DNA from: Flavobacterium sp. N2820
GTDB lineage: Bacteria > Bacteroidota > Bacteroidia > Flavobacteriales > Flavobacteriaceae
Direction of reading: 5' to 3'
Assembly: GCF_025947285.1 (NCBI RefSeq)
Contig: NZ_CP110008.1
Span: forward strand, 1-64,000
Length of the DNA stretch: 64,000 bases
Shown: one piece after another, positions 1 to 64,000 of the stretch
How the letters are laid out: each line of letters begins with the position of its first letter
Numbering within the stretch: the first letter of the stretch is position 1
The notes under the pieces: generated by a model
What the model was told of the DNA's origin: nothing
Database searches by the model: none
Seen by the model: the letters and a program-made list of their open reading frames with translations, nothing else
Program-made: the position numbers and the translations under genes

Positions 1-211
1 GACTGTCAAGCCGGGAAAAAAAGCGTTATAAATCTTTTCTTAACGATACGTTTTTTAAACGCTTTTTAAACAACCCTCGTTAAAGGCTTTTAAACAGTTG
101 CACAAGAACAAAGGCTACAAACCTGAAGACCTGAAAAACGAAAAAAGCATACCAAAACCTAATCAAGGGAACAGTATGATATTTTAACATTTAGGAATCA
201 AGGACAACGAT

Positions 212-827
212 ATGCCCGAGCAAATGAAAAAGGCTTTACAAAGCGATGCTTTTTTGTTTGGAGGTTTAAAAGCCCAATGCCGCAACTTTTTGAAGCTTCG
301 CAGTTGCTATTAAAATGAGGACGGAACAATTAAGCCGTACAAAGAATTAGCGAGCGAGTTCGACAGATTAAACGTGTTGTATAATCAAACGTACTTGGAG
401 GCAGAATACCAGTTTGCAATTAACATCGTCGGAAATGGCTGCCAAATGGTCTGAGTAGGAACTTCGGAGCGTTACAACATTACAGTATAGAACAGCGAGC
501 GATGACCGTGTGCGTGATAGCCACAAAGCATTGCACGATATTACGTTTACCCAAAGAAGACGCTTTTGGAATAGCTTTTATCCTACCAAATGGTTGGCGT
601 TGTCGATGCACAGCTGTGGAGGTTCTAAAAGATAAAGTACGAGGCGAGCGAATCGGATAAGCTCAATTAAAGCGGGAGAGAAGCGACAACCGCAAATTGG
701 AAAGGACGGCAAAAACCGACTTGAGATTTTTTAGATTTAACCCGGGCAAAAGAACAAAAGTTAATGCCGCCAAAACATCCATACACATAAAGTAGCTGGA
801 GCAAGTAAATTGAAAGATGGAAAATAA
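212..827 (+). pseudogene. Decayed MuF-like (gp30) head morphogenesis gene
   Basis: No intact frame exists, but stitching frames gives a MuF-like protein. It opens MPEQMKKALQSDAF, continues through NEDGTIKPYKELASEFDRLN and RVRDSHKALHD, reaches FYPPNGWRCRCTAVEVLKDK in another frame, then FRFNPGK, and ends KLKDGK-stop. The PPNGWRCRC and FRFNPGK motifs are hallmarks of the Mu F-like minor head protein family. At least five single-base frame changes separate these pieces. The stop overlaps the ATG of the next remnant, as in an intact phage operon. Confidence 0.8.
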
Positions 828-1355
828 CGACTTTACTAAAAATATTCTCTCTGATATTCGAGTGGACTTAACGGAAGAGTTTGACCGAAACTTTGAACGC
901 GAAAGGATTTTTTACAAACAAATGGCGAGGTACAAAACTTTAACCTAATAGACGTGGCTCTTTAATGGTTCGCTCTGGGAACTGCGTCGCTCAATTAGAA
1001 GTAGCAAAGTTCAAACGATATAAACTGGAGTAGTTCTTTGCTTATGCATCTATAAATAACGACGGCGGAGAAATTGAAGTAACTGAAAAAATGAAACGCT
1101 TTTTTTGGGCAATGTATTACAAAGCTTCAGGAGCGTCCAAAAGGAAAAGGAGAACGTGCGCAACGTTTTGTCTGCAGAGCGCAACAATGGAAAAAACTTA
1201 GCACTTCAGAAAGTTGGTGCTAAATGAAAATAGAGCAACGACAGTTTATTGGCGACCATCCAATCGTTAGGCAAATGAGTTGAAGGTCGATATTGTGTGA
1301 CTCTAATGTACAAGAATTATTAAAGATTATAATTTTTAACCACATGAAAAAATAA
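817..1355 (+). pseudogene. Decayed Mu gpG-like virion morphogenesis gene
   Basis: The reading frame opens MENNDFTKNILSDIRVDLTE and runs 43 codons. Frameshifted pieces then read FFTNKW, RRGSLMVRSGN, LRRSIRSSKVQ, YASINNDGGEIEVTEKMKRF and FIGDHPIVRQM. These match the phage virion morphogenesis (tail completion, Mu gpG-like) family. Its place just after MuF agrees with Mu gene order. Several indels make it non-functional as sequenced. Confidence 0.75.
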
Positions 1356-1960
1356 TGCAAAGATATTATACAAAGCTATACAGAACAAAGTTGCCGAAGT
1401 AACGGCGCTTTAAATATGTAGACGAGGATCCGGGACAATTAGACGACTACAGTCCAAACCCGCCCGCACAGTTTTCCTTGTGCGCTTATTGATATGCTAG
1501 TTTAGTTTTTGAAAAAACATAAGTCGTGATAATAGTGCTACTACCCCGTTAATAGACAAAACGCTGCAGGATAGTATAACCATTACAATTGCGAACCAAA
1601 CCTAAAATTATCAAACACTAAGTAGTAGAGCACCGCAAGGTCAAAAGGATAATGCGTGGTCGGTTTTTGGTCTTCTTGATGATGTGCATAAAAAAGTGCA
1701 CGGATGGAAAACCTACGGCAACATACTGGGGCATAATGAGAAAAAGCCACAAACGAGTGCGCCGTGATGATGGAATATACAGGAGTATCAAATTGCTTTA
1801 CGAGCATAAGCTCGGCAAATATTATAGTCGGCGAAATAGTCTTACTTGTGCTTTTGAATGGCAAGTTGTTGGTTTCCATTTCTTCCAGTTCTCTAAGTAG
1901 CTTATTTATTGGGCGTCACCAAAGAACCTCGTATAAAGTAGTGCGCGGAAATTGGGCGTA
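1355..1960 (+). pseudogene. Decayed gp37-like phage structural gene
   Basis: Starts at an ATG overlapping the previous stop. Pieces in several frames read KYVDEDPGQLDDYSPNPPAQ, then FPCALID with a shift, then FGLLDDVHKKVHGWKTYGNI. These resemble the small Mu gp37-type protein of Bacteroidetes Mu-like phages. The 3' limit is uncertain. Longer open frames here on both strands look like by-products of the shifts. Confidence 0.5.
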
Positions 1961-2148
1961 AACAGGTAAATGTACTTCACTAAGAATTTTAGTCGTAGGC
2001 ACGTACGCGGATGAGTCCCTTAACTGAATCCTGATACAATTCTTTAATTTTTTTGCTATCGGAGTAAGCTTATTCTTTTGAATACCAATTGCTCTATTGT
2101 TGTTCCCTACATGACATATAGCAAAAGTAAGAAAATATTATCACACAA

Positions 2149-2176
2149 AAAACCCGACGACAATCAGTCGGGTTTT
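2149..2176. terminator. Bidirectional terminator between converging phage transcripts
   Basis: A 10-bp perfect stem AAAACCCGAC / GTCGGGTTTT with an 8-nt loop, flanked by A and T runs on the two sides. It lies where the plus-strand head remnants meet the minus-strand remnants. Confidence 0.75.
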
Positions 2177-2229
2177 ATAATTTATTAAAAATAAAAGTCT
2201 CAATGTTTTGTTTTAATTCTTTAAATTAT

Positions 2230-2490
2230 AATACTTCTAAACATAGGTTTGTCTGGTCTTTTTTCTTTTCAGTAAGTTGTGGGCCATCTTTTTACTGATT
2301 CTTTTCTAAAAGTCAACTCTTAAATTAAATTAATCCACTATAAATTTTTCTCATTTCTTCTGTACTTTTTGAAAAATCAATATCAAACCTCACAGCCATT
2401 TCTATCTGCTTATATGTTAGCCGTTTTAGAGCTCCATTTAATAAGATTTTTAAAATACTGTAGGTTTCTTCATTTCGGACCTATTTTATA
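2230..2490 (-). pseudogene. Decayed phage gene, unrecognised
   Basis: A minus-strand frame reads NEETYSILKILLNGALKRLT and on to DIDFSKSTEEMRKIYSGLI-stop, with no start codon before an upstream stop. A further piece, KDGPQLTEKKKDQTNLCLEV, follows in the same direction. It looks like a short phage protein broken by indels. No family is recognised. Confidence 0.4.
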
Positions 2491-2509
2491 CTTGAGCCTC
2501 TTTATTCAC

Positions 2510-2926
2510 TCGGTATTGTGTGTCGGTTGCTGGTAAATGTTTGGGTTCCAGAAAGGTTTAAGGTTTGCTCCCGTACTTGCTTACATCATAAAATGTATAT
2601 CCGCTTTCAGTAGCCTTTCCAAACTACCAATAAGCCTCCACTTTGCTTTTTCTCAGGGTGTAAACTCTTGTTCTTTTCCTCTTCGGTCATTGATGCGGGA
2701 GTATAAACCACAACTTTAAATTTGTCCTCTCGTAAAGTTCTAATCAGTTACTTTGTAAAAGTTAAATTTATCCCCGCTGCAAGAACTGAAAATTTTTGTC
2801 AGGAGGTAAGCTTTTAATCTCTTCAACTGTATTAGATTGCACCATTGCGTTAATGGTTGCCTTCTATCTTGTGCCAAATGCCTCCAAAGGTTTATAGAGC
2901 AATAAAAGGGAAAATAATTTTTTCAT
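2510..2926 (-). pseudogene. Decayed phage gene with signal-like N-terminus
   Basis: Opens MKKLFSLLLLYKPLEAFGT on the minus strand. Shifted pieces then read ATINAMVQSNTVEEIKSLPP and KVEAYW, and FGKATESGYTFYDVSKYGSK. At least four frame changes or stops occur. Similar content suggests one gene of about 140 codons. No function is recognised. Confidence 0.4.
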
Positions 2927-2975
2927 GGTTGTTTTATTTTTGATTTTGTATATTATTATTGGAGGCATAGGAGAA

Positions 2976-3206
2976 TTAGTAAATCACTTCATTTAATTTT
3001 TTAATTAGAATGTCTTGATTAATAACAAGTTTTTCAATAATATTATATGGATTTTCATTTCTAATTAAACTTTCAATAATTGCCATAGTATAGGCATTAT
3101 TATTATATGTTTTATCAATAAATCCTTGAGTGAAATTGTTTATTATTTCTTCTCTTTTTTTTTGGTATTCTTCTTTAGTTAATTCCATTTTTTTTGCTTT
3201 TGACAA
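2976..3206 (-). CDS. Small hypothetical phage protein
   Basis: 76 codons, intact, lysine and glutamate rich, no motif recognised. It sits in the minus-strand gene row of the prophage, between broken neighbours. Confidence 0.5.
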   Translation of the reverse strand: MSKAKKMELTKEEYQKKREEIINNFTQGFIDKTYNNNAYTMAIIESLIRNENPYNIIEKLVINQDILIKKLNEVIY

Positions 3207-3230
3207 ATATATTAAATTTCTAATAACTCT

Positions 3231-3420
3231 TTAATTACTTTTCCACACATACGGTCTGGGATGATATACAGATTCGTATTGTTCAAAGCCAACGTTTTTA
3301 GCAATTTGAAGTTCTTGCTTTACTTGATCCATCATTTGCTTACGTCTGTAGATGCTTTGCGTTACTTTTTCTAGTTCCTGAAAGGCTTTTTGTTGCCTCT
3401 ATTTGTTGCGATGTTATCAT
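3231..3420 (-). pseudogene. Frameshifted small phage protein
   Basis: Begins MITSQQIEA and needs one base shift after about eight codons to continue FQELEKVTQSIYRRKQMMDQ and on to NVGFEQYESVYHPRPYVWKSN-stop. The restored protein is about 62 aa with a coiled-coil-like middle. It lies 2 nt from the next upstream gene. Function unknown. Confidence 0.5.
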
Positions 3421-3422
3421 AA

Positions 3423-3944
3423 TTAGTATTTAAAATCTGTCCAGTGAATAATTTTACCCGAAAACTCGTCATCTTTCATTACCGAAATAAAATAATTTTC
3501 AAATTCCTCTATAGAGTCAAAGCCATCATTAATTGCAAGTATTTCTATTTCGTTTGGTGCTAGCTTTCTTCCGTTAATTGAAAGCTCAAACCCATTACCA
3601 CATTGTGGTAAATATGTCATAAAAACCCTTTGAATACTCACTACAGGCAGAACTGGAGCAAAGCGAAACATATCTTTTTGACGGCAATTGATAAAGAAAT
3701 CAATTTTAGTACCAACCTTCCATCGGTTTTTTTTGTCTTCTCTGATGGTGTGGAATTTTGGCTTTACTTGGTAAATATTTTCAAGTGTCCAACCATAAGT
3801 TGCATCGCTTTTTCTAGCAAATTCAACTACGCTTGTCAGAAGGTCGCCTGATGGATCTATTTCTTTTCTTAAAAGACCGTTTAATACTTTCTCTACAAAG
3901 TAGGTAGGCTTTCCGTTTAATTGTTGGCTAAATGGTAGAATCAT
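3423..3944 (-). CDS. Conserved phage hypothetical protein, 173 aa
   Basis: Intact 173-aa protein starting MILPFSQQLNGKPTYFVEK. The N-terminus has the look of small PUA/ASCH-like phage proteins (a short strand, then KPTYFVEKVLNGL), but that is only a resemblance. The C-terminal half is acidic and ends in KIIHWTDFKY. The start codon overlaps the stop of the frameshifted gene upstream. Part of the early or middle operon of the Mu-like prophage; its role is unknown. Confidence 0.6.
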   Translation of the reverse strand: MILPFSQQLNGKPTYFVEKVLNGLLRKEIDPSGDLLTSVVEFARKSDATYGWTLENIYQVKPKFHTIREDKKNRWKVGTKIDFFINCRQKDMFRFAPVLPVVSIQRVFMTYLPQCGNGFELSINGRKLAPNEIEILAINDGFDSIEEFENYFISVMKDDEFSGKIIHWTDFKY

Positions 3945-4185
3945 TAATCAAAAAGTTTAGACGTTGAATCAATCATATTTTGAGCCTGTTCATCAGTAAA
4001 AGTATCAAATACTTTATCTCTGGAAATTTCATTGGTAAAACTATGGGTTTTGTTTTATACAACAACTTTTCAAGTTAAATGTAAAAATTAAACTAGGTTT
4101 GTCGTCATCTTCATTCCATGATTTTTGTAATAAAACTTGATGATTTTCTAATTCAATAATTCTGAAGCTAAATTTCTTTTTGCAT
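3944..4185 (-). pseudogene. Frameshifted phage gene
   Basis: Minus-strand pieces read FSFRIIELENHQVLLQKSWN, then PSLIFTFNL, and in another frame RDKVFDTFTDEQAQNMIDST ending KLFD-stop. The stop overlaps the ATG of the 173-aa gene. At least two frame shifts are needed. Not recognised. Confidence 0.45.
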
Positions 4186-4380
4186 GTTGATTTATTTTAA
4201 TTTGTTAAATGCTCTACGGAACTACATAAGAGCGAGTGAATGAAATAATAAAGAATATCAAGGTTATTTGAATATTCGTGCCTGTGGCTTATTTGTATGC
4301 CGTATTAGTGGAAATACTGAATAGCTGTACTAGGTAACTTACCACTAAGCCAATTATCGTATTGGCAACGCTTTCTAAAA

Positions 4381-4785
4381 TGCTGTGTTTTTTACTTTGT
4401 TTTGTCATCTTCTTTTTAGCTTGTTTAAATCCGCTTATTTTAACCCGTTTATTCGGTTCTGGAAGCGTTGGGATTGTATTAATAAATCAATTTCTTTTAG
4501 TTCGTTATCAGAGCAGTTGTCCAGGAACTGCTCTGGTTGTAATTTCAATGTGCATTACTTTGGTTACTTGTGGCATCTTTTATAAAAATTTGTTGGCACT
4601 ACGTTTCTTGTTTGGCTCTGATAGTTTTTAATTGCGTAACAACTTCCCGTTAGCTCTTTAATAGCTGGATTTAATTCATCTAATGAGTTTCCGAAATCCT
4701 TAATTGCCGTTGCACCTTTTTTGAGTTCTCCAATTGCGTTACAAATGGCTTGCATTTTCTTTCTTTTAAAGTATTCTGCTCTCAT
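4381..4785 (-). pseudogene. Small phage gene with frameshifted tail
   Basis: A 73-aa frame begins MRAEYFKRKKMQAICNAIGE (to 4564). A second frame continues PEQFLDNCSDNELKEIDLLI and further codons to about 4440. The two together look like one gene with a shift near 4570. The plus-strand frame over the same bases is hydrophobic but is the complement of this signal. Function unknown. Confidence 0.4.
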
Positions 4786-4850
4786 TTTTTTCCAAAATGT
4801 ATCAAACTTGCACGCTCGTTAATCCTGTTTGAAATAGAATAGCATTAATT

Positions 4851-5034
4851 CTATTTACTTTGGCTCTTAAATCTTCCTGTTCCATAGTTATTGTACTTGT
4901 TATAATCGTCCTCAAAATATCTGCGGTTGATAAATGTTGATAAATGCGCTTTTGCTATTTGTTTTCGGTATAGGTATTTGTTGTATCCTGGTATCGATGT
5001 AAAGCACTTTATTATTTCATGTTCTTTTAGCTTT
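4851..5034 (-). pseudogene. Possible phage ORF without start codon
   Basis: A minus-strand open frame reads EHEIIKCFTSIPGYNKYLYR and continues through INRRYFEDDYNKYNNYGTG to a stop. No ATG, GTG or TTG start is in frame after the upstream stop, and an out-of-frame ATG lies at its head. One lost base would restore a start. Unrecognised. Confidence 0.35.
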
Positions 5035-5344
5035 TAAATGACTTCTCAGCGTCAAAACGTTTTACTTTATAGTCGTATAGGTTCCAGAGAGCATCAAAGG
5101 TTATAACGGCGGGCGATGTGGTTATTTCAAATACTTTCTTGTACTTATCTAGCTTAATCCACTTGGTTTTTATTATTTCTTCAGTTGCTGGAAAGTTGCT
5201 ACTAAATAACCAAATCATTTGCTCCGTGTTTAGCTCTCCTTCCACAATTTCAAAAACCTTTAAATTGCCGTTTAAGTCGTATTTAAACAAGAACTCGAGA
5301 CCTATTGTTTTGCCTTTTGCTCTGTATGTGGTTTGCAGTTCCAT
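5027..5344 (-). CDS. Hypothetical phage protein, 105 aa
   Basis: Intact frame starting MELQTTYRAKGKTIGLEFLF and ending FDAEKSFKS. It is rich in aromatic and charged residues and seems to be a small soluble protein with alternating strand pattern. It belongs to the minus-strand early operon. No family recognised. Confidence 0.55.
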   Translation of the reverse strand: MELQTTYRAKGKTIGLEFLFKYDLNGNLKVFEIVEGELNTEQMIWLFSSNFPATEEIIKTKWIKLDKYKKVFEITTSPAVITFDALWNLYDYKVKRFDAEKSFKS

Positions 5345-5441
5345 TACGCTAGCTTTTGATTTAGTTGATCAATTGTTTTTTGAATTTGACCTTTGATGTA
5401 TGGCTCAGTCGCATACTGAATTTGGTCAATTAATAATAATT

Positions 5442-5675
5442 CTAACATATCCGCTTCATGATGTTTAAGTGAAAGTTTGACTTTCTTTTTTGTGAAAACA
5501 AAGATGTTTTACCTTTTAAGCTACATACTTTACTATCAACTTTTGCAACAACATCAAGGGCAATTGATAAAGTAGACTTTTCTCTTCTTGTGTGAGATTT
5601 ACTGTTATAAACTGGCTGTAAGGCTCCCGCAATTATTATATATGTTTCTGCCAATAGGGATAGTTCTACTTTCAT
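5442..5675 (-). CDS. Hypothetical phage protein, 77 aa
   Basis: Starts MKVELSLLAETYIIIAGALQ. The middle is basic (SHTRREKSTLSIALDVVAKV). The ATG directly follows a TAA in the other frame that would end the upstream gene, so the two were probably translationally coupled. Not recognised. Confidence 0.5.
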   Translation of the reverse strand: MKVELSLLAETYIIIAGALQPVYNSKSHTRREKSTLSIALDVVAKVDSKVCSLKGKTSLFSQKRKSNFHLNIMKRIC

Positions 5676-5814
5676 TTAGTTTGCTTTTTTTGGTGTCGAC
5701 ATATTCATCAACTTGGGTTTGTAGCTGTGAAAGTGTCATTGTGTGAATCTTTTTTATTTGGTCGTTAATTCTTAGCATTTCCTCCATTAACTTTGGTTTG
5801 TTTCTGAAGGGCAA
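5676..5814 (-). pseudogene. Small phage gene with homopolymer frameshift
   Basis: Reads MPFRNKPKLMEEMLRINDQI, then QLQTQVDEYVDTKK. At a run of seven A bases the frame slips. With six A bases it would end KKAN-stop exactly before the next ATG. As sequenced, the frame instead runs on to 5605 out of register over the next gene. This may be a real mutation or a homopolymer sequencing error. Confidence 0.45.
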
Positions 5815-5859
5815 AAGGGCAAATAATCCTCGTAGGATTTGTATTGCTCCAGTAGTCGG

Positions 5860-6090
5860 TTACGTTTGGTTATGTTGTTCATCATAATTGATTTTACATG
5901 CACAATTTTTACAGTTTCCTTTGCAATTGTTGGTTGCCTTTTTAATTGGTTTGTCTTTTAAGAGTAAAAACATTAAACTTGAAACGCCAAAGCATAAAAG
6001 GCTTATGTGTTGAAGCGTGCAAATAAACTGGAGTGCAACTCCAAGTGTAAAAATGATTATTGCGGTTATTAAAAAAATGGTTCTTATCAT
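5860..6090 (-). CDS. Small membrane protein with cysteine-rich tail
   Basis: 76 aa. Two hydrophobic segments cover about residues 3-25 and 29-45. They are followed by a basic stretch and a cysteine cluster CKGNCKNCAC near residues 56-65. The arrangement suggests a membrane anchor with a metal-binding or disulfide tail facing one side. It lies in the prophage early operon next to another cysteine-rich membrane protein. Function unknown. Confidence 0.55.
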   Translation of the reverse strand: MIRTIFLITAIIIFTLGVALQFICTLQHISLLCFGVSSLMFLLLKDKPIKKATNNCKGNCKNCACKINYDEQHNQT

Positions 6091-6316
6091 TACATTAGTT
6101 TTATTAGTGTTTCAATATCGGCAAGTGTGATAATTTTGCCTTTTAGTTGCTCTCCGTTAAACTCCAAGTAGGCGTTTTTACTTTATTATTATTGTCAAAC
6201 TCGTAGGTAATGTCTAACTCGCAGTCGTTTTTTTTAATTTGCCACCATCGGTAATATTCGTTGTTGTCTAACTTATCTCCTTTGAGTTCTTTAAATCCTA
6301 ACTCAACGATTTTCAT
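6090..6316 (-). pseudogene. Frameshifted phage gene (A-run deletion)
   Basis: Starts MKIVELGFKELKGDKLDNNE and reads DITYEFDNNNKVK. Here five A bases occur where six would keep the frame. With one more A it continues NAYLEFNGEQLKGKIITLAD and ends IETLIKLM-stop, whose stop overlaps the next ATG. The restored protein is about 75 aa and resembles small phage DNA-metabolism proteins only in size. As given, translation ends PTWSLTESN at 6143. Confidence 0.5.
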
Positions 6317-6650
6317 AATTGATAAAAGGTGCATTTTCATCTGCATTCTGTTTAGGTTCTGTTAGTGGTTCGTTACAATCGGCACAAACTTCGATAGTGG
6401 TTTCGCAAGTGGCGAAGGATTCTAAAACCTGAGTTAATGTATTTGGATGTTTACACTCTTCAGTAATTTTATAGGAAGTTGCCCGTGTAAAAAGTTCCTT
6501 TGCGCTGCACCATTTCTCGCATTGGTTTGGATCTGTGCAATCGCATTTATCGGGGTCATTTGCAGCCGAAATGAATAAACATCCCATTATAAAAGTGAAT
6601 ATCCCGAATAGTGCCAATAAAATGAATATTATTATAAAAAACTTTTCCAT
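6303..6650 (-). CDS. Membrane protein with cysteine-rich region, 115 aa
   Basis: One N-terminal membrane segment (about residues 4-30) is followed by a soluble part with many cysteines: KCDCTDPNQCEKWC, ECKH, CETTIEVCADC. The paired cysteines suggest zinc ribbons or disulfides. It overlaps the start of the next gene by 14 nt. It is in the prophage early operon. No named family recognised. Confidence 0.55.
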   Translation of the reverse strand: MEKFFIIIFILLALFGIFTFIMGCLFISAANDPDKCDCTDPNQCEKWCSAKELFTRATSYKITEECKHPNTLTQVLESFATCETTIEVCADCNEPLTEPKQNADENAPFINYENR

Positions 6651-6651
6651 A

Positions 6652-7071
6652 CTACTTATATACTGATTTAACGATTCCTTTAAATGCTTTGATAATCTTT
6701 TCTAGCTCTTCGGGTTCCATAGTCTTTAAAGGCTTTTTAACTGGCGATTTATTACTCTTTAAAAAGGCATCTAAGCGTTCCAAGTCTGGAACCTCTCCGT
6801 GGCGTTCGTGTGGCTTTACCCACTGCGCCTGTCTCATTAATGAAAGAACTGTTCTGTGCTTTGGGTTGTTATTGTCAAAAATTGCCCAGTTTTCTGCCTT
6901 GTGTGGCTTTTGTCCTATTTGAACGAGAATTTTGTTTGCCTCTTCAAAAGTTAAGTCGTTTGTGGAGGTTTTTTTTACGTCTTTTGTTGCCCATTGCACA
7001 AACTCTTCTTTGATGTCCTTGTTTGCCGTATTTATGGCAATGGCTCGCTTTTGTTCTTTAGTTGCGTTCAT
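6652..7071 (-). CDS. GemA-like (Mu gp16, DUF1018) regulatory protein
   Basis: 139 aa. The pattern matches Mu GemA/gp16 proteins: an N-terminal helical part (MNATKEQKRAIAINTANKDI), a central HRTVLSLMRQAQWV segment, a DLERLDAFLKSNKSPVKKPL stretch, and a C-terminal LKTMEPEELEKIIKAFKGI helix. In Mu, GemA belongs to the early or middle region and influences host gene expression; the molecular role is unclear. It lies in the expected place downstream of the transposition genes. The family call rests on pattern reading only. Confidence 0.6.
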   Translation of the reverse strand: MNATKEQKRAIAINTANKDIKEEFVQWATKDVKKTSTNDLTFEEANKILVQIGQKPHKAENWAIFDNNNPKHRTVLSLMRQAQWVKPHERHGEVPDLERLDAFLKSNKSPVKKPLKTMEPEELEKIIKAFKGIVKSVYK

Positions 7072-7351
7072 AAGCCTGTATTACTTGAAAGGTTAAAAAG
7101 TGAAAGCCATTAATCATATAACCGTTTTTAGTGTACAAATTAGAAAAGGACAGCACTAAAGGTTGACATCGTTTGTATTTTTCGTTCAGCTCTTGTGCTT
7201 TGGCTCTGATTTCGTTTTGTAATTTGATTAACTCTTTTGCCTTTACTAAAGTTCCCTGAAGGCTTTTTAAGTAAGCCATAAATTCCTCTTGGAGTTTGTT
7301 TTTTGTTTGGGTGGCGTGCCCAGTGTAAACAAAGTAATGCGTTGCGTTCAT
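7058..7351 (-). CDS. Hypothetical phage protein, 97 aa
   Basis: Starts MNATHYFVYTGHATQTKNKL. A helical charged middle (KELIKLQNEIRAKAQELNEK) precedes a hydrophobic C-terminus. It overlaps the GemA-like gene by 14 nt. An overlapping frame starting at 7391 is rejected as a shadow. Function unknown. Confidence 0.55.
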   Translation of the reverse strand: MNATHYFVYTGHATQTKNKLQEEFMAYLKSLQGTLVKAKELIKLQNEIRAKAQELNEKYKRCQPLVLSFSNLYTKNGYMINGFHFLTFQVIQAYERN

Positions 7352-7366
7352 AGTTGTTTGTTTTTA

Positions 7367-7435
7367 AACGGCGGAGTGTTGCGGTTCCCAATTTTTATGA
7401 TGTTTGTTTTTTTATCATTTGCAAGCTCCGCCGTT
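7367..7435. other. GC-rich hairpin inside the prophage early operon
   Basis: AACGGCGGAG pairs with CTCCGCCGTT, and inside it TTGC pairs with GCAA after a small bulge, around a loop of about 38 nt. It lies between two early genes and stands out from AT-rich surroundings. No U-run follows the stem, so it is not a standard terminator. An RNA processing or protein-binding element is possible. Confidence 0.5.
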
Positions 7436-7445
7436 GGTTATTATT

Positions 7446-7661
7446 TTACTCTTTAGTTGAATTAACAAGTGATTCATCTTGCTCCTGATTATAGATTCCT
7501 ATAAAAACTATAATCCAAACTATTACACATAAAGTTCCATAAATACCAATTAGCCAACTTGGTGCATTGAAATAGTACAATAGGAAAGCGTGTAACATAG
7601 TTGGAGTAAGAGGCAATTTAATGCTGTAATACTTTCTAGGTATTATTTTTTGAGTTCTCAT
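7446..7661 (-). CDS. Small membrane protein, 71 aa
   Basis: The ATG at 7661 (MRTQKIIPRKYYSIKLPLTP) is chosen over an upstream ATG at 7808, because the upstream codons lie inside the tRNA-like gene and give the typical translated-tRNA string AKLVDASPLVG. Two hydrophobic segments lie at about residues 18-32 and 35-58. Function unknown. Confidence 0.55.
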   Translation of the reverse strand: MRTQKIIPRKYYSIKLPLTPTMLHAFLLYYFNAPSWLIGIYGTLCVIVWIIVFIGIYNQEQDESLVNSTKE

Positions 7662-7686
7662 TGTTGTTTGATTTTTAAAGTTTTGT

Positions 7687-7802
7687 TCCCGAGACAGGAT
7701 TCGAACCTGTACGATAGTCGTATTCCACGATTGCAAGGAATTGAACCTTCCACTATCTCGCCCTACCAGTGGGCTAGCGTCTACCAATTTCGCCACTCGG
7801 GA
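7687..7802 (-). tRNA. tRNA-like gene, class II fold with giant variable arm
   Basis: On the minus strand TCCCGAG and CTCGGGA form a 7-bp acceptor stem. The D-arm GCGAAATTGGTAGACGC is like bacterial tRNA-Leu, and the T-arm is ACAGG-TTCGAAT-CCTGT. The anticodon stem is short (GCCC/GGGC, 7-nt loop ACTGGTA). By position this gives anticodon TGG (Pro), but position 33 is C, not the usual T. The variable region is about 50 nt, closed by GATAGT/ACTATC with smaller hairpins inside, against about 13-20 nt for normal class II tRNAs. No CCA is encoded. It could be an unusual tRNA, a tRNA decoy or a decayed gene. Confidence 0.6.
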
Positions 7803-7816
7803 GACCAATTAACCAA

Positions 7817-8005
7817 CTAAACTTTCTTATTGCCGTAGAAGCGCTGGTTGTCTTCTGCGAGCTTATTGTGTCTTCTGAAGGTTACGAATTCCTCTTCGGT
7901 TAACTCTTCACGGGAAATCCAGTTGTTATTGGAATCTTTGTACACGTTTTTGCCGTTTACTTCATATTCCTCGCCCTTTCTTATTTCTCTAATTTGAACT
8001 GCCAT
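7817..8005 (-). CDS. Small phage protein, 62 aa
   Basis: Start chosen at the ATG giving MAVQIREIRKGEEYEVNGKN. A start at 8062 would put 19 extra codons inside the upstream gene. It reads as a small strand-rich charged protein with YKDSNNNWISREELTEEE. It overlaps the upstream gene by 17 nt. Function unknown. Confidence 0.55.
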   Translation of the reverse strand: MAVQIREIRKGEEYEVNGKNVYKDSNNNWISREELTEEEFVTFRRHNKLAEDNQRFYGNKKV

Positions 8006-8747
8006 CTTCTTTATCTTCTTTACTGAAAAAATCGAACTTATAACCCTCTGCAAAATCAACACTTGAAATATTCAAAGGAATTGGTGTCTTTTTACCCTCT
8101 TCTATAAGGCAAGCCTCAATATACCACGATGAGCGAACAGGCTTAAATGCTTTTGATATGATTTCCACTCCATCTGAGAACTCAGGGTTGTTAAATTTTT
8201 GGGTTAACTTTTGAAGCTCCAGCACTCGGTTACTTTTTAAGTTTCCGTTGGCATCTTTTTTCAATAAATCAAAAACCATTTCTACAAGTGCTGCAGTGTC
8301 TGTGTCCTTTGCTAACGATGTGATAAAGTTTTTAACTTTTTCAACTCCTGCGTGTGCCGTGTCGTCCCAACCATCGTTCACTCGGTAACCAATAGTAATT
8401 TGAGATGTATCCGTTGAAAAGGTGTGCGAGCGTTGTTTTTCTTTTAATTCGTACACCTCATTTTTAAGTGAAAGAATGTTTTCAAAAAATTCAAAGGTTT
8501 CCTTTTTGGCAACTGATAGAATTTCGGAAGCGTGGCACAATCTAAAAATTGCTTTTGGAACAGTCTCTGCAACTAAAGCTTTGTAAGCCTCACGTTGTTC
8601 GTTTTTGTGGTTTTTCTTTTTTGCCAATGCGTCTAATAGTTCCTGCTCTGTTAATTGGCTTACGTCGATTGGTTTTTCTAATGTTTCTGTGCTCATTTCT
8701 GTTAAAATTTGTGGTTCGATTACTTCGATGTTATTAATTAAATTCAT
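7989..8747 (-). CDS. DUF3164-like Mu-phage early protein
   Basis: 252 aa. The N-terminal part is helical and charged (LTEQELLDALAKKKNHKNEQ). The middle contains TIGYRVNDGWDDTAHAGVEK, and the C-terminal half contains LKSNRVLELQKLTQKFNNPE and a SWYIEACLIEEG strand. This fits the DUF3164 family found downstream of MuA/MuB in Mu-like phages, whose biochemical role is unknown. Position and size support it; the family name is by recall. Confidence 0.55.
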   Translation of the reverse strand: MNLINNIEVIEPQILTEMSTETLEKPIDVSQLTEQELLDALAKKKNHKNEQREAYKALVAETVPKAIFRLCHASEILSVAKKETFEFFENILSLKNEVYELKEKQRSHTFSTDTSQITIGYRVNDGWDDTAHAGVEKVKNFITSLAKDTDTAALVEMVFDLLKKDANGNLKSNRVLELQKLTQKFNNPEFSDGVEIISKAFKPVRSSWYIEACLIEEGKKTPIPLNISSVDFAEGYKFDFFSKEDKEDGSSN

Positions 8748-8977
8748 TACTTTAATTTTTTTAGTTTGTTCTCTATGCTTTCTGGAACATTGTATACGAA
8801 AACTTCCTTAAGTTTTTTTTCAGAAAACAAGTACTTTCTTCTATCTAGAAGCGATGCAATTTCCTGATTGATACAAATTCGCTCTCCTGGAGTAAAAATT
8901 GTTTTCTTTAGTTCTGTATCTATTACAAGGGCATCCTGTAGTTCCTCAATACGTTGGCTGATTTCTTCTAAATGCAT
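8747..8977 (-). CDS. Small coiled-coil phage protein, 76 aa
   Basis: MHLEEISQRIEELQDALVID begins a helical protein with heptad-like spacing and a lysine-rich end. The ATG overlaps nothing upstream but is 1 nt from the preceding stop. Function unknown. Confidence 0.5.
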   Translation of the reverse strand: MHLEEISQRIEELQDALVIDTELKKTIFTPGERICINQEIASLLDRRKYLFSEKKLKEVFVYNVPESIENKLKKLK

Positions 8978-8978
8978 C

Positions 8979-9116
8979 TTATTGTTTTTTTTGTTGTTCC
9001 TTTAATTCTCTAAGGTCGCTTTCTACGCATGTTCTAAACGGGTTATCGTGGTTGTGCTTTAGCCATTCCTCTAACTCCGTTATTCGTTCGCTGAGTGTTT
9101 TTATTTTCTGTGGCAT
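8979..9116 (-). CDS. Short phage ORF, 45 aa
   Basis: A 45-codon frame reads MPQKIKTLSERITELEEWLK and ends DLRELKEQQKKQ-stop. It lies tightly between its neighbours, 1-2 nt on each side, so its bounds fit the operon exactly. It is a predicted amphipathic helix or coiled coil. Confidence 0.5.
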   Translation of the reverse strand: MPQKIKTLSERITELEEWLKHNHDNPFRTCVESDLRELKEQQKKQ

Positions 9117-9117
9117 A

Positions 9118-9489
9118 CTAGTTTTGATTTAATGCTGTGAAAACTGGAACTCCGTTGCTTCTTATGCTTTTAGAACCAGAACATTTTAAACTATCCAGTA
9201 AAGCTGTTGGCTTAATACTAAACAATCGATATGTTGTTTCTTTGTAGCAATTTTTTAGGTCTTGTGTTGATATTGTAGGAGAGCCAACATATCTATCTGT
9301 TAAGTTGTGAAACTCCTCTTCGCACTTTAATAACTCGATGATAAACCATTTGTTTACCATTGCATTTGCGAGTACGGTTTGATATTGTTTGTGATTTATG
9401 GTAACGCTTTCGCACCAACGAGAGTAAATCCCAAAAATCATTAATTCGTATTGGTCCTGGTCTAAATTTAATTTTGCTAAGGTTGTCAT
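9118..9489 (-). CDS. Hypothetical phage protein, 123 aa
   Basis: MTTLAKLNLDQDQYELMIFG begins a soluble, mostly helical 123-aa protein with three cysteines. It follows the RecA-type ATPase gene by 7 nt, so it is cotranscribed with the transposition genes. No family recognised. Confidence 0.5.
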   Translation of the reverse strand: MTTLAKLNLDQDQYELMIFGIYSRWCESVTINHKQYQTVLANAMVNKWFIIELLKCEEEFHNLTDRYVGSPTISTQDLKNCYKETTYRLFSIKPTALLDSLKCSGSKSIRSNGVPVFTALNQN

Positions 9490-9496
9490 GATGTTG

Positions 9497-10129
9497 TTAT
9501 TGTTTTAAATTGAAATCGTATTGAGCAGCACCTTCCGCCCAGATAATGTATGGTTCTTTATCTCCTCCAAGTCGACTTAAACACATCGCCTTGTAACCTT
9601 CTACTCGTATTTTGATGTCAGCATCATATTTTACGAAGTTTGCCAATGCTCCCTTTGGGTTTTTTCCGTCAGCGTGGCTAATGAAAATGAATAACTTGTT
9701 TGGGAACTCCTCTTTTAAACTTTGATATTCTTTTTTTGTCATTCCAGTGTACTGGATGGAGTCAATAAAAATTATATCAGGTGATTTCTTTTTGCGTAGC
9801 CTTTCTTTTAAGTTGTCAATGTTTTCTCGATTTCCAATTACGAACTTTCGAGCTACTTCTTTCATGTTGTTATTTATAACTGCCGTTTGAAATGATTTAC
9901 GAGCTCCCTCTTCCAGTGTGTTATAAAATACTTTTCCTGACATTGTTAGCTCTTTAGCAAGTTGAAGCGAAAAGGCTGTTTTTCCGTTAAAGGATTCGCC
10001 CCAAACAATCCAAACGCCTGAGCATTCGGGGCTGCCTAATAACTTGCCAAAAAAAGGCGACAATTGTAATTCTTTGAACTTCATTTTCTCTATTTCGTCA
10101 ACCGAAATGGCTCTTTTAATCTTGCTCAT
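9497..10129 (-). CDS. RecA/RadA-type ATPase of the prophage
   Basis: 210 aa, a single RecA-fold ATPase domain. The Walker A motif is GESFNGKT (about residues 44-51) and the Walker B strand is PDIIFIDSIQY. A SHADGKNPKGALANFVKYDA segment after it resembles the RadA/RecA switch and loop region. It overlaps the MuB-like gene by 14 nt. In Mu only MuB is present at this place, so a second ATPase is an addition typical of some Bacteroidetes Mu-like phages (inference). It may handle recombination or replication at transposition forks. Confidence 0.7.
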   Translation of the reverse strand: MSKIKRAISVDEIEKMKFKELQLSPFFGKLLGSPECSGVWIVWGESFNGKTAFSLQLAKELTMSGKVFYNTLEEGARKSFQTAVINNNMKEVARKFVIGNRENIDNLKERLRKKKSPDIIFIDSIQYTGMTKKEYQSLKEEFPNKLFIFISHADGKNPKGALANFVKYDADIKIRVEGYKAMCLSRLGGDKEPYIIWAEGAAQYDFNLKQ

Positions 10130-10976
10130 TTACCTTTCGATTTTTGTAAGCGTGAATAGAACGTTTAACTCTTCTTAAATCTCCGTCGCACTCGTTAAAG
10201 ATTTGTTTTATTGCTTTTGTTTCTTCCACTCCGTTTGCCATACATATTTGCGCAACGTCTGTGGCATTAACACCTCTTAACTCGATGAACTTTCTACCTA
10301 TACGTGAGTTAATTTCTTTGTATCCTTTTCGGTTTAACTTGATGCCTTTTTGGATTCGTTTAGATAAATGATCCGTTGCACAAAGAATGATTCCGCAGTG
10401 GTCTTCTAATCGGTTGTAAAGTGTGATAAAGAAGTAAAGCACTGTATCTGGTAATTTGTCCGCCTCGTCTAAAATGATAAGCGGATTTTCAGAAGATTTT
10501 AATTTCTTAACAATTTCATTCATCATCTCGGCAACTGTGTACCCTGTATAGTCAACACCCATCGCCGTTAATAATTGCACTAAGAACTCTTTACGGTTCC
10601 AATATTCTGCACAGCTCAATAAATAGGCGTTTTTGTGGTCTTGTATGTAAAGGTCAAAGGACTTAGACTTACCAGAACCAGCATCGCCAGTCATTGCAAA
10701 AACGTTGGCGTTTTCTTGAGCATCTGTTAAAAGCTTTGTGATTAGTTTGTAGTCTGTAGTTTCAACAAAAGACCAAGTTTTTGCACTGGCACCTATTTGG
10801 CTTGCGATATTTCTCCACATTGCCTCAGAGATGTTGTCCCAGTTATCGTTCATAATTTGTGAAAGCAATGCAGATGATACTCCAGCTAAAGAGTTTGCCG
10901 CTTTGTTTTGGCTTCCTTTCTGCGCGATGAAAGTTCTAAGACTTTCCTGAACTTGTTTTTTAAAATCTGTTGTCAT
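10116..10976 (-). CDS. MuB-like transposition target ATPase
   Basis: 286 aa. The N-terminal 60 residues form a helix-turn-helix-like region (QNKAANSLAGVSSALLSQIM), as in MuB. An AAA+ ATPase follows with Walker A GDAGSGKS (97-104) and Walker B LIILDEADK (D170, E171). MuB binds DNA with ATP, marks the insertion target and activates MuA. The gene directly follows the transposase gene on the minus strand, as in Mu. Length is close to MuB (312 aa). It appears intact. Confidence 0.85.
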   Translation of the reverse strand: MTTDFKKQVQESLRTFIAQKGSQNKAANSLAGVSSALLSQIMNDNWDNISEAMWRNIASQIGASAKTWSFVETTDYKLITKLLTDAQENANVFAMTGDAGSGKSKSFDLYIQDHKNAYLLSCAEYWNRKEFLVQLLTAMGVDYTGYTVAEMMNEIVKKLKSSENPLIILDEADKLPDTVLYFFITLYNRLEDHCGIILCATDHLSKRIQKGIKLNRKGYKEINSRIGRKFIELRGVNATDVAQICMANGVEETKAIKQIFNECDGDLRRVKRSIHAYKNRKVNEQD

Positions 10977-11023
10977 ACTTTTGTTTTAGTTTAGTTATTA
11001 ATTCGGACTGCAATCCGTGTTTT

Positions 11024-13015
11024 TTACATAATGTTGTAGATGTCTACGTCTCCGTTTTCGTCTAGTAAAACCGCTTCGCTCACTTTCTTTTGATAGGTAC
11101 CGATTGCGGTTTTTTGCTTTTTAGCTCTAGAGCTTTCAATTCCTGCAAGTGCTGGCTCATTCAATCCGTAGTCTGCATTTCGTCTGCCTTCTTGCTCTAA
11201 AATCTCTTCGACTTTATCTCGGTTAGCTATTCTAATTTCTTTTAGCTTATCGCCAACTGTTTTAAAGTAACCCGCTTCAAACTCTTCCTGTTCTTGTTTC
11301 GCTCTATGTAGCACAACTTTGGTTTCGGCTTCTTTAACCAGTCTTAAACCTAGAGGCGTTTTTTCGTAAAGCATAATCAAACTCATGTCGTCTGGATCAA
11401 ACTTGATTGTGAACTTTTTATTGATGTTCTCATTTAACCACTGTAAGTCTGGCGTTCTATCTCCGTTGTACACCATATAGTCAAATTGTACATTTTTCTC
11501 TTTGAAGGTTATGCCTCCAGATGTACAGGTAACTTGTTTTTCTCTTTCAATCCAAAAGAAGTCTACCATTTGAAGTGGCGATACTTGAGGTGTGTCAGGG
11601 TTTTCAGAGTTATAGTACATTTCCAATCTTGACACTCCTGTTTTTGGATTTGGTGCCGAGTTCCATTGCTCACGACACTTTGTATAAATTGACATTATTT
11701 CGCTTAGCGTTGGTAAGTTGTGAATGTTGGCTCCAATCATTTCCGAGTTTTGACGGCTCGAAACTTTTTTCGCTGTAATGTTTTGTCCTGTAAAGAACCA
11801 GTACTGCGCTAAATATTGTTGTTGGAATCTACCAAATGCACTTTCAATTGTTTTAGACTTACCGTTATATGGTTGCGTTTTGATTGCTAAATGTGAAATC
11901 TTATTTAAGAAATTACCACTTTCTAATTTTTTGTGTCCGCCCTGGTTATCAAATGAAATTTGGTAAGGTTTAACTCCCGCCGTTTTCATTGCCATTTTAT
12001 AAGCGTGGTATTGTGCTTGGTAATCTTCCGTTTTTGAAATATGGTAACCCAAGAAAACCTCAGAGTAAGCATCCATAACTTCATACACTTGCATTGTAGC
12101 CGTTTTGCCGTTTTCGTCTTGGTAGTAGAAGTTTAGTTTTGTACCATCTGAATACCAAAGTGAATCTCTCATTGATGGAAGAGCCGTTTTGTGGTGATAC
12201 GTAAACTTTTCTTTTGCTTTTAGCTCTCCGTAACGGTAACCATACCACAAGTATTCTAAAGGCGATAAGTAATTGATCAGTGACTGTTCCGTTTTCAGTT
12301 CCTTCCATCCACGCTCTTGTGCCTCTTGGTTATACTCACGTAGTAATTGATTGAAGCTCGTACACTTTTGCACTCTATCGCACCAACGTGCAAATATCCA
12401 ACGACCTGCCTCCTCATTAATTTTCTCGGCGTTTTTAGAGCAAAAGTTTTTGTGTATTAAAACTGTGTAACCATCGTTTAAATACTGATTAAGCTTGTCT
12501 TTAAGTCTTCTATGGTTAGTTGGTAACGTATGCGGATAAGTGTGCTTTGGAAGTTCAGAAACAACCTCTGCAATTTTTTGCCAAACGTTTAATTTTGCTC
12601 CAGCTAATGCTTTGCGTTGCATTGCTTTGTTTTGATAAATAGTGTTGATTGCGTTTAAGATGTTCGCATTAGTGCAATACTCTTTGATATTCTTTTCAGG
12701 AAGTGCCTCGCCAGAATCTAACGTGTAATTTTTAAAGAACTCGTAGGCTTTTTGGTCTTGCTCGATATAATCAATAAATGAAATCGTGGTAACCTTTGCG
12801 TAAGGGTCGCCCGCTATTTCAATTACTTTATTTTTTATATCTGTTCTCATTGTGTTAAATTCGATTAATGCTTTTCTTCCGTTTCCGCCTGTTTGTAGTT
12901 TTATAATGTGACCTCTTGAACAGAGCTGCTTATAATTTGGCTCGCTGACTATTCCAGAGGATGTAAGCCAACTGGCTTGCACACATAAAACTCTATTTTC
13001 AAAATATTCAAACAT
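11024..13015 (-). CDS. MuA-like DDE transposase
   Basis: 663 aa, the same length as Mu MuA. The N-terminal region is a winged-helix DNA-binding part (SWLTSSGIVSEPNYKQLCSR). The DDE core is visible: D290 in LWYSDGTKLNF, D356 in ISFDNQGGHKK and E391 in SKTIESAFGRF, with 34 residues between the second D and E. A C-terminal beta-barrel and a basic helical tail follow. The enzyme binds both phage ends and performs replicative transposition. It is the first large gene of the early operon, with the Ner-like gene just upstream. It seems intact, so the element may still be able to transpose its ends. Confidence 0.92.
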   Translation of the reverse strand: MFEYFENRVLCVQASWLTSSGIVSEPNYKQLCSRGHIIKLQTGGNGRKALIEFNTMRTDIKNKVIEIAGDPYAKVTTISFIDYIEQDQKAYEFFKNYTLDSGEALPEKNIKEYCTNANILNAINTIYQNKAMQRKALAGAKLNVWQKIAEVVSELPKHTYPHTLPTNHRRLKDKLNQYLNDGYTVLIHKNFCSKNAEKINEEAGRWIFARWCDRVQKCTSFNQLLREYNQEAQERGWKELKTEQSLINYLSPLEYLWYGYRYGELKAKEKFTYHHKTALPSMRDSLWYSDGTKLNFYYQDENGKTATMQVYEVMDAYSEVFLGYHISKTEDYQAQYHAYKMAMKTAGVKPYQISFDNQGGHKKLESGNFLNKISHLAIKTQPYNGKSKTIESAFGRFQQQYLAQYWFFTGQNITAKKVSSRQNSEMIGANIHNLPTLSEIMSIYTKCREQWNSAPNPKTGVSRLEMYYNSENPDTPQVSPLQMVDFFWIEREKQVTCTSGGITFKEKNVQFDYMVYNGDRTPDLQWLNENINKKFTIKFDPDDMSLIMLYEKTPLGLRLVKEAETKVVLHRAKQEQEEFEAGYFKTVGDKLKEIRIANRDKVEEILEQEGRRNADYGLNEPALAGIESSRAKKQKTAIGTYQKKVSEAVLLDENGDVDIYNIM

Positions 13016-13018
13016 GGT

Positions 13019-13204
13019 TTATCCTTTTTGTTCTAAAATTTCCAACATTTTTTTTGCGTCTTCAACTATTGACTTAGCTATGTCCGTATTTTGTTCTCTT
13101 TCTCCTTTTAAAACAAGTCTTACATAAGCATCTGTGCATTGATACTTAGAGGCTAATGCAGATTTATTTATTAATTTTCTTTGCTTTGATGTAAATTCTG
13201 TCAT
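13019..13204 (-). CDS. Ner-like small DNA-binding protein
   Basis: 61 aa with one helix-turn-helix: NKSALASKYQCTDAYVRLVL. It is the first gene of the early operon, 3 nt from the transposase gene and next to the operator region. Mu Ner holds this place and down-regulates early transcription. The match is by position and fold type, not by clear sequence likeness. Confidence 0.6.
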   Translation of the reverse strand: MTEFTSKQRKLINKSALASKYQCTDAYVRLVLKGEREQNTDIAKSIVEDAKKMLEILEQKG

Positions 13205-13237
13205 AATATTTAGTAGCTTTGTTTTGAAATCTGAAAC

Positions 13238-13293
13238 AAATATCGAAAGTTCTTTCGAATTAAAAAAATAAATTCGAATATTTTTTCGATATT
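13238..13293. promoter_or_regulatory. Operator cluster between prophage repressor and early operon
   Basis: The 108-bp divergent gap contains ATATCGAAAG, two TTCGAA palindromes (13254-13259, 13273-13278) and TTTCGATAT. The outer pair are inverted copies, so four related half-sites are arranged symmetrically. This is the expected place for repressor and Ner binding. Confidence 0.65.
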
Positions 13294-13312
13294 TTTTTCT
13301 AATTGCCTATTT

Positions 13313-14005
13313 ATGAGTATAATAAATGATAAAATTAACCAGATAGCCATCCAGTACTACAAAGGAAACAACTCTTTGTTCGCTGATGCTATGGGAACAA
13401 GTGAGGCAAACATTAGAAATTACAGGAAATCAACAACCCCTAAACTTGATTTTATATTGAAAATTAAAGAAGTCCTCGAAATAAGTTTCGACTATTTGTT
13501 ACAAGATGATCACGTGCCTAATAATGTTCTTTTAGAGCCTAAAGCCGTTTATAAATTAAAGACCGACAAAACAATTGATTCCCAGAAGGTACCATTGTAT
13601 GATATTGAGGCAACTGCAGGAGTGGTTGGACTATTTAAAAACGATAATGGAAATAAAAAGCCTATCGATTTTATTTCAATACCTAATCTTCCAAAATGTG
13701 ATGGCGCTATTTATGTAACTGGAGATAGTATGTATCCGCTTTTAAAAAGTGGTGACATCATTATGTATAAAGAGCTCAATAATAGTATAGAAAGCATATT
13801 TTTTGGAGAAATGTATTTGCTTTCAATAAATTTAGAAGGTGAGGAATATGTAACCGTAAAATGGATCCATAAATCAGAAAAGGGAGAAGAGTATATTAAG
13901 ATTGTTTCTCAGAACTCACATCATCAGCCAAAAGACGTGCATTTAAACTCAATAAAGGCACTTGCGCTAATAAAGGCATCTATTAGAATCAACTCAATGA
14001 GCTGA
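13313..14005 (+). CDS. S24-family prophage repressor (CI/LexA-like)
   Basis: 230 aa. The N-terminal domain is an HTH (SLFADAMGTSEANIRNYRKS). The C-terminal domain is an S24 peptidase-like domain with the serine in VTGDSMYPLLKSGDIIMY and the lysine in YVTVKWIH. The linker has ATAGV, fitting an Ala-Gly autocleavage site. LexA/CI-like repressors hold lysogeny and cleave themselves under RecA activation. It diverges from the Ner-like gene across an operator cluster. It looks complete. Confidence 0.85.
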   Translation: MSIINDKINQIAIQYYKGNNSLFADAMGTSEANIRNYRKSTTPKLDFILKIKEVLEISFDYLLQDDHVPNNVLLEPKAVYKLKTDKTIDSQKVPLYDIEATAGVVGLFKNDNGNKKPIDFISIPNLPKCDGAIYVTGDSMYPLLKSGDIIMYKELNNSIESIFFGEMYLLSINLEGEEYVTVKWIHKSEKGEEYIKIVSQNSHHQPKDVHLNSIKALALIKASIRINSMS

Positions 14006-14647
14006 TTTTTATATAAAATTTACTCAAATAACACTTAAACCTCTGATAATTAGCGGTTTTTGTTGTTTTTATATGTTTTAATAAAGGCAATAAGTATTAC
14101 TTTAAACTTGTTTTTGAATACTTTCATCTTGTTTTTTTGTAATACATATCTTTTAAAAGTTAATTTTTTTTATTGTTTTGTAACTGCAACTGTAACCCCA
14201 ACTGTAACCGCAAATCAAAAATTTAATAAAATGAATTGTTTTTGTTGTTCTTTTGATTCCAACTTTTAAAAGCCAATTAAATAGTTGTTAATTGGTGTTT
14301 AAACAGCAAAAAAAGAGCCTTATTTATCAATAAAATAAGGCTTTTTTGTATGTTTGTACCGTAGAGTAGTAGTAAAGCGTTTAAATGCGTTTAAAATGCT
14401 TTTGTGAATGGAACTAAAATAGTAGTAGATAGAGTACTAATGCACGTTTTATTTTATTGCACATTTTGACCTTTTTTGGTCTGATAGCCTTATTTTATTA
14501 GACTTTTCGACCTTTTTTATATTATTTATTTATGTACAATTTATTTTATAGCCCTTAATTTCGTATTACAAGAGAAAAGAAGTAAACTAAATGTAGCTAA
14601 AAGGGCAATTTTTATTTTTAACATGTTCTATGATTTTTTAATTAATA
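14006..14647. other. Non-coding prophage end and flank
   Basis: No convincing gene. A 70-codon plus frame (14060-14269) is low-complexity and contains a short tandem repeat of AACTGTAACC. After a terminator, 14360-14520 holds repeats: GCGTTTAAA twice in tandem (14377, 14387), TAGTAGTA twice, and two copies of TTTTNGACCTTTTTT. These may be transposase-binding repeats at the phage end, but no exact end or target duplication can be fixed. Confidence 0.35.
14316..14347. terminator. Terminator downstream of the prophage repressor
   Basis: AGCCTTATTT pairs with AAATAAGGCT around a 7-nt loop, with A-run before and T-run after. It can act in both directions. Confidence 0.8.
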
Positions 14648-15037
14648 TTAATTTGTTTTTTTATTGATAGTGAAATAAGCAAATGCAACAAAGATTATGG
14701 TTACAACAATTCTAAAAATCATTGCTCCAATTGTTTTGGTTTCATGCACTCCGTCTGTGTAGATATAAATAATAAAGCAAATAAATGCATTTATGAGAAT
14801 TAGTGCCGAAATTCCTAAAATAGTTGATGTCCAATTTTTGTTTTTAAGAAAGCCATAACTTGCTACTAAATAGATTATGCTACTGATGAAATTTGCCCAA
14901 ACTATGAACAAAACATAATTTCCTTCTTTGGCTCTAATTCCAAATAAGTCAAAAATTACTGAAGCACTCAAAAACAAGGTTAGCAAACCAAAAGCAGCTA
15001 ACAGAATTGCTATGCTATATGATATTAAATTTTTCAT
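14648..15037 (-). CDS. Four-TM membrane protein, unknown function
   Basis: 129 aa with four hydrophobic segments (about residues 7-30, 42-62, 70-92, 105-124) and a basic C-terminus. It ends 3 nt before the cytochrome c gene begins in the same direction, so the two are probably one transcript. No family recognised. It is the first host-type gene next to the prophage. Confidence 0.55.
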   Translation of the reverse strand: MKNLISYSIAILLAAFGLLTLFLSASVIFDLFGIRAKEGNYVLFIVWANFISSIIYLVASYGFLKNKNWTSTILGISALILINAFICFIIYIYTDGVHETKTIGAMIFRIVVTIIFVAFAYFTINKKTN

Positions 15038-15040
15038 TGT

Positions 15041-15517
15041 TTATTTATTTCTACCATTTCCTATCCCTTGTACATTTTTATGCTTTTGTTGAAAATTGTC
15101 TTCAAACCATTCTGGAGTTTCAATTTCATTATCATAAATGTAAGATGCAATTTTTGTTAAATCATCTTCTTTAAAATCTTGTTTTGGCATAGCTGTAAAC
15201 TTATCAACAGCTCCAATCATCAAAGCATTTTCTGTTTTCGGATCAATGGCATAAGCAACAATAGCTTTTACAAAATCTTCTTTAGAATCATACTCTTTCA
15301 TATATCTACGTTTTACAGCTACCATTGGAGGAGCAATAATTTCATCATGAGATTTTGTTGTAACACTATGACAAGCGTAACATTTTTGCTGAAATAATTC
15401 AAATGCTTTATTGTCAGTAGTTAAATTGCTTTCGTTTATTTGAATTGATGACGTTTTGTTATTACAACTTGAAATAAAAAAATATGTAATTACGATTATT
15501 ATAAGATTTGCTTTCAT
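15041..15517 (-). CDS. Monoheme cytochrome c lipoprotein
   Basis: 158 aa. A lipoprotein signal ends in FISSC (lipobox C near residue 18). One heme site CYACH lies near residue 46, and a possible distal methionine in TAMPKQDF. The protein is a class I c-type cytochrome anchored to a membrane facing the periplasm. It likely carries electrons; the partner is not shown. It lies downstream of the adaptor gene, separated by 84 nt. Confidence 0.8.
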   Translation of the reverse strand: MKANLIIIVITYFFISSCNNKTSSIQINESNLTTDNKAFELFQQKCYACHSVTTKSHDEIIAPPMVAVKRRYMKEYDSKEDFVKAIVAYAIDPKTENALMIGAVDKFTAMPKQDFKEDDLTKIASYIYDNEIETPEWFEDNFQQKHKNVQGIGNGRNK

Positions 15518-15601
15518 ATTTTTTCTATATAATTTTTAAAATTAGGTGTTTTTAAAAAATTAATTGTTAATGATATAAACTTAAAACTAACTATTAAGTT
15601 G

Positions 15602-16480
15602 TTATTTTATCCACATTTCTGCTGGCATTCCGATTTTTAGACTGCCATCATTTTTTACTTTTACCTTTACTGCATAAACGAGATTTACTCGTTCTTCTTT
15701 TGTTTGAATAATTTTAGGAGTAAACTCTGCCGAAGATGCAATCCATGAAATGTTTCCTTGGTATGATTTCATATCTTTTTCAGCATCAATTTTTACCAAT
15801 ACATTTTGTCCAACTTTTATTTTTGACAACTGTGTTTCGCTTACATAGATTCGCAAAGTCATTTCAGAAATATCAGCTATCTTGTATAGTGGTTTTCCAA
15901 ATGCTGTTATTTCGCCTGGTTCAGCATACTTAGTCAAAACAGTTCCATTAATAGGATTAATAATTTTACTTTTTGCTATTTGGTCATTGATTTTAGCAAT
16001 TTGTACATCTATCGATTTTAAGTCATTTAAAATAGGTGCATTTTGAGTTCCGACACTTTTTATTTGCTCTTTGATAACTTTTACCTTTCCATCAATTTCA
16101 TCTACTTGTCGTTTAGTTGCAGCATTTTCAGCATACATATTACGGATTCGGTTTTTCTCTAAATTAGCTGTTTTTAATTGTTCATGTAAGACGCTTTTTT
16201 GAGATATTACATTTGCGGATTTTGACGATACGGTGTTTTTAGAGGCAATTAATTGTTGTTTCGCAAAATGTAATTGTAATGTATCAACTAATCCTACTTG
16301 TAATTGAGATTTTAATTCATCTCCTTCTTCGACTTTTAAAAACTCTATTTTACCGTTAGCTTCTGAAGAAATAGTTATTTCAGTTGCTTCAAAATTCCCA
16401 TAACCGTCAGCTTTGTCGTTATTTTTGTTACAAGAAATTAACCCTATCGTTGCTAAAATTATTATGCTTATTTTTTTCAT
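15602..16480 (-). CDS. HlyD/RND-type membrane fusion lipoprotein
   Basis: 292 aa. The lipobox is ISC near residue 17. A lipoyl/barrel-sandwich half precedes a long alpha-hairpin (residues about 85-150), the second lipoyl half reads INGTVLTKYAEPGEI, and a beta-barrel follows. Such adaptors join an inner-membrane pump to a TolC channel. It is 25 nt downstream of the TolC-like gene. Usually ATPase and permease genes of an ABC exporter follow; here a cytochrome follows instead. Confidence 0.8.
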   Translation of the reverse strand: MKKISIIILATIGLISCNKNNDKADGYGNFEATEITISSEANGKIEFLKVEEGDELKSQLQVGLVDTLQLHFAKQQLIASKNTVSSKSANVISQKSVLHEQLKTANLEKNRIRNMYAENAATKRQVDEIDGKVKVIKEQIKSVGTQNAPILNDLKSIDVQIAKINDQIAKSKIINPINGTVLTKYAEPGEITAFGKPLYKIADISEMTLRIYVSETQLSKIKVGQNVLVKIDAEKDMKSYQGNISWIASSAEFTPKIIQTKEERVNLVYAVKVKVKNDGSLKIGMPAEMWIK

Positions 16481-16504
16481 TTTTTAATTTTTTCGGATAC
16501 TATT

Positions 16505-17755
16505 TTATTTTCCTTTAATTATTTCGTAATTTGATTTAGCTGCTGCTAATTGAACTTCATGCGTTTTCAAAATATTTTTTGCTTCAAATAAATTGGTTAA
16601 TTCTATAAGATATTCAGACGATGTTATCACACCATTTTTTAATTGAGTATCCGAGGATTTAATAATTTTTTCACGTATTTGAATTATTTCAGTATCAGAA
16701 AGGAGCAGTTGTTCTAATTTTTTAATTTCAAAATCTTGCTCTTCTAATTGTATTTTGTTATTTAATTCAAATGTTTCTTTCTCAGATGTTACTATTTCTT
16801 TAGATATATCTAATGCTTTTTTATCTGTTTTGGTTTTGCCCCAATCAAAAATATTCCAATTCGCTTTTAAGCCAACAACATAAAATGTTTGAAAAGAATT
16901 GTCTAACATGTTTAATCCGGGATTACCATAACCAGCTTGACCAAAAGCATTTATTTTTGGAAGATTTGATTTAGATAGTACACTTTTCGAGAACTCTAAT
17001 TGCTGATGTTGTAAATCATAAAAAGCAATTTCAGGTCTTGTTATATTAGTGCTATTTGAATATGAAACTGGTTGTATTAAAATTGTTTCGGTATCAATAT
17101 CTGAAAAAGTTAATTCTGAAAGGTTATTTAATAATTTGATGTTTTCAAATTTAATTTCTGTTAACTGCTGGTTTATTTTAATAATTTCTGCTTCTAAAAC
17201 CTGTTCTGATGATGGAAGAATTGCTCCAAATTTGACTCCTGATTTCACTTCCTTAACTTTTGAAGTTAATAACTCTTTTTTTGAAGATAGTAGTGCCTTT
17301 TTTTCTTGAAGTAATAGAACAGAAAAGAAATATTGATTAATTCGAGTTTTTATTTGATATAAGTTAACTTCAATTAGTTGCTGTTGTGTTTTGGTTTGTG
17401 CTTCTTTTAATTTAGTATTTGCATCAATTATTCCACCATTGTATACTAATTGATTTACATCTAAAGTTGCTCTATATTGATCTTTATTCAAAGATTGAAC
17501 TCCTTGCAGAGAAGAAGGTAATCCTATCACTTCAGATTGATAAGTTGCTTGTGCGTTTATATCGATTTTTGGTAATTTTCCTTTGCTTAATGCTTCAATT
17601 TCATAACTTGATTTTTGTTCTATTAATCCTGTTTGTTTTGATAAAGGATAATTTTTTGTAGCTAATGTGTAACAATCTTCCAAGGTTAAAGTCTGTTGTG
17701 CATTTGTATATATTGATATAAACAATACTATCAGTATGATTAACTTAGCTTTCAT
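16505..17755 (-). CDS. TolC-family outer membrane efflux protein
   Basis: 416 aa with a signal peptide (to about residue 19, TNAQ). The start LTLEDCYTLATKNYPLSKQT is the typical opening of TolC-type channels. Long helical repeats and the two-fold pattern of the family follow, including FQTFYVVGLKANWNIFDWGK. It forms the outer membrane exit duct. It lies 3 nt after the TetR gene and before the adaptor gene. Confidence 0.85.
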   Translation of the reverse strand: MKAKLIILIVLFISIYTNAQQTLTLEDCYTLATKNYPLSKQTGLIEQKSSYEIEALSKGKLPKIDINAQATYQSEVIGLPSSLQGVQSLNKDQYRATLDVNQLVYNGGIIDANTKLKEAQTKTQQQLIEVNLYQIKTRINQYFFSVLLLQEKKALLSSKKELLTSKVKEVKSGVKFGAILPSSEQVLEAEIIKINQQLTEIKFENIKLLNNLSELTFSDIDTETILIQPVSYSNSTNITRPEIAFYDLQHQQLEFSKSVLSKSNLPKINAFGQAGYGNPGLNMLDNSFQTFYVVGLKANWNIFDWGKTKTDKKALDISKEIVTSEKETFELNNKIQLEEQDFEIKKLEQLLLSDTEIIQIREKIIKSSDTQLKNGVITSSEYLIELTNLFEAKNILKTHEVQLAAAKSNYEIIKGK

Positions 17756-17758
17756 AAT

Positions 17759-18370
17759 TTATATTTTTATTGAATTAATGATAAACTCTGCCACTTCCGT
17801 TTTTCTATTTTCTAGTAGTATATTGTAGCTTTCTTTATCTACATTAACAAGCGCCATTAATAGAGGTTCTCCGATGAAAGGAAAAATGTTTAAAGAGATA
17901 ATATTAATAAATAACTGTTCGGCTTCGATTGGTTTAATGATTCCTTGATTTATGGCATCACTTACTTGAAGTTTAAATTTTTCAATGGAAGGAAAATTTT
18001 TTTCAGAGCGTAGTTTTTGGACAAATTCGGGATTTTTATTTAATTCTTGTATTACAAAATTTGGCAAATAGGGATGTTTGATCACAAACGAAACATAATT
18101 TTCAGTGAACTTTCGTATTTTTTCAAATAAGTCACTATCATCATTTAGCACTTTATTTAATTGCGGTGCTAAAAGTGAAAAAGCACTTTTGAAAACGGCT
18201 TCAAATAATAATTGTTTGCTTCTATAATAATAATGCAACAATGCTTTATTAATTTTTGCTTTATCTGCTATTTCTTGCATTCTTGCACCTGACATCCCTT
18301 TTTGCTGAAATATTTCTTTTGCAGCTATTAATATTTCAGTTTCTGTATTTTCAGTTTTAATTTTATCCAT
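17759..18370 (-). CDS. TetR-family regulator
   Basis: 203 aa. The N-terminal HTH reads GARMQEIADKAKINKALLHY followed by YYRSKQLLFEAVF, the standard TetR pattern. The C-terminal ligand domain is helical. It heads the operon with the TolC-like and adaptor genes and probably represses it in response to a small molecule. A palindromic TTAACCATTTGGTTAA site lies upstream at 18388-18403, a good operator candidate. Confidence 0.85.
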   Translation of the reverse strand: MDKIKTENTETEILIAAKEIFQQKGMSGARMQEIADKAKINKALLHYYYRSKQLLFEAVFKSAFSLLAPQLNKVLNDDSDLFEKIRKFTENYVSFVIKHPYLPNFVIQELNKNPEFVQKLRSEKNFPSIEKFKLQVSDAINQGIIKPIEAEQLFINIISLNIFPFIGEPLLMALVNVDKESYNILLENRKTEVAEFIINSIKI

Positions 18371-18387
18371 ATTGTTTAATTATATAG

Positions 18388-18403
18388 TTTAACCATTTGG
18401 TTA
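18388..18403. promoter_or_regulatory. Probable TetR operator
   Basis: TTAACC-ATTT-GGTTAA, a near-perfect inverted repeat just upstream of the TetR start. Confidence 0.55.
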
Positions 18404-18466
18404 ACAAATGTAATTATTTATTTTTAGAATAATCTTTTTTAGTTTTTTTTTAACTTTTTGTCAAAC

Positions 18467-18510
18467 ATGACTTTTGTCATATTAAAGGATGTTTTTGTCT
18501 TTTAAATTTG
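18467..18510 (+). promoter_or_regulatory. nirK promoter: Crp/Fnr box, Rrf2-like motif, -7 element
   Basis: Palindrome ATGACTTTTGTCAT at 18467-18480, motif AAAGGATGTTTTTGTCTTT at 18484-18502, then TAAATTTG at 18503-18510. The palindrome centre is 29.5 bp upstream of the -7 element, placing it near -41 as for class II activators. The second motif fills the space to the -7 element, where a repressor would block polymerase. Confidence 0.8.
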
Positions 18511-18568
18511 TTTCATAAAACAGTAATAAAAAACTGTTTATAACCAAAAAAAAACTAAAACTTTTATC

Positions 18569-20038
18569 ATGAGTAATCTTATTAAAAAATCTATTGTTGT
18601 ATTTGTAGCTTGTATCACAATTATTGCATGTAAACAGAACAACGACAAAAATTCTAACTATGCTGATATTTCAGTTGGTGATGAAATGATTGCAGAATTA
18701 ACAGCTCCTCCATTTGTACCCAAGCCAGTTGGAGATCGTTCTGCAAAAAAATTAATAGTAAACATGGAAATTAAAGAAATCGAAGGTGAAATGGCTGACG
18801 GTGTAAAATATGTTTACTGGACTTTTGGAGGCAGCGTACCAGGAAGTTTCATTAGAACAAGGGTGGGTGACGAAGTAGAATTTACATTAAAAAATCACCC
18901 AGACAACAAATTGCCTCACAACATCGATTTACATGCGGTTACAGGACCTGGCGGAGGAGCTGCTTCTTCATTAGTAGCACCAGGCCATGAAAAAACATTT
19001 AACTTTAAATGTATTAATCCTGGATTGTATGTGTACCATTGTGCAACAGCTCCAGTGGGAATGCACATTGCTAACGGAATGTATGGTTTAATTTTGGTGG
19101 AACCGGAAGGTGGTCTACCTCCAGTTGACAAAGAATACTACGTAATGCAAGGTGATTTTTATACGAAAGGTAAATATGGAGAACCAGGAATGCAACCTTT
19201 TGACATGACAAAAGCAGTAGATGAGCATGCAGATTACGTAGTCTTTAACGGAAAAGTAGGTGCTTTAACAGGTGATAAAGCTTTAACCGCTAAAGTAGGA
19301 GAAACAGTTAGAATTTACATGGGTAATGGTGGTCCAAACTTAGTTTCATCCTTTCATGTTATTGGTGAAATTTTTGATAAAGTACATATAGAAGGTGGTG
19401 ACATGATCAACAAAAATGTGCAAACTACTTTAATTCCTGCTGGTGGTTCAGCTATTGTAGAGTTTAAAGTGGATGTTCCTGGAACATTTATTTTAGTAGA
19501 CCACTCTATTTTTAGAGCATTCAATAAAGGAGCCTTAGGAATGTTAAAAGTTGAAGGTGCCGAAAATTCTAAAATTTATTCAGGAACAACTCAAGAGGGA
19601 ATTTATCATCCAGAAGGAGGTACTATTCAAAATATGCCAAAATCCGGAAAAGGAAATGACGTTGTGATGAATAAAACACTTGCACAACAAATGACAGATG
19701 GTAAAAACATTTATTCAAGAACTTGTTTTGCATGTCACCAATCAGAAGGTCAAGGTATCCCATCTGCTTTCCCTCCTTTAGCTAAATCTGATTTCTTAAA
19801 TGCTGACTCAAATAGAGCGATAAATGCAGTACTTCATGGGTTAAGTGGCGAAATTACAGTTAATGGTAAAAAATTTAATTCCGTAATGACAAGTCAAAAC
19901 CTTACGGATCAAGAAATTTCAGATGTTTTAACTTATGTATACAACAGTTGGGGAAATAACAAAATGAAAGTTTCTCCAGAAATGGTTAAGACACAGAGAG
20001 CAAAACCAGCTCCAAAGACTAATAATGACATACATTAA
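18569..20038 (+). CDS. nirK: Copper nitrite reductase with C-terminal cytochrome c
   Basis: 489 aa. It reduces nitrite to NO in the periplasm. A lipoprotein signal ends at C21. Two cupredoxin domains carry all ligands: type 1 copper H117, C158, H166, M171; type 2 copper H122, H157, H312; catalytic D120 and H263. A C-terminal c-type heme domain begins near residue 365 with CFACH (386-390). The fusion lets the enzyme take electrons through its own heme. It is first of a four-gene plus-strand operon with nirV-like, sco and porin genes. Its promoter has a Crp/Fnr palindrome. Confidence 0.95.
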
Positions 20039-20053
20039 TACAAAAATTAAATA

Positions 20054-20839
20054 ATGGAAACTCAATTTATTAAACGATTTCACCACTGCCTAATTTTATT
20101 ATTTTGGGTTTCCATTTCTTTTTCTCAGGCGCCTGAAGATATGGTAACTATAGGTGCTGGAAGTTACGTTCCTTTATATGGAACAGCAGATAAAAAACCA
20201 GTTAAAATTCAATCTTTCTTCTTAGATGTTTATCCTGTTACAAATCAAGATTATTTAGAGTTTACTAAATTAAATCCAAATTATAGAAAGTCTAAAATTA
20301 AACGATTATTTGCTAATACTACTTATTTATATGAATGGAGTGGAGATTTGAGTTTTGGGAATTTAAATTCAAATGCACCAGTTACAAATGTGTCTTGGTT
20401 TGCAGCAAAAGAATATTGTGAATGTCAAGGTAAAAGACTACCAACATTAGACGAATGGGAATATGTTGCCATGGCTGACGAAAGAAGAAAAGATGCCAGA
20501 ACTAAAGAAGAGTTCAATAAGTATATTTTGAGTTGGTACGAGAAAAATAAAACGTATAATAATTCAGTAGGAAAAACATTCAAAAATTATTGGGGTGTTT
20601 ACGATATACATGGATTAGTTTGGGAATGGACTTTCGATTTTAACAGTATTTTTTTATCAGGCGAATCTAGAAAAGATAAAGATACTGATAAAGATTTATT
20701 CTGTGGAAGCGGTTCTGTCAATGCAACCGATTTAATGAATTATGCCGCTTTTATGCGCTATGCTTTTAGAGCCAGTATAAAAGCGAATTATACTACAAAA
20801 AATTTAGGCTTCAGATGTGCCAAAAACATTTCTGATTGA
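20054..20839 (+). CDS. NirV-like SUMF1/FGE-family exported protein
   Basis: 261 aa. A signal peptide ends near SFSQ (residue 25). The FGE-sulfatase fold is seen in VYPVTNQDYLEFTKL, APVTNVSWFAAKEYCEC, RLPTLDEWEYVAM, VYDIHGLVWEWTFDF and NLGFRCAK. Proteins of this family called NirV accompany nirK in other bacteria; their role is not settled, and maturation of nitrite reductase has been suggested. It lies 15 nt after nirK. Confidence 0.75.
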   Translation: METQFIKRFHHCLILLFWVSISFSQAPEDMVTIGAGSYVPLYGTADKKPVKIQSFFLDVYPVTNQDYLEFTKLNPNYRKSKIKRLFANTTYLYEWSGDLSFGNLNSNAPVTNVSWFAAKEYCECQGKRLPTLDEWEYVAMADERRKDARTKEEFNKYILSWYEKNKTYNNSVGKTFKNYWGVYDIHGLVWEWTFDFNSIFLSGESRKDKDTDKDLFCGSGSVNATDLMNYAAFMRYAFRASIKANYTTKNLGFRCAKNISD

Positions 20840-20862
20840 GTTTTCAATTAAAAAAATAAGTT

Positions 20863-21456
20863 ATGAAAAAAATGATTTTACTAGTAATTGCCTCTCTTTT
20901 TATTTTAGGATGCAATTCAAAAGAAGAAAAACAAGATATAAAAGATAAACCTATAACCGATTTGTCAATTTATAATTTGCCTGAAAAATGGACAAATCAA
21001 GACGGAAAAGATATTGAACTCAAAGAATTAAGAGGAAAAGTATTAGTTATGGTGATGATTTATACTTCATGCAAATCAGCTTGCCCAAGATTAGTAGCTG
21101 ATATGCGAAATATTGAATCTAAAATTCCAAAAGAATACAAAGATAAAGTTCAATTGGTTTTAGTAAGTATTGACCCAATAGTTGACACTCCAAAACGTTT
21201 GAAAGAATTCTCTATCGAAAATAAAATGACAGGAAATCAATGGGTTTTCTTGCGTTCAAATGAAGAAAATACCAGAGAATTCGCTGCAGTTTTGGCAGTA
21301 AATTATAAAAAAATATCTCCAATAGATTTTTCACATTCCAATATCATAAGTGTATTTAATGCGGAAGGGGAATTGGCATTCCAACAAGAAGGCTTGGGAG
21401 TCAGTTACGATAAAACGGTTTCAAAAATCAAAGATGAAGCAGCTAAAATAGAGTAG
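20863..21456 (+). CDS. SCO1/SenC-family copper chaperone lipoprotein
   Basis: 197 aa. Lipobox ILGC near residue 17. A thioredoxin-like fold carries the copper-binding CxxxC in YTSCKSACPRL and a downstream histidine in DFSHSNIISVF. SCO proteins deliver copper to CuA or act as thiol reductants. Here the place after nirK suggests copper loading of NirK, or of NosZ CuA. It is in the nirK operon, 23 nt after the nirV-like gene. Confidence 0.85.
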   Translation: MKKMILLVIASLFILGCNSKEEKQDIKDKPITDLSIYNLPEKWTNQDGKDIELKELRGKVLVMVMIYTSCKSACPRLVADMRNIESKIPKEYKDKVQLVLVSIDPIVDTPKRLKEFSIENKMTGNQWVFLRSNEENTREFAAVLAVNYKKISPIDFSHSNIISVFNAEGELAFQQEGLGVSYDKTVSKIKDEAAKIE

Positions 21457-21485
21457 CAGTAGCTTTCCGCAAAATCCAATAAAAC

Positions 21486-22763
21486 ATGAAACTTCAAAAT
21501 AAAATTCTAGTTGCACTTGCTTTTGCAATTTCGACAGTAGGCTCTTTTGCTCAACAGTTAGATGTCAACCTACAAATTAGACCTCGATTTGAATACCGAA
21601 ACGGATTCAAAGAATTAATGAAAGATGAGTTATATCCAACTTCGTTTGTTTCCCAACGTTCGCGTGTGAATTTTTTCTACAAACAAGAGAAATTTAAAGC
21701 CAATTTATCCTTTCAAAACGTTAGAGTTTGGGGGGATGTGGCTACAACTTCTTCATCAGATAAAAACGGAGTAGCATTATTTGAATCTTGGATTTCGTAT
21801 GATTTCAATACGAATTGGACAGCTAAATTTGGTCGGCAAGTTCTTTCATATGACAATCAAAGAATCATGGGAGGAATCGACTGGTTACAACAAGGTCAAA
21901 GTCATGATGCAGTTTTAGTTACCAATAAGAAAAATAACTATCAATTGGATTTCGGTGTAGCGTTGAATAACAACAACGAAGCTTTTTATGAATCCGCTTA
22001 TGTTACGAATTATAAAAACATGCAGTTTATTTGGTTCAACCAAAAATTTTCAAAACTTAGTTTAAGCTTTTTAGCACTGAATAACGGCTATCAATATGAA
22101 AATTTGACTAAAAATAGATTTCAAGTAGCCTATTTGCAAACTCTTGGAACTTATGGAAAATGGAATGTTTCAAAATTCTATGGTGATTTCGGTTTGTATG
22201 CTCAAACAGGTGAAGCTGCTGTAACTAATGATAAGGTAGATATTTGTGCGTATTATGCGGGATTTAATTTAGGATACAAATTCACAGCTCTATTTAAAGG
22301 CGAATTAGGCTTCGAATATTTATCAGGTAAAGATCAAAATGATACCGATATTAGAGTAAAATCATTTACACCATTATTTGGAACCAATCACGGCTTCAAT
22401 GGTTTAATGGATTATTTCTACGTCGGAAATCATAAAAATTCCGTTGGATTACAAGATTTTTATACCAAATTCATTTACGACAAGAACAGATGGCAAGTAA
22501 CGTTATCTCCTCACTTATTTTATAGTACGGCATCAGTTTACAACATGACAACTTTAGAAAAACAAGACAATTATTTAGGAACTGAAATTGATGTAACAGT
22601 ATCTTATAAAGTGGATAAAAACTTTGTGATTACAGGTGGCGTTTCTGAAATGTATGCTAGTAATACTATGGAAGTCTTAAAAAGAGGGAATAACAGTAAT
22701 TGCAACAATTGGGCATGGGTAATCGTATCATTTAATCCACAATTGTTTACATATAAAAAATAG
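21486..22763 (+). CDS. Outer membrane beta-barrel porin (alginate-export type)
   Basis: 425 aa with a signal peptide (to GSFAQ). Strands alternate throughout, with RPRFEYRNGF at the start and WTAKFGRQVLSYDNQRIMGG, typical of the alginate_exp barrel family. It ends in an aromatic strand (SFNPQLFTYKK). It is the last gene of the nirK operon and may pass nitrite or other small anions; this substrate is inference. Confidence 0.75.
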   Translation: MKLQNKILVALAFAISTVGSFAQQLDVNLQIRPRFEYRNGFKELMKDELYPTSFVSQRSRVNFFYKQEKFKANLSFQNVRVWGDVATTSSSDKNGVALFESWISYDFNTNWTAKFGRQVLSYDNQRIMGGIDWLQQGQSHDAVLVTNKKNNYQLDFGVALNNNNEAFYESAYVTNYKNMQFIWFNQKFSKLSLSFLALNNGYQYENLTKNRFQVAYLQTLGTYGKWNVSKFYGDFGLYAQTGEAAVTNDKVDICAYYAGFNLGYKFTALFKGELGFEYLSGKDQNDTDIRVKSFTPLFGTNHGFNGLMDYFYVGNHKNSVGLQDFYTKFIYDKNRWQVTLSPHLFYSTASVYNMTTLEKQDNYLGTEIDVTVSYKVDKNFVITGGVSEMYASNTMEVLKRGNNSNCNNWAWVIVSFNPQLFTYKK

Positions 22764-22798
22764 GTTGATTAATTATAAATGGGTTATTTTTAATTAAA

Positions 22799-22830
22799 AA
22801 AGGACTGCTAAAATACATTAGCAGTCCTTT
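22799..22830. terminator. Terminator after the nirK operon
   Basis: AAAGGACTGCTAA and TTAGCAGTCCTTT form a perfect 13-bp stem with a 6-nt loop and T-run. A second hairpin, GAGTCG/CGACTC, lies at about 22842-22868 and can serve the converging ric transcript. Confidence 0.85.
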
Positions 22831-22888
22831 TACTTTAAAAAGAGTCGCTCTGTTTGGCAAAACGACTCCGTTTAAAGAACCTAATTAA

Positions 22889-23611
22889 CTAATAAAACTT
22901 ATTTTGTAAAACAATGGCACTCGGAAATAAAATATTATTTTCTAAATGAATGTGCGTATGTAAATCCGCTTCAAATTCTTGTAACATTTGAAATGTTACT
23001 TTGTAAGTGTTGCATGCTTCAGCAGGGGGAGTGTAATTGTTTGATAATTCCACAATTTTTTCAAATCGTTCACCTTCATTTTCATGTTCCTCCATCATCA
23101 TAGCAATTGGGTTAGTTACCGAACCAAATCCTGGATTGCTTATTGCCTGATTATTTCTATTGGCTTCTACCATCTTTTTAACAAATGGAAACAAAATTAA
23201 TTCTTCTTTTTTCATATGTTGTGTTAACTCATCTGCGCTTCTTTTGAATAATTTTTTAATCTCGAAAAGCTCTGGATGTTTTTCACCATGTACTTGCTCT
23301 AGCTTGATTAAGAACGAAAGTAATTGTGGGATTTTCTCTTCTACATAACGGTGGTGCTTTTTCTCAATATAATCAATTAGTAAATCCAATTCCCAAGATT
23401 TAAAATCTATAATTTGATTGTTATTGTTTAAAGTAGCCCTTTCTAATTCTTCTAAAAGTAAAAATTTATCAATTCCTTTTTTCGTACATACCTCGTCAAT
23501 AGTTCGGTTTCCTTTACAACAAAAATCGATACCTCGTTGACTAAAAACACTTGCAGTTCTATAATCGTCTGCCACTATTGTTCCTATTGTTTTGTTTGAA
23601 TCTATAACCAT
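22889..23611 (-). CDS. ric: Di-iron iron-sulfur cluster repair protein RIC (ScdA/YtfE)
   Basis: 240 aa. The N-terminal ScdA domain includes VFSQRGIDFCCKGNRTIDEV with the CC pair. The C-terminal hemerythrin-like domain has HH in IEKKHHRYVEE, H in QVHGEKHPELF, H in LTQHMKKEE, H in MMEEHENEGERF and H in LHTHIHLENNILF as iron ligands. RIC repairs Fe-S clusters damaged by NO and can bind NO. It is divergent from norC and shares one Crp/Fnr palindrome with it. Confidence 0.9.
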   Translation of the reverse strand: MVIDSNKTIGTIVADDYRTASVFSQRGIDFCCKGNRTIDEVCTKKGIDKFLLLEELERATLNNNNQIIDFKSWELDLLIDYIEKKHHRYVEEKIPQLLSFLIKLEQVHGEKHPELFEIKKLFKRSADELTQHMKKEELILFPFVKKMVEANRNNQAISNPGFGSVTNPIAMMMEEHENEGERFEKIVELSNNYTPPAEACNTYKVTFQMLQEFEADLHTHIHLENNILFPSAIVLQNKFY

Positions 23612-23636
23612 AATACAGTATTTAATTAATAAGAGA

Positions 23637-23739
23637 CAAAATTATCCTTAATTAATATTTTATTATATGATTCTAATCATATTTTATGTTTTTTATTGTT
23701 GGTTATTTTGCCATACATTAAAGGATAAAAACATCTTTT
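23637..23739. promoter_or_regulatory. Divergent ric/norC promoter region
   Basis: Palindrome ATGATTCTAATCAT at 23667-23680. Rightward, TTATTTTG starts 29.5 bp from its centre (23703-23710). Leftward, TAATTTTG starts 29.5 bp from the centre (23644-23637). One symmetric site thus serves both genes. AAAGGATAAAAACATCTTT at 23720-23738 lies in the norC leader, fitting a repressor site. Confidence 0.8.
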
Positions 23740-23771
23740 ATTATAAATTATTTTTAACTAATATCTAAAAT

Positions 23772-24206
23772 ATGTTATCAAAATCACAAGCACGAACATT
23801 TTTTTTAGGTGGAACAGTAGTTACTTTTTTAGTTTTTATTGGTTTAACTATCTATTCGTTTATGCCTAAAAATGATCAAACTTATCATGATAAGATTGAT
23901 GCAAAAGTTATTCGGGGTAAAGAAATTTGGGAATCGAATAATTGTATGGGTTGTCATACCATACTTGGTGAAGGTGCGTATTATGCTCCTGAATTAACAA
24001 AAGTTATAGAAAGAAGAGGAGAAGGCTATGTAAAAGCCGTTTTACAATCTCCTGTTCCTTGGGGGCCAAAAGGCAGAAAAATGGTTAAATACGAAATGAA
24101 TGATGCCGATGCAGAAGCAATGGTTGCTTACTTTAAATGGATTGGCAACATTGATTTGAATGGTTTTGATCGAGTGGTTTCTCCTTTAGCTAAAGACAAA
24201 AAATAA
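23772..24206 (+). CDS. norC: Nitric oxide reductase cytochrome c subunit
   Basis: 144 aa. One N-terminal membrane anchor (about residues 10-30), then a periplasmic class I cytochrome with CMGCH (about residues 59-63) in NNCMGCHTILGEGAYYAPEL and a methionine ligand in KMVKYEM. NorC passes electrons to NorB. It is 16 nt upstream of norB and under the Crp/Fnr palindrome shared with ric. Confidence 0.93.
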   Translation: MLSKSQARTFFLGGTVVTFLVFIGLTIYSFMPKNDQTYHDKIDAKVIRGKEIWESNNCMGCHTILGEGAYYAPELTKVIERRGEGYVKAVLQSPVPWGPKGRKMVKYEMNDADAEAMVAYFKWIGNIDLNGFDRVVSPLAKDKK

Positions 24207-24222
24207 TCCAAAATATAGAGTT

Positions 24223-25560
24223 ATGAAATATAAATCACAAAAAGTAGCGTATTGGTTCTTTGGATTATGCATGTTATTATTTGCATTACAAATTATCTAT
24301 GGTTTTATTATGGGCTTTTCCCGAATCGGAATGGATGGTCTTCACGATTTTATTCCGTTCAATACAGCGAGAGCAGTTCATACTAATTTATTAGTAGTTT
24401 GGTTGTTAACCGGTTTCATGGGAGCTGCATATTATATTATTCCTGAAGAAGCGCAACGAGAATTAGTCAATGTGAAATTGGCTTATGTACAGTTGATTTC
24501 CCTTGCAGTTGTAGGAGTTTTAGCTATCGTTGGGTATCACTTTAATATTTGGGAAGGTAGAAAATTCCTTGAAATTCCAAGAGAATTAGATATTTTGGTT
24601 GTTATTAATGTTTTGTTGTTTTTGGGATTAATCCTTACCACTTTATACAAAGCAGAAAGACGAACAACAACTTCTTTAGTTTTGACGATGGGATTGGTTT
24701 TTGCCGCTTTATTATACTTACCAGGTATGATTTGGTTCGATAGCCAAGTAACTGATTCATTCTTCCGTTGGTGGGTAGTGCATTTATGGGTTGAAGGAGT
24801 TTGGGAACTAATCATGGGAGGTATTTTATCATACTTATTAATTAAACTTACTGGTGTTGATAGAGAAGTTATTGAAAAATGGTTATATGTAATTGTAGGA
24901 TTAACGTTTCTTTCAGGTTTATTAGGGACAGGTCACCATTACTATTACATAGGAGTGAATAAAATTTGGTTAATTGTAGGTGGAATTTTCTCAGCATTAG
25001 AGCCTTTAGCGTTCTTAGCGATGGCATTGTTTGCAGTTTATATGTACCGAAAAGGTGAAAAATCACATCCAAACAAAATTGCTTTGTTTTGGACTATCGG
25101 TGCTTCTATTGTATCTTTTGTAGGAGCTGGGCTATTAGGATTTGCACATACATTACCACAAACGAATCTTTACACACACGGAACATTAGTAACAGCAATG
25201 CACGGACACTATGCATTCTGGGGTGCGTATGCTATGATTGTTTTAGCAATAATTAGCTATGCGTTGCCTAATTTAACAGGAAGAAAACGCTACAACAATA
25301 CAAGTGGTCATATGGCTTTTTGGTTGTCAAATGTGGGAATGTTAGGAATGACAGTAGCTTTTGGAGTTGCAGGTGTAGCTCAAGTATATTTAGAACGCAA
25401 AATGAAATTAGATTTCATGGATGTTCAAAATGAAATTGCAATTCACTTCGTAGTGTTACTGCTTTGTGCAACACTTTTTACAACAGGAATTACATTATTC
25501 ATTATTGAGTTTATCAAGTATGGTAAACCCACAGATGAAGCACTTGTAAAAGAAGAATAG
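24223..25560 (+). CDS. norB: Nitric oxide reductase catalytic subunit
   Basis: 445 aa, 12 membrane segments, the usual cNorB length. Heme b ligand H in RAVHTNLLVVW. FeB-site ligands are in WWVVHLWVEGVWELIMGG, with the H plus the essential E of EGVWE. The HH pair is in GTGHHYYYIG and the two hemes are ligated by H-x-H in TAMHGHYAFWG. It reduces two NO to N2O. All key residues are present, unlike the second NorB-like protein at 45.5-46.9 kb. Confidence 0.95.
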   Translation: MKYKSQKVAYWFFGLCMLLFALQIIYGFIMGFSRIGMDGLHDFIPFNTARAVHTNLLVVWLLTGFMGAAYYIIPEEAQRELVNVKLAYVQLISLAVVGVLAIVGYHFNIWEGRKFLEIPRELDILVVINVLLFLGLILTTLYKAERRTTTSLVLTMGLVFAALLYLPGMIWFDSQVTDSFFRWWVVHLWVEGVWELIMGGILSYLLIKLTGVDREVIEKWLYVIVGLTFLSGLLGTGHHYYYIGVNKIWLIVGGIFSALEPLAFLAMALFAVYMYRKGEKSHPNKIALFWTIGASIVSFVGAGLLGFAHTLPQTNLYTHGTLVTAMHGHYAFWGAYAMIVLAIISYALPNLTGRKRYNNTSGHMAFWLSNVGMLGMTVAFGVAGVAQVYLERKMKLDFMDVQNEIAIHFVVLLLCATLFTTGITLFIIEFIKYGKPTDEALVKEE

Positions 25561-25599
25561 TTATTAATTATTTTGGTTAGAAATTTAAAATTAATAGCT

Positions 25600-25655
25600 A
25601 ACCGAGACCAAGTGCCCAGAGTTGTCGCTGCCAGCATTTGGTTTCGGTTTTTTTA
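25600..25655 (+). terminator. Intra-operon hairpin between norB and norQ
   Basis: A 16-bp stem (AACCGAGACCAAGTGC with GCATTTGGTTTCGGTT, two G-U pairs) closes an 18-nt loop and is followed by a T-run. It looks like a partial terminator that would lower norQD relative to norCB. The loop has a small CAG/CTG inner pairing. Confidence 0.65.
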
Positions 25656-25667
25656 AAATAGATTGTC

Positions 25668-26453
25668 ATGATAGTAGCAGAAAAAACTATATTTTATAAA
25701 GCAGTAGGTTCAGAAATTGAAGTTTTCAATCAGATTAACCAATTGCAATTGCCTTTATTATTGAAAGGGCCGACAGGTTCAGGAAAGTCACGTTTTATCG
25801 AATATATGGCGAATGAATTAAACAAAACATTAGTCACCGTAAGTTGCCACGAAGAAACTTCAGCAACCGATTTAATTGGACGTTTCATCATTAAAGGAGC
25901 AGAAACCATTTGGATTGATGGACCGTTATCGATAGCCGTAAAAAACGGATTCATTTTATATTTAGATGAAGTTGCCGAAGCACGTCCTGATGTCATCGTA
26001 GCCATTCACTCTTTAACCGATCATAGAAGAGAACTTTTTATTGATAAATTAGGAGAAACCATCAAAGCACATCCCGATTTTCTATTAGTTGCTTCATTTA
26101 ATCCAGGATATCAAAAAGGATTTAAAGAACTGAAACCGTCAACCCGTCAACGATTTGTTGCGATTTCGTTCGATTATCCAAATCCGAAAGTTGAGATGGA
26201 AATTTTAACTAACGAAACAGGAATTGAAGCCGATATTGCTCAAAAGTTAGTCGCTATCGGGACAAAAATTAGAAATCTTACCGAATTAGGTTTAACCGAA
26301 ACCGTTTCCACCCGATTATTAGTTGACGCTGCCAAATTGATACATAACGGTTTGTCAAAAAGATTAGCCGTTCACGTAGCAGTGGTAGAACCTTTAACAG
26401 ACGAGTCTGAAACCATTGAAGCCTTAAAAGATTTATGTGACTTAATGATTTAA
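25668..26453 (+). CDS. norQ: NorQ/CbbQ-type MoxR ATPase
   Basis: 261 aa AAA+ protein. Walker A is GPTGSGKS (about residues 37-44), Walker B is GFILYLDEVAEARPDV, and an arginine region SFNPGYQKGFKELKPSTRQR follows. NorQ works with NorD in assembling the active NorCB, probably iron insertion at FeB. It lies downstream of norB after a hairpin and 13 nt before norD. Confidence 0.9.
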   Translation: MIVAEKTIFYKAVGSEIEVFNQINQLQLPLLLKGPTGSGKSRFIEYMANELNKTLVTVSCHEETSATDLIGRFIIKGAETIWIDGPLSIAVKNGFILYLDEVAEARPDVIVAIHSLTDHRRELFIDKLGETIKAHPDFLLVASFNPGYQKGFKELKPSTRQRFVAISFDYPNPKVEMEILTNETGIEADIAQKLVAIGTKIRNLTELGLTETVSTRLLVDAAKLIHNGLSKRLAVHVAVVEPLTDESETIEALKDLCDLMI

Positions 26454-26466
26454 AAGAATTGAAAAA

Positions 26467-28233
26467 ATGGGCTTTGAATTAGATGAGATTATTTATAAAA
26501 AAGTACTTAAATACTTTAAAAATAAACGACTAAATGATGTTGAAATCCTTAGCCGTCAAATCAGCTTGTCCGAAATTAAACCCCGATTAACAATTTTTGC
26601 GAGAGCCATTTCTGGTACCCCAATCGAAATTTTTCCTGCCGAACGTGAAGGAGGCTATAAAAACCAAAACTTTTTCCTTCCAATTAATTGCTCATTATTT
26701 CCAACAAAAGAGGAAAACCTAAAATTCTATTTTTTTAGAACCGTGTATTTGAGTGTTCAAAAACAGTTGAATTTGAATTGGGATAATCAAGACATTTCAA
26801 CTGAACTTTCTTTAGAAAAAGCCTTTGAAACTGCCCCATTAGTTATTGGAAAAATGTTTGAAGATTATCCATCCATGCAAGAGTTTTATTATGATGCAGT
26901 GCCAAAATTGCCAGTTAATAAAAAAGACCATACCGTTGATTATTTTTGGTTGTACGGAAAATGGATGAAAAACACACCCGAAGTGGAAGACGAAAATGTG
27001 TTGAAAAACTTTGATGACGCCACAAAAAAAATCCAAAATAACGTTGTAGCCGAAACCACACTTCATGCTAAAGCTGTAGAAGAAATTGAATCGCTTACGA
27101 TTGACAAAAAACAACAAGAAGATTACGTGTTAATGCACAGTTTTGAGAAAATTGAAACTGCGGAAGAATTCAACGGAAATTGGCGCGATTTTGATGGTGC
27201 CGATGATTTAGAACAACATCAAGAAGCGTTAGAAGAAATGAACATGCGATTCACCGTTCGTGTGGATGATATGGTACATTCCGTATATCAAGCTGATTTT
27301 GTCGAAAATACTTCTATAACCGAAAGTGCTGAGGTAGATGAAAAAGGCTTTCATTTAAAATACAATGAGTGGGATTTTAAAAAACGAAATTACTTAACCG
27401 ATTTCTGTAAAGTATATCCGAAAACCCAACTTAAAACACACGCAAATTATTATAAAAACACGATGGCAAAGTATAAAACCACTTTGAATGGTTTACGAAA
27501 GATGCTTACTAGCGTGAATAATAAAATGCAACAACAACGAAGACAATTACAAGGTGATGCTTTTGATTTAGACGCGTTAACCGATTTATATACCGATATT
27601 CATTCTGGAAAATCGCCAGACGAACGTATTTATTTATCACAAAGAAAGAAAAACAAGGACATTGCAATTTTGGTTTTGCTAGACATTAGTCTTTCAAGCG
27701 ATGGTTATGCCGCAGGAAATCGGGTGATTGATGTAGAAAAAGAAGTATCTATTTTATTTGGAGAAATTCTACATGAGTTCGACATTGATTTTGCGATTGA
27801 CGGATTTTATTCCAAAACCAGAAATTTCACGACCTATCTCACTTTGAAAGATTTCAATGAAAGTTGGAACAAAGCTAAACATAAAATCGGAGCGATAGAA
27901 CCTAATGGCTACACTCGAATTGGTCCTGCTTTACGTCATGCAGGAGCACGAATGGATCAATTGGATGCCAAAAATAAATGGATTATCGTTCTTTCCGATG
28001 GAAAACCAAACGATTACGATAAATACGAAGGTCAACACGGTATTCAAGACATCAAACAAGCATTACGAGAACTAAACGAACGAAAAATTAATTCGTACGC
28101 CTTAGCCATCGAAGCGCAAGCCAAATATTATTTACCGCAAATGTTCGGTCAAAATCATTATCAAATATTAACATCTCCTGACGCTTTGCTGAAATCATTG
28201 GTAAAACTTTATGAGAAAATCAAACATCAATAA
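26467..28233 (+). CDS. norD: NorD-type von Willebrand A domain protein
   Basis: 588 aa. The C-terminal VWA domain has the MIDAS motif in VLLDISLSSDGY and ends ..KWIIVLSDGKPNDY.. with RIGPALRHAGARM. The N-terminal 350 residues are the charged NorD-specific part. It partners NorQ in activating nitric oxide reductase. Its stop is 1 nt before the next start. Confidence 0.9.
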   Translation: MGFELDEIIYKKVLKYFKNKRLNDVEILSRQISLSEIKPRLTIFARAISGTPIEIFPAEREGGYKNQNFFLPINCSLFPTKEENLKFYFFRTVYLSVQKQLNLNWDNQDISTELSLEKAFETAPLVIGKMFEDYPSMQEFYYDAVPKLPVNKKDHTVDYFWLYGKWMKNTPEVEDENVLKNFDDATKKIQNNVVAETTLHAKAVEEIESLTIDKKQQEDYVLMHSFEKIETAEEFNGNWRDFDGADDLEQHQEALEEMNMRFTVRVDDMVHSVYQADFVENTSITESAEVDEKGFHLKYNEWDFKKRNYLTDFCKVYPKTQLKTHANYYKNTMAKYKTTLNGLRKMLTSVNNKMQQQRRQLQGDAFDLDALTDLYTDIHSGKSPDERIYLSQRKKNKDIAILVLLDISLSSDGYAAGNRVIDVEKEVSILFGEILHEFDIDFAIDGFYSKTRNFTTYLTLKDFNESWNKAKHKIGAIEPNGYTRIGPALRHAGARMDQLDAKNKWIIVLSDGKPNDYDKYEGQHGIQDIKQALRELNERKINSYALAIEAQAKYYLPQMFGQNHYQILTSPDALLKSLVKLYEKIKHQ

Positions 28234-28234
28234 A

Positions 28235-29203
28235 ATGTCAACATCAGAAACACATACAAACGTGATTGAAGGACATCCCATTCATACTTATTTCGTGGAA
28301 ACCGATTTAATACATCAATTATTGGAAGAATTAAACGGGATTAATCCAAAAGAAGAATTTCAGAAATTCTATAATGTTTTTAATCATTTAGCAACAGTAG
28401 AAAAACGTTTTGAAAGAAAAGAAAATCAATTATTTCCGTTTTTAGAACAAAAAGGTTGGACAGGACCATCTCATAATATGTGGTCGTTTCATGATACCAT
28501 AAGAGAAATGTTTCGCATTGTTAGAAAAAATTTGGAAGACCAAGATTATACTTCAGCCAAACATAATACCAATTTAATATCTCAAAATTTATATCGTTTA
28601 CTGGAAGTAGAAGAAAATGTTTTGTTTCCGAATGCTTTAGATATGTTATCAGAAAATGATTGGATTAAAATGCGAAAAGGAGAAGAAGAAATTGGTTGGA
28701 TGTTAGCCGAAGCGCTGCCAAAATTCCCAAAAGAATCGGAATACATTCATCCATCACAAGATATGGAACGAAGAACGGATGTTGTTTTTGACGAAAAAGC
28801 AGCGCATTACGATGAAGGATATATGACAGTAGAACAAGTAAACTTAATGTTCAAAACGTTACCTATTGATTTAACTTATGTAGATGAAAACGATAAAGTG
28901 ATTTTCTACAATCGAGGTGAAGAACGTGTGTTTCCTAGAAGTGCCGGAATTATTGGAAGAGAAGTTCGTTTTTGTCATCCACCGAAAAGTGTAGATACCG
29001 TTTTACAAATTTTAGAAGCCTTTAGAAAAGGAGAAAAAAATGAAGCATCCTTCTGGATAAATTATAAAGAACGTCTGATTTACATTCGCTATTTCGCAGT
29101 TAGAGATGAACAAAAAAAATACAAAGGCGTAATCGAAATGTCACAAGACATCACCGAAATCAAGCAAATTGATGGCGAAAAACGATTGTTAGAATGGAAA
29201 TAA
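28235..29203 (+). CDS. Hemerythrin-PAS (DUF438-type) protein
   Basis: 322 aa from the ATG giving MSTSETHTNVIEGHPIHTYF. An ATG at 28211 would start inside norD. Residues about 5-165 form a hemerythrin-like four-helix domain with H in VIEGHPIHTYF, H in NHLATVEKRFERKENQLFPF, H in MWSFHDTIREMF and EENVLFPN. A PAS domain follows (LTYVDENDKVIFYNRGEERV, CHPPKSVD). It may sense NO or redox through the di-iron site; no output domain is seen. It lies inside the nor operon. Confidence 0.8.
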   Translation: MSTSETHTNVIEGHPIHTYFVETDLIHQLLEELNGINPKEEFQKFYNVFNHLATVEKRFERKENQLFPFLEQKGWTGPSHNMWSFHDTIREMFRIVRKNLEDQDYTSAKHNTNLISQNLYRLLEVEENVLFPNALDMLSENDWIKMRKGEEEIGWMLAEALPKFPKESEYIHPSQDMERRTDVVFDEKAAHYDEGYMTVEQVNLMFKTLPIDLTYVDENDKVIFYNRGEERVFPRSAGIIGREVRFCHPPKSVDTVLQILEAFRKGEKNEASFWINYKERLIYIRYFAVRDEQKKYKGVIEMSQDITEIKQIDGEKRLLEWK

Positions 29204-29766
29204 ACACAAAATCAATATACTATCCACCAGGAGGGATTTTAATATGGATAATCATTTACTTAGAACTCATCACTTTCGGAATGGCAATTTTAGCATTAGC
29301 ATATTACGGTTCGGAAGAGCGTGAATTGTTTCACAGTAGTAGCTTAAAACTAAATAAAACAATTGGAACTATAAATACGATTCTGTTGTTAACTAGTGGT
29401 TTTTTTGTGGCTAAAGGAATTCACTTTTTTAAAACCGCTAACATAAAAAAAACTTTGTTTTATTTTATTTGTGCAATGATTGGAGGTCTTGGTTTTTTAG
29501 TTTTAAAATCATTTGAATATTACGAAAAATTAGAAGCCGGATTACACATGGATTACAATTCGTTTTTTAGATTTTATTGGTTGTTAACAGGTTTTCATTT
29601 TATACATGTTTTGGTGGGATTGGTAATTTTATTAGTAATTACTTTTTCTATCAGAAAAAAACAAACCGAAGCATCCTTTGAAGATATTGAAGCCAGTACT
29701 ACTTTTTGGCATATGTGTGATTTAATTTGGTTGCTTTTATTTCCTGTACTTTATTTACTTTTTTAA
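29194..29766 (+). CDS. norE: NorE-like cytochrome oxidase subunit III family protein
   Basis: 190 aa, five membrane segments. The heme-copper oxidase subunit III pattern is seen in FFRFYWLLTGFHFIHVLVGL and a conserved WHMCDLIWLLLFP ending. NorE supports full NOR activity in other denitrifiers; it has no redox centre. It overlaps the hemerythrin-PAS gene by 10 nt. Confidence 0.8.
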   Translation: MEINTKSIYYPPGGILIWIIIYLELITFGMAILALAYYGSEERELFHSSSLKLNKTIGTINTILLLTSGFFVAKGIHFFKTANIKKTLFYFICAMIGGLGFLVLKSFEYYEKLEAGLHMDYNSFFRFYWLLTGFHFIHVLVGLVILLVITFSIRKKQTEASFEDIEASTTFWHMCDLIWLLLFPVLYLLF

Positions 29767-29776
29767 ATGTTAGATT

Positions 29777-30016
29777 ATGAAAGATGCGATTTCTTCTACG
29801 TTTATTTTGTTGTTGACACTGACTTTAATTACTGCTTTTTTTGCATTTAATGTAAGTGCAGAAATTATGGTAACAACGGTTGTGACTTTAGCTTTAATCA
29901 AGTTTTGGTTGGTAGCTTTTCAATTTATGGAATTAAAAAAAGCACATCCTTTTTGGAAATATTTGATTTTAAGTTTTGGCGGTTTGATGGGAATCATTTT
30001 AGTTATTTTACTTTAA
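29777..30016 (+). CDS. norF: NorF-like small membrane protein
   Basis: 79 aa with three membrane segments, resembling the cytochrome c oxidase subunit IV/NorF family (FWLVAFQFMELKKAHPFWKY). It lies 10 nt after norE and ends the nor operon. Confidence 0.75.
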   Translation: MKDAISSTFILLLTLTLITAFFAFNVSAEIMVTTVVTLALIKFWLVAFQFMELKKAHPFWKYLILSFGGLMGIILVILL

Positions 30017-30035
30017 AATTTCCAATTTTTAAAGC

Positions 30036-30049
30036 ATGATTATAATCAT
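30036..30049 (+). promoter_or_regulatory. Crp/Fnr-type palindrome upstream of the 596-aa gene
   Basis: ATGATTATAATCAT, perfect in both halves. A weak -7 candidate (TTTATTTA) is at the usual spacing, and a better TTATTTTG lies 15 bp further (30087-30094), so the site may act from about -56. Confidence 0.6.
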
Positions 30050-30137
30050 ATATTAATCTGATGGATAGTATTTTATTTATCACTATTTATTTTGTTAAGA
30101 AATATATAGAATCCAAAAAATTAACAAAGAAAACAAT

Positions 30138-31928
30138 ATGACATTACAAAAAAACATACACACATTTCATATTCCAGTTATGGGATTAGCTTTCACTATT
30201 GATAGCCCAGTGCGAGTGGCGCAATACGGAATCGATTCTGTAATTTCTATTATGGATGACGATTTGATTGAAAAAATGACCGCTTTTTATGCCGAAAAAT
30301 TCAAGCAACCTTATGAAGAAATTTCACAAAAAGTAGATGATTTTAGAGCTAAAAGAATAACAAATTACTTGAATTTACTCGATACAGTTGTTACTCAAAA
30401 GTTCGAAGCATTCAAATCGGAATTGGTAGAGAAAAGAACGCAATTAGAAGATTTTATGGCCATTTTGCCAACAACTTCTGAATTGAAAATCAAGTTAGAT
30501 CATTTAATCGATTCAGGAAAAAACAACATAATTGAATTAAAAACGATTCTTGACAATCATTTTAATCCAGGAAGTATTGATGTGAATATCATGACGAAAA
30601 TCGACAAGGATAATTTTATTGATGACGAACAATTGCCTGTAATCTATAACGATGCACATGCGGCTTTAAGAGGATTTGTAAACAGTATTACAAATTCATC
30701 TGTAGTTTTTTCTGCTGGAATGAATCCGAGATTGTACAGTTATATGGAAACTTTTAATGCCTTTTATCCGAATACAAACGGACAATTTCAGAAGAAAATT
30801 ATTCTAAAAGTGAGTGATTTTCGTTCGGCGATGATTCAAGGAAATTTTTTAGCTAAAAAAGGACTTTGGGTTTCTGAGTATCGAATAGAATCAGGACTAA
30901 ACTGTGGCGGACACGCATTCGCAACAGATGGATTTTTATTAGGTCCAATTCTAGAAGAATTTAAAAACAAGAAAGACGAATTGATTCAATCGGCATATAA
31001 ACTATTTATTAATGCTCTAGCATCAAAGAATAAAACAGTTCCAAACGAACCACCTATTTTAAAAATCACAGTTCAAGGAGGAGTTGGAACAGCGGAAGAA
31101 CACCAGTTTTTATTAGATCATTATCAAGTGGATGCTGTGGGTTGGGGTTCACCATTTCTTTTAGTTCCAGAAGCCACTTCAGTTGATATAGAAACCAGAA
31201 AATTGTTAGCCGACGCCAAAGAAAAAGATTTGTATTTGAGTAACATTTCGCCTTTAGGTGTTCCGTTCAATACGATTAAAGGTATGACAAATGATTTTTA
31301 TAAAAGTCAACGCATCACTTCAGGAAAAGCAGGAAGTTCGTGTCCGAAAAAATATTTAGCGTTAAGTAAAGAATATAAAAAAGAAGGCACTTGTTCGGCA
31401 TCAAAAAAACATCAAGACAAGAAAATAGAAGAACTAGAAGCAAAACGCAATAGTATTTCCTTCGAAGCTTACACAAAAGAATACAATTCAATCACTGAAA
31501 AATCTTGTTTGTGTGTGGGATTAGCAAATGCTAGTCATATCGAATTAGGTATCCCAATTAAGGGTCAAGCACAAGGAGTAGTGGTTTGTCCTGGACCAAA
31601 TATGGCATATTTTTCAAGAGAATTTTCTTTAAAAGAGATGATTCAACACATTTACGGAAAAAAAGAAATAGAAAATCACACCGACAGACCAAATATGTTT
31701 ATAAAAGAATTAGGCTTATACGTTTCGTATTTGTCGAACCAAATTAATGAATCGTTTGAAATAACATCTCAACAAATTAAAAAATGGGAAACATTTAAAG
31801 CAAATCTTTTAGATGGAATTGAATATTACAAATCGATTTTTCAAGAAAAGAACTCAAAAATTCAAAATGATATTTTACAATTGGAATTACAATTAAAGAA
31901 AATAGAATTCAATACAATTCCGGTTTAA
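30138..31928 (+). CDS. Unrecognised 596-aa protein in the NO regulon
   Basis: A cytosolic protein without signal or membrane segments. Residues about 1-160 are helical. The middle has GLNCGGHAFATDGFLLG, then ITVQGGVGTAEEHQFLLDHY and VDAVGWGSPFLLVPEAT, which look like strands and phosphate-binding loops of a TIM-barrel (FMN-type) enzyme. Cysteines follow in GSSCPKKY, EGTCSA, KSCLCVG and VVCPGPNM and could bind an Fe-S cluster. The C-terminus is a coiled coil. It has its own Crp/Fnr palindrome and lies between norF and the nos genes. A flavin/Fe-S oxidoreductase is only a guess. Confidence 0.7.
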   Translation: MTLQKNIHTFHIPVMGLAFTIDSPVRVAQYGIDSVISIMDDDLIEKMTAFYAEKFKQPYEEISQKVDDFRAKRITNYLNLLDTVVTQKFEAFKSELVEKRTQLEDFMAILPTTSELKIKLDHLIDSGKNNIIELKTILDNHFNPGSIDVNIMTKIDKDNFIDDEQLPVIYNDAHAALRGFVNSITNSSVVFSAGMNPRLYSYMETFNAFYPNTNGQFQKKIILKVSDFRSAMIQGNFLAKKGLWVSEYRIESGLNCGGHAFATDGFLLGPILEEFKNKKDELIQSAYKLFINALASKNKTVPNEPPILKITVQGGVGTAEEHQFLLDHYQVDAVGWGSPFLLVPEATSVDIETRKLLADAKEKDLYLSNISPLGVPFNTIKGMTNDFYKSQRITSGKAGSSCPKKYLALSKEYKKEGTCSASKKHQDKKIEELEAKRNSISFEAYTKEYNSITEKSCLCVGLANASHIELGIPIKGQAQGVVVCPGPNMAYFSREFSLKEMIQHIYGKKEIENHTDRPNMFIKELGLYVSYLSNQINESFEITSQQIKKWETFKANLLDGIEYYKSIFQEKNSKIQNDILQLELQLKKIEFNTIPV

Positions 31929-31981
31929 AATATAATTACTTAATAATGAGGGTTATTTAATTTTTATAAGTAGGTTTTTGT

Positions 31982-32018
31982 AAAAGGCTGTTTTCATTTT
32001 TTTGAAAACAGCTTTTTT
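31982..32018 (+). terminator. Terminator after the 596-aa gene
   Basis: GCTGTTTTC pairs with GAAAACAGC around an 8-nt loop, followed by a T7 run. Confidence 0.8.
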
Positions 32019-32039
32019 TGTTCAACAATTGTTAATAAT

Positions 32040-32105
32040 AAAGATAAAAACATCCTTTTTTATGATTGTAATCATACTTTTAAAGCGCTCAATTTCAGAA
32101 ATTTG
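32040..32105 (+). promoter_or_regulatory. nos promoter: Rrf2-like motif, Crp/Fnr box, -7 element
   Basis: AAAGATAAAAACATCCTTT at 32040-32058, palindrome ATGATTGTAATCAT at 32062-32075, and GAAATTTG at 32098-32105. The centre-to-element distance is again 29.5 bp. Here the Rrf2-like motif is upstream of the palindrome and in the reverse sense to nirK. Confidence 0.75.
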
Positions 32106-32132
32106 TAGTAATAATTTTAATATTAAAATATC

Positions 32133-32612
32133 ATGAACAAATCAATTTTACTTGTTTTATCTCTTGCTTTAGCTATAGCATGTGGTAAAAAAGAATCATC
32201 TGCTGAAGACAATTATCAGCCAGGTGGAGGTGAAGCAACAACAGAAGCTGCTGATCCGGCTTCGTATGATCCAAAACGTGGTGAAGGAAAATTCGACACT
32301 GTTGAATTAGGCGCAACATTAGACCAAGCGATGGCAACAAAAGGTGAAGAAGTTGCAGGTGTAAAATGTACATCATGTCATAAAATGACGGATGAAAAAT
32401 TAGTGGGGCCAGGTTGGAAAGGCGTAACTGAAAGAAGAACGCCTCAATGGATTATGAATTTCATTACCAATCCAGATCCTATGATTGACAAAGATCCAGA
32501 AGTGCAAGCTCAACTTGAGATTTGTTTGGTTCGTATGCCTAACCAAGGTGTTTCTGATGATGAAGCCAGAGGAATTTTGGAATACATGCGTCAAAACGAT
32601 GGTGTGAAATAA
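32133..32612 (+). CDS. Cytochrome c lipoprotein of the nos cluster
   Basis: 159 aa. Lipobox IACG near residue 17, an acidic low-complexity linker, and one heme site CTSCHK near residue 80 with KLVGPGWKGV after it and a methionine in VRMPNQGV. It is the likely electron donor to NosZ in clade II systems of Bacteroidetes. It lies 63 nt before the nosZ start and shares its promoter. Confidence 0.85.
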   Translation: MNKSILLVLSLALAIACGKKESSAEDNYQPGGGEATTEAADPASYDPKRGEGKFDTVELGATLDQAMATKGEEVAGVKCTSCHKMTDEKLVGPGWKGVTERRTPQWIMNFITNPDPMIDKDPEVQAQLEICLVRMPNQGVSDDEARGILEYMRQNDGVK

Positions 32613-32675
32613 ATGAATAAGGATGTTGGATCGGGTGAAAGTGACTCAACATCCCAAATTTTAATTACATATATC

Positions 32676-34661
32676 ATGAAAAATAAATTTGTACAAGCAA
32701 TTCTAGTAATTGTATTAGGAAGTGCTTTGGTTACTTCATGTAAACCAAAAAGTTCAGGGGATGCCGTGAGTGGAGATGCTGCCCAACGTGTCTATGTGGC
32801 ACCTGGTAAATACGATGAATTTTATAATTTCGTATCTGGTGGTTTTAGTGGTCAAATGAGTGTTTATGGGCTTCCAAGCGGTAGAATGTTGAAGGTTGTT
32901 CCTATTTTCTCTGTTGATCCTGAAAGTGGATGGGGGTTTAGTGAAGAAACAAAACCTATGTTAAACACTTCAGAAGGTTTTATTCCTTGGGATGATCAAC
33001 ATCACTTAGAGTTATCTCAAACTAACGGTGAAGTTGATGGTAGATGGATATTTGCTAATGCAAACAACACACCACGTATCGCAAGAGTTGATTTAAAACG
33101 TTTTAAAACTTCAGAAATTATTGAGTTACCAAACTCTGCTGGTAACCACTCTTCGCCTTTTATTACTGAAAACACAGAATATGTAGTTGCTGGAACACGT
33201 TTTGGTGTACCTGGGGATTACGATAAAGGAGATGTGCCAATTAATACGTATAAAGAAAATTTTAAAGCTCACATCAGTTTTATTAAAGTAGATAAAGAAT
33301 CTGGTAAAATGGATTTATCTTTCCAATTACGTTTACCAGGTGTAAATTTTGACCTTTCCCATGCTGGTAAAGGAAAATCTCATGGATGGTTTTTCTTCAC
33401 TTGCTACAATTCTGAACAAGCAAATACCCTTTTAGAAGTAAATGCTTCTCAAAATGATAAAGATTTTATCATGGCTGTCAATTGGAAAAAAGCTGAAGAA
33501 TATATCAAAGCTGGTAAAGGTAAAATTGAAAAAACAAAATATGCACATAACACATGGAATGACGAAACGCATACAGGAACTTCAGTAATTAAAGATGAAG
33601 TTTTAGTTTTAGACGCTATGGCAATGAAAGATATTTGTTATTTAATGCCATGCCCGAAATCACCTCATGGTTGTGATGTTGACCCAACAGGTGAATATAT
33701 AGTGGGTTCTGGTAAATTAGCAGCATTAATTCCAGTATTTAGCTTTGATAAAATGGTAAAAGCTATTGGTAAAAAAGATTATGAAGGTGATTATGAAGGA
33801 ATTCCAGTTTTAAAATACAACTCTGTTCTTCATGGAGAAGTTCAAAAACCAGGATTAGGACCTTTACATACTGAGTTTGATGGGAAAGGAAATGCTTATA
33901 CTACATTCTTCGTATCTTCTGAAGTAGTGAAATGGGATATTAAAACATTAAAAGTTTTAGATAGAGTTCCAACTTATTACTCGGTAGGTCACTTATGTAT
34001 TCCAGGTGGTGATTCAAAAAAACCTTTCGGAAAATATCTAATTGCGTATAACAAAATTACGAAAGACAGATATTTACCAACTGGCCCAGAATTAACACAA
34101 TCTGCTCAATTATATGATATTAGTGGTGATAAAATGAAGCTATTATTAGATTTCCCAACTATTGGAGAACCACATTATGCTCAAGCAGCTCCAGCTGATT
34201 TGATTCGTAATAATGGACAGTTGAAATTTTATGATTTAAAAAACAATAAACATCCAAGAGTTGCCAAAGGTGAAAAGGAAACAAAAGTAGTTAGAGAAGG
34301 AAATAAAGTACATGTTTACATGACAATGATTCGTTCACACTTTTCTCCAGATAATATTGAAGGAATTAAAGTAGGAGATGATGTATATTTCCACATTACA
34401 AACCTTGAACAAGATTGGGATGTTCCTCATGGATTCTCAATTAGAAGAGCACAAACAGCTGAATTACTAATTATGCCAGGTGAGACTGCAACTTTAAATT
34501 GGAAACCATCTAAGGTTGGTATTGTTCCATTTTATTGTACAGATTTCTGTAGTGCATTACACCAAGAAATGTCAGGATACATTAGAGTTTCTCCTGCAGG
34601 AAGTAATGTGCCAATAAGTTATAGCTTAGGTACAAATTTACCAGCTTCTTCAACAAAATAA
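32676..34661 (+). CDS. nosZ: Clade II nitrous oxide reductase
   Basis: 661 aa from the ATG giving MKNKFVQAILVIVLGSALVT; the in-frame ATG at 32613 would add 21 non-signal residues. A Sec-type lipoprotein signal (VTSC) replaces the Tat signal of clade I. The seven-bladed propeller carries CuZ histidines (GKSHGWFFFTCYNSEQ, YAHNTWNDETHTG, CPKSPHGCDVDPTG, PLHTEFDGKGNAYT, SVGHLCIPGG, PHYAQ). The C-terminal cupredoxin has the CuA motif CTDFCSALHQEM. It reduces N2O to N2 in the periplasm. Confidence 0.95.
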   Translation: MKNKFVQAILVIVLGSALVTSCKPKSSGDAVSGDAAQRVYVAPGKYDEFYNFVSGGFSGQMSVYGLPSGRMLKVVPIFSVDPESGWGFSEETKPMLNTSEGFIPWDDQHHLELSQTNGEVDGRWIFANANNTPRIARVDLKRFKTSEIIELPNSAGNHSSPFITENTEYVVAGTRFGVPGDYDKGDVPINTYKENFKAHISFIKVDKESGKMDLSFQLRLPGVNFDLSHAGKGKSHGWFFFTCYNSEQANTLLEVNASQNDKDFIMAVNWKKAEEYIKAGKGKIEKTKYAHNTWNDETHTGTSVIKDEVLVLDAMAMKDICYLMPCPKSPHGCDVDPTGEYIVGSGKLAALIPVFSFDKMVKAIGKKDYEGDYEGIPVLKYNSVLHGEVQKPGLGPLHTEFDGKGNAYTTFFVSSEVVKWDIKTLKVLDRVPTYYSVGHLCIPGGDSKKPFGKYLIAYNKITKDRYLPTGPELTQSAQLYDISGDKMKLLLDFPTIGEPHYAQAAPADLIRNNGQLKFYDLKNNKHPRVAKGEKETKVVREGNKVHVYMTMIRSHFSPDNIEGIKVGDDVYFHITNLEQDWDVPHGFSIRRAQTAELLIMPGETATLNWKPSKVGIVPFYCTDFCSALHQEMSGYIRVSPAGSNVPISYSLGTNLPASSTK

Positions 34662-34662
34662 T

Positions 34663-34697
34663 TTTTTAGGGAGCAGGAATGCTCCCTAATTTTTTTC
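34663..34697 (+). terminator. Terminator after nosZ
   Basis: TAGGGAGC pairs with GCTCCCTA around a 6-nt loop and is followed by a T-run. It separates nosZ from the downstream nos genes. Confidence 0.85.
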
Positions 34698-34824
34698 AAC
34701 CAATAAAACAAAAAATCTTCACTTAAAACTATAATTAAAAAGTCATTATTGTTTTTCTAATTGTAAGAAAAACTACAATAATTTATTTGAAACAATCTAT
34801 GATTTTAACATAAAAATAGAAATC

Positions 34825-35409
34825 ATGAAAGAAAACAATTTAACAATACTTTCTAAAGTTTTGTTAGTACTAATAGGATTATTATTTATTGGTTCATTAT
34901 TTGTGCCCATGTGGAGAATTGAATTAGATGCTCCACAATACCCAGAAGGATTAATGTTACAACTTCATGCAAATAAAATTGGTGGAGATGTTGAAATAAT
35001 AAATGGGTTAAATCACTACATTGGTATGGCAACTTTACATTCAGAAAACTTTTTTGAATTTACAGTTCTTCCTTATATTTTTGGTGCTTTTGCATTAACT
35101 TCATTAATTTTAGTATTCATTAACAATAGAAAAGCTGTTTTTGGCTTTCTTGTAATATTTATACTCTTTGTAATTCTTGCAGGATTTGATTTTTATAGAT
35201 GGAATTACGAATATGGACATAATCTTGATCCAAATGCCGCTATAAAAGTGCCAGGCATGGCCTATCAACCTCCATTAATTGGGTATAAGCAATTGTTAAA
35301 TTTTGGTGCTTATTCAATACCAGATACAGGTGGTTGGATGCTCATAGTTGCTGGGGGGATATTATTTGCAATAGTTTTAAAAGAATTCAAATTTAAAAAA
35401 TCAACATAA
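34825..35409 (+). CDS. nos-cluster membrane protein, 194 aa
   Basis: Four membrane segments (about residues 10-30, 80-97, 105-125, 165-185), with a periplasmic loop bearing LHANKIGGDVEIINGLNHYI and a second loop with AAIKVPGMAYQPPLIGY. Proteins like this follow nosZ in clade II clusters and may correspond to NosB, but that link is not proven here. It overlaps the nosL stop-start by 1 nt. Function unknown, presumably in NosZ maturation or electron supply. Confidence 0.65.
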   Translation: MKENNLTILSKVLLVLIGLLFIGSLFVPMWRIELDAPQYPEGLMLQLHANKIGGDVEIINGLNHYIGMATLHSENFFEFTVLPYIFGAFALTSLILVFINNRKAVFGFLVIFILFVILAGFDFYRWNYEYGHNLDPNAAIKVPGMAYQPPLIGYKQLLNFGAYSIPDTGGWMLIVAGGILFAIVLKEFKFKKST

Positions 35410-35828
35410 TGAAATGGTTATCTTATTTTTTAATTTTATTAGTATCGGTTTCTTGTGTAACAAAAGAAGCAGAACCAATTAAGTTAAATTCAGACGCATG
35501 TGAGTTTTGTAAAATGAAAATTTCAGACGGAAAATTCGGAGCAGAATTAATTACTAATAAGGGAAGAATTTATAAGTTTGATGATATGCATTGTATGATT
35601 AGTTATCACAAAGAAAATCGAACAACAAATATTCAATCTTTTTATATTCATGATTTTAGTGAAAATAATATATTGATTTCTGCTGAAACTGCTTTTTATG
35701 CGAAAGGAGGGGAGATTAATAGCCCAATGCGTGGCAATATAATTGCAGTAAAGACAGAGGAAGAAGCAAATACAGTAATGGAAAAATATAAAGCAAATCC
35801 AACATCTTGGAGTGAAATAATTAAATAA
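35409..35828 (+). CDS. nosL: NosL copper chaperone lipoprotein
   Basis: 139 aa. Lipobox VSC near residue 16. The family motif is seen in DACEFCKMKISDGKFGAEL and KFDDMHCMISYH, whose methionines and cysteines bind Cu(I). NosL delivers copper to NosZ with NosDFY. It is coupled to the upstream membrane gene by a 1-nt overlap. Confidence 0.9.
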   Translation: MKWLSYFLILLVSVSCVTKEAEPIKLNSDACEFCKMKISDGKFGAELITNKGRIYKFDDMHCMISYHKENRTTNIQSFYIHDFSENNILISAETAFYAKGGEINSPMRGNIIAVKTEEEANTVMEKYKANPTSWSEIIK

Positions 35829-35839
35829 AATCAAATCAA

Positions 35840-37069
35840 ATGAAATATTTTTTAATTATTTTCCTTTTTTTTTCACTTTCTCTAAAAGCTACCACTATTC
35901 ACGTAGGTAAAAAATATGCGATTAAGTCTGTTAAAAGAGGGATTAGTTTAGCTAAAGTGGGTGATACAGTTATTGTACATAGTGGATGGTACAAAGAAGG
36001 AAATATAATAATTGATAAAAAAATTGTTTTTTTAGGAAAAGATTTACCTGTTTTAGATGGTGAAAAAAAGCATGAAGTTTTATCAATACACGCTGATAGT
36101 GTTGTAGTTGATGGTTTCAAGGTAATACGAAGCGCTTATGCAACTATTACAGATCCATGCGGCATCAAAGTTTACAATAAAAGTCATGTTTTAATTCAAA
36201 ATAATGTTTTAGACGATAATTTTTTTGGAATATATTTACAAAATTCTCAAAACTGTATTATTAAAAATAATACACTAAAGGCATATGGAAAAGAAGAGCA
36301 AAAATTAGGCAACGGAATACATTGTTGGAAATCAAAAGATATTTTAATTATTGCTAATCGAATTGAAGGTCACCGAGACGGAATATATTTCGAATTTGTT
36401 ACGAGTTCCGTAATTTGGAGAAATATTGCTAATAACAACATACGATACGGATTACATTTCATGTTTTCAAATGACGATGCTTATATTACTAATGTTTTTA
36501 AAAATAATGGTGCTGGAGTAGCTGTTATGTTTACCAAAAATGTAAAAATGTTCAATAACTATTTTGAGGAAAATTGGGGAGATTCGGCCTATGGGTTATT
36601 GCTGAAAGAAATTTCAGATAGTTATATTTTCAATAATCGATTCGCTCAAAATACTTCCGGAATTTACATGGAAGGAACTTCCCGAATTAAAGTAGAAAAA
36701 AACGTTTTTAAATCAAATGGTTGGGGAATGAAAATCCAAGCTAGTTGTATGGATAACGAAATTGTAAACAATAATTTTTTAAAAAACACTTTTGATATTA
36801 GTACCAATGGTAGCTTGGTTTTAAACACATTCAATGCTAATTATTGGGATAAATATGAAGGTTATGATTTAAATAAAGATGGGATGGGCGACGTTCCTTA
36901 TCATCCGCTCAGTTTATTTGCTGTACTTACCGAAAACACGCCTTCTGCCATGTTGCTGTATCGAAGTTTTATGATAACGCTTTTAGATAAATCTGAAAAA
37001 GTATTACCTAGTATAACACCAGATAATTTTATTGATAATAAGCCCTTAATGAAGTCAATGCCACTATGA
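35840..37069 (+). CDS. nosD: NosD periplasmic beta-helix protein
   Basis: 409 aa with a signal peptide (to LKAT). Parallel beta-helix (CASH) repeats are evident, for example NIIIDKKIVFLGKDLPVLDG, NVLDDNFFGIYLQNSQNCII and NIRYGLHFMFSNDDAYITNV. NosD with the NosFY ABC unit passes copper toward NosZ. It overlaps nosF by 4 nt. Confidence 0.92.
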   Translation: MKYFLIIFLFFSLSLKATTIHVGKKYAIKSVKRGISLAKVGDTVIVHSGWYKEGNIIIDKKIVFLGKDLPVLDGEKKHEVLSIHADSVVVDGFKVIRSAYATITDPCGIKVYNKSHVLIQNNVLDDNFFGIYLQNSQNCIIKNNTLKAYGKEEQKLGNGIHCWKSKDILIIANRIEGHRDGIYFEFVTSSVIWRNIANNNIRYGLHFMFSNDDAYITNVFKNNGAGVAVMFTKNVKMFNNYFEENWGDSAYGLLLKEISDSYIFNNRFAQNTSGIYMEGTSRIKVEKNVFKSNGWGMKIQASCMDNEIVNNNFLKNTFDISTNGSLVLNTFNANYWDKYEGYDLNKDGMGDVPYHPLSLFAVLTENTPSAMLLYRSFMITLLDKSEKVLPSITPDNFIDNKPLMKSMPL

Positions 37070-37788
37070 TTGAGATAAAAGACCTGAATAAAAAGTTTGG
37101 AAAATTTGAAGTTTTAAAGAACATCAATCTTTCTTGTAAAAAAGGAGAATGCATCGCTTTAATTGGTCCAAACGGATGTGGAAAAACCACTTTAATAAAA
37201 GCGGTTTTAGGAATGGTTCTGCCTGATACCGGAACAATTCATTTTAACGGAAACTCTGTTTTAGGAGAATATCAGTACAGAGAAAAAATTGGCTATATGC
37301 CACAGATTGGAAGATATCCAGATAATATGACTATTGGTCAAATTATCGAAATGATAAAAAAAATTCGAAATTCTTCAAACAATTTGGACGAAGATTTATT
37401 CAATGCTTTCGAATTAGAGAAAATGTTTGATAAGCAAATGCGAACTTTATCTGGTGGAACCACACAAAAAGTAAGTGCGGTTTTGGCGTTTCTTTTTAAT
37501 CCAGAGGTGCTTATTTTAGACGAACCCACCGCTGGTTTAGATCCGCTAGCTGCTGAGGTATTGAAAGAAAAAATTATCAAAGAGAAAGAAAAGGGCAAAT
37601 TGATTTTGATTACCTCGCATTTACTAAGTGAATTAGACGATTTAATTACTGAAATCATTTTCATGCAGGAAGGAAAAGTGCATTTTCATCAAAAAGTAGA
37701 CGAGTTAAAAGCGAATACTGGAGAAGAAAAAATCTCAAAAGCGATTGCTAAAATTTTAAAGGACAAAAAAAATGAATCGAATAATTAA
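37066..37788 (+). CDS. nosF: NosF ABC transporter ATPase
   Basis: 240 aa. Walker A GPNGCGKTT (about residues 33-41), signature LSGGTTQK, Walker B VLILDEPTAGLDP and switch H in ITSHLLSEL. It powers the NosDFY copper-site maturation complex. Overlaps nosD and nosY by a few bases. Confidence 0.93.
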   Translation: MIEIKDLNKKFGKFEVLKNINLSCKKGECIALIGPNGCGKTTLIKAVLGMVLPDTGTIHFNGNSVLGEYQYREKIGYMPQIGRYPDNMTIGQIIEMIKKIRNSSNNLDEDLFNAFELEKMFDKQMRTLSGGTTQKVSAVLAFLFNPEVLILDEPTAGLDPLAAEVLKEKIIKEKEKGKLILITSHLLSELDDLITEIIFMQEGKVHFHQKVDELKANTGEEKISKAIAKILKDKKNESNN

Positions 37789-38539
37789 AATCATCTTATC
37801 AGATATCATCAGAAATAAGATTGTTCTAGCTTACACGCTGATTTTGTCAATTTTATCTTGGAGTTCTTTTGCGTTGGAAGATAATTCTGCAAAAGGATTA
37901 TTGACTATCTTAAACGTAATTTTATTTACAGTTCCATTGGTTTCAATATTATTCGCGACTATTTATTTGTACAACAGTGCTGAGTTTATTGAGCTTTTGC
38001 TAAGTCAACCTATAAAAAGAAGAAAAATTTGGTTGAGCTTGTTTTTCGGACTTTCATCGGCAATGGTTTTTGCTTTTTTTATTGGAGCAGGGATTCCGTT
38101 GTTAATTAATTCTCCAGATAGTATCGGTTTTATGATGTTGCTCAATGGATGTCTAATTTCCGTCATATTTGTTGCTTTGGCTTTTTTGAGTTCAATTTTA
38201 ACCCGAGATAAAGCAAAAGGAATTGGTTTAGCGATAATGATTTGGTTGTATTTCGCACTATTATTTGACGGAATGGTATTGTTTTTATTGTTTCAATTAG
38301 CCGAATATCCAATTGAAAATATGATGGTAGGTATTACCGCTTTTAGTCCGATAGATTTGGCTCGAATTCAAATTTTATTGCATTTAGATGTTTCAGCAAT
38401 GATGGGGTACACTGGCGCTATATTTAAAGATTTTTTTGGTACATCCATTGGTTTAATTGTTTCTTTTGTATTGTTAAGTTTGTGGGCAATTATTCCCTTT
38501 TTCATTTCATTGCGAAAATTCAACAAGAAAGACTTATAA
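37772..38539 (+). CDS. nosY: NosY ABC permease
   Basis: 255 aa with six membrane segments. The ABC-2 type pattern includes AEFIELLLSQPIKRRKIWLS and SPIDLARIQILLHLD. It is the membrane part of the NosDFY complex. Overlaps nosF by 17 nt. Confidence 0.92.
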   Translation: MNRIIKIILSDIIRNKIVLAYTLILSILSWSSFALEDNSAKGLLTILNVILFTVPLVSILFATIYLYNSAEFIELLLSQPIKRRKIWLSLFFGLSSAMVFAFFIGAGIPLLINSPDSIGFMMLLNGCLISVIFVALAFLSSILTRDKAKGIGLAIMIWLYFALLFDGMVLFLLFQLAEYPIENMMVGITAFSPIDLARIQILLHLDVSAMMGYTGAIFKDFFGTSIGLIVSFVLLSLWAIIPFFISLRKFNKKDL

Positions 38540-38575
38540 CAGAAATTTGCTTTTCTACTAAATCAAATTGCAATA

Positions 38576-38947
38576 ATGAAAACAGATATTAGAAATAGAA
38601 AAGATATTGAACTTTTAGTCAATACATTTTACGATAAAATAAAAACAGATGCAGTTATAGGTTTTCTGTTTACCGAAATTGCTAAAGTGAATTGGGAAAT
38701 CCATTTGCCAAGAATGTACGATTTTTGGGAAAACATACTTTTTTTCACCGGAAATTACAACGGAAGTCCAATGCAAGTGCATAAAGATTTACACAACAAA
38801 TATCCAATGAAACCTGAACATTTTGAACATTGGGTAATCTTATTTACCAAAACAGTTGATGAGTTATTTGAAGGTGAAAAAGCTACTGAAATTAAAGAAA
38901 GAGCACTCAATATTGCCAACGTTATCATGTATAAATCATTAAGTTAA
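38576..38947 (+). CDS. Group III truncated haemoglobin
   Basis: 123 aa. The globin pattern of group III is seen: DIELLVNTFYDKIKTDAVIG, PRMYDFWENILFFTGNYNGS, then PMQVHKDLHNKYPMKPEHFE, with the proximal H in HFEHWVILF. Such proteins bind O2 or NO, and NO detoxification is likely here since it follows nosY by 36 nt. Confidence 0.85.
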   Translation: MKTDIRNRKDIELLVNTFYDKIKTDAVIGFLFTEIAKVNWEIHLPRMYDFWENILFFTGNYNGSPMQVHKDLHNKYPMKPEHFEHWVILFTKTVDELFEGEKATEIKERALNIANVIMYKSLS

Positions 38948-38986
38948 TATATCTTTATTAATAATTATCATAGCAAGCATATAAAC

Positions 38987-39019
38987 AAAAAGCGTAAACT
39001 AGTAAAGTCTACGCTTTTT
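38987..39019. terminator. Terminator between converging transcripts
   Basis: AAAAAGCGTA and TACGCTTTTT form a stem extended inward with one mismatch. It serves the globin gene and the converging fasciclin gene. Confidence 0.8.
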
Positions 39020-39051
39020 ACCTTTATAAAAGATGAATTTATAATTGTTTT

Positions 39052-39606
39052 CTATTTTGGAAGCAAAACGTCTCCAATTACATGGATTATTCCGTTAGAT
39101 GTTTCAATTGTAGCAACAATTTCAGATCCATTAACAAACGTTTTTTCTCCTTGTTTGGTAATTTTTACTTTCCCACCATATACCATATCAAATTCTTGAC
39201 CATCTTGCATATATTCGACTTTCAACGAACCTACATAGGTGTGATAACCTAAAATGTTTTCTAAATCGCCTTTTTTATCTGGTTTTAATAAACCTTCTAC
39301 AGTTCCAGCAGGTAATTTATCAAATGCGGCGTTAGTTGGCGCAAATACAGTAAAAGGTCCAGCATTACTTAAAGAGGTTGCTAATCCTGCAGCTTTTACT
39401 GCTGTGACCAATGTGGTGTGATCTTTACTCCCGGCAGCGGTTTGTACAATGTTTGGATTTGATGTCGCATCAACTACATTTTCTTGTCCTCCGGAAGGTA
39501 TTTCAGTAGTCTCTGATGTTGATTCTGATGTCGTTTCTTCACCCTGTTTGCATCCAAAGGTGATCAGTAAACTAGCTAACAATAAAGTTTTAATGGAATT
39601 TTTCAT
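39052..39606 (-). CDS. Fasciclin-domain lipoprotein
   Basis: 184 aa. Lipobox TFGC near residue 19, a Ser/Thr-rich linker, then one fasciclin domain: NIVQTAAGSKDHTTLVTAVK, GPFTVFAPTNAAFDKLPAGT and SNGIIHVIGDVLLP. Surface adhesion-type domains of this kind also occur near redox genes in Bacteroidetes. Its upstream region holds a degenerate Crp/Fnr box, so it may belong to the NO regulon. Confidence 0.8.
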   Translation of the reverse strand: MKNSIKTLLLASLLITFGCKQGEETTSESTSETTEIPSGGQENVVDATSNPNIVQTAAGSKDHTTLVTAVKAAGLATSLSNAGPFTVFAPTNAAFDKLPAGTVEGLLKPDKKGDLENILGYHTYVGSLKVEYMQDGQEFDMVYGGKVKITKQGEKTFVNGSEIVATIETSNGIIHVIGDVLLPK

Positions 39607-39627
39607 ATTTGTATAAATTTATATATA

Positions 39628-39693
39628 CAAAGTACCTGATTATCTGATGATTATTTTATGCGTAGAATCATAAAAAATACTTTTTATCCTTTT
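39628..39693 (-). promoter_or_regulatory. Degenerate regulon-type promoter of the fasciclin gene
   Basis: Read on the minus strand: AAAGGATAAAAAGTATTTTT, then ATGATTCTACGCAT (one perfect and one poor half; 39671-39658), then GTACTTTG at 39635-39628, again 29.5 bp from the box centre. Order and sequence resemble the nos promoter. Confidence 0.45.
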
Positions 39694-40901
39694 TTTGTAA
39701 AAAAAGTTGTCCATAAAATACTTGCAAAAAGAAGTATGGCAATCCCAAATAAACTCTCGTTTATAAAAGGGATTAAAGTGTAGCTTAATGATGCAACCCC
39801 TTGAATTCCTAGAACTACTTCATTTAAAATAACTCCAAGACTAAATAGAAAAAGTCCTAAAGTGGTTTTTTTATTTATTACTACAAAATCATTTGTATAA
39901 ACGTAAAACAGAAGAAATAGCGAAATGATAGCTAATAAAATCAAATGTAAATAGGCAATCACAATTGGTCGAAAGCCAAAAGCTAATTCACTTACAGCAG
40001 GGGCAGTTGAACCTAATTGTAATAAAAATTTTACACTTAAAGCCAAACTGATAAAAATAATCAAATATTTTAAATATCCCGGAAGATTAACAAAGATGGA
40101 TTTATTCTCTTTAATAATAGTTTTAAACAATAAATACCAAATAATTACTTGAACAACAGCAGAAATGGCAGTTATAATATAAATCCAAAGAGGTAAATCT
40201 AACCAAAGCGTTGATAAAAAATAACCCGCAATACACGACCAAAAGAAAAGTATAAATGATTGAGAATAAATACGATTTGAACTAGTTGTTATTTTTAAAT
40301 AATCCAATAATAATCCCATACAAGCAAAGAAAAACCAGCCGTTATATTGAAAATGTAAATAATAATAAATAGAAGCCAAATATTCATTCTGATGAATGTT
40401 TTTAGTTGCCATCATGTAAGCCAAAGCAAAAGTACCTAAGGACGAAATCACATTAAAAAACAAAGCAGCTTTGAACCATTTTATCGCTACAGAAGATGTT
40501 TCGAGGTGTTTACAATCTTTAAAGAAAACATAGGCAAACCAATAAGAAACAAAAATTGAAAGAGTTGAAAAAGCTATAGAAATAGCGCCATATCCCTGAA
40601 TGATAAAGGAAATCAGCATAACATAAGAGCAAATTAAATTTCCAATCAATACAAGATTGTATTTCTTAAACGCAATTTTTTGCAGTGTATCGTTTTTTTG
40701 TAAAAAAGCAATCAGAAGGGTCATTAAAGTATGTGTAACCCAACCAGCAAAAGCAAAATGAGAATGCGAATGTTGTAAACTTTTTTGATCAAGAAGTGGA
40801 AATTCAAAGAGAATCTTGTAACGCATTAAAAGTCCTAATAATGCAACAAGCATCAGATTAAAAATCGAAAATCGAATCCAAAAAGTTGTTTTAAACGGCA
40901 T
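39684..40901 (-). CDS. 12-TM protein with heme-copper-oxidase-like histidines
   Basis: 405 aa, about 12 membrane segments. Histidines occur in QHSHSHFAFAGWVTHTLMTL, YYYLHFQYNGWFFFACMGLL and VIAYLHLILLAI. The second string resembles the NorB stretch HLWVEGVWE in spacing. It lacks the HH pair of a heme-copper site, so an active oxidase is unlikely. It could bind heme or NO. Its start overlaps the Crp/Fnr stop by 1 nt, so the two are one operon. No family name is certain. Confidence 0.6.
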   Translation of the reverse strand: MPFKTTFWIRFSIFNLMLVALLGLLMRYKILFEFPLLDQKSLQHSHSHFAFAGWVTHTLMTLLIAFLQKNDTLQKIAFKKYNLVLIGNLICSYVMLISFIIQGYGAISIAFSTLSIFVSYWFAYVFFKDCKHLETSSVAIKWFKAALFFNVISSLGTFALAYMMATKNIHQNEYLASIYYYLHFQYNGWFFFACMGLLLDYLKITTSSNRIYSQSFILFFWSCIAGYFLSTLWLDLPLWIYIITAISAVVQVIIWYLLFKTIIKENKSIFVNLPGYLKYLIIFISLALSVKFLLQLGSTAPAVSELAFGFRPIVIAYLHLILLAIISLFLLFYVYTNDFVVINKKTTLGLFLFSLGVILNEVVLGIQGVASLSYTLIPFINESLFGIAILLFASILWTTFFTKKG

Positions 40902-41488
40902 CAGTAATATAATTTGTGATTAATAATTTCCACTTTATTCGTTTTGCTCATTCTTGAAAGTTCTCGAATTACTGTTTCCACTCGTAAACCTGTAAAATTA
41001 GCAATTTCCTGTCTTGTAAAAGCAACCAATTCTTTATTTGAACAATCGAGATTTTTATGCGCATTTAAGAAAGCTAAAATTCGAAACTCAGGTTTTTGGT
41101 TTACTATGTCTTTTGTAGTTCTGGCTTTGGTGTGTATTCTAGTTGCCATTAAATTCAAGAATTGTTTTTGAATAAAGGGATACTCCTCTAAAATCTTTAA
41201 GAACTTCTCCTTTGATATTTTTATTATTTTAGAATCTTTGAAAGCTAATGCAGTAGAAGGATAGACTTCATTAATAAACAAAGGTGGTTCGCCAAAACTT
41301 TGACCATTTTTAAAATACCCTTGAGTAAATTCTTTTCCTTCTTCATTTGAATTAAACATTCTTACGCAACCTTCAATGATTTGGTAATAGAAATTAGCAG
41401 ATTCCTCTTCATGGAAAATAATTTCATTTTTCTTATACTCTTTGGCTATAGCACCCCAAGTAAATAATAAATCTAAATCTATCTGCAT
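40901..41488 (-). CDS. Crp/Fnr-family regulator, probable master of the regulon
   Basis: 195 aa. The N-terminal cyclic-nucleotide-like beta-barrel includes EEESANFYYQIIEGCVRMFN and GYFKNGQSFGEPPLF. The C-terminal winged helix has FTRQEIANFTGLRVETVIRE. There is no N-terminal cysteine cluster as in Fnr, so it may sense NO through heme as in DNR-type proteins, or another signal. A palindrome of the regulon type lies in its own promoter, so it likely regulates itself. The recognition helix would fit ATGAYT half-sites (inference). Confidence 0.85.
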   Translation of the reverse strand: MQIDLDLLFTWGAIAKEYKKNEIIFHEEESANFYYQIIEGCVRMFNSNEEGKEFTQGYFKNGQSFGEPPLFINEVYPSTALAFKDSKIIKISKEKFLKILEEYPFIQKQFLNLMATRIHTKARTTKDIVNQKPEFRILAFLNAHKNLDCSNKELVAFTRQEIANFTGLRVETVIRELSRMSKTNKVEIINHKLYY

Positions 41489-41530
41489 AAAGTAGTTATA
41501 TTGTAGGCTTTAATTCTTTTAGATAAAGCA

Positions 41531-41605
41531 CAAATTAATCTCAATAAAATTAAACAAAATATGACTGAAATCATATTAAACGCTTATTTATTTCATTTAA
41601 ATTTG
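41531..41605. promoter_or_regulatory. Divergent promoter of the Crp/Fnr gene and copper module
   Basis: Palindrome ATGACTGAAATCAT at 41561-41574. Leftward TTAATTTG begins 29.5 bp from its centre (41538-41531). Rightward a perfect TAAATTTG begins 30.5 bp from the centre (41598-41605), ending only 4 nt before the ATG at 41610, so that transcript may be leaderless. Confidence 0.75.
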
Positions 41606-41609
41606 TACT

Positions 41610-41984
41610 ATGAAGCAATTACTAGTCATACTAACCCTTTTAATGTTTTTAAAGCCAATACTTCCGGTTTTTGAATACTTGGTTAATTATGATTATATTG
41701 TTAATGAACTTTGTGAAAATAAATTGAAACCTGAACTAAAATGTAATGGTAAGTGTCATTTAACAAAAGAATTAGCCAAAGCTTCAGAAGGTAATTTAAA
41801 AAATTCTTCTGATAAAAAAATAAATTTCGAACAAACCGAAATTGTATTTTTTCAAGAAATTAAACCTATTGATATTAGACAAATTTATTTTTTAAATAAA
41901 ACTTCTATTGGTAACAATTATTCTAACTTATACTTTCACTTGAATGATTGTGCCTTCTTTCATCCGCCTACATTTATTTCTTAA
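41610..41984 (+). CDS. Small secreted protein with CNGKCHL motif
   Basis: 124 aa. A hydrophobic N-terminus (LLVILTLLMFLKPILPVF) acts as a signal or anchor. The motif LKCNGKCHLTKELAKASE has two cysteines and a histidine suited to metal binding, and the end is HLNDCAFFHPPTFIS. I recall similar small proteins beside TonB metal receptors in Bacteroidetes, with no known role. Place and ligands point to copper. Its -7 element lies 4 nt from the ATG. Confidence 0.65.
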   Translation: MKQLLVILTLLMFLKPILPVFEYLVNYDYIVNELCENKLKPELKCNGKCHLTKELAKASEGNLKNSSDKKINFEQTEIVFFQEIKPIDIRQIYFLNKTSIGNNYSNLYFHLNDCAFFHPPTFIS

Positions 41985-42098
41985 TTAAATATTGGATTTT
42001 GTTAGTTCAATTTTCTGAATTAACCCACTCAACTTATATCATAATTTATCTGAATAAAATGATTTCAGATATAATTACAATCACTTTAATTAAAAAAA

Positions 42099-42944
42099 AT
42101 GAAAACTTCAATAAAATATATTGTAGCGTTATTTGCTATGGCCATAACTTTTGTGTCTTGTTCAAACGATGATGAAACTATTGTAAATGAATTAGACGGA
42201 ATCACTAAATTTAAAGAAATTACAAACGATACTCATACAATAGAATTGTATTCTCAAATGGGAAGTTTAGAACAAGGATACAATGAAATTAGCTTAAGAA
42301 TAAAAGAAAACACAAGTAGTACTTACATCAACAATGCAGAAGTGAGTTGGACACCATTAATGCATATGACTTCAATGACGCATTCTTGTCCGTATTCTGC
42401 GGTGGAAAAAGTTACTGAAAACGGGACATTGTACGAAGGATATATTATGTTCCAAATGGCGCAAAACACAACTGAATATTGGGATTTAAAAATAGATTAC
42501 ACCATTAACGGTATTGATTATACAGCTACTGATGTAATTGATGTCCCTGCTACAGTAAAGCGTAAAGTAAATACATTCACGGGTTCAGATGGAACTAAAT
42601 ATTTAGTTGCTTTAATTGATCCAAATTCGCCAAAAGTAGCAATCAACGATATGAAAATAGGGGTATGGAAAATGCAAAATATGATGACTTTCCCTATTGT
42701 AGATGGTTATACTGTAAAAATAGATCCTAGAATGCCAAGTATGGGAAATCATTCTTCTCCAAATAATATTCACGCTACACAATCTATTTCTGGTGGATTG
42801 TATAATGGAAAATTATCGCTAACAATGACTGGTTATTGGAAAATAAATCTACAATTAGCTAATGCAGATGGAACTGTTTTGAAAGGTGAAGAAATCACTG
42901 AAACATTAACATCAAGTAGTATTTTCTTCGAAATTGAGTTTTAA
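42099..42944 (+). CDS. Met/His-rich lipoprotein of the copper module
   Basis: 281 aa. Lipobox VSCS near residue 21. A Met/His cluster PLMHMTSMTHSCP lies near residues 86-98, and another PRMPSMGNHSSPN near residues 209-221. These fit Cu(I) binding. The folds look like two YtkA-like immunoglobulin-type domains. It stands between the CNGKCHL protein and the NosA-like receptor, so it may hand copper on in the periplasm. Function inferred. Confidence 0.65.
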   Translation: MKTSIKYIVALFAMAITFVSCSNDDETIVNELDGITKFKEITNDTHTIELYSQMGSLEQGYNEISLRIKENTSSTYINNAEVSWTPLMHMTSMTHSCPYSAVEKVTENGTLYEGYIMFQMAQNTTEYWDLKIDYTINGIDYTATDVIDVPATVKRKVNTFTGSDGTKYLVALIDPNSPKVAINDMKIGVWKMQNMMTFPIVDGYTVKIDPRMPSMGNHSSPNNIHATQSISGGLYNGKLSLTMTGYWKINLQLANADGTVLKGEEITETLTSSSIFFEIEF

Positions 42945-43008
42945 TTTTTATCTCTAAAAAAGGTTGTTAAAATCTTTTATTAATGACCTTTTTCAAATTC
43001 TTTATATC

Positions 43009-44994
43009 ATGAAAAAATTATTTGTATTTTTTCTATCACTTTCGTTTTGTTTTGCTCTTAGTCAAGAAGTGGATTCTATTAAAATCAAAGAGCTCAAAGA
43101 AGTTTTAGTAGTGGGAACAAAATCGACTTTGCATGAAAAGCAAACCAAAATTCTAGCCACTTTAGACGAATTGTTACAAAAATCAAGCAAAGTAGATTTA
43201 ATCAAAAGAGGCGCTTATGCTTGGGAACCTATTATCAATGGAATGGCTACAGAACGTACAGTGATAACCATTGATGGAATGCGGATCTTTGGCGCTTGTA
43301 CCGATAAAATGGACCCTGTGACTTCCTATGTCGAAGTTTCTAATTTATCAGAAGCTACGATTTCATCAGGGCAACAAGGCAGTAGTCATGGAAATACGAT
43401 TGGAGGTTCGATTGATTTAAAAAGAAGCCAACGCCAATTTACTAATGCAGGTTGGGAATTCTTTGTCAACTCAGGTTATGAATCGAATAACCGTCAAAAA
43501 ATCATTGGTTCGGCCATCAATTATGCGGATAGTTTATTTTATGTTGATACTGATGTCATGTTTCGAGATGCCGAAAATTATAGAGCGGGAAACAATAAAG
43601 AAATTGAGTTTTCACAATTCAGAAAATTGAATTTATCCGCTACTTCTGGCTATCGATTGGCACCCAATAAAAACATTGAAGCTTCAGTAATTTTTGATAG
43701 AGCTACGGATGTCGGTTATCCTGCGTTGCCAATGGATGTTTCTCTAGCGGAAGCTTTAATTGCTTCAGTAAAATTCAATTACAAACCTAATTTGGAGCAA
43801 ATTGATAATTGGGAAACCAAACTTTATTTCAATACAATTACGCACACTATGGACGACACTAAACGTCCTGATGTTCCTATTCACATGGATATGCCAGGTT
43901 GGAGTGATACCTATGGCTTTTATTCGAAAGTAAATGGAAAATATAAAAAACATCATTTTTTAGCCACTTTGAATTCGTTTTACAATCGTTCCGTTGCCGA
44001 AATGACGATGTATCCGTCCAATCCAAACGAAAATTTAATGTTCATGTACACTTGGCCTGATGTTCGTACGTTGTATTCTGGAATTTATATGGAAGATAAT
44101 TTTGAAATCAATTGCCATTCTAATTTGAAAGTGACTACAAATTTAGGGTTTCATAATAACAATGTTGCGAGTGATTTCGGTTTACAAAGTTTACAGATTT
44201 TTTATCCTGAAATGGAAGCTTCAAATTCTCGATTCCTAAAAAGTATTTCGACTAATTATTTCTATAACAAAGAAGGAATTTCGTATGGATTCGGAATGGG
44301 ATATGGGGAACGTGCTCCATCGGTTTCTGAAGGTTATGGGTTTTACTTATACAACAGTTTTGACGGATTTGATTACATTGGTAACCCTAATTTAAAAAAT
44401 GAGAAATCATTGGAAGGAAATGCCAATATTGGATTCAAAAACGAAAAATGGAATACCAAATTATCGGCTTCTTATTTTCATATTTATGATTATATCATAG
44501 GAATTCCAGATGCTTCGGTTGCACCCATGACAATTGGAGCCAATGGAATTAAAGTGTATACGGCTTTAGATTACGCTACTATTTTTTCTTCCGATTTTAC
44601 CGTAAGTTATCAAATTTCAGACGCATGGATTTGGAAAGGACAATTCGTATATAACTTAGGAAAGGACAATAAATTCAACGGATTACCTTTTATGAGTCCA
44701 TTTAATTATATGGCTTCTTTAGGATTTAGGCCTAGAAAATTCAGTTTGGAATTGCAAGTAAAAGGAAATGCAAAGCAAACCGAATACAATGCTTTTTATG
44801 GAGAAGATAAAACGCCAAATTATGCGATTATAAATGTTAATTGTGGTTATAAATTTATCTTCGAGAAGTCAAAATTAATGCTAAATACAGGTATTGAAAA
44901 CATATTTGACACTTACTACACTACATATACAGATTGGAAAAACCTGCCTAGAATGGGACGAAATGTCTTTATGAATTTGATGTTTCAGTTTTAA
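43009..44994 (+). CDS. NosA/OprC-like TonB-dependent copper receptor
   Basis: 661 aa from the ATG giving MKKLFVFFLSLSFCFALSQE (signal peptide); an upstream ATG at 42964 adds a non-signal stretch. The plug domain has GAYAWEPIINGMATERTVIT and GMRIFGACTDKMDPVTSYVE. The CTDKMDP string with its Cys and Met is a hallmark of OprC/NosA copper channels. The 22-strand barrel ends in FMNLMFQF. It likely imports copper for NirK and NosZ. Confidence 0.88.
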   Translation: MKKLFVFFLSLSFCFALSQEVDSIKIKELKEVLVVGTKSTLHEKQTKILATLDELLQKSSKVDLIKRGAYAWEPIINGMATERTVITIDGMRIFGACTDKMDPVTSYVEVSNLSEATISSGQQGSSHGNTIGGSIDLKRSQRQFTNAGWEFFVNSGYESNNRQKIIGSAINYADSLFYVDTDVMFRDAENYRAGNNKEIEFSQFRKLNLSATSGYRLAPNKNIEASVIFDRATDVGYPALPMDVSLAEALIASVKFNYKPNLEQIDNWETKLYFNTITHTMDDTKRPDVPIHMDMPGWSDTYGFYSKVNGKYKKHHFLATLNSFYNRSVAEMTMYPSNPNENLMFMYTWPDVRTLYSGIYMEDNFEINCHSNLKVTTNLGFHNNNVASDFGLQSLQIFYPEMEASNSRFLKSISTNYFYNKEGISYGFGMGYGERAPSVSEGYGFYLYNSFDGFDYIGNPNLKNEKSLEGNANIGFKNEKWNTKLSASYFHIYDYIIGIPDASVAPMTIGANGIKVYTALDYATIFSSDFTVSYQISDAWIWKGQFVYNLGKDNKFNGLPFMSPFNYMASLGFRPRKFSLELQVKGNAKQTEYNAFYGEDKTPNYAIINVNCGYKFIFEKSKLMLNTGIENIFDTYYTTYTDWKNLPRMGRNVFMNLMFQF

Positions 44995-45022
44995 AAAATA
45001 CTATTGCTTAGAAGAATTGGTT

Positions 45023-45460
45023 TTATAGTGATTTCAAGAAAGTTTCTCCTGATTTAATTCCTAAAGCTAATTCTTCTAAATTCGTAGTTTCTAGCATGCG
45101 CGCTAATTCATCTCGAATACTTTTAAATTTATCATGTACTGGACAAGGATGATTTTCAGAACATTGTGATAAACCTAAGCCACAGCCATGAAATACTGCG
45201 TCTCCGTCAATTGCATTAACAATTTCTACTAGAAAAGTTTTTTTAATTCTTTTTTTAGGAATATAAAATCCACCATTTACACCTTTTACGGATTCAATAA
45301 TTTCTGCTTTAACTAGTATTTGTAAAATTTTGGCAGTAAATGCTTGTGGCGAATCGATTTCTTTAGCAATATCAACAAAACCTACCTTTTTTTCTTCTAA
45401 GGAATGTTTGGCAATAAATATGGTAGCTCTTATAGCATAATTACATGATTTTGAAAACAT
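45023..45460 (-). CDS. Rrf2-family (NsrR-like) regulator 1
   Basis: 145 aa. The winged helix spans residues 1-75 (SKSCNYAIRATIFIAKHS, ... ILVKAEIIESVKGVNGGF). Three cysteines in HGCGLGLSQCSENHPC are placed as Fe-S ligands of NsrR/IscR-type sensors. NsrR proteins lose repression when NO attacks the cluster. It lies downstream of the NorB-like gene and has its own Crp/Fnr palindrome. About 50% similar by eye to the second Rrf2 protein. Confidence 0.85.
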   Translation of the reverse strand: MFSKSCNYAIRATIFIAKHSLEEKKVGFVDIAKEIDSPQAFTAKILQILVKAEIIESVKGVNGGFYIPKKRIKKTFLVEIVNAIDGDAVFHGCGLGLSQCSENHPCPVHDKFKSIRDELARMLETTNLEELALGIKSGETFLKSL

Positions 45461-45489
45461 AATCGGCTGTTAATTATAAAATTAAGTGC

Positions 45490-45533
45490 CAAATATACAA
45501 TGTAATTAGTATTAATAGGATGATTTTTATCAT
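45490..45533 (-). promoter_or_regulatory. Promoter of Rrf2 gene 1
   Basis: Palindrome ATGATTTTTATCAT at 45520-45533 with a perfect minus-strand TATATTTG at 45497-45490, 29.5 bp from the centre. The wider sequence AGGATGATTTTTATCATC also resembles the Rrf2-like motif, so both regulators might bind here. Confidence 0.75.
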
Positions 45534-45555
45534 CACTTTTTCAATTAAACATTCT

Positions 45556-46881
45556 TTAATAAGGAAAATCGAATTTGTTTTTTTTCCAAGATTTGACAAA
45601 CAAATACACTATAAAAGTCCCCATACTTAAAAATAAAATAGTTCCAAATATAATAAATAGTAAAACCCAATTTTCACTTGAACTACTCATTTTACTAAAG
45701 CTTTCCGAAGTTAATCCTGCTTGCCAAATCGCACGATGAATTCCCATCCCAATCAATGAACTCAGAAAAAGGAAGAGTGTACCTTGTACTAACCAAAAGG
45801 TAATGGTACCAAATTGTTTCCATTTACTGTTATTAAAAGTAGGTTTTATGAAATAAAAGGCAGCAGCAATGATAATCATGGTGTTAATTCCAATGGTGGT
45901 TCCCATCGCATGAGCCACTGTAATGTGTGTTCCGTGTGTGAACAAGTTAATCGCGGGAATTGACATAAATAGCGCAAGTGATAAGTTTATGGTAACCCAA
46001 TAATCAGCAGCCATTAAAAATCGGTAAGGAAAGAAATAATAAAACTGCTTGTTTTCCTTTATTTGTTTGCTCCATTTATAAAAAATTCGAATCAAGATAA
46101 TCCATTCAGTCATACTCACGGCATAGGCAATGTAATGAATGAATTTTTCGGTTGGAAGCAAGTAAATATGATGTCCCCAATTGAACATCAAATTAAGCAT
46201 TCCTAAAAAATACATCGCAAATGATAGTTTTTGGTAGGACGATTTTTCGTCGCCACTAATTTTTTCCATCAAGTAAAATGCAACACCATAAATGATTTGA
46301 TTTATAGCACCCACGAGCGAACCATTTACTTTCCACTGAATGGTCATATCGGCAATAAAATGCTCTCTGAAATAAGGAAAAATCCACAAATAATTTTCAA
46401 TGAAAGTAAAAATAAAGAATACCAATCCGGTTAGCCACATCCAATAATATACAGGCCATTTTACTTTAAATCCAATTTGATGAATATAGAACACCAAGAA
46501 GACAATGAAAGAGATAAAAATAGGCAAAGCCCACACTGGATTGAATTCCCAATATTCTCTTCCTCCAAAATCACCTGTAAAGTAACTGTAGAAAATCCCA
46601 GTTAAAGCAATTATCCAAAGCGTAAAATGAATGTATTGTAGAAAGGTACCAAACTGTGAAGTTCTTTTTTTCTGAATGATTAAAGTTAAAAAACCTAAGC
46701 CCGCTGTTATGATGCCTAAATAGGCACTACTCACATGAAGTGGTCGAAGCGATAAAAATCCCATTACACCCGATTTTGGTTCGGTTATTCTGTAGCTTTC
46801 GGAAGCTAAATGTCCAAAAAAAAGTCCTGCTAACAATAATAACAAGGCGATTCTGATGAGCCAAATTCCAATATTTCTCAT
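45556..46881 (-). CDS. Degenerate NorB-like heme-copper protein
   Basis: 441 aa, about 12 membrane segments, NorB length. Kept: H in LSLRPLHVSSAYLG, the HH in FNWGHHIYLLP, and H in THITVAHAMGTT. Lost by hand alignment to the NorB at 24.2 kb: the FeB histidine and both glutamates of HLWVEGVWE (here NGSLVGAIN), and the second H of the H-x-H pair (here H-A-M). It therefore may not reduce NO in the normal way; a His/Met heme or a sensing or electron role is possible. It overlaps the NorC-like gene by 4 nt. Confidence 0.75.
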   Translation of the reverse strand: MRNIGIWLIRIALLLLLAGLFFGHLASESYRITEPKSGVMGFLSLRPLHVSSAYLGIITAGLGFLTLIIQKKRTSQFGTFLQYIHFTLWIIALTGIFYSYFTGDFGGREYWEFNPVWALPIFISFIVFLVFYIHQIGFKVKWPVYYWMWLTGLVFFIFTFIENYLWIFPYFREHFIADMTIQWKVNGSLVGAINQIIYGVAFYLMEKISGDEKSSYQKLSFAMYFLGMLNLMFNWGHHIYLLPTEKFIHYIAYAVSMTEWIILIRIFYKWSKQIKENKQFYYFFPYRFLMAADYWVTINLSLALFMSIPAINLFTHGTHITVAHAMGTTIGINTMIIIAAAFYFIKPTFNNSKWKQFGTITFWLVQGTLFLFLSSLIGMGIHRAIWQAGLTSESFSKMSSSSENWVLLFIIFGTILFLSMGTFIVYLFVKSWKKNKFDFPY

Positions 46882-47309
46882 TTCTTTTCTAAGCTAAAAG
46901 TTCCTAGTATTTCAGGCTGATAATCCTGCGGATTTGAAGTTCCCGATTGATCTACATTTTTTAAAAATTGCAAAAGGGCGTTCATTTCCTCTTCCGATAT
47001 TTCAAAGGCTGGCATTTGCTTAACACCTGATTTTACTATTGCTCTAATGTAATATTCGTTATTGCCACTTCTGGAATATACATTCGTTAAATCGGGACCC
47101 AAATAACCGCCTAAACCATACAATTGATGACAAGTATGACAGTTGTGTTTCTGCCAAACCAATCTACCTTCGGCTACTAAATTAAGTTCTTTTTCAGAAT
47201 AAGGACTTGGACTAAAAAGTGGAATAGCATAAATCCAAACACTAAACGCTATGAAACAAACGAAAAGCACCAAAAAAATGCGTTTTGGATGGGCAAATAG
47301 GTTCAGCAT
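46878..47309 (-). CDS. NorC-like monoheme cytochrome c
   Basis: 143 aa. One N-terminal anchor (about residues 10-30) and a heme site CHTCH in KHNCHTCHQLYGLGGYLGPD, with a methionine in GVKQMPAFEISEEEM. It has the same plan as NorC. The start ATG overlaps the nadB stop and the stop overlaps the NorB-like start, so the three genes are translationally coupled. Confidence 0.8.
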   Translation of the reverse strand: MLNLFAHPKRIFLVLFVCFIAFSVWIYAIPLFSPSPYSEKELNLVAEGRLVWQKHNCHTCHQLYGLGGYLGPDLTNVYSRSGNNEYYIRAIVKSGVKQMPAFEISEEEMNALLQFLKNVDQSGTSNPQDYQPEILGTFSLEKK

Positions 47310-48832
47310 TACGAAATAGTTTTTTCTTTTTTAACCGATTTTACGCGGTATCTTTTGGGTAAACAATCTTTTAAAATGATTTCTGCGGTTTGAATTAGAT
47401 TATAAGTTTCACATAAAAAAGGATGTGAATTATAATTTTTGAATTTCATTTTGAAGCGTTTGCTCATCTCGGTGACCATTTCATATACTTTTTCAGTGTT
47501 TTTGGTATTGGCATACAAAGAATCGTATTTCATGAAATGTTGCAGTTGGTTTTTAAATTGCAAAACTTCGTCATGATGAATGTTTTTATAACGAATAGGG
47601 ATAATTTCAACCTTATTCATTTTAATAGTATCCATTAGAGAAATCAAATGATTAGCCGAATCATGCGCATAAACAATCGCTTCCAATAGTGAATTAGAAG
47701 CCAATCGGTTCGAGCCATGAAGTCCCGTGTGCGAACATTCTCCAATGGCGAACAATTGTTTGATAGAAGTAGCTCCCATTTCATTCACCACAATTCCGCC
47801 ACATTGATAATGCGCTGCAGGAGTTATCGGAATTAAATCTTTGGAAACATCAATTCCGTTTTCAAAGCAATAGTTGTAAACCTTTGGAAATTTTGTTTTA
47901 AACGTTTCTAACGGTAAATGTCTTACGTCGAGCCAAACGTGTTTAGAATGTTCTTTCTTCATTTCGTCAGAAATGGCTTTCGAAACAATATCTCGAGTTG
48001 CTAATTCACCATCAGGATGATATTCGAAAACAAAACGCTCCATTTTATGATTTAAAATATGAGCTCCAAATCCTCGAATCGCTTCGGTGATTAAGAACGC
48101 CTGACTTTTATTAGGTTCGTAAAGTGCTGTGGGATGAAATTGAATATGTTTCATTTTTTCCAATTTAGCGCCCGCTCGATATGCCATCGCCACACCATCT
48201 CCAGTAGAAACAAACGGATTAGAAGTAACGCTAAACACTTGTCCCGATCCACCAGTTGCTAAAACAGTTGCTTTTGCTACGATGGAAGTCACTTCACTTT
48301 TTTCATCAAATCCAATGATTCCGATGCATTTTTGATCATCTAGCAAAACATCTGTGGCAAAAAAAGAAGTTCTTATGGTAACATTCGCCAAATTTTGAAC
48401 GACTTGAATCAACTTGGTTTCAATTTCTAATCCTGTTTTGTCTTTGTGATGTACAATACGATTTTGAGAATGGCCGCCTTCTAATCCTAAATCCAATTCG
48501 CCTGAATTATTCTTATCTAATTCCACGCCCCATTGAATCAATTCTTGCAATCGGGCAGGAGCTTCTGTAATCACATGTTCGACTACTTTTTTATCGCAAA
48601 TGCCTTTTCCTGCAAGTAAGGTGTCTTGAATATGTTGTTGGTAACTGTCTTTGATAAAGTCGTGTACTACGGCAATTCCGCCTTGAGCGTAATAGGTATT
48701 GCACTCGTCAATGGAAGTTTTGCTAAGTAAGGTGATTTGTAGGTTTGGATTTTGTTCACTGAGATATTTCGCTAGAGATAATCCTGCTAATCCTGTGCCT
48801 ACTATTAATATATCTGTTTCTAAATTTTGCAT
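47309..48832 (-). CDS. nadB: L-aspartate oxidase
   Basis: 507 aa flavoprotein. FAD-binding GTGLAGLSLAKYLSE near residues 12-26, ECNTYYAQGGIAVV, GGSGQVFSVTSNP, and the catalytic region RTGLHGSNRLASNSLLE (here SHTGLHGSNRLASNSL). It oxidises aspartate to iminoaspartate, using O2 or fumarate, for NAD synthesis. It lies 6 nt after nadA and is coupled to the NorC-like gene. Confidence 0.92.
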   Translation of the reverse strand: MQNLETDILIVGTGLAGLSLAKYLSEQNPNLQITLLSKTSIDECNTYYAQGGIAVVHDFIKDSYQQHIQDTLLAGKGICDKKVVEHVITEAPARLQELIQWGVELDKNNSGELDLGLEGGHSQNRIVHHKDKTGLEIETKLIQVVQNLANVTIRTSFFATDVLLDDQKCIGIIGFDEKSEVTSIVAKATVLATGGSGQVFSVTSNPFVSTGDGVAMAYRAGAKLEKMKHIQFHPTALYEPNKSQAFLITEAIRGFGAHILNHKMERFVFEYHPDGELATRDIVSKAISDEMKKEHSKHVWLDVRHLPLETFKTKFPKVYNYCFENGIDVSKDLIPITPAAHYQCGGIVVNEMGATSIKQLFAIGECSHTGLHGSNRLASNSLLEAIVYAHDSANHLISLMDTIKMNKVEIIPIRYKNIHHDEVLQFKNQLQHFMKYDSLYANTKNTEKVYEMVTEMSKRFKMKFKNYNSHPFLCETYNLIQTAEIILKDCLPKRYRVKSVKKEKTIS

Positions 48833-48838
48833 GATGTT

Positions 48839-49774
48839 TTAGTTTAGCGCTAACATTCTTTGAATAGGAAGTAAAGCTTTTTCGATGATTTCGTTATCCA
48901 AATGTACTTCTGGACTTTCATCTTGTAAACATTGATAGAGTTTTTCTAAGGTGTTGACTTTCATAAACGCACACTCACTGCACGCACACGTATTGTCTTC
49001 TTTTGAAGGCGCTGGAATTAATGTTTTGGTTGGATTATCCAATTGCATTTGGTGTAAAATTCCCGCTTCTGTGGCTACGATAAAAGTGTCATTCGAACTA
49101 GTTTTTACATGATTCAGCATTCCCGAAGTGGAACCAATGTAGTGTGCTACTTTTAAAATATGCGTTTCCGATTCAGGATGAGCAATGATGGTAGCGGTTG
49201 GATGTTTTTTATATAAGTCGATTAATTTTTCTAAGGAAAACGCTTCGTGAACAATGCAAGAGCCTTCCCATAAAACCATATCTCTTCCAGTTTGTGCGAT
49301 TAAATATTTGCCTAAATTTTTATCGGGAGCAAACACAATGGGTTGGTCTTCTGGAATGGAAGCAATCACTTTTTTAGCATTGGAAGAAGTACAAACTATA
49401 TCGGTTAAAGTTTTCACTTCGGCTGTGCAATTGATGTATGTTACAACGGTATGATTTGGATATTTTTCTAAAAAGGCTTTGAATTCATCGTGTGTACATC
49501 CATCGGCAAGTGAACATCCTGCTTTTACATCAGGAACGATTACTTTTTTATTAGGATTGACAATTTTAGCTGTTTCTGCCATAAAATACACTCCTGCAAA
49601 AACAATAATATCAGCATCAACTTGAGATGCTTTTCTTGATAATTCAAGACTATCACCTACAAAATCCGCTATTTCTTGAATAGCTTCTTCTTGATAATAA
49701 TGGGCGAGAATAACTGCATTTTTTTCTTTCTTTAGAGCAAGAATCTTTTCTTTTAAATACGTAATCGTTTTCAT
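48839..49774 (-). CDS. nadA: Quinolinate synthase
   Basis: 311 aa. Motifs [49 protein letters not shown] and ACSECAFMK show NadA with its three cluster cysteines. It makes quinolinate from iminoaspartate and DHAP with a [4Fe-4S] cluster that is sensitive to O2 and NO. The ATG lies 1 nt after an Rrf2-like motif. It begins the run nadA-nadB-norC-like-norB-like. Confidence 0.93.
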
Positions 49775-49775
49775 T

Positions 49776-49793
49776 AAAGGATGTTTTTATCTT
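49776..49793. promoter_or_regulatory. Rrf2-like motif at the nadA start
   Basis: AAAGGATGTTTTTATCTT on the plus strand, between nadA and Rrf2 gene 2, ending 1 nt from the nadA ATG. It is the same motif as at nirK, norC and nos. Confidence 0.6.
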
Positions 49794-49810
49794 CTATATA
49801 AGTAAATTTT

Positions 49811-50245
49811 TTAAAGCTTAAGAAAAGTCTCTCCAGTATTGAATTCACTAATTAAATCAAGAAGGGAAGTCTCTCTAAGGGTTTTTTTCAAATTTTCACG
49901 TAATGGCTTATATTTATGATGAAATGGACAAGGTTGTTTGTCGGAACAATCATGAAGTCCTAAACTGCATCGGTCAAATAAGTCATTTCCGTCGATAGCT
50001 TTTACCAGCTGGTCTAATTTTATTTGTTTCAATTGTGCTTTTTCAATTTCAAATCCACCACCATTTCCTTTAATCGATTTTATGATGTCGGCTTTTACTA
50101 AACGCTGTAATATTTTAGCTGTAAAAGGTTCTGGCGATTCAATTTTTCTAGCAATATCCCGAATACCACAACGTTTACCTGCAGACGATTCTGAGGCAAT
50201 GTAAATTGTAGCTCGTATGGCATATTCACAGGTTTTCGAAAACAT
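49811..50245 (-). CDS. Rrf2-family (NsrR-like) regulator 2
   Basis: 144 aa. Winged helix (SKTCEYAIRATIYIASESSA ... RLVKADIIKSIKGNGGGF) and three cluster cysteines in DRCSLGLHDCSDKQPCPFH. It stands directly upstream of nadA and has a Crp/Fnr palindrome in its promoter. It is a candidate for binding the AAAGGAT motif. It lies 33 nt after the nrdG stop. Confidence 0.85.
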   Translation of the reverse strand: MFSKTCEYAIRATIYIASESSAGKRCGIRDIARKIESPEPFTAKILQRLVKADIIKSIKGNGGGFEIEKAQLKQIKLDQLVKAIDGNDLFDRCSLGLHDCSDKQPCPFHHKYKPLRENLKKTLRETSLLDLISEFNTGETFLKL

Positions 50246-50259
50246 ATTTAAAATTTACA

Positions 50260-50302
50260 CAAAGTTAGGGATTTTAAATCATCGAAATATGATTTTAGTC
50301 AT
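50260..50302 (-). promoter_or_regulatory. Promoter of Rrf2 gene 2
   Basis: Palindrome ATGATTTTAGTCAT at 50289-50302, inside the 3' end of nrdG. Minus-strand TAACTTTG at 50267-50260 is 28.5 bp from its centre. The leader to the ATG would be only about 10 nt. Confidence 0.7.
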
Positions 50303-51013
50303 ATTCTGATGGATATCCTTTTCCGAAATTGATTGCGAATCGGGTAGTGGTACAATCGTATTTTGATAATTTCTAAAATTTTGAATGTAAAAGTTTTTAT
50401 CGTACCCTAATTCCAATAAAACGTTTTGCATTGCTGCAATATCTTCTGGATTAAATAGCGAAGAATGATAAGTAGTTCGGACTTCAAATGGAATGGAACT
50501 CGCTTGAAGCAATTTGAAGCAACTTATAAATTGAGTAAAAAAATCAGATTTAGTAATTGTATAGAATTTTTCTTTCGGACCTTTAAAATCCAAAGCCACA
50601 TAATCGATGAGTTGTTCTTCTATTAGTTTTTCGAGTACTTTGGGCTGACTTCCATTTGTATCCACTTTAATTAAAAAACCTAAACTTTTCACTAATTTGA
50701 TAAATAGAATAATGTCTTTGTGAATCAAACATTCTCCACCGCTAAAAACTACAGCATCCAACAAATTTCTTCTCGATTTTAAAAACGAAACAATTTCGGA
50801 AAAGTAAAAAGAACCTTTTCCGAAAACTATTTCGGGATTGTAACAATAATCACATTTCATATTACACCCTGCAAACCATAAGATACAAGCCGATTTATCG
50901 GGATAATCTAATAGGGTGAAGGGTGTAAAACTATGAATGGCTTTTTTGTTTAGAAAATTAAGATTTACATTCTCTAAAGTGGGTTCGTTGTTTGTGTTCA
51001 CCTTTTTTTCCAA
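50279..51013 (-). CDS. nrdG: Anaerobic ribonucleotide reductase activase
   Basis: 244 aa radical SAM protein. The cluster motif is in WFAGCNMKCDYCYNPEIVFG (C-x3-C-x2-C). FSGGECLIHK and KVDTNGSQPKV follow, as in one-gene NrdG proteins with a larger radical SAM domain. It creates the glycyl radical on NrdD. Its first codons overlap the glycyl-radical ORF by 56 nt; no better start codon is in frame. Confidence 0.85.
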   Translation of the reverse strand: MEKKVNTNNEPTLENVNLNFLNKKAIHSFTPFTLLDYPDKSACILWFAGCNMKCDYCYNPEIVFGKGSFYFSEIVSFLKSRRNLLDAVVFSGGECLIHKDIILFIKLVKSLGFLIKVDTNGSQPKVLEKLIEEQLIDYVALDFKGPKEKFYTITKSDFFTQFISCFKLLQASSIPFEVRTTYHSSLFNPEDIAAMQNVLLELGYDKNFYIQNFRNYQNTIVPLPDSQSISEKDIHQNMTKIIFR

Positions 51014-51122
51014 TATTAAAACTTTCTACGGGTCTGTGATAGCCCATTACTCGTGTATAAACCAAACATTTGGTTCTTTTTTCATTGTGTTGAAGCAAAG
51101 CTTCAGTGGTTTGTGTTTGCAT
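50958..51122 (-). CDS. nrdD: C-terminal glycyl-radical piece of NrdD, separate frame
   Basis: 54 aa: KRTKCLVYTRVMGYHRPVES followed by FNIGKKGEHKQR. The RVMGY glycine is the radical site of class III reductases, and the cysteine before it completes the zinc site. It is in the +1 frame relative to the main nrdD frame, whose stop it overlaps by 20 nt. Either nrdD has a frameshift, or the enzyme is made as two chains or by frameshifting. No long homopolymer is present at the junction. Confidence 0.75.
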   Translation of the reverse strand: MQTQTTEALLQHNEKRTKCLVYTRVMGYHRPVESFNIGKKGEHKQRTHFRECKS

Positions 51123-53220
51123 AAGAGGTTGTATTTAAGGTTGCTAATAATTCTTCATCGCATTTAGGACAATATTCGTGTTCGCCATTCAAATAGCCAT
51201 GTTTTGGACAAACGCTGAAAACTGGAGTCACCGTGATATATGGCAATTTAAAATTCGTAATTACTTTTTTAATGAAATTACGACACGCTTCTACCGAACT
51301 CAATTTTTCGTTCATGTATAGGTGTAAAACCGTTCCTCCAGTGTACTGACATTGTAAATTATCTTGTAATAACAAAGCTTCAAACGGATCTTCGGTGTAA
51401 TCTACGGGCAATTGCGAACTGTTCGTGTAGTAAATATTTTCGCCTTCACCCGCTTGAATAATATCGGAATACCGTTTTTTATCTTCTTTGGCAAAACGAT
51501 AGGTTGTACCTTCTGCCGGAGTAGCTTCTAAGTTGTATAAATTGCCTGTTTCTTCTTGATAAGCTCTCATTTTGGTTCGGATGTGTTCCAAAATTTCAGT
51601 TGCGAATGCCATTCCGTAATCCGAAACAATGTCTTCTTTTCCGTCGGTGAAATTTTGAATCATTTCGTTAATTCCGTTCACACCAATTGTAGAGAAGTGG
51701 TTTCTAAAGTGTGGTAAATAACGTTTGGTATATGGAAATAATCCTCTATCATACATTTCCTGAATGAAAACGCGTTTTTTCTCTAAAGTTGCTTTCGAAA
51801 TTTCTAACAAACGATCTAAATCGGAATATAATTTGGCTTTATTGCCTTTGTTCAAATAACCTAATCGCGCCATATTAATAGTTACGACACCGATACTTCC
51901 GGTCATTTCCGCACTTCCGAATAAGCCATTTCCTCTTTTTAATAATTCGCGTAAATCGAGTTGTAAACGGCAGCACATACTTCGTACGGCATTCGGTTTG
52001 TAGGCATTTGGATTTTCAACTTTATTGCCGTTTTCATCATATGTATATTGACTACCAATGAAATTTTGGAAGTAAGACGAACCAATTTTTGCGGTATTTT
52101 CAAAAAGAATATCGGTGTTTTCTCCGTACCAATCAAACTCTTCGGTAATATTAACCGTTGGAATAGGGAAGGTGAACGGTTGTCCATGAGCATCGCCTTC
52201 GGTCATAACGGTATAATAGGCTTTGTTGATGAGATTCATTTCTTTTTGGAAATGTTCGTAACGCATTTCGGTTATGTCTGAAGCGCCTCTTTCTTGGGCT
52301 CTTTTTATGAAATCTTCTGAAGTGATTCCTTTGAAAAGGTGTTGTTCGTTTCGTGTTGGGATTTGCTCTTTCAAATCATCCGGAACTACCCAATCTAAAG
52401 TAATATTCGTGAACGGCGATTGTCCCCAACGTGCTGGAACATTCAAGTTGTAGACGAAACTTCGAATCGCTTTTAAAACATCTTCATACGATAAATTATC
52501 TTTGAAAACATAAGGAGCTAAATAGGTGTCAAACGAACTAAACGCTTGAGCACCTGCCCATTCGCTTTGTAATATTCCTAAAAAATTGGCCATTTGCCCT
52601 AATGCTTCTCTAAAATGATTAGGTGGTCTGCTTTCCACTCTGCCTCGAACACCATTAAAACCTTCATTTAATAAAACACGTAAACTCCAACCCGCACAAT
52701 AACCCGTTAAGCAATCTAAGTCGTGAATGTGAATATCGCCATTACGATGTGCGTAGCCTTCTTCTTTAGAATAGACTTTGTCTAACCAATAATTCGCAAT
52801 GATTTTTCCTGCGACATTATTCACTAAACCTGCGTTGGAATACGAAGTATTAGCGTTGGCATTGATGCGCCAATCGGTTTGGTTGGTGTATTCTTCTATG
52901 GTTTGGGTACTGTCAACATAAGTGGTGTCATCATTCAAGCCTAATACGTGTTCGCGTTGAAGTTTTCGAGTATGACGAAACAACATGAAAGAACGCATTA
53001 CTTCATAATGTCCATATTCGTAAAGTGTTTTTTCAATTTTATCTTGAATGTCTTCTACTGCCCAAGTGTCTTGATGAGACAACAATTGGAACACCGTTTC
53101 AATAACTTTTAGGTTTAAAGTTTCGCTTACACTGGCAAAAGCTTTTCTAATGGCTTCTTCTATTTTGAAAGGTTCAAAGGGTAAATACGTGCCATTTCGT
53201 TTGATTACAAATTTGTCCAT
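51103..53220 (-). CDS. nrdD: Anaerobic ribonucleoside-triphosphate reductase, main part
   Basis: 705 aa from the ATG giving MDKFVIKRNGTYLPFEPFKI. An ATG at 53250 is rejected because a good -7 element (TAAATTTG on the minus strand, 53255-53248) overlaps it. The N-terminal ATP-cone domain, HIHDLDCLTGYCAGWSL, the catalytic barrel and CPKHGYLNGEHEYCPKCDEE are present. The frame stops before the RVMGY glycyl-radical site, which is in the overlapping ORF. It makes dNTPs without oxygen. Confidence 0.88.
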   Translation of the reverse strand: MDKFVIKRNGTYLPFEPFKIEEAIRKAFASVSETLNLKVIETVFQLLSHQDTWAVEDIQDKIEKTLYEYGHYEVMRSFMLFRHTRKLQREHVLGLNDDTTYVDSTQTIEEYTNQTDWRINANANTSYSNAGLVNNVAGKIIANYWLDKVYSKEEGYAHRNGDIHIHDLDCLTGYCAGWSLRVLLNEGFNGVRGRVESRPPNHFREALGQMANFLGILQSEWAGAQAFSSFDTYLAPYVFKDNLSYEDVLKAIRSFVYNLNVPARWGQSPFTNITLDWVVPDDLKEQIPTRNEQHLFKGITSEDFIKRAQERGASDITEMRYEHFQKEMNLINKAYYTVMTEGDAHGQPFTFPIPTVNITEEFDWYGENTDILFENTAKIGSSYFQNFIGSQYTYDENGNKVENPNAYKPNAVRSMCCRLQLDLRELLKRGNGLFGSAEMTGSIGVVTINMARLGYLNKGNKAKLYSDLDRLLEISKATLEKKRVFIQEMYDRGLFPYTKRYLPHFRNHFSTIGVNGINEMIQNFTDGKEDIVSDYGMAFATEILEHIRTKMRAYQEETGNLYNLEATPAEGTTYRFAKEDKKRYSDIIQAGEGENIYYTNSSQLPVDYTEDPFEALLLQDNLQCQYTGGTVLHLYMNEKLSSVEACRNFIKKVITNFKLPYITVTPVFSVCPKHGYLNGEHEYCPKCDEELLATLNTTSYANTNH

Positions 53221-53247
53221 ATTGCAGAATTTTATTGTGGTATGGAG

Positions 53248-53280
53248 CAAATTTAGATATTAAAAAGACTTTTTAGTCTT
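53248..53280 (-). promoter_or_regulatory. nrdD promoter with palindrome
   Basis: Minus-strand -7 element TAAATTTG (53255-53248). Upstream a palindrome AAGACTTTTTAGTCTT covers 53265-53280, centred about 17 bp from the -7 element, that is over the -33 region. This geometry suits a repressor. Confidence 0.55.
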
Positions 53281-54031
53281 GTTTGAATAAATAGTAATCA
53301 ACAATTTAATGGTAATTATTGTTAATAAGTTGTTTTGTAAATAATTATTTATAATCCACTCATAATTGTAAACGAATATATTTTGCTATTTAAAAAAAGA
53401 TGAAGTAAATTGATTCTATAAATGATCAAAAAATAGATAGTTTAGTTATTGGTTGTCTGTTGATTTGGCTCAATAATTAATTTTTGAAAATATTTATTTT
53501 TATTAATATGGTTTACGGTTTTCCGTAAAATTTATTGAAACCCTTTATTTACTTTAGCTACCGAAGGTACCCCCGTAAAAATACCTGGTTTGAAAATCAG
53601 GTATTTTTACGGGTTGTTTAGCACCTTTTTTTTTCTTATGTTTGGAAGTAAGTTTTTTATGACAATGATTAATCGGAATCCAGAACAAATCTTTCGAGAT
53701 GAAAAAGATAAGTAGTTGTTTGTTAGCTATAGTGCGATACAAAATAAGATGTAAATTGACTTAGCATATAGAGTAGCAAAAATATTCAGCAGATTAAAAG
53801 CCATTTTAATGATTTATAAAAAATAATACGCAACAATAGTTGAGCATATCTACCCCAAAACAGCTAGCTATGTTCAACTAAATAGTATAAAAATGAGCAT
53901 ATAAATAAGTTAGCTGTGATTTTACCGAAACACTGTTCCAAACCTCACAGAAAAACAATTTGAACTTTACAGAAAAACATTATCATTAAAACTGTTTTAA
54001 TTTTGTCAAATAACTTTAAAATAAAATAAAA
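53281..54031. other. Non-coding region with strong palindromes
   Basis: No supported gene; a 62-codon minus frame across it is an artefact of the hairpin and AT-rich sequence. It contains TTTACGG-TTTT-CCGTAAA (53512-53529) and a 16-bp perfect hairpin (53572-53613). From about 53909 it holds GTTAGCTGTG, complementary to the end of the cassette at 56150-56159. Confidence 0.5.
53572..53613. repeat. 16-bp perfect hairpin
   Basis: CCCGTAAAAATACCTG and CAGGTATTTTTACGGG flank a 10-nt loop. It has no adjacent gene end close enough to make it a plain terminator, and the nearby palindrome at 53512 shares CCGTAAAA with it. Confidence 0.7.
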
Positions 54032-54778
54032 ATGGCAAAGACAGTAATTATCACAGGTGGAACAACAGGTATTGGCAAAGCAACAGCTCTACATTTTGCA
54101 AAAAATGGATACAATGTTGTTATTACAAGTAGAAATGCGAACAAAGAAACGGAAGTTTTGGAAGAATTTAAAAAAGAAGGTGCAGAGGTAACTTTCTTTC
54201 CTTTAGATGTAACGCGTGAAGAACAAGTTAAAAACGTAATTGACAAAACGGTTGAAAAATTTGGAAAATTAGATTCTATCGTTAACAATTCAGGAGTTTC
54301 TTTAGGAAATGCTTTATTGGCTGATACAGAATCGGACGAACTGAAACAAATGCTGGAAACTAATGTAATGGGTGTTTATTACGGAATGAAACACGCCATT
54401 AATGCAATGTTGAAAACAGGTGGCGGAACTATCGTAAACCTTGCTTCCATAGCAGGTTTGAATGGATTAGTAAGCACGGCTCAATACAACGCTTCTAAAC
54501 ACGCCGTTGTTGGTTTAACCAAAGGTGGTGCATTGGATTACGCTACCAAAAATATTCGTATAAATGCAGTTGCACCAGGAGCAATTAAAACCGATATTTT
54601 GAAAAATGCAATTGCTTCGGGAACTTATGATGTTTCGGGAATTGAAGCATTGCACCCAATGAAACGTTTAGGTGAACCGGAAGATATTGCAAAAGGAATT
54701 TTCTTTTTGGCTTCAGACGAAAATCCTTTTATGACGGGAACTGTATTGAGTATTGACGGTGGCTATAATGCAAAATAA
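54032..54778 (+). CDS. Short-chain dehydrogenase/reductase
   Basis: 248 aa classical SDR. Cofactor motif TGGTTGIGKATALHFA (near residues 9-24), NNSGVSLG, active-site S in NLASIAGLNG and Y-x3-K in YNASKHAVVG. It oxidises or reduces an alcohol or ketone with NAD(P)H. The substrate is unknown. It is the first gene of a possible three-gene cassette with the membrane protein and the AraC regulator. Confidence 0.9.
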   Translation: MAKTVIITGGTTGIGKATALHFAKNGYNVVITSRNANKETEVLEEFKKEGAEVTFFPLDVTREEQVKNVIDKTVEKFGKLDSIVNNSGVSLGNALLADTESDELKQMLETNVMGVYYGMKHAINAMLKTGGGTIVNLASIAGLNGLVSTAQYNASKHAVVGLTKGGALDYATKNIRINAVAPGAIKTDILKNAIASGTYDVSGIEALHPMKRLGEPEDIAKGIFFLASDENPFMTGTVLSIDGGYNAK

Positions 54779-54802
54779 ACAAAATAAATAAATCCCTAAA
54801 TT

Positions 54803-54829
54803 GGCTGTCTAAAAAGAGACAGCCTTTTC
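54803..54829 (+). terminator. Terminator after the SDR gene
   Basis: GGCTGTCT and AGACAGCC form an 8-bp perfect stem with a 6-nt loop and T-run. Confidence 0.8.
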
Positions 54830-54849
54830 TATTTAAAAAATTAATAAAA

Positions 54850-55338
54850 ATGGATATAATGCAAAACACTATAAATTGGTATAACGGAGAAATATTTGAG
54901 GGAAAATTTATCCTCGGATTTGGATTTTTCTTAATCTTAGCGGCTTTACTATTTTACTTTTTAGGGAATACGCCAACCGCAAAAGCATTGCTGATTCCAA
55001 TGTTGGTTATAGGTATATTTTTTTCTATAACAGGTGCAAATATGATTCGTTCCAACGGAAAACAAAAGCAAGAAATTGCGAAAAAATATGAGCAAAACCC
55101 AAAAGAATTTATAAATGCCGAAATTAAACGTGTAGATGATTTTCAATATTTATACCCAATGTCTATCGCTATTAGTTTGGCTTGTTTTCTCATAGCCATT
55201 GCCCTGCTTTATCTTACACAAAATGTCCATTTAAAAGCAATCGCCATTTCATTAATATTATTCGGAATGGCTTTTGCCGTAATCGATTATTTTTCAAAAG
55301 AAAGAGCGACAATTTATTACGAACAATTAAAATCATAA
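54850..55338 (+). CDS. Four-TM membrane protein, 162 aa
   Basis: Four hydrophobic segments (about residues 20-40, 45-65, 105-125, 130-148) with a charged central loop (NGKQKQEIAKKYEQNPKEFI). An internal ATG at codon 4 is an alternative start. It stands between the SDR and AraC genes. Function unknown. Confidence 0.55.
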   Translation: MDIMQNTINWYNGEIFEGKFILGFGFFLILAALLFYFLGNTPTAKALLIPMLVIGIFFSITGANMIRSNGKQKQEIAKKYEQNPKEFINAEIKRVDDFQYLYPMSIAISLACFLIAIALLYLTQNVHLKAIAISLILFGMAFAVIDYFSKERATIYYEQLKS

Positions 55339-55348
55339 TTCTGAAATA

Positions 55349-56158
55349 ATGATTGAAGATAGAACTCTAATTAATATTTTGTTTTCTTGCACATCGCAAG
55401 AGAAAAAAAATTTTGAACCTTTTGTTCAAGACCACGCTTTGGTCTGTGTTCTAAATGGAAAAATGATAATTAACGACGGCATAGAAACCTTTCAGTATAA
55501 CAAAGGCGATATTGGTTTTGTATCAAAAAATCAATTAGTAAAAACCCAAAAAATCCCTCAAGACAATAAACCCTTTATGAGTATCAGCATTTTTTTACCC
55601 AAAGAAACGTTGTATAATTATTCAAAAGAACACCATATTTTACCAAAAGGAAATTATTTAGGAAAACCTAATTTTATATTTCAACCCGACCCATTTTTAA
55701 AAGGGTTTTTCGATTCTATGCTTCCTTATTTTGAAAATCAAGAGGCACTCACCAATAATTTAGCGACTATTAAAACTTTTGAGATTATTGAACTTTTGCT
55801 TCGGTATACCACAATTCAAAATTTACTTTTCAATTTTGAAGACGATTTTAAAATTGACTTGGAAGCGTATATGAACAAAAATTATATGCACAATATTCCG
55901 TTGGCGCAATTTGCAAAACTCACAGGTAGGAGTATTTCAACATTTAAAAGAGATTTCCAAGAAATTTTCAATCAAACCCCTAACAAATGGCTTATCAAAA
56001 AGCGATTAGATTTAGCCCACTTTTTAATATCAAAACAAGGCAAAAAGCCCAATGAAATTTATGACGATGTAGGTTTTATAAATTTCTCTCATTTTTCAAG
56101 AAGTTTCAAAGCAGAATTTGGAATAAACCCTTCAGAAATAGAAAAAAACCACAGCTAA
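55349..56158 (+). CDS. AraC-family regulator
   Basis: 269 aa. The C-terminal pair of HTH motifs is clear: IPLAQFAKLTGRSISTFKRD, then PNEIYDDVGFINFSHFSRSF with KAEFGINPSEIE. The N-terminal part is a cupin-like ligand domain (VLNGKMIINDGIETFQYNKG). It probably controls the SDR and membrane genes. Its stop TAA lies within the attC R'' core. Confidence 0.88.
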   Translation: MIEDRTLINILFSCTSQEKKNFEPFVQDHALVCVLNGKMIINDGIETFQYNKGDIGFVSKNQLVKTQKIPQDNKPFMSISIFLPKETLYNYSKEHHILPKGNYLGKPNFIFQPDPFLKGFFDSMLPYFENQEALTNNLATIKTFEIIELLLRYTTIQNLLFNFEDDFKIDLEAYMNKNYMHNIPLAQFAKLTGRSISTFKRDFQEIFNQTPNKWLIKKRLDLAHFLISKQGKKPNEIYDDVGFINFSHFSRSFKAEFGINPSEIEKNHS

Positions 56159-56286
56159 CAGGCGTTTGGCAAGATTGCGAATTTTGTAGTAAATACACGT
56201 TTATTTCTCGCAAGAAATTTTATCTTTGATAGAAAATAATCAGTTCCGAAGTTCGCAACCTCGCCAAGCGCCGGAACGTTGTGCGA
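56150..56286. repeat. attC-like site 1 (complete)
   Basis: R''-like CACAGCTAAC at 56150-56159 and R'-like GTTGTGCGA at 56278-56286. The arms AGGCGTTTGGCAAGATTGCG and, reverse-complemented, CGGCGCTTGGCGAGGTTGCG match at most positions, giving an imperfect stem around a loop of about 60 nt. Total about 137 nt, within the attC size range. Confidence 0.7.
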
Positions 56287-56328
56287 CATTGCAAAACAGA
56301 AATACTCTTAACAAATTAAGTAAAAATT

Positions 56329-57330
56329 ATGGCATTAGACTTTTCAGAAATATTAGTAGTAGGTGTGTCTTCAAGAGCCTTATTTAATCTTGAAAAAGAG
56401 AATGAAATTTTCAAAAAAGAAAATATTGTAGGCTTTAGAAAATATCAATTAGAACACGAGGATGAATTACTTGAAAAAGGTACAGCTTTTCCATTAATTC
56501 AAGCATTATTAAAATTAAATGACTACGTTGACCCGAAAAAACCAATAGTGGAAGTTGTTGTAATGTCAAGGAATAGTCCTGAAACGGGAGTAAGAGTATT
56601 AAAAGCTATTAAACACTATAATTTACCTTTGACAAGATGGGCTTTTTCTGGAGGTGAACCTTTATCACCTTTTTTAGATGCTTTTGATGTTGACTTATTT
56701 CTTTCTAAAGATGAAAAAGAAGTTCAAAAAGTAATTGATAATTCGAATTGTGCGACAGCTTTAATTTACGATGCTCCTTTGGACTACAATCCTGAAACAG
56801 AACGTGTCAAGTTTGCATTTGACGCTGATGCGGTTGTTTTTTCAGAAGAATCCGAACTAATTTATAAAACTCAAGATTTACAAGCGTTCCATAAACACGA
56901 AGAGGAAAATGAAGATGTTCCTTTAAACGGTGGTCCTTTTGCTGAATTACTTAAAAAGTTGTCTAAAATTCAAGAAAAACTTCCAATGACTATTGAATTG
57001 ACTCCATTACGAATTGCAATTGTTACGGCAAGAAATGCTCCAAGTCATATGAGAGTAATCAAAACTTTAAGACATTGGGGTGTATATGTAGACGAAGCAT
57101 ACTTTATGGGAGGTTTGTCAAAAGAGAATGTATTAAAAGCTTTTGGAGCACACATTTTCTTTGATGACCAAGAAATTCATTTAGATGGTTCGAGAAAAGT
57201 TGTACCCTGTGGTAAGGTACTATATAAATCGAATTCTCCAATGAAAAAATACGACCAAAGAATTATAACAGAAAAGTTACAAGAAAAGGAAATTGAAGCA
57301 AAAGAAGTTAAAGAATCTGAAAATATTTAA
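56329..57330 (+). CDS. Cytosolic 5'-nucleotidase-like protein
   Basis: 333 aa. The pattern fits the 5_nucleotidase (PF06189-type) family: LVVGVSSRALFNLEKENEIF, PIVEVVVMSRNSPETGVRVL, TRWAFSGGEPLSPFLDAFDV, VKFAFDADAVVFSEESE, LRIAIVTARNAPSHMRVIKT and HIFFDDQEIH. These hold HAD-type aspartate and lysine positions. It would remove phosphate from nucleoside monophosphates. It is alone in one cassette; a role in nucleotide-based defence is possible but not shown. Confidence 0.8.
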   Translation: MALDFSEILVVGVSSRALFNLEKENEIFKKENIVGFRKYQLEHEDELLEKGTAFPLIQALLKLNDYVDPKKPIVEVVVMSRNSPETGVRVLKAIKHYNLPLTRWAFSGGEPLSPFLDAFDVDLFLSKDEKEVQKVIDNSNCATALIYDAPLDYNPETERVKFAFDADAVVFSEESELIYKTQDLQAFHKHEEENEDVPLNGGPFAELLKKLSKIQEKLPMTIELTPLRIAIVTARNAPSHMRVIKTLRHWGVYVDEAYFMGGLSKENVLKAFGAHIFFDDQEIHLDGSRKVVPCGKVLYKSNSPMKKYDQRIITEKLQEKEIEAKEVKESENI

Positions 57331-57338
57331 AGCAACGA

Positions 57339-57401
57339 TCACACAACAGCGGTTTGGCGATATGCTATAAGCGAAACTACAAATTAATAAAAGACTAACG
57401 A
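57339..57401. repeat. attC-like site 2 (left arm only)
   Basis: TCACACAAC core followed by AGCGGTTTGGCGATATGC, the usual left arm. No matching right arm or GTTRRRY core follows before the hamA start, so the site appears to have lost its 3' half. Confidence 0.5.
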
Positions 57402-58301
57402 ATGAGACAATCATTACTTGACCTTATAGAGAAAACAATTGTTTACCAATATGACTTGCCAAATACAACAGCAGGAATATCAAAGACTATTGTTTCAGTT
57501 GACAATGACCAATGTTTCAAATCAATAGACAAAAACGACTTCACCGAAATTATTTATAACTCCATATTAGAATATTCATTTAATGAATTTGAAATTGAAA
57601 ACAAGGACTATGACAAATTACACTACATAGCCTTACAAAAAAGATTAAAATATAATCCAGATTTAGATCTTGACCAAAAAGTAAAATATGGCTTTTTAGG
57701 AGAAGTAGTTTTGTTTAGTGTGTTGTATGTTTTATTTAAGTCTCAACCTTTGATTGCGAGAGGATACTTTTATAATCCATTAGAAAATTCAGAAACAAAA
57801 GGGTATGATTCTTACCATTTGATTGAAAACAATAATCAAACGGAACTTTGGTTTGGAGAAGTTAAATTTCATAAAAAATATAAAACTGGAATTGATAGTA
57901 TATTTAAAAATATTGACAAAGCTATTTCGGACGATTATTTGAAAACAAATGTATTTGCAATTTCAAACCAAATTAATAATCTCCATTATAAAGGTTCTAA
58001 AATTGAAACAGTCATAAAAGACTGGGAAGAAAACCCATATTTATCTATAATTGACGAGCTTAAGCAACATAACATGAAACTGGTTTATCCAGTAATGTTA
58101 TTGTACGAAGAAAACGATTTAGGATATGATGATAGCATTAAAAATATTCCAAAATATATTCAAGAAAAATACACAGCGAATACTTTCAGTATAACAGTTG
58201 ACTATTCTATTTTTTTTATTTTGGTTCCAATGAAAGATGTAAAATTAATTAAACAAGAAGTAATCAAATGGATAGAATTGAAGAAACCACTAATGTCCTA
58301 A
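57402..58301 (+). CDS. hamA: Hachiman defence nuclease HamA (DUF1837)
   Basis: 299 aa. A PD-(D/E)xK-type site can be read: E101 in GFLGEVVLF, D136 in KGYDSYHLI and E153-x-K155 in LWFGEVKFHKKY. This matches DUF1837/HamA. In Hachiman, HamA is the effector nuclease held in check by the helicase HamB until phage infection. The hamB start lies 34 nt inside the hamA end, so the pair are coupled. It appears intact; without HamB it would be uncontrolled or inactive. Confidence 0.8.
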   Translation: MRQSLLDLIEKTIVYQYDLPNTTAGISKTIVSVDNDQCFKSIDKNDFTEIIYNSILEYSFNEFEIENKDYDKLHYIALQKRLKYNPDLDLDQKVKYGFLGEVVLFSVLYVLFKSQPLIARGYFYNPLENSETKGYDSYHLIENNNQTELWFGEVKFHKKYKTGIDSIFKNIDKAISDDYLKTNVFAISNQINNLHYKGSKIETVIKDWEENPYLSIIDELKQHNMKLVYPVMLLYEENDLGYDDSIKNIPKYIQEKYTANTFSITVDYSIFFILVPMKDVKLIKQEVIKWIELKKPLMS

Positions 58302-60577
58302 GACAAATCAATAAATTCAATTCAAAAGAAATATCTGATGATATTCTTATTAAATTCGTATGCGATTATTTCAACGAAATAAAAAATGACACATTAAATC
58401 AATCTGACTTAAAATTTCTAAAATACATTTCAAATGTTGCAGGAATACCACATTATTTTGACATCTTGAATAGCCAATTCAATCAAGAAACAGAAATAGA
58501 AGAATATAATTTAAACACTTTTTCCTCATTGCTTTACGAAAGTACTTTACACACAGCTGAGAATTCAAAAGTCCATAAATATCAAATGGAAATTATGGAT
58601 TTGTTTCAAACAGGAAAATTGAATAGATATTTTTTATCAGCAAGTACTTCGTTTGGTAAAACACATATTGTTTTTGAAATCATTAAAAAAATGGACTACA
58701 AAAACGTAGTTCTAATTTTTCCAACTATTGCGTTACTTTCTGAAAATCTCGAAAAGTTAATATCCCATGATAACTATGAATATTTTAGAGGAAAATATAA
58801 AATTCACACTTTAAGTGAAGTAACCGAATTTGAAGAAAATAATTTATTTATTTACACACCTGAACGGTTTTTATCTTTCAAAGAAAAAAATCCTACTAGT
58901 ATAACATTTAATTTTGCCTTTGTTGATGAGATTTATAAAATTGACAACGAATATTTGCTTGATGAAGAAGTAAAAGAAAATGAAAGAGATGTTGCATATC
59001 GTTTATCTGTGTTTTATGCATTAGAAAATAATGTTGATGTTCTCTTAGCTGGTCCATATATTGATTTTTATGATTCTCAAAAAACAGGATATAATTCTTC
59101 ATTTGATAAATTTCTTACTCAAAACGAAATTGAATTAAAAAATTACAATCAATATGAAATTGTAAGCAAATCATATGAAGATATTAAGTCTAAAAAGCAT
59201 ATTGATGTTGATAAATATTTAGAATTTGATTTTGAGACCAATAAGAAGAAGGATAAATTAATTGAAATTGTAAAAAAAATAAATGATATAAATGAGAATA
59301 CAATCATTTATTGTTCGACAAGAAATTACACAGAATCATACGCTACAACACTTTTAGAGTCAGATGTTTTCAACAATCATTCAGACAATGATTATTCAGA
59401 CTTTATAAAACATATATCTAAAAATTTCAGCAAAGATTGGACAATAATAAATGCATTGCAAAAAGGAATTGGTGTTCATCACGGTTTAATACCAAAGTAA
59501 ATTCAAAAAGAGATAATCTCATTATTTAATTCAGGTCAATTAAAGGTTTTATTGTCAACAACTACAATTACAGAAGGTGTTAATACCTCTGCAAAAAATT
59601 TAATTGTACTTCATAGTAAAAAAGGAGATAAAGAACTTAAGAAATTTGATGCTAAAAATATTGCTGGAAGAGCAGGTCGCTTTTTATATCATTATTCTGG
59701 AAGAGTTATCGTTCTTCAAAATGACTTTATGAAAGCAATTGAATCTAAACCCGAAGGAATCAAACACAAAAATTATGATTTACAAGCACCAAAAGACGAA
59801 ATAGATTTATTTTATTCAAAGGACGAATTTCTTTCACAAACAGACCGAGATAGAAAAACAAATATAAAAGCAGAACAAGAAAAAAGAGGAATTCCTGATG
59901 AGATATTCAACTTGTACAAAGTTGTAAGTAGACTTGATAAGATTACGATTTATGATGAAATCAAGCAATTATCAGCTTCCGAAATAGAATCAATTAAAAC
60001 ACTTATTAGAGTTGTCAATTACAAAATGGACATTGATTATGATGGTTTTCAAGTGATCTTGAAAGTAATCCGCCCAATTGTAAGAAATCAAAAACTTATA
60101 TTCTTAATAGACTATAAAGGTTTAAATGGTGAATATTCTACACTGACTCATCTACTACATTTCTATTTGACAGGCGGTTTTATTGGTTCAATTAAGTATA
60201 AGATTTCTCAAAATGTAAAAATTGACAAAGCGATTTCCGACACAGCCGAATTTGTTTATAATACTCTAAAATATCAGGTTGTAAAATACCTTGGAGTCTT
60301 TAATGTTATGTATCGCTTCATTCAAGCTCAAGACAATGGTAAAGAGTTTGAAGATGTTGCTGGTATTGACAGGCTTTTGGTCAAACTTGAATATAATGCT
60401 TTGACTGAAAACGGAAGAATTGCGAGCGATTATGGAGTACCTTCAAGTGTTTTAGAATATTACGAAAACGAAGAAAAATCAAAAGACATTAAAGCTAATT
60501 TTGACAATTACGAAATGAAAATATTTGACAGAATAGAAACAATTATAAACGGAACAGATAAAAGCACAAGCGCCTAA
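58268..60577 (+). pseudogene. hamB: Hachiman helicase HamB, broken by one in-frame stop
   Basis: A single frame of 769 codons, cut by TAA at 59498-59500 (codon 411). Motifs run through both halves: Walker A ASTSFGKT (125-132), motif Ia FPTIALLSEN, Walker B VDEIYK (D220, E221), then IIYCSTRNY, GIGVHHGLIPK before the stop, and VLLSTTTITEGVNTS and NIAGRAGRF (467-471) after it. It is a Ski2-like helicase. PK-stop-IQKEI would be PKYIQKEI with one base change (TAC to TAA). The second half has an ATG at 59552 but lacks the ATPase motifs. Likely non-functional unless the stop is read through or a sequencing error. Confidence 0.82.
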
Positions 60578-60669
60578 CAGCAGTTTGCCAAAATGGCGGG
60601 TCCAGTGCTAAATTGAACATTTGTACTTCTAAATCCGTCATTTCGCCATGCTGCAAAACGTTAGGTGCA
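60570..60669. repeat. attC-like site 3 (complete)
   Basis: R'' GCGCCTAAC at 60570-60578 (containing the hamB stop) and R' GTTAGGTGCA at 60660-60669. The arms GCAGTTTGCCAAAATGGCGG and, reverse-complemented, GCAGCATGGCGAAATGACGG agree at most positions. Length 100 nt, the clearest attC of the window. Confidence 0.78.
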
Positions 60670-60694
60670 ATGCAAAACATAAAAGTGATTCACA

Positions 60695-61489
60695 ATGTGT
60701 CAAGAAAAAAAATGGCTAGAAATATGTAACGATACTTTGGTGAGAATGGAGGATCATGTGGAGTCTTTCATTACACCGATTTGGAAATATAGAGATGAAG
60801 ATGAAAACGACATTAAACTACATGGATCGGGATCATACTTCGAAAATTCTCAGGGACAATTTATTATTACGAATGAACATGTAGCAAAATACAACCAAGA
60901 CTATCGACTTACTCATTCATTCAAGGGTAGCAATGATATCTTGAATATACGCAAACCATTCATTAGCGATCTTTTGCCAATTGATGTAGCTATTTGTAAA
61001 ATTGAAAAGGTGGCATGGTCAGAACATAAATGTGAAGGAGAAGCAATTCCAATAAAAAGATTTGCAAACAAGCATTCTCCTGTTGAGGGTGAATTGCTTT
61101 TCTTTGCTGGCTTTAGTGGAAAAAGATCAAAAATAGTATTTGACAATTGTTTCAGTCGTGGAACACCATTTTTGACGCAGGAATGTACATTTCCTGAAAA
61201 CATAGAACACGCAGATCCAATATACCATATATCAATTCCTTATCCTCCTGAATTAGTAGAAACTAGAGAACCTTCTGTACCACTTCCTGATCCACATGGG
61301 TTCAGTGGATCCTTGCTATGGAACACTAAACGCATTGAATGCCAAAGAAAAGAAATTGAATGGGATCCATCGATGGCTGAAGTTACAGCAATTATCTGGG
61401 GATGGCCATCTTCAAGTGTTTGCATTCTAGCAACAAGAATCGAACATATCAACTTGGAAGAAATGACATGTGAATATCAAAATTTGTAA
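60695..61489 (+). CDS. Trypsin-like serine protease
   Basis: 264 aa, cytosolic. The PA-clan triad can be read: H in FIITNEHVAKYN, D in LLPIDVAICKI and S in DPHGFSGSLLW. The region before H has GSGSYFENSQG, typical of trypsin-like folds. Such stand-alone proteases occur in defence islands, where they act as effectors. Alone in one cassette bounded by complementary ends. Intact. Confidence 0.75.
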   Translation: MCQEKKWLEICNDTLVRMEDHVESFITPIWKYRDEDENDIKLHGSGSYFENSQGQFIITNEHVAKYNQDYRLTHSFKGSNDILNIRKPFISDLLPIDVAICKIEKVAWSEHKCEGEAIPIKRFANKHSPVEGELLFFAGFSGKRSKIVFDNCFSRGTPFLTQECTFPENIEHADPIYHISIPYPPELVETREPSVPLPDPHGFSGSLLWNTKRIECQRKEIEWDPSMAEVTAIIWGWPSSSVCILATRIEHINLEEMTCEYQNL

Positions 61490-61498
61490 ACTAAGCAC

Positions 61499-61530
61499 TG
61501 CACCTAACAGCCGTTTGCTTCAATTGCTAC
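61499..61530. repeat. attC-like site 4 (left arm only)
   Basis: Core TGCACCTAAC, then AGCCGTTTGCTTCAATTGC. The right arm is missing, so the array ends in a truncated site. Confidence 0.55.
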
Positions 61531-61685
61531 TTCCAGATTTTCCTACAGAAAATCAGCTGCTGAATGAACTGTTTTGATATATTTTTAATTTGCAGAACAA
61601 ATCATAGAAAACGTAGAAATAGGTTTGGAGAGTTTCAGAGCGATAATTCCGACTTTGAAAGGTTAATGACCTATGAGTTATAAAG

Positions 61686-61726
61686 AAAAACTAGTGTCTT
61701 CATAGGTGATATACTAGTTTTTTTTG
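61686..61726. terminator. Hairpin with T-run
   Basis: AAAACTAGTGTC and GATATACTAGTTTT pair around TTCATAGGT, with one mismatch, followed by a T-run. It marks the start of the AT-rich repeat region. Confidence 0.6.
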
Positions 61727-61739
61727 TTTTTCATATAGA

Positions 61740-62480
61740 TCATTTTAGTCAAAACTTTACATAGGTTATAGATGTGCAATTATCTATATTATTCCGAATT
61801 AATATGTTTTAAAACGTATTAATTTTAGTAGGTGGTTTTTAAACTTAATCATGATCTATGTTATCTATTTTAACCTATAATATATCTATGAAATTCTATC
61901 TTCAGACCTATTTTTTTAACTATTTCGTTGACCTATACTTATTTACTCTTCGATAAATTAATTATCTATTTTCATTCACTTTCGAATCTACTTTTTTAAT
62001 TATTCTTTTGATCTATTTTTGACCTATAGTATATCTATAAAATCACATTTTTAGACCTATATCTTTCAACTATTTTTTTGACCTATATTTATCTACTCTT
62101 CGATAGATTATTTATCTATTTTACATTTATTTTCGAACTTAATTTTTCAATTATTTCTTTGATTTATTTTTGACCTATTCCTATCTACTTTTCGATAGAA
62201 TAATTATCTATATTTCATTCACTTTCGAATCTACTTTTTCAATTATTCTTTTAATCTATTCTTATCTACTTTTCCATAGATTCATTATCTATTATACATT
62301 TATTTTCTAATCTATATTTTCAATTATTTCTCTACGACCTATTCTTATCTATTTTTCGATAGATACTTTATCTATTTGTTAACCTATTTTGCATAGATTT
62401 CCCGACCTATTTACTAATCTATAATTTCATCTGTTTATATCTATTTGTGACCTATAGCTTACCTATAAAGATTTGGTTTC
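61740..62480. repeat. AT-rich degenerate tandem repeat array
   Basis: GACCTAT occurs at 61930, 62021, 62054, 62080, 62172 and 62336 among others, with many ATCTAT/ATAGAT words. Longer units can be aligned that start near 61930, 62080, 62172, 62254 and 62336; the last four are 82-92 bp apart. Each reads GACCTAT, TTATCTAC, TTCGATAGAT, TTATCTAT, CATTCACTTTCGAATCTAC, then CAATTATT. No open frame of note. It could be an iteron-like binding array for a recombinase or replication protein. Confidence 0.65.
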
Positions 62481-62497
62481 TATTGTTTTTCAGATTA

Positions 62498-62535
62498 TTA
62501 TATAAAAGTTTGTTTTATTACAAACTTTTATATAA
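62498..62535. promoter_or_regulatory. 15-bp perfect palindrome upstream of the MerR-like gene
   Basis: TTATATAAAAGTTTG and CAAACTTTTATATAA flank an 8-nt spacer, 27 nt before the ATG. No G/C-rich stem or T-run marks it as a terminator; a dimeric operator is the simplest reading. Confidence 0.65.
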
Positions 62536-62562
62536 ATTCGTAGGGTCTTAAAAAATATTACT

Positions 62563-63471
62563 ATGATTAACGTTGCAGATTACTTTTTCGTTTTAGAGAA
62601 AGCTCCTGATTTATTTGATAAAGTTCAGGAAAAGGTGTTTTTAAAAACAGAGATCGACATAGTTTATTCAGATATAAAAAATTGGGAAAGATCTAATTTG
62701 CTTTCAGAATACAACGAAGCAGAAAAAGGAAACTGGAATAAAATTAGTTATTCTGAATATGTTTGGATAAAAATTGTAGAACAGTTAAAAGATTTTGGAT
62801 GTAACAACGAAGATATAATAGTATTAAAAAAAGTACTTGTAAATAAATTCAAAGTAAATGATTACATCGCACTATTTGATGAGATAAAGAAAATTATAGG
62901 AAATACAGAGTTTGAAATGTATTCTCAACTATATAAAGAGTTAAATGAATTAGATCCTCATAAAGAGTTTAATTTTAATCTTTTAGATATTTTTATTGTA
63001 AATATAATCTATACAGGTGAGCAACTTTCTTTATTTATAAGAAAAGATGAATCGCAATATTTTCTTCCTTTTTCTGATACAATGTTAAAAGAATATAGTA
63101 ACTCTAATGTTAGAAGTTTAGTTGATGATTTTCTGAATTTTCCGTTCTATAATATTCCAATAAGTAATTATGTTTCTAAATTTTTAAGTAATAGAAAAGA
63201 TATAAAAAATAATTTATTTACAATGATACTTACGGAACAAGAAAGTAAGTTATTAAAAATTATAAGAAAGAATTTTGAAAAAATTAAACAATTAAAAGTA
63301 AAATACAAGACAGGAAATATTGAATTAATTGAAGTTACTACAATAAAAAAAGTAGCTTTAGAAAGCAAAATAATCAATCACATTAAAAAGGCGGATTATA
63401 AAAAGATAACTATAGATATTGCTAACGGAAATATAGTAAACTTTGAAGATACCGAAAAAATAAAATTATGA
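62563..63471 (+). CDS. MerR-like DNA-binding protein of a recombinase element
   Basis: 302 aa. The N-terminal 80 residues look like a MerR-type winged HTH: VYSDIKNWERSNLLSEYNEA and SYSEYVWIKIVEQLKDFG. The rest is helical and charged, with no known domain, ending in a possible small beta part (KYKTGNIELIEVTTIKKVAL). It lies between the repeat array and a serine recombinase and may regulate or direct it. Function unknown beyond DNA binding. Confidence 0.6.
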   Translation: MINVADYFFVLEKAPDLFDKVQEKVFLKTEIDIVYSDIKNWERSNLLSEYNEAEKGNWNKISYSEYVWIKIVEQLKDFGCNNEDIIVLKKVLVNKFKVNDYIALFDEIKKIIGNTEFEMYSQLYKELNELDPHKEFNFNLLDIFIVNIIYTGEQLSLFIRKDESQYFLPFSDTMLKEYSNSNVRSLVDDFLNFPFYNIPISNYVSKFLSNRKDIKNNLFTMILTEQESKLLKIIRKNFEKIKQLKVKYKTGNIELIEVTTIKKVALESKIINHIKKADYKKITIDIANGNIVNFEDTEKIKL

Positions 63472-63547
63472 TACTGAATAACTCAGATCTATAAATAAAT
63501 AGTAAGCTTATCGTAGAAAGCGAAAGTGATGCACATGTGTAATAAAC

Positions 63548-63721
63548 ATGGTTTCATTTAAAGAATGTAAAAAAATATTAAACAAAAAAGGAGTTAAATA
63601 TTCAGACGAGAATATTAGAGAAATTAAAGAGTTATTAGAGTTTTATGCAAAATTAACTGTTGAAGAATTTTATAAAAAAAATGATTATGAAAAGAGCAGT
63701 CATAATGTGTCGTGTAAGTAG
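63548..63721 (+). CDS. Short ORF before the recombinase, 57 aa
   Basis: Reads MVSFKECKKILNKKGVKYSD, then ENIREIKELLEFYAKLTVEE and ends SHNVSCK-stop. It overlaps the recombinase start by 41 nt, suggesting coupling. A helical accessory protein is likely; no function is known. Confidence 0.6.
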   Translation: MVSFKECKKILNKKGVKYSDENIREIKELLEFYAKLTVEEFYKKNDYEKSSHNVSCK

Positions 63722-64000
63722 TGATGAACAAGCTAAAGGATATAGTTTAGATATTCAATATGAACAATTGGTGAATTATTGTAAACGCAATAATATAGAA
63801 ATTGTAAAAGAATATAGAGAAGACCATTCAGCTAAAAATTTTAATAGACCAGAATATCAAAAATTTCTCAGTTTTTTAAAAAAGAATAAGAACAGTATTG
63901 ATTTATTGTTGATTACATCTTGGGATAGATTTTCCAGAAATTTAACAGACTCATTAATTATGATGAGAACTTTAGAAAAGTATGGGGTTGAGGTTCAGGC
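63681..64000 (+). CDS. Serine recombinase (5' part, runs off the window)
   Basis: 106 codons of the N-terminal resolvase domain are present: AVIMCRVSSDEQAKGYSLDI with the catalytic serine in RVSS, then EDHSAKNFNRPEYQKFLSFL and LLITSWDRFSRNLTDSLIMM with the conserved DRFSR. A second ATG lies two codons downstream. It is probably a large serine recombinase that moves the element formed with the two genes before it. The 3' part is outside the window. Confidence 0.88.
   Translation, partial: MIMKRAVIMCRVSSDEQAKGYSLDIQYEQLVNYCKRNNIEIVKEYREDHSAKNFNRPEYQKFLSFLKKNKNSIDLLLITSWDRFSRNLTDSLIMMRTLEKYGVEVQ

Follow-up and report, generated by a model that had tools for sequence, protein, structure and literature searches.

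In denitrifying Pseudomonas and beta-proteobacteria, DNR recognizes the motif CTTGATnnnnATCAAG, as given in the accessible text of a comparative study (PMC1274295). The same text gives GTAACnnnnGTTAC and other motifs for HcpR and HcpR2 of Bacteroides and Porphyromonas (PMC1274295). For one bin, the available part of PMC8510549 reports that DNR and an FNR paralogue overlap in specificity. The mechanism considered below is known; neither a description of it nor a regulatory motif was found for Bacteroidota denitrification in the searchable literature. In soils and treatment plants, many clade II N2O reductases and NO reductases belong to Bacteroidota. To our knowledge, the control of these enzymes in the phylum is little described.

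A 64,000-nt stretch of the Flavobacterium sp. N2820 genome (the window) was searched for the palindrome ATGAYTNNNRTCAT. It occurred at 7 places, giving 12 strand-hits where shuffled sequence gave 0.30 on average and 3 at most; these places are the seven positions named in an earlier, sequence-only reading. Spacing to the -7 element TAnnTTTG was then re-measured. Distances run from the middle of the palindrome to the element's first T; a gap of 22 is then 29.5 bp, a gap of 23 is 30.5 bp and a gap of 21 is 28.5 bp. Eight promoters carry the element, with 0–1 mismatch, 28.5–30.5 bp from the palindrome centre. The 29.5 bp claimed for nirK, ric, norC, nos, the Crp/Fnr gene and Rrf2 gene 1 held at all six, as did the 30.5 bp claimed for the copper module and the 28.5 bp for Rrf2 gene 2. 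The further claim, that two divergent pairs have equal spacing each way, is correct for ric/norC (gap 22 both ways) but not for crp/copper (29.5 and 30.5 bp).

Three promoters combine gap 22 with a perfect element. The nirK palindrome ATGACTTTTGTCAT (18467..18480, +), with one T-type and one A-type half as defined below, precedes the element TAAATTTG (18503..18510, +) and the copper nitrite reductase gene (18569..20038, +; TIGR02376 over cut-off). Cytochrome c models match the C-terminal part of nirK weakly, under their cut-off. The palindrome ATGATTCTAATCAT (23667..23680) is common to ric (22889..23611, −), which encodes a ScdA/YtfE-type Fe-S repair protein (TIGR03652 over cut-off) and has the element TAATTTTG (23637..23644, −), and to the divergent norC. 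At Rrf2 family regulator 1 (45023..45460, −; PF02082, TIGR00738), the palindrome ATGATAAAAATCAT (45520..45533, −) is paired with the element TATATTTG (45490..45497, −).

Three more have gap 22 and one mismatch in the element. At norC this is TTATTTTG (23703..23710, +); the gene (23772..24206, +) encodes a cytochrome c with no family model over cut-off, and its norC-like name comes from the sequence-only reading and the COX1-like gene next to it (24223-25560). The nos palindrome ATGATTGTAATCAT (32062..32075, +) and element GAAATTTG (32098..32105, +) precede an operon (32133..37069, +) for a cytochrome c, a Sec-type NosZ, the product of 34825, NosL and NosD (TIGR04246 and TIGR04247 over cut-off; NosL PF05573). 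The third is the gene for P0001, a Crp/Fnr-family regulator of 195 aa (40901..41488, −), with the element TTAATTTG (41531..41538, −). Its palindrome ATGACTGAAATCAT (41561..41574) also serves, at gap 23, the element TAAATTTG (41598..41605, +) of a putative copper module (41610..44994, +) of a 124-aa protein, a YtkA-domain protein and a TonB-plug protein, whose copper role is the label of the sequence-only reading.

The gap is 21 at Rrf2 family regulator 2 (49811..50245, −), behind which lie nadA, nadB and genes for a cytochrome c and a COX1-family protein. The element is TAACTTTG (50260..50267, −), and the palindrome ATGACTAAAATCAT (50289..50302, −) falls inside the radical-SAM ORF upstream (50279-51013), at its 3' end. 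The remaining palindrome, ATGATTATAATCAT (30036..30049, +), lies 5' of a gene for a 596-aa protein without family match (30138..31928, +); its element TTTATTTA is poor, with two mismatches at gap 22. No spacing had been stated for this site earlier. A gene at 3033140 resembles the 596-aa gene, also in its promoter site.

Mapped starts of Flavobacterium psychrophilum place TAnnTTTG at −12 to −5, according to the accessible text of PMC9723704. With the start position borrowed from this other Flavobacterium species, a distance of 29.5 bp corresponds to a palindrome centred near −41.5, the position typical of class II sites. The window promoters thus have the class II layout, an operator centre near −41.5 at fixed spacing from the −10 equivalent: 29.5 bp in six promoters, 28.5 or 30.5 bp in two. 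A scan of 19 genomes from the genus, with gaps of 8–38 allowed, gave 128 matches versus 26 for the reversed pattern; one genome had no match. The gap was 22 in 76 matches, 23 in 17 and 21 in 6; the other 29 include a minor second peak at gaps 8–9 (9 matches), with no more than 4 at any other gap.

To examine conservation, the sequence 5' of nirK, of norC and of the nos cytochrome gene was taken from the best 30 genomes per gene (of 35, 164 and 48 matching genomes), giving 90 upstream regions, 3 of them from N2820 itself. The layout was found in 59/87 regions of relatives, 55 with gap 22 and 4 with gap 23. With N2820 included, gap 22 occurred in 58 regions, gap 23 in 4 and any other gap in at most 3, and the layout (≤1 mismatch, gaps 21–23) was absent from 28/90. 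With one mismatch allowed, it was present at 19/24 'nos' loci with NosZ next door and absent from the six without adjacent NosZ. Loci with P0001 orthologues (64–95% identity), most of them named Flavobacterium, retain the layout with ≤1 mismatch in 26/27 cases at crp, 21/22 at the copper module and 18/18 at nos. P0001 is also present at the loci of the freshwater relatives F. aquaticum and F. cucumis. The Rrf2-1 site is the least conserved of those followed, kept (≤1 mismatch) in just 9/18 relatives. The Rrf2-2 site is present in 10/10 clear orthologues (97–99% identical); survey rows at 50–57% identity are matches to the other Rrf2 gene. Judged from sequence, a conserved class II Crp/Fnr regulon whose layout many relatives keep is well supported. 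The earlier proposal of a class II activator gains the same support from the centre near −41.5, the sharp spacing peak and this conservation.

P0001 has the cNMP-binding fold and Crp-type HTH of the Crp/Fnr superfamily (PF00027, PF13545 and PF00325, all over cut-off). No cysteine is kept in 80% of the rows of its group, so the ligands of an FNR-type 4Fe-4S cluster were not found there. P0001 scored 54.1 bits with the Fnr model (cut-off 228) and 59.4 bits with the CRP equivalog NF008732 (cut-off 266). Against solved structures its profile matched DNR (3dkw, 2.7e-19) and CRP (best 6.9e-20) alike, and assignment to either from these sequences was dropped because of the tie. A haem-ligand argument was also dropped, since some relatives lack H119. 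A second, FNR-like protein, P0002, is encoded outside the window at 834866-835543. It scored 83.5 bits with the Fnr model (cut-off 228), and its cysteines C4, C7, C29, C53, C59 and C106 are kept in 10–11/11 rows, one of them a duplicate. The recognition helix reads RVETVIR in 54/56 rows of P0001 relatives and TATESxIR in 9/10 FNR-like proteins.

The sites are of two types that differ at position 6, T-type (ATGAYT..ARTCAT) and A-type (ATGAYA..TRTCAT). Among 249 genomes, where the reversed pattern gave 0 T-type and 2 A-type promoters, Fisher tests, which ignore phylogeny, linked each type to a regulator family. T-type promoters occur in 39/111 genomes with the P0001 family versus 12/138 without (odds ratio 5.7, p=4.7e-7). 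This count takes as absent nine genomes whose P0001-like match is not among the matches listed (p=4.2e-7 when these are omitted) and G014, whose only listed match is its own FNR-like protein. A-type promoters occur in 127/156 genomes with the FNR-like protein versus 30/93 without (odds ratio 9.2, p=1e-14). Most of the T-type link comes from a long, receiver-domain fusion form (33/91 against 18/158), set by open-frame length (about 340–397 aa) with the receiver domain confirmed in two examples; the short form of P0001 alone gave a weak link (13/39 against 38/210, p=0.049). With 3.5 Mb assumed per genome, 20/71 T-type sites have a P0001-family gene within 20 kb, against about 0.8 expected (17 without N2820), and 2/71 have an FNR-like gene within that distance, against about 0.6 expected.

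T-type sites lie 5' of nirK, norC, nos cytochrome (NosZ adjoining in 4/4), copper-module and globin-like genes, of HPP and flavohaemoglobin-like genes adjoining a P0001 relative, and also of many genes without a known nitrogen-oxide link. This covers 61/68 T-type sites outside N2820 (58 with a downstream ORF, 3 with none) and six more that were read, G146:C212 being left out; the 40 A-type loci examined (37 with an ORF, 3 without) were hand-chosen among the matches listed. Genes in relatives were named by BLAST to window or N2820 proteins or by reading the N-terminus, and UspA-, CcoS-, OmpW-, YceI- and MlaE-like labels, assigned by recognition, are presumptive. A comparison of T-type sites on denitrification targets (38 genomes, five unread) was set up after inspection of the list and is not relied on.

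Could the arrangement be an accident of AT-rich palindromes and a common -7 element? By itself the palindrome is no rarity: it gave 24 strand-hits at 17 places in the 3.06-Mb genome (reversed control 5), 10 of them further places, at least 2 inside ORFs. A genome scan for palindrome-N21-23-TAnnTTTG gave 7 matches, 5 in the window, versus 0 for the reversed pattern. A Markov control of the 90 upstream regions gave a mean of 0.02, and the layout is conserved across genera. With the genus spacing peak at gap 22, these controls reduce chance to a negligible explanation, which we reject, and bear out the claim that such regularity is hard to get by chance. A window-encoded Rrf2/NsrR-type repressor as the palindrome's reader is very improbable. 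Two Rrf2 genes do bear the palindrome in their own promoters, and the NsrR consensus gATGyAT-N5-ATrCATc, as given in the accessible text of PMC1274295, likewise carries the arms ATG and CAT. Half-site and N4 centre, however, differ from the FNR box in that text (TTGAT-N4-ATCAA) by a single change, the fixed −41.5 centre suits an activator, and the two Rrf2 proteins scored 21.5 and 35.4 bits with the NsrR model (cut-off 182). This candidate was rejected on geometry and model scores.

The stronger competitor is P0002 as the real activator of the window promoters, with P0001 as its target or fine-tuner. In its favour are its conserved cysteines and presumed sites of its own, 5' of hemN and of the genes for cbb3 oxidase and a ccoI-like ATPase, that match the window sites in core and spacing. 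Class II sites that precede nirK, norC and nos in genomes without the short P0001 form (40/62 promoters), some of these genomes having P0002, point the same way. Telling against the P0001 reading, class II sites also occur in six genomes (G090, G238, G101, G074, G105 and G210) with neither protein at the thresholds used. Against P0002, in N2820 (neutral pattern, ≤1 mismatch, gap 22) position 6 is T-rich at the 5 window sites (8T/2A) and A-rich at 14 outside sites (6T/19A/3G; p=0.006) or at the 10 of these directly preceding a gene (5T/15A; p=0.007), and both halves are T in 3/5 window sites versus 0/14. An older count (12T/2A versus 3T/13A) was set aside because T was in the selection pattern of its window sites and its eight outside sites, one of which (1398085) has no gene close downstream, were hand-picked. 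T-type sites also have no clear link to P0002 (odds ratio 1.8, p=0.11) and occur in 10/38 P0001-family genomes without it. At the same target genes, position 6 is 19T/18A with the short P0001 form and 22T/55A without (p=0.022), a difference that is weak when N2820 (3/22 promoters) is removed (14T/17A, p=0.12); both halves are T in 5/22 versus 0/40, or 3/19 versus 0/40 without N2820 (p=0.03). On balance P0002 as the main activator is unlikely. Since the same-target difference is weak without N2820 and A-type sites also track the P0001 family (18/38 versus 12/55 genomes lacking the FNR-like protein, p=0.013), a clean split of regulators by site type was rejected. The T/A split is statistical and leaky, and shared control by P0001 and the FNR-like protein is likely.

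We consider it probable, from the sequence evidence, that the sites are class II Crp/Fnr operators joining nirK, ric, nor, nos, the copper module, the two Rrf2 genes and the Crp/Fnr gene in one regulon with P0001 as the most likely activator. Crp/Fnr-family dimers would bind the palindromes and activate Bacteroidota-type sigma-A promoters from about −41.5, in response to nitric oxide or low oxygen. P0001 would act at T-type sites, activating its own gene and the divergent copper genes. The FNR-like protein would recognize the same core, ATGAY-N4-RTCAT, with a preference for A at position 6, would run micro-oxic genes (cbb3 oxidase, hemN) and would probably overlap at some window promoters. The protein at 40.9–41.5 kb had been named earlier as the simplest regulator. 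Its conserved promoter site and the T-type link favour that choice, but because the FNR-like protein has the same core and sites occur where the P0001 orthologue is absent, P0001 may not act alone, nor be the chief regulator in every genome. As best candidate for the window sites it is supported but not settled. More tentatively, the rigid −41.5 layout may be kept across Flavobacteriaceae while its reader swaps among FNR-like proteins, cysteine-free P0001 and the receiver-domain fusion, told apart mainly by position 6; promoters would then pass from one regulator to another through one symmetrical base change and stay class II. The operator with its fixed-distance -7 element offers a nearly background-free pattern for finding anaerobic or NO regulons in raw sequence. 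With sites seemingly one base apart, specificity and exchange of the two regulators are directly testable.

Like the system described here, HcpR and HcpR2 are Crp/Fnr regulators of nitrogen-oxide stress in Bacteroidota, but their motif is different and, in the accessible text, their predicted regulon is hcp only in most Bacteroides and P. gingivalis (PMC1274295). NnrR of alpha-proteobacteria (ctTTGcgnnnncgCAAag in the same text, PMC1274295) likewise places nir, nor and nos under Crp/Fnr control, with a different half-site. The DNR regulon shares a Crp/Fnr activator with operators 5' of nir, nor and nos. It differs in the first base of the half-site (TTGAT in DNR; core ATGAY-N4-RTCAT here), and the promoters here have the -7 element TAnnTTTG that goes with Bacteroidota sigma-A. 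Because CRP and DNR structures fit the P0001 profile about equally well, orthology with DNR is not established. Compared with E. coli FNR, the operator begins with A instead of the T of the FNR box TTGATnnnnATCAA, and no cysteine is conserved among P0001 relatives. An Ile stands in the place of Ser212 of E. coli FNR. Operator length, N4 centre and a centre near −41.5 are those of E. coli FNR class II promoters, and the Glu and Arg of the recognition helix are common to FNR and the proteins described here.

The palindrome ATGAYTNNNRTCAT matches exactly at the seven places where the sequence-only reading had put it, giving 12 strand-hits in the window versus a shuffle mean of 0.30. Written as a dyad it is ATGAY-N4-RTCAT, which equals the FNR box TTGAT-N4-ATCAA (PMC1274295) in length and centre and has its first base changed. 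The palindrome centre had also been placed 29.5 bp from a TAnnTTTG-like -7 element, and re-measurement confirmed the corresponding gap of 22 bases between palindrome and element at nirK, ric, norC, nos, crp and Rrf2-1 (site at 45520), as well as the departures noted at the copper module (gap 23) and Rrf2-2 (50289; gap 21). The element is perfect in 5/8 of these promoters and has one mismatch in 3/8; only ATGA, TCAT and TTTG are invariant in their alignment. The 50289 site heads an apparent operon (45556-50245) of Rrf2-2, nadA, nadB, a cytochrome c gene and a COX1-family (NorB-like) gene.

TAnnTTTG occupies -12 to -5 by start-site mapping in F. psychrophilum (PMC9723704). Because the palindrome centre lies 29.5 bp upstream of -12, it falls near -41.5 if the start position is taken from F. 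psychrophilum. Crp/Fnr activators occupy this position at class II promoters. At site 30036 the element at gap 22 has two mismatches, and a similar gene at 3033140 is preceded by a one-mismatch element at gap 22. These genes (30138-31928 in the window and 3033140-3034948 elsewhere in the genome) encode two similar proteins of ~600 aa behind similar class II sites. The window copy has no match in Pfam or NCBIfam. Relatives of the other in G115 and G017 have A-type sites (ATGAYA..TRTCAT, with A at half-site position 6) in the same place.

The palindrome without the element is not very special genome-wide, with 24 strand-hits at 17 places in the complete 3,055,624-base genome versus 5 in the control. 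Palindrome, N21-23 and TAnnTTTG together gave 7 matches versus 0 in the control, 5/7 of them inside the window. At gap 22 alone, with a tolerance of two mismatches, the genome gave 53 matches versus 17 in the control. When gaps of 8 to 38 were permitted in 19 genomes of the genus, 128 matches were found versus 26 for the reversed pattern; 76 had gap 22 and 17 had gap 23. A minor second peak at gaps 8-9 (9/128) takes in, for our own genome, the promoter side of the gene for the FNR-like protein P0002.

To examine conservation, loci of relatives of P0001, the Crp/Fnr-family regulator of the window (40901-41488, minus strand), were taken from titled public contigs with flanks up to 10 kb. These gave 28 loci, 27 with clear relatives (64-95% identity, mostly Flavobacterium). 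Allowing one mismatch, the layout of palindrome, gap and element is present at crp in 26/27 loci, at the copper module in 21/22 and at nos in 18/18, both halves carrying T at position 6 in every nos locus; the 18 nos loci form one clade and hence are not independent. The crp upstream alignment has diverged flanks from which the palindrome stands out. The Rrf2-1 layout was kept in 9/18 loci (9/13 close relatives, 0/5 distant), and the Rrf2-2 layout in 12/18 rows, including all 10 clear orthologues (97-99%). In a wider sample reaching past the genus, one locus of norC, of the nos cytochrome and of nirK was drawn from each of the 30 best genomes among 249 Flavobacteriaceae. The layout at gaps 21-23 occurs in 62/90 upstream regions (norC 19/30, nos 19/30, nirK 24/30), 58 of them at exactly 22. 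Over gaps 0 to 60, no gap outside 21-23 had more than 3, and Markov resampling gave 0.02. With our own genome removed, 55/87 remained at gap 22 and 4/87 at gap 23. NosZ adjoins in 24/30 nos loci, among which all 19 nos layouts fall, versus 0/6 without it.

Eight cNMP-binding matches were found in the genome, and two are relevant, P0001 and P0002 (834866-835543). P0002 relatives conserve six cysteines, and P0002 itself did not reach the cut-off of the Fnr model. No conserved cysteines were found in P0001 relatives, so an FNR-like Fe-S sensor is unlikely for P0001. Glu-x-x-Ile-Arg in the recognition helix is common to both; the residues just before this stretch differ, P0001 relatives having RVETVIR (54/56 rows) and FNR-like proteins TATESxIR (9/10 rows). 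This would fit a common ATGA core with divergence further into the half-site. The P0002 gene lies near ccoNO and points away from a ccoI-like gene for a heavy-metal ATPase, and same-core sites stand before the ccoI-like gene, ccoNO, hemN and others. Between the FNR-like and ccoI-like genes (834780-834840) lies a single palindrome. Toward the ccoI-like gene a one-mismatch element follows it at gap 22; toward the FNR-like gene it is separated from TAAATTTG by gap 9. The arrangement would suit activation toward the ccoI-like gene and autorepression of the FNR-like gene; other Flavobacterium genomes also have matches at gaps 8-9. Downstream of the P0001 gene, 39684-40901 encodes a 405-aa protein with no Pfam match and no strong NCBIfam match.

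With a neutral pattern, position 6 in our genome is 8T/2A in the window (5 sites) versus 6T/19A/3G outside (14 sites; p=0.006). In the set of 249 genomes, 71 sites in 51 genomes match the T-type promoter pattern (ATGAYT..ARTCAT), with 0 reversed matches, and the A-type occurs in 157 genomes with 2 reversed matches. T-type goes with the P0001 family (odds ratio 5.7) and A-type with P0002 (odds ratio 9.2). The T-type association holds in P0002-positive (29/73 with the P0001 family vs 8/83 without) and P0002-negative genomes (10/38 vs 4/55) alike. The corresponding A-type counts were 62/73 vs 65/83 (not significant) and 18/38 vs 12/55 (p=0.013). Of the 71 T-type sites, 20 have a P0001-family gene within 20 kb (~0.8 expected), and three have a short-form gene no more than 70 bp away; a P0002 gene is within 20 kb of 2/71 (~0.6 expected). 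T-type sites show a weak link to the short form by itself (p=0.049) and a strong one to the receiver-domain fusion form (33/91 vs 18/158 genomes). Such fusions are encoded at L106 1866-2924 and L123 1565-2620 (PF00072, PF00027, PF13545). Domains were confirmed in these two examples and long forms elsewhere were called by open-frame length, in 91/249 genomes, often with T-type sites close by. A further reader of the class II site, beyond the P0001 family and the FNR-like protein, may exist. Class II sites stand at norC or nos in G090, G238, G101, G074, G105 and G210, where neither the P0001-family (E 1e-10) nor the FNR-like (E 1e-40) search gives a match over its threshold.

Outside our genome, T-type sites stand before nirK (G030), norC (G038), the nos cytochrome (G041, G126, G076 and G174, with NosZ adjoining in 4/4), copper-module relatives (G054, G240) and globin-like genes related to that at window 38576 (G033; G096, 307 bp away). 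In G036 (L100 991-1488 and 2-1012) a T-type class II site precedes HPP and flavohaemoglobin-like genes, to which a P0001 relative is divergent. Also preceded are hemN, UspA-like, OmpW-like, YceI-like, MlaE-like and many more genes. Among the matches listed, 40 A-type loci were examined and 37 had a downstream ORF: 12 CcoS-like, 9 hemN, 2 nos cytochrome, 1 nirK, 1 norC and 12 others. For promoters of one set of target genes, position 6 counts 19T/18A in genomes with short P0001 versus 22T/55A elsewhere (p=0.022). Without our genome the counts are 14T/17A versus 22T/55A (p=0.12), and both halves are T in 3/19 versus 0/40 (p=0.03). Therefore the class II site occurs at denitrification promoters with or without P0001, and a clear shift toward T is confined to the close clade.

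The site in P0001's own promoter would provide positive feedback, and those at ric, the copper module and the two Rrf2 genes would couple damage repair and copper supply. From its targets, nitric oxide may be the P0001 signal. The literature searched, which included few subscription papers, contained no account of the motif or of a Bacteroidota denitrification regulator, and we claim no priority. PMC8510549 reports having found no evidence of Crp/Fnr control of denitrification in the organisms that its MalR section covers (Ignavibacteria and others). Class II activation is a known mechanism, and in gene content the regulon resembles the DNR and NnrR regulons described in PMC1274295.
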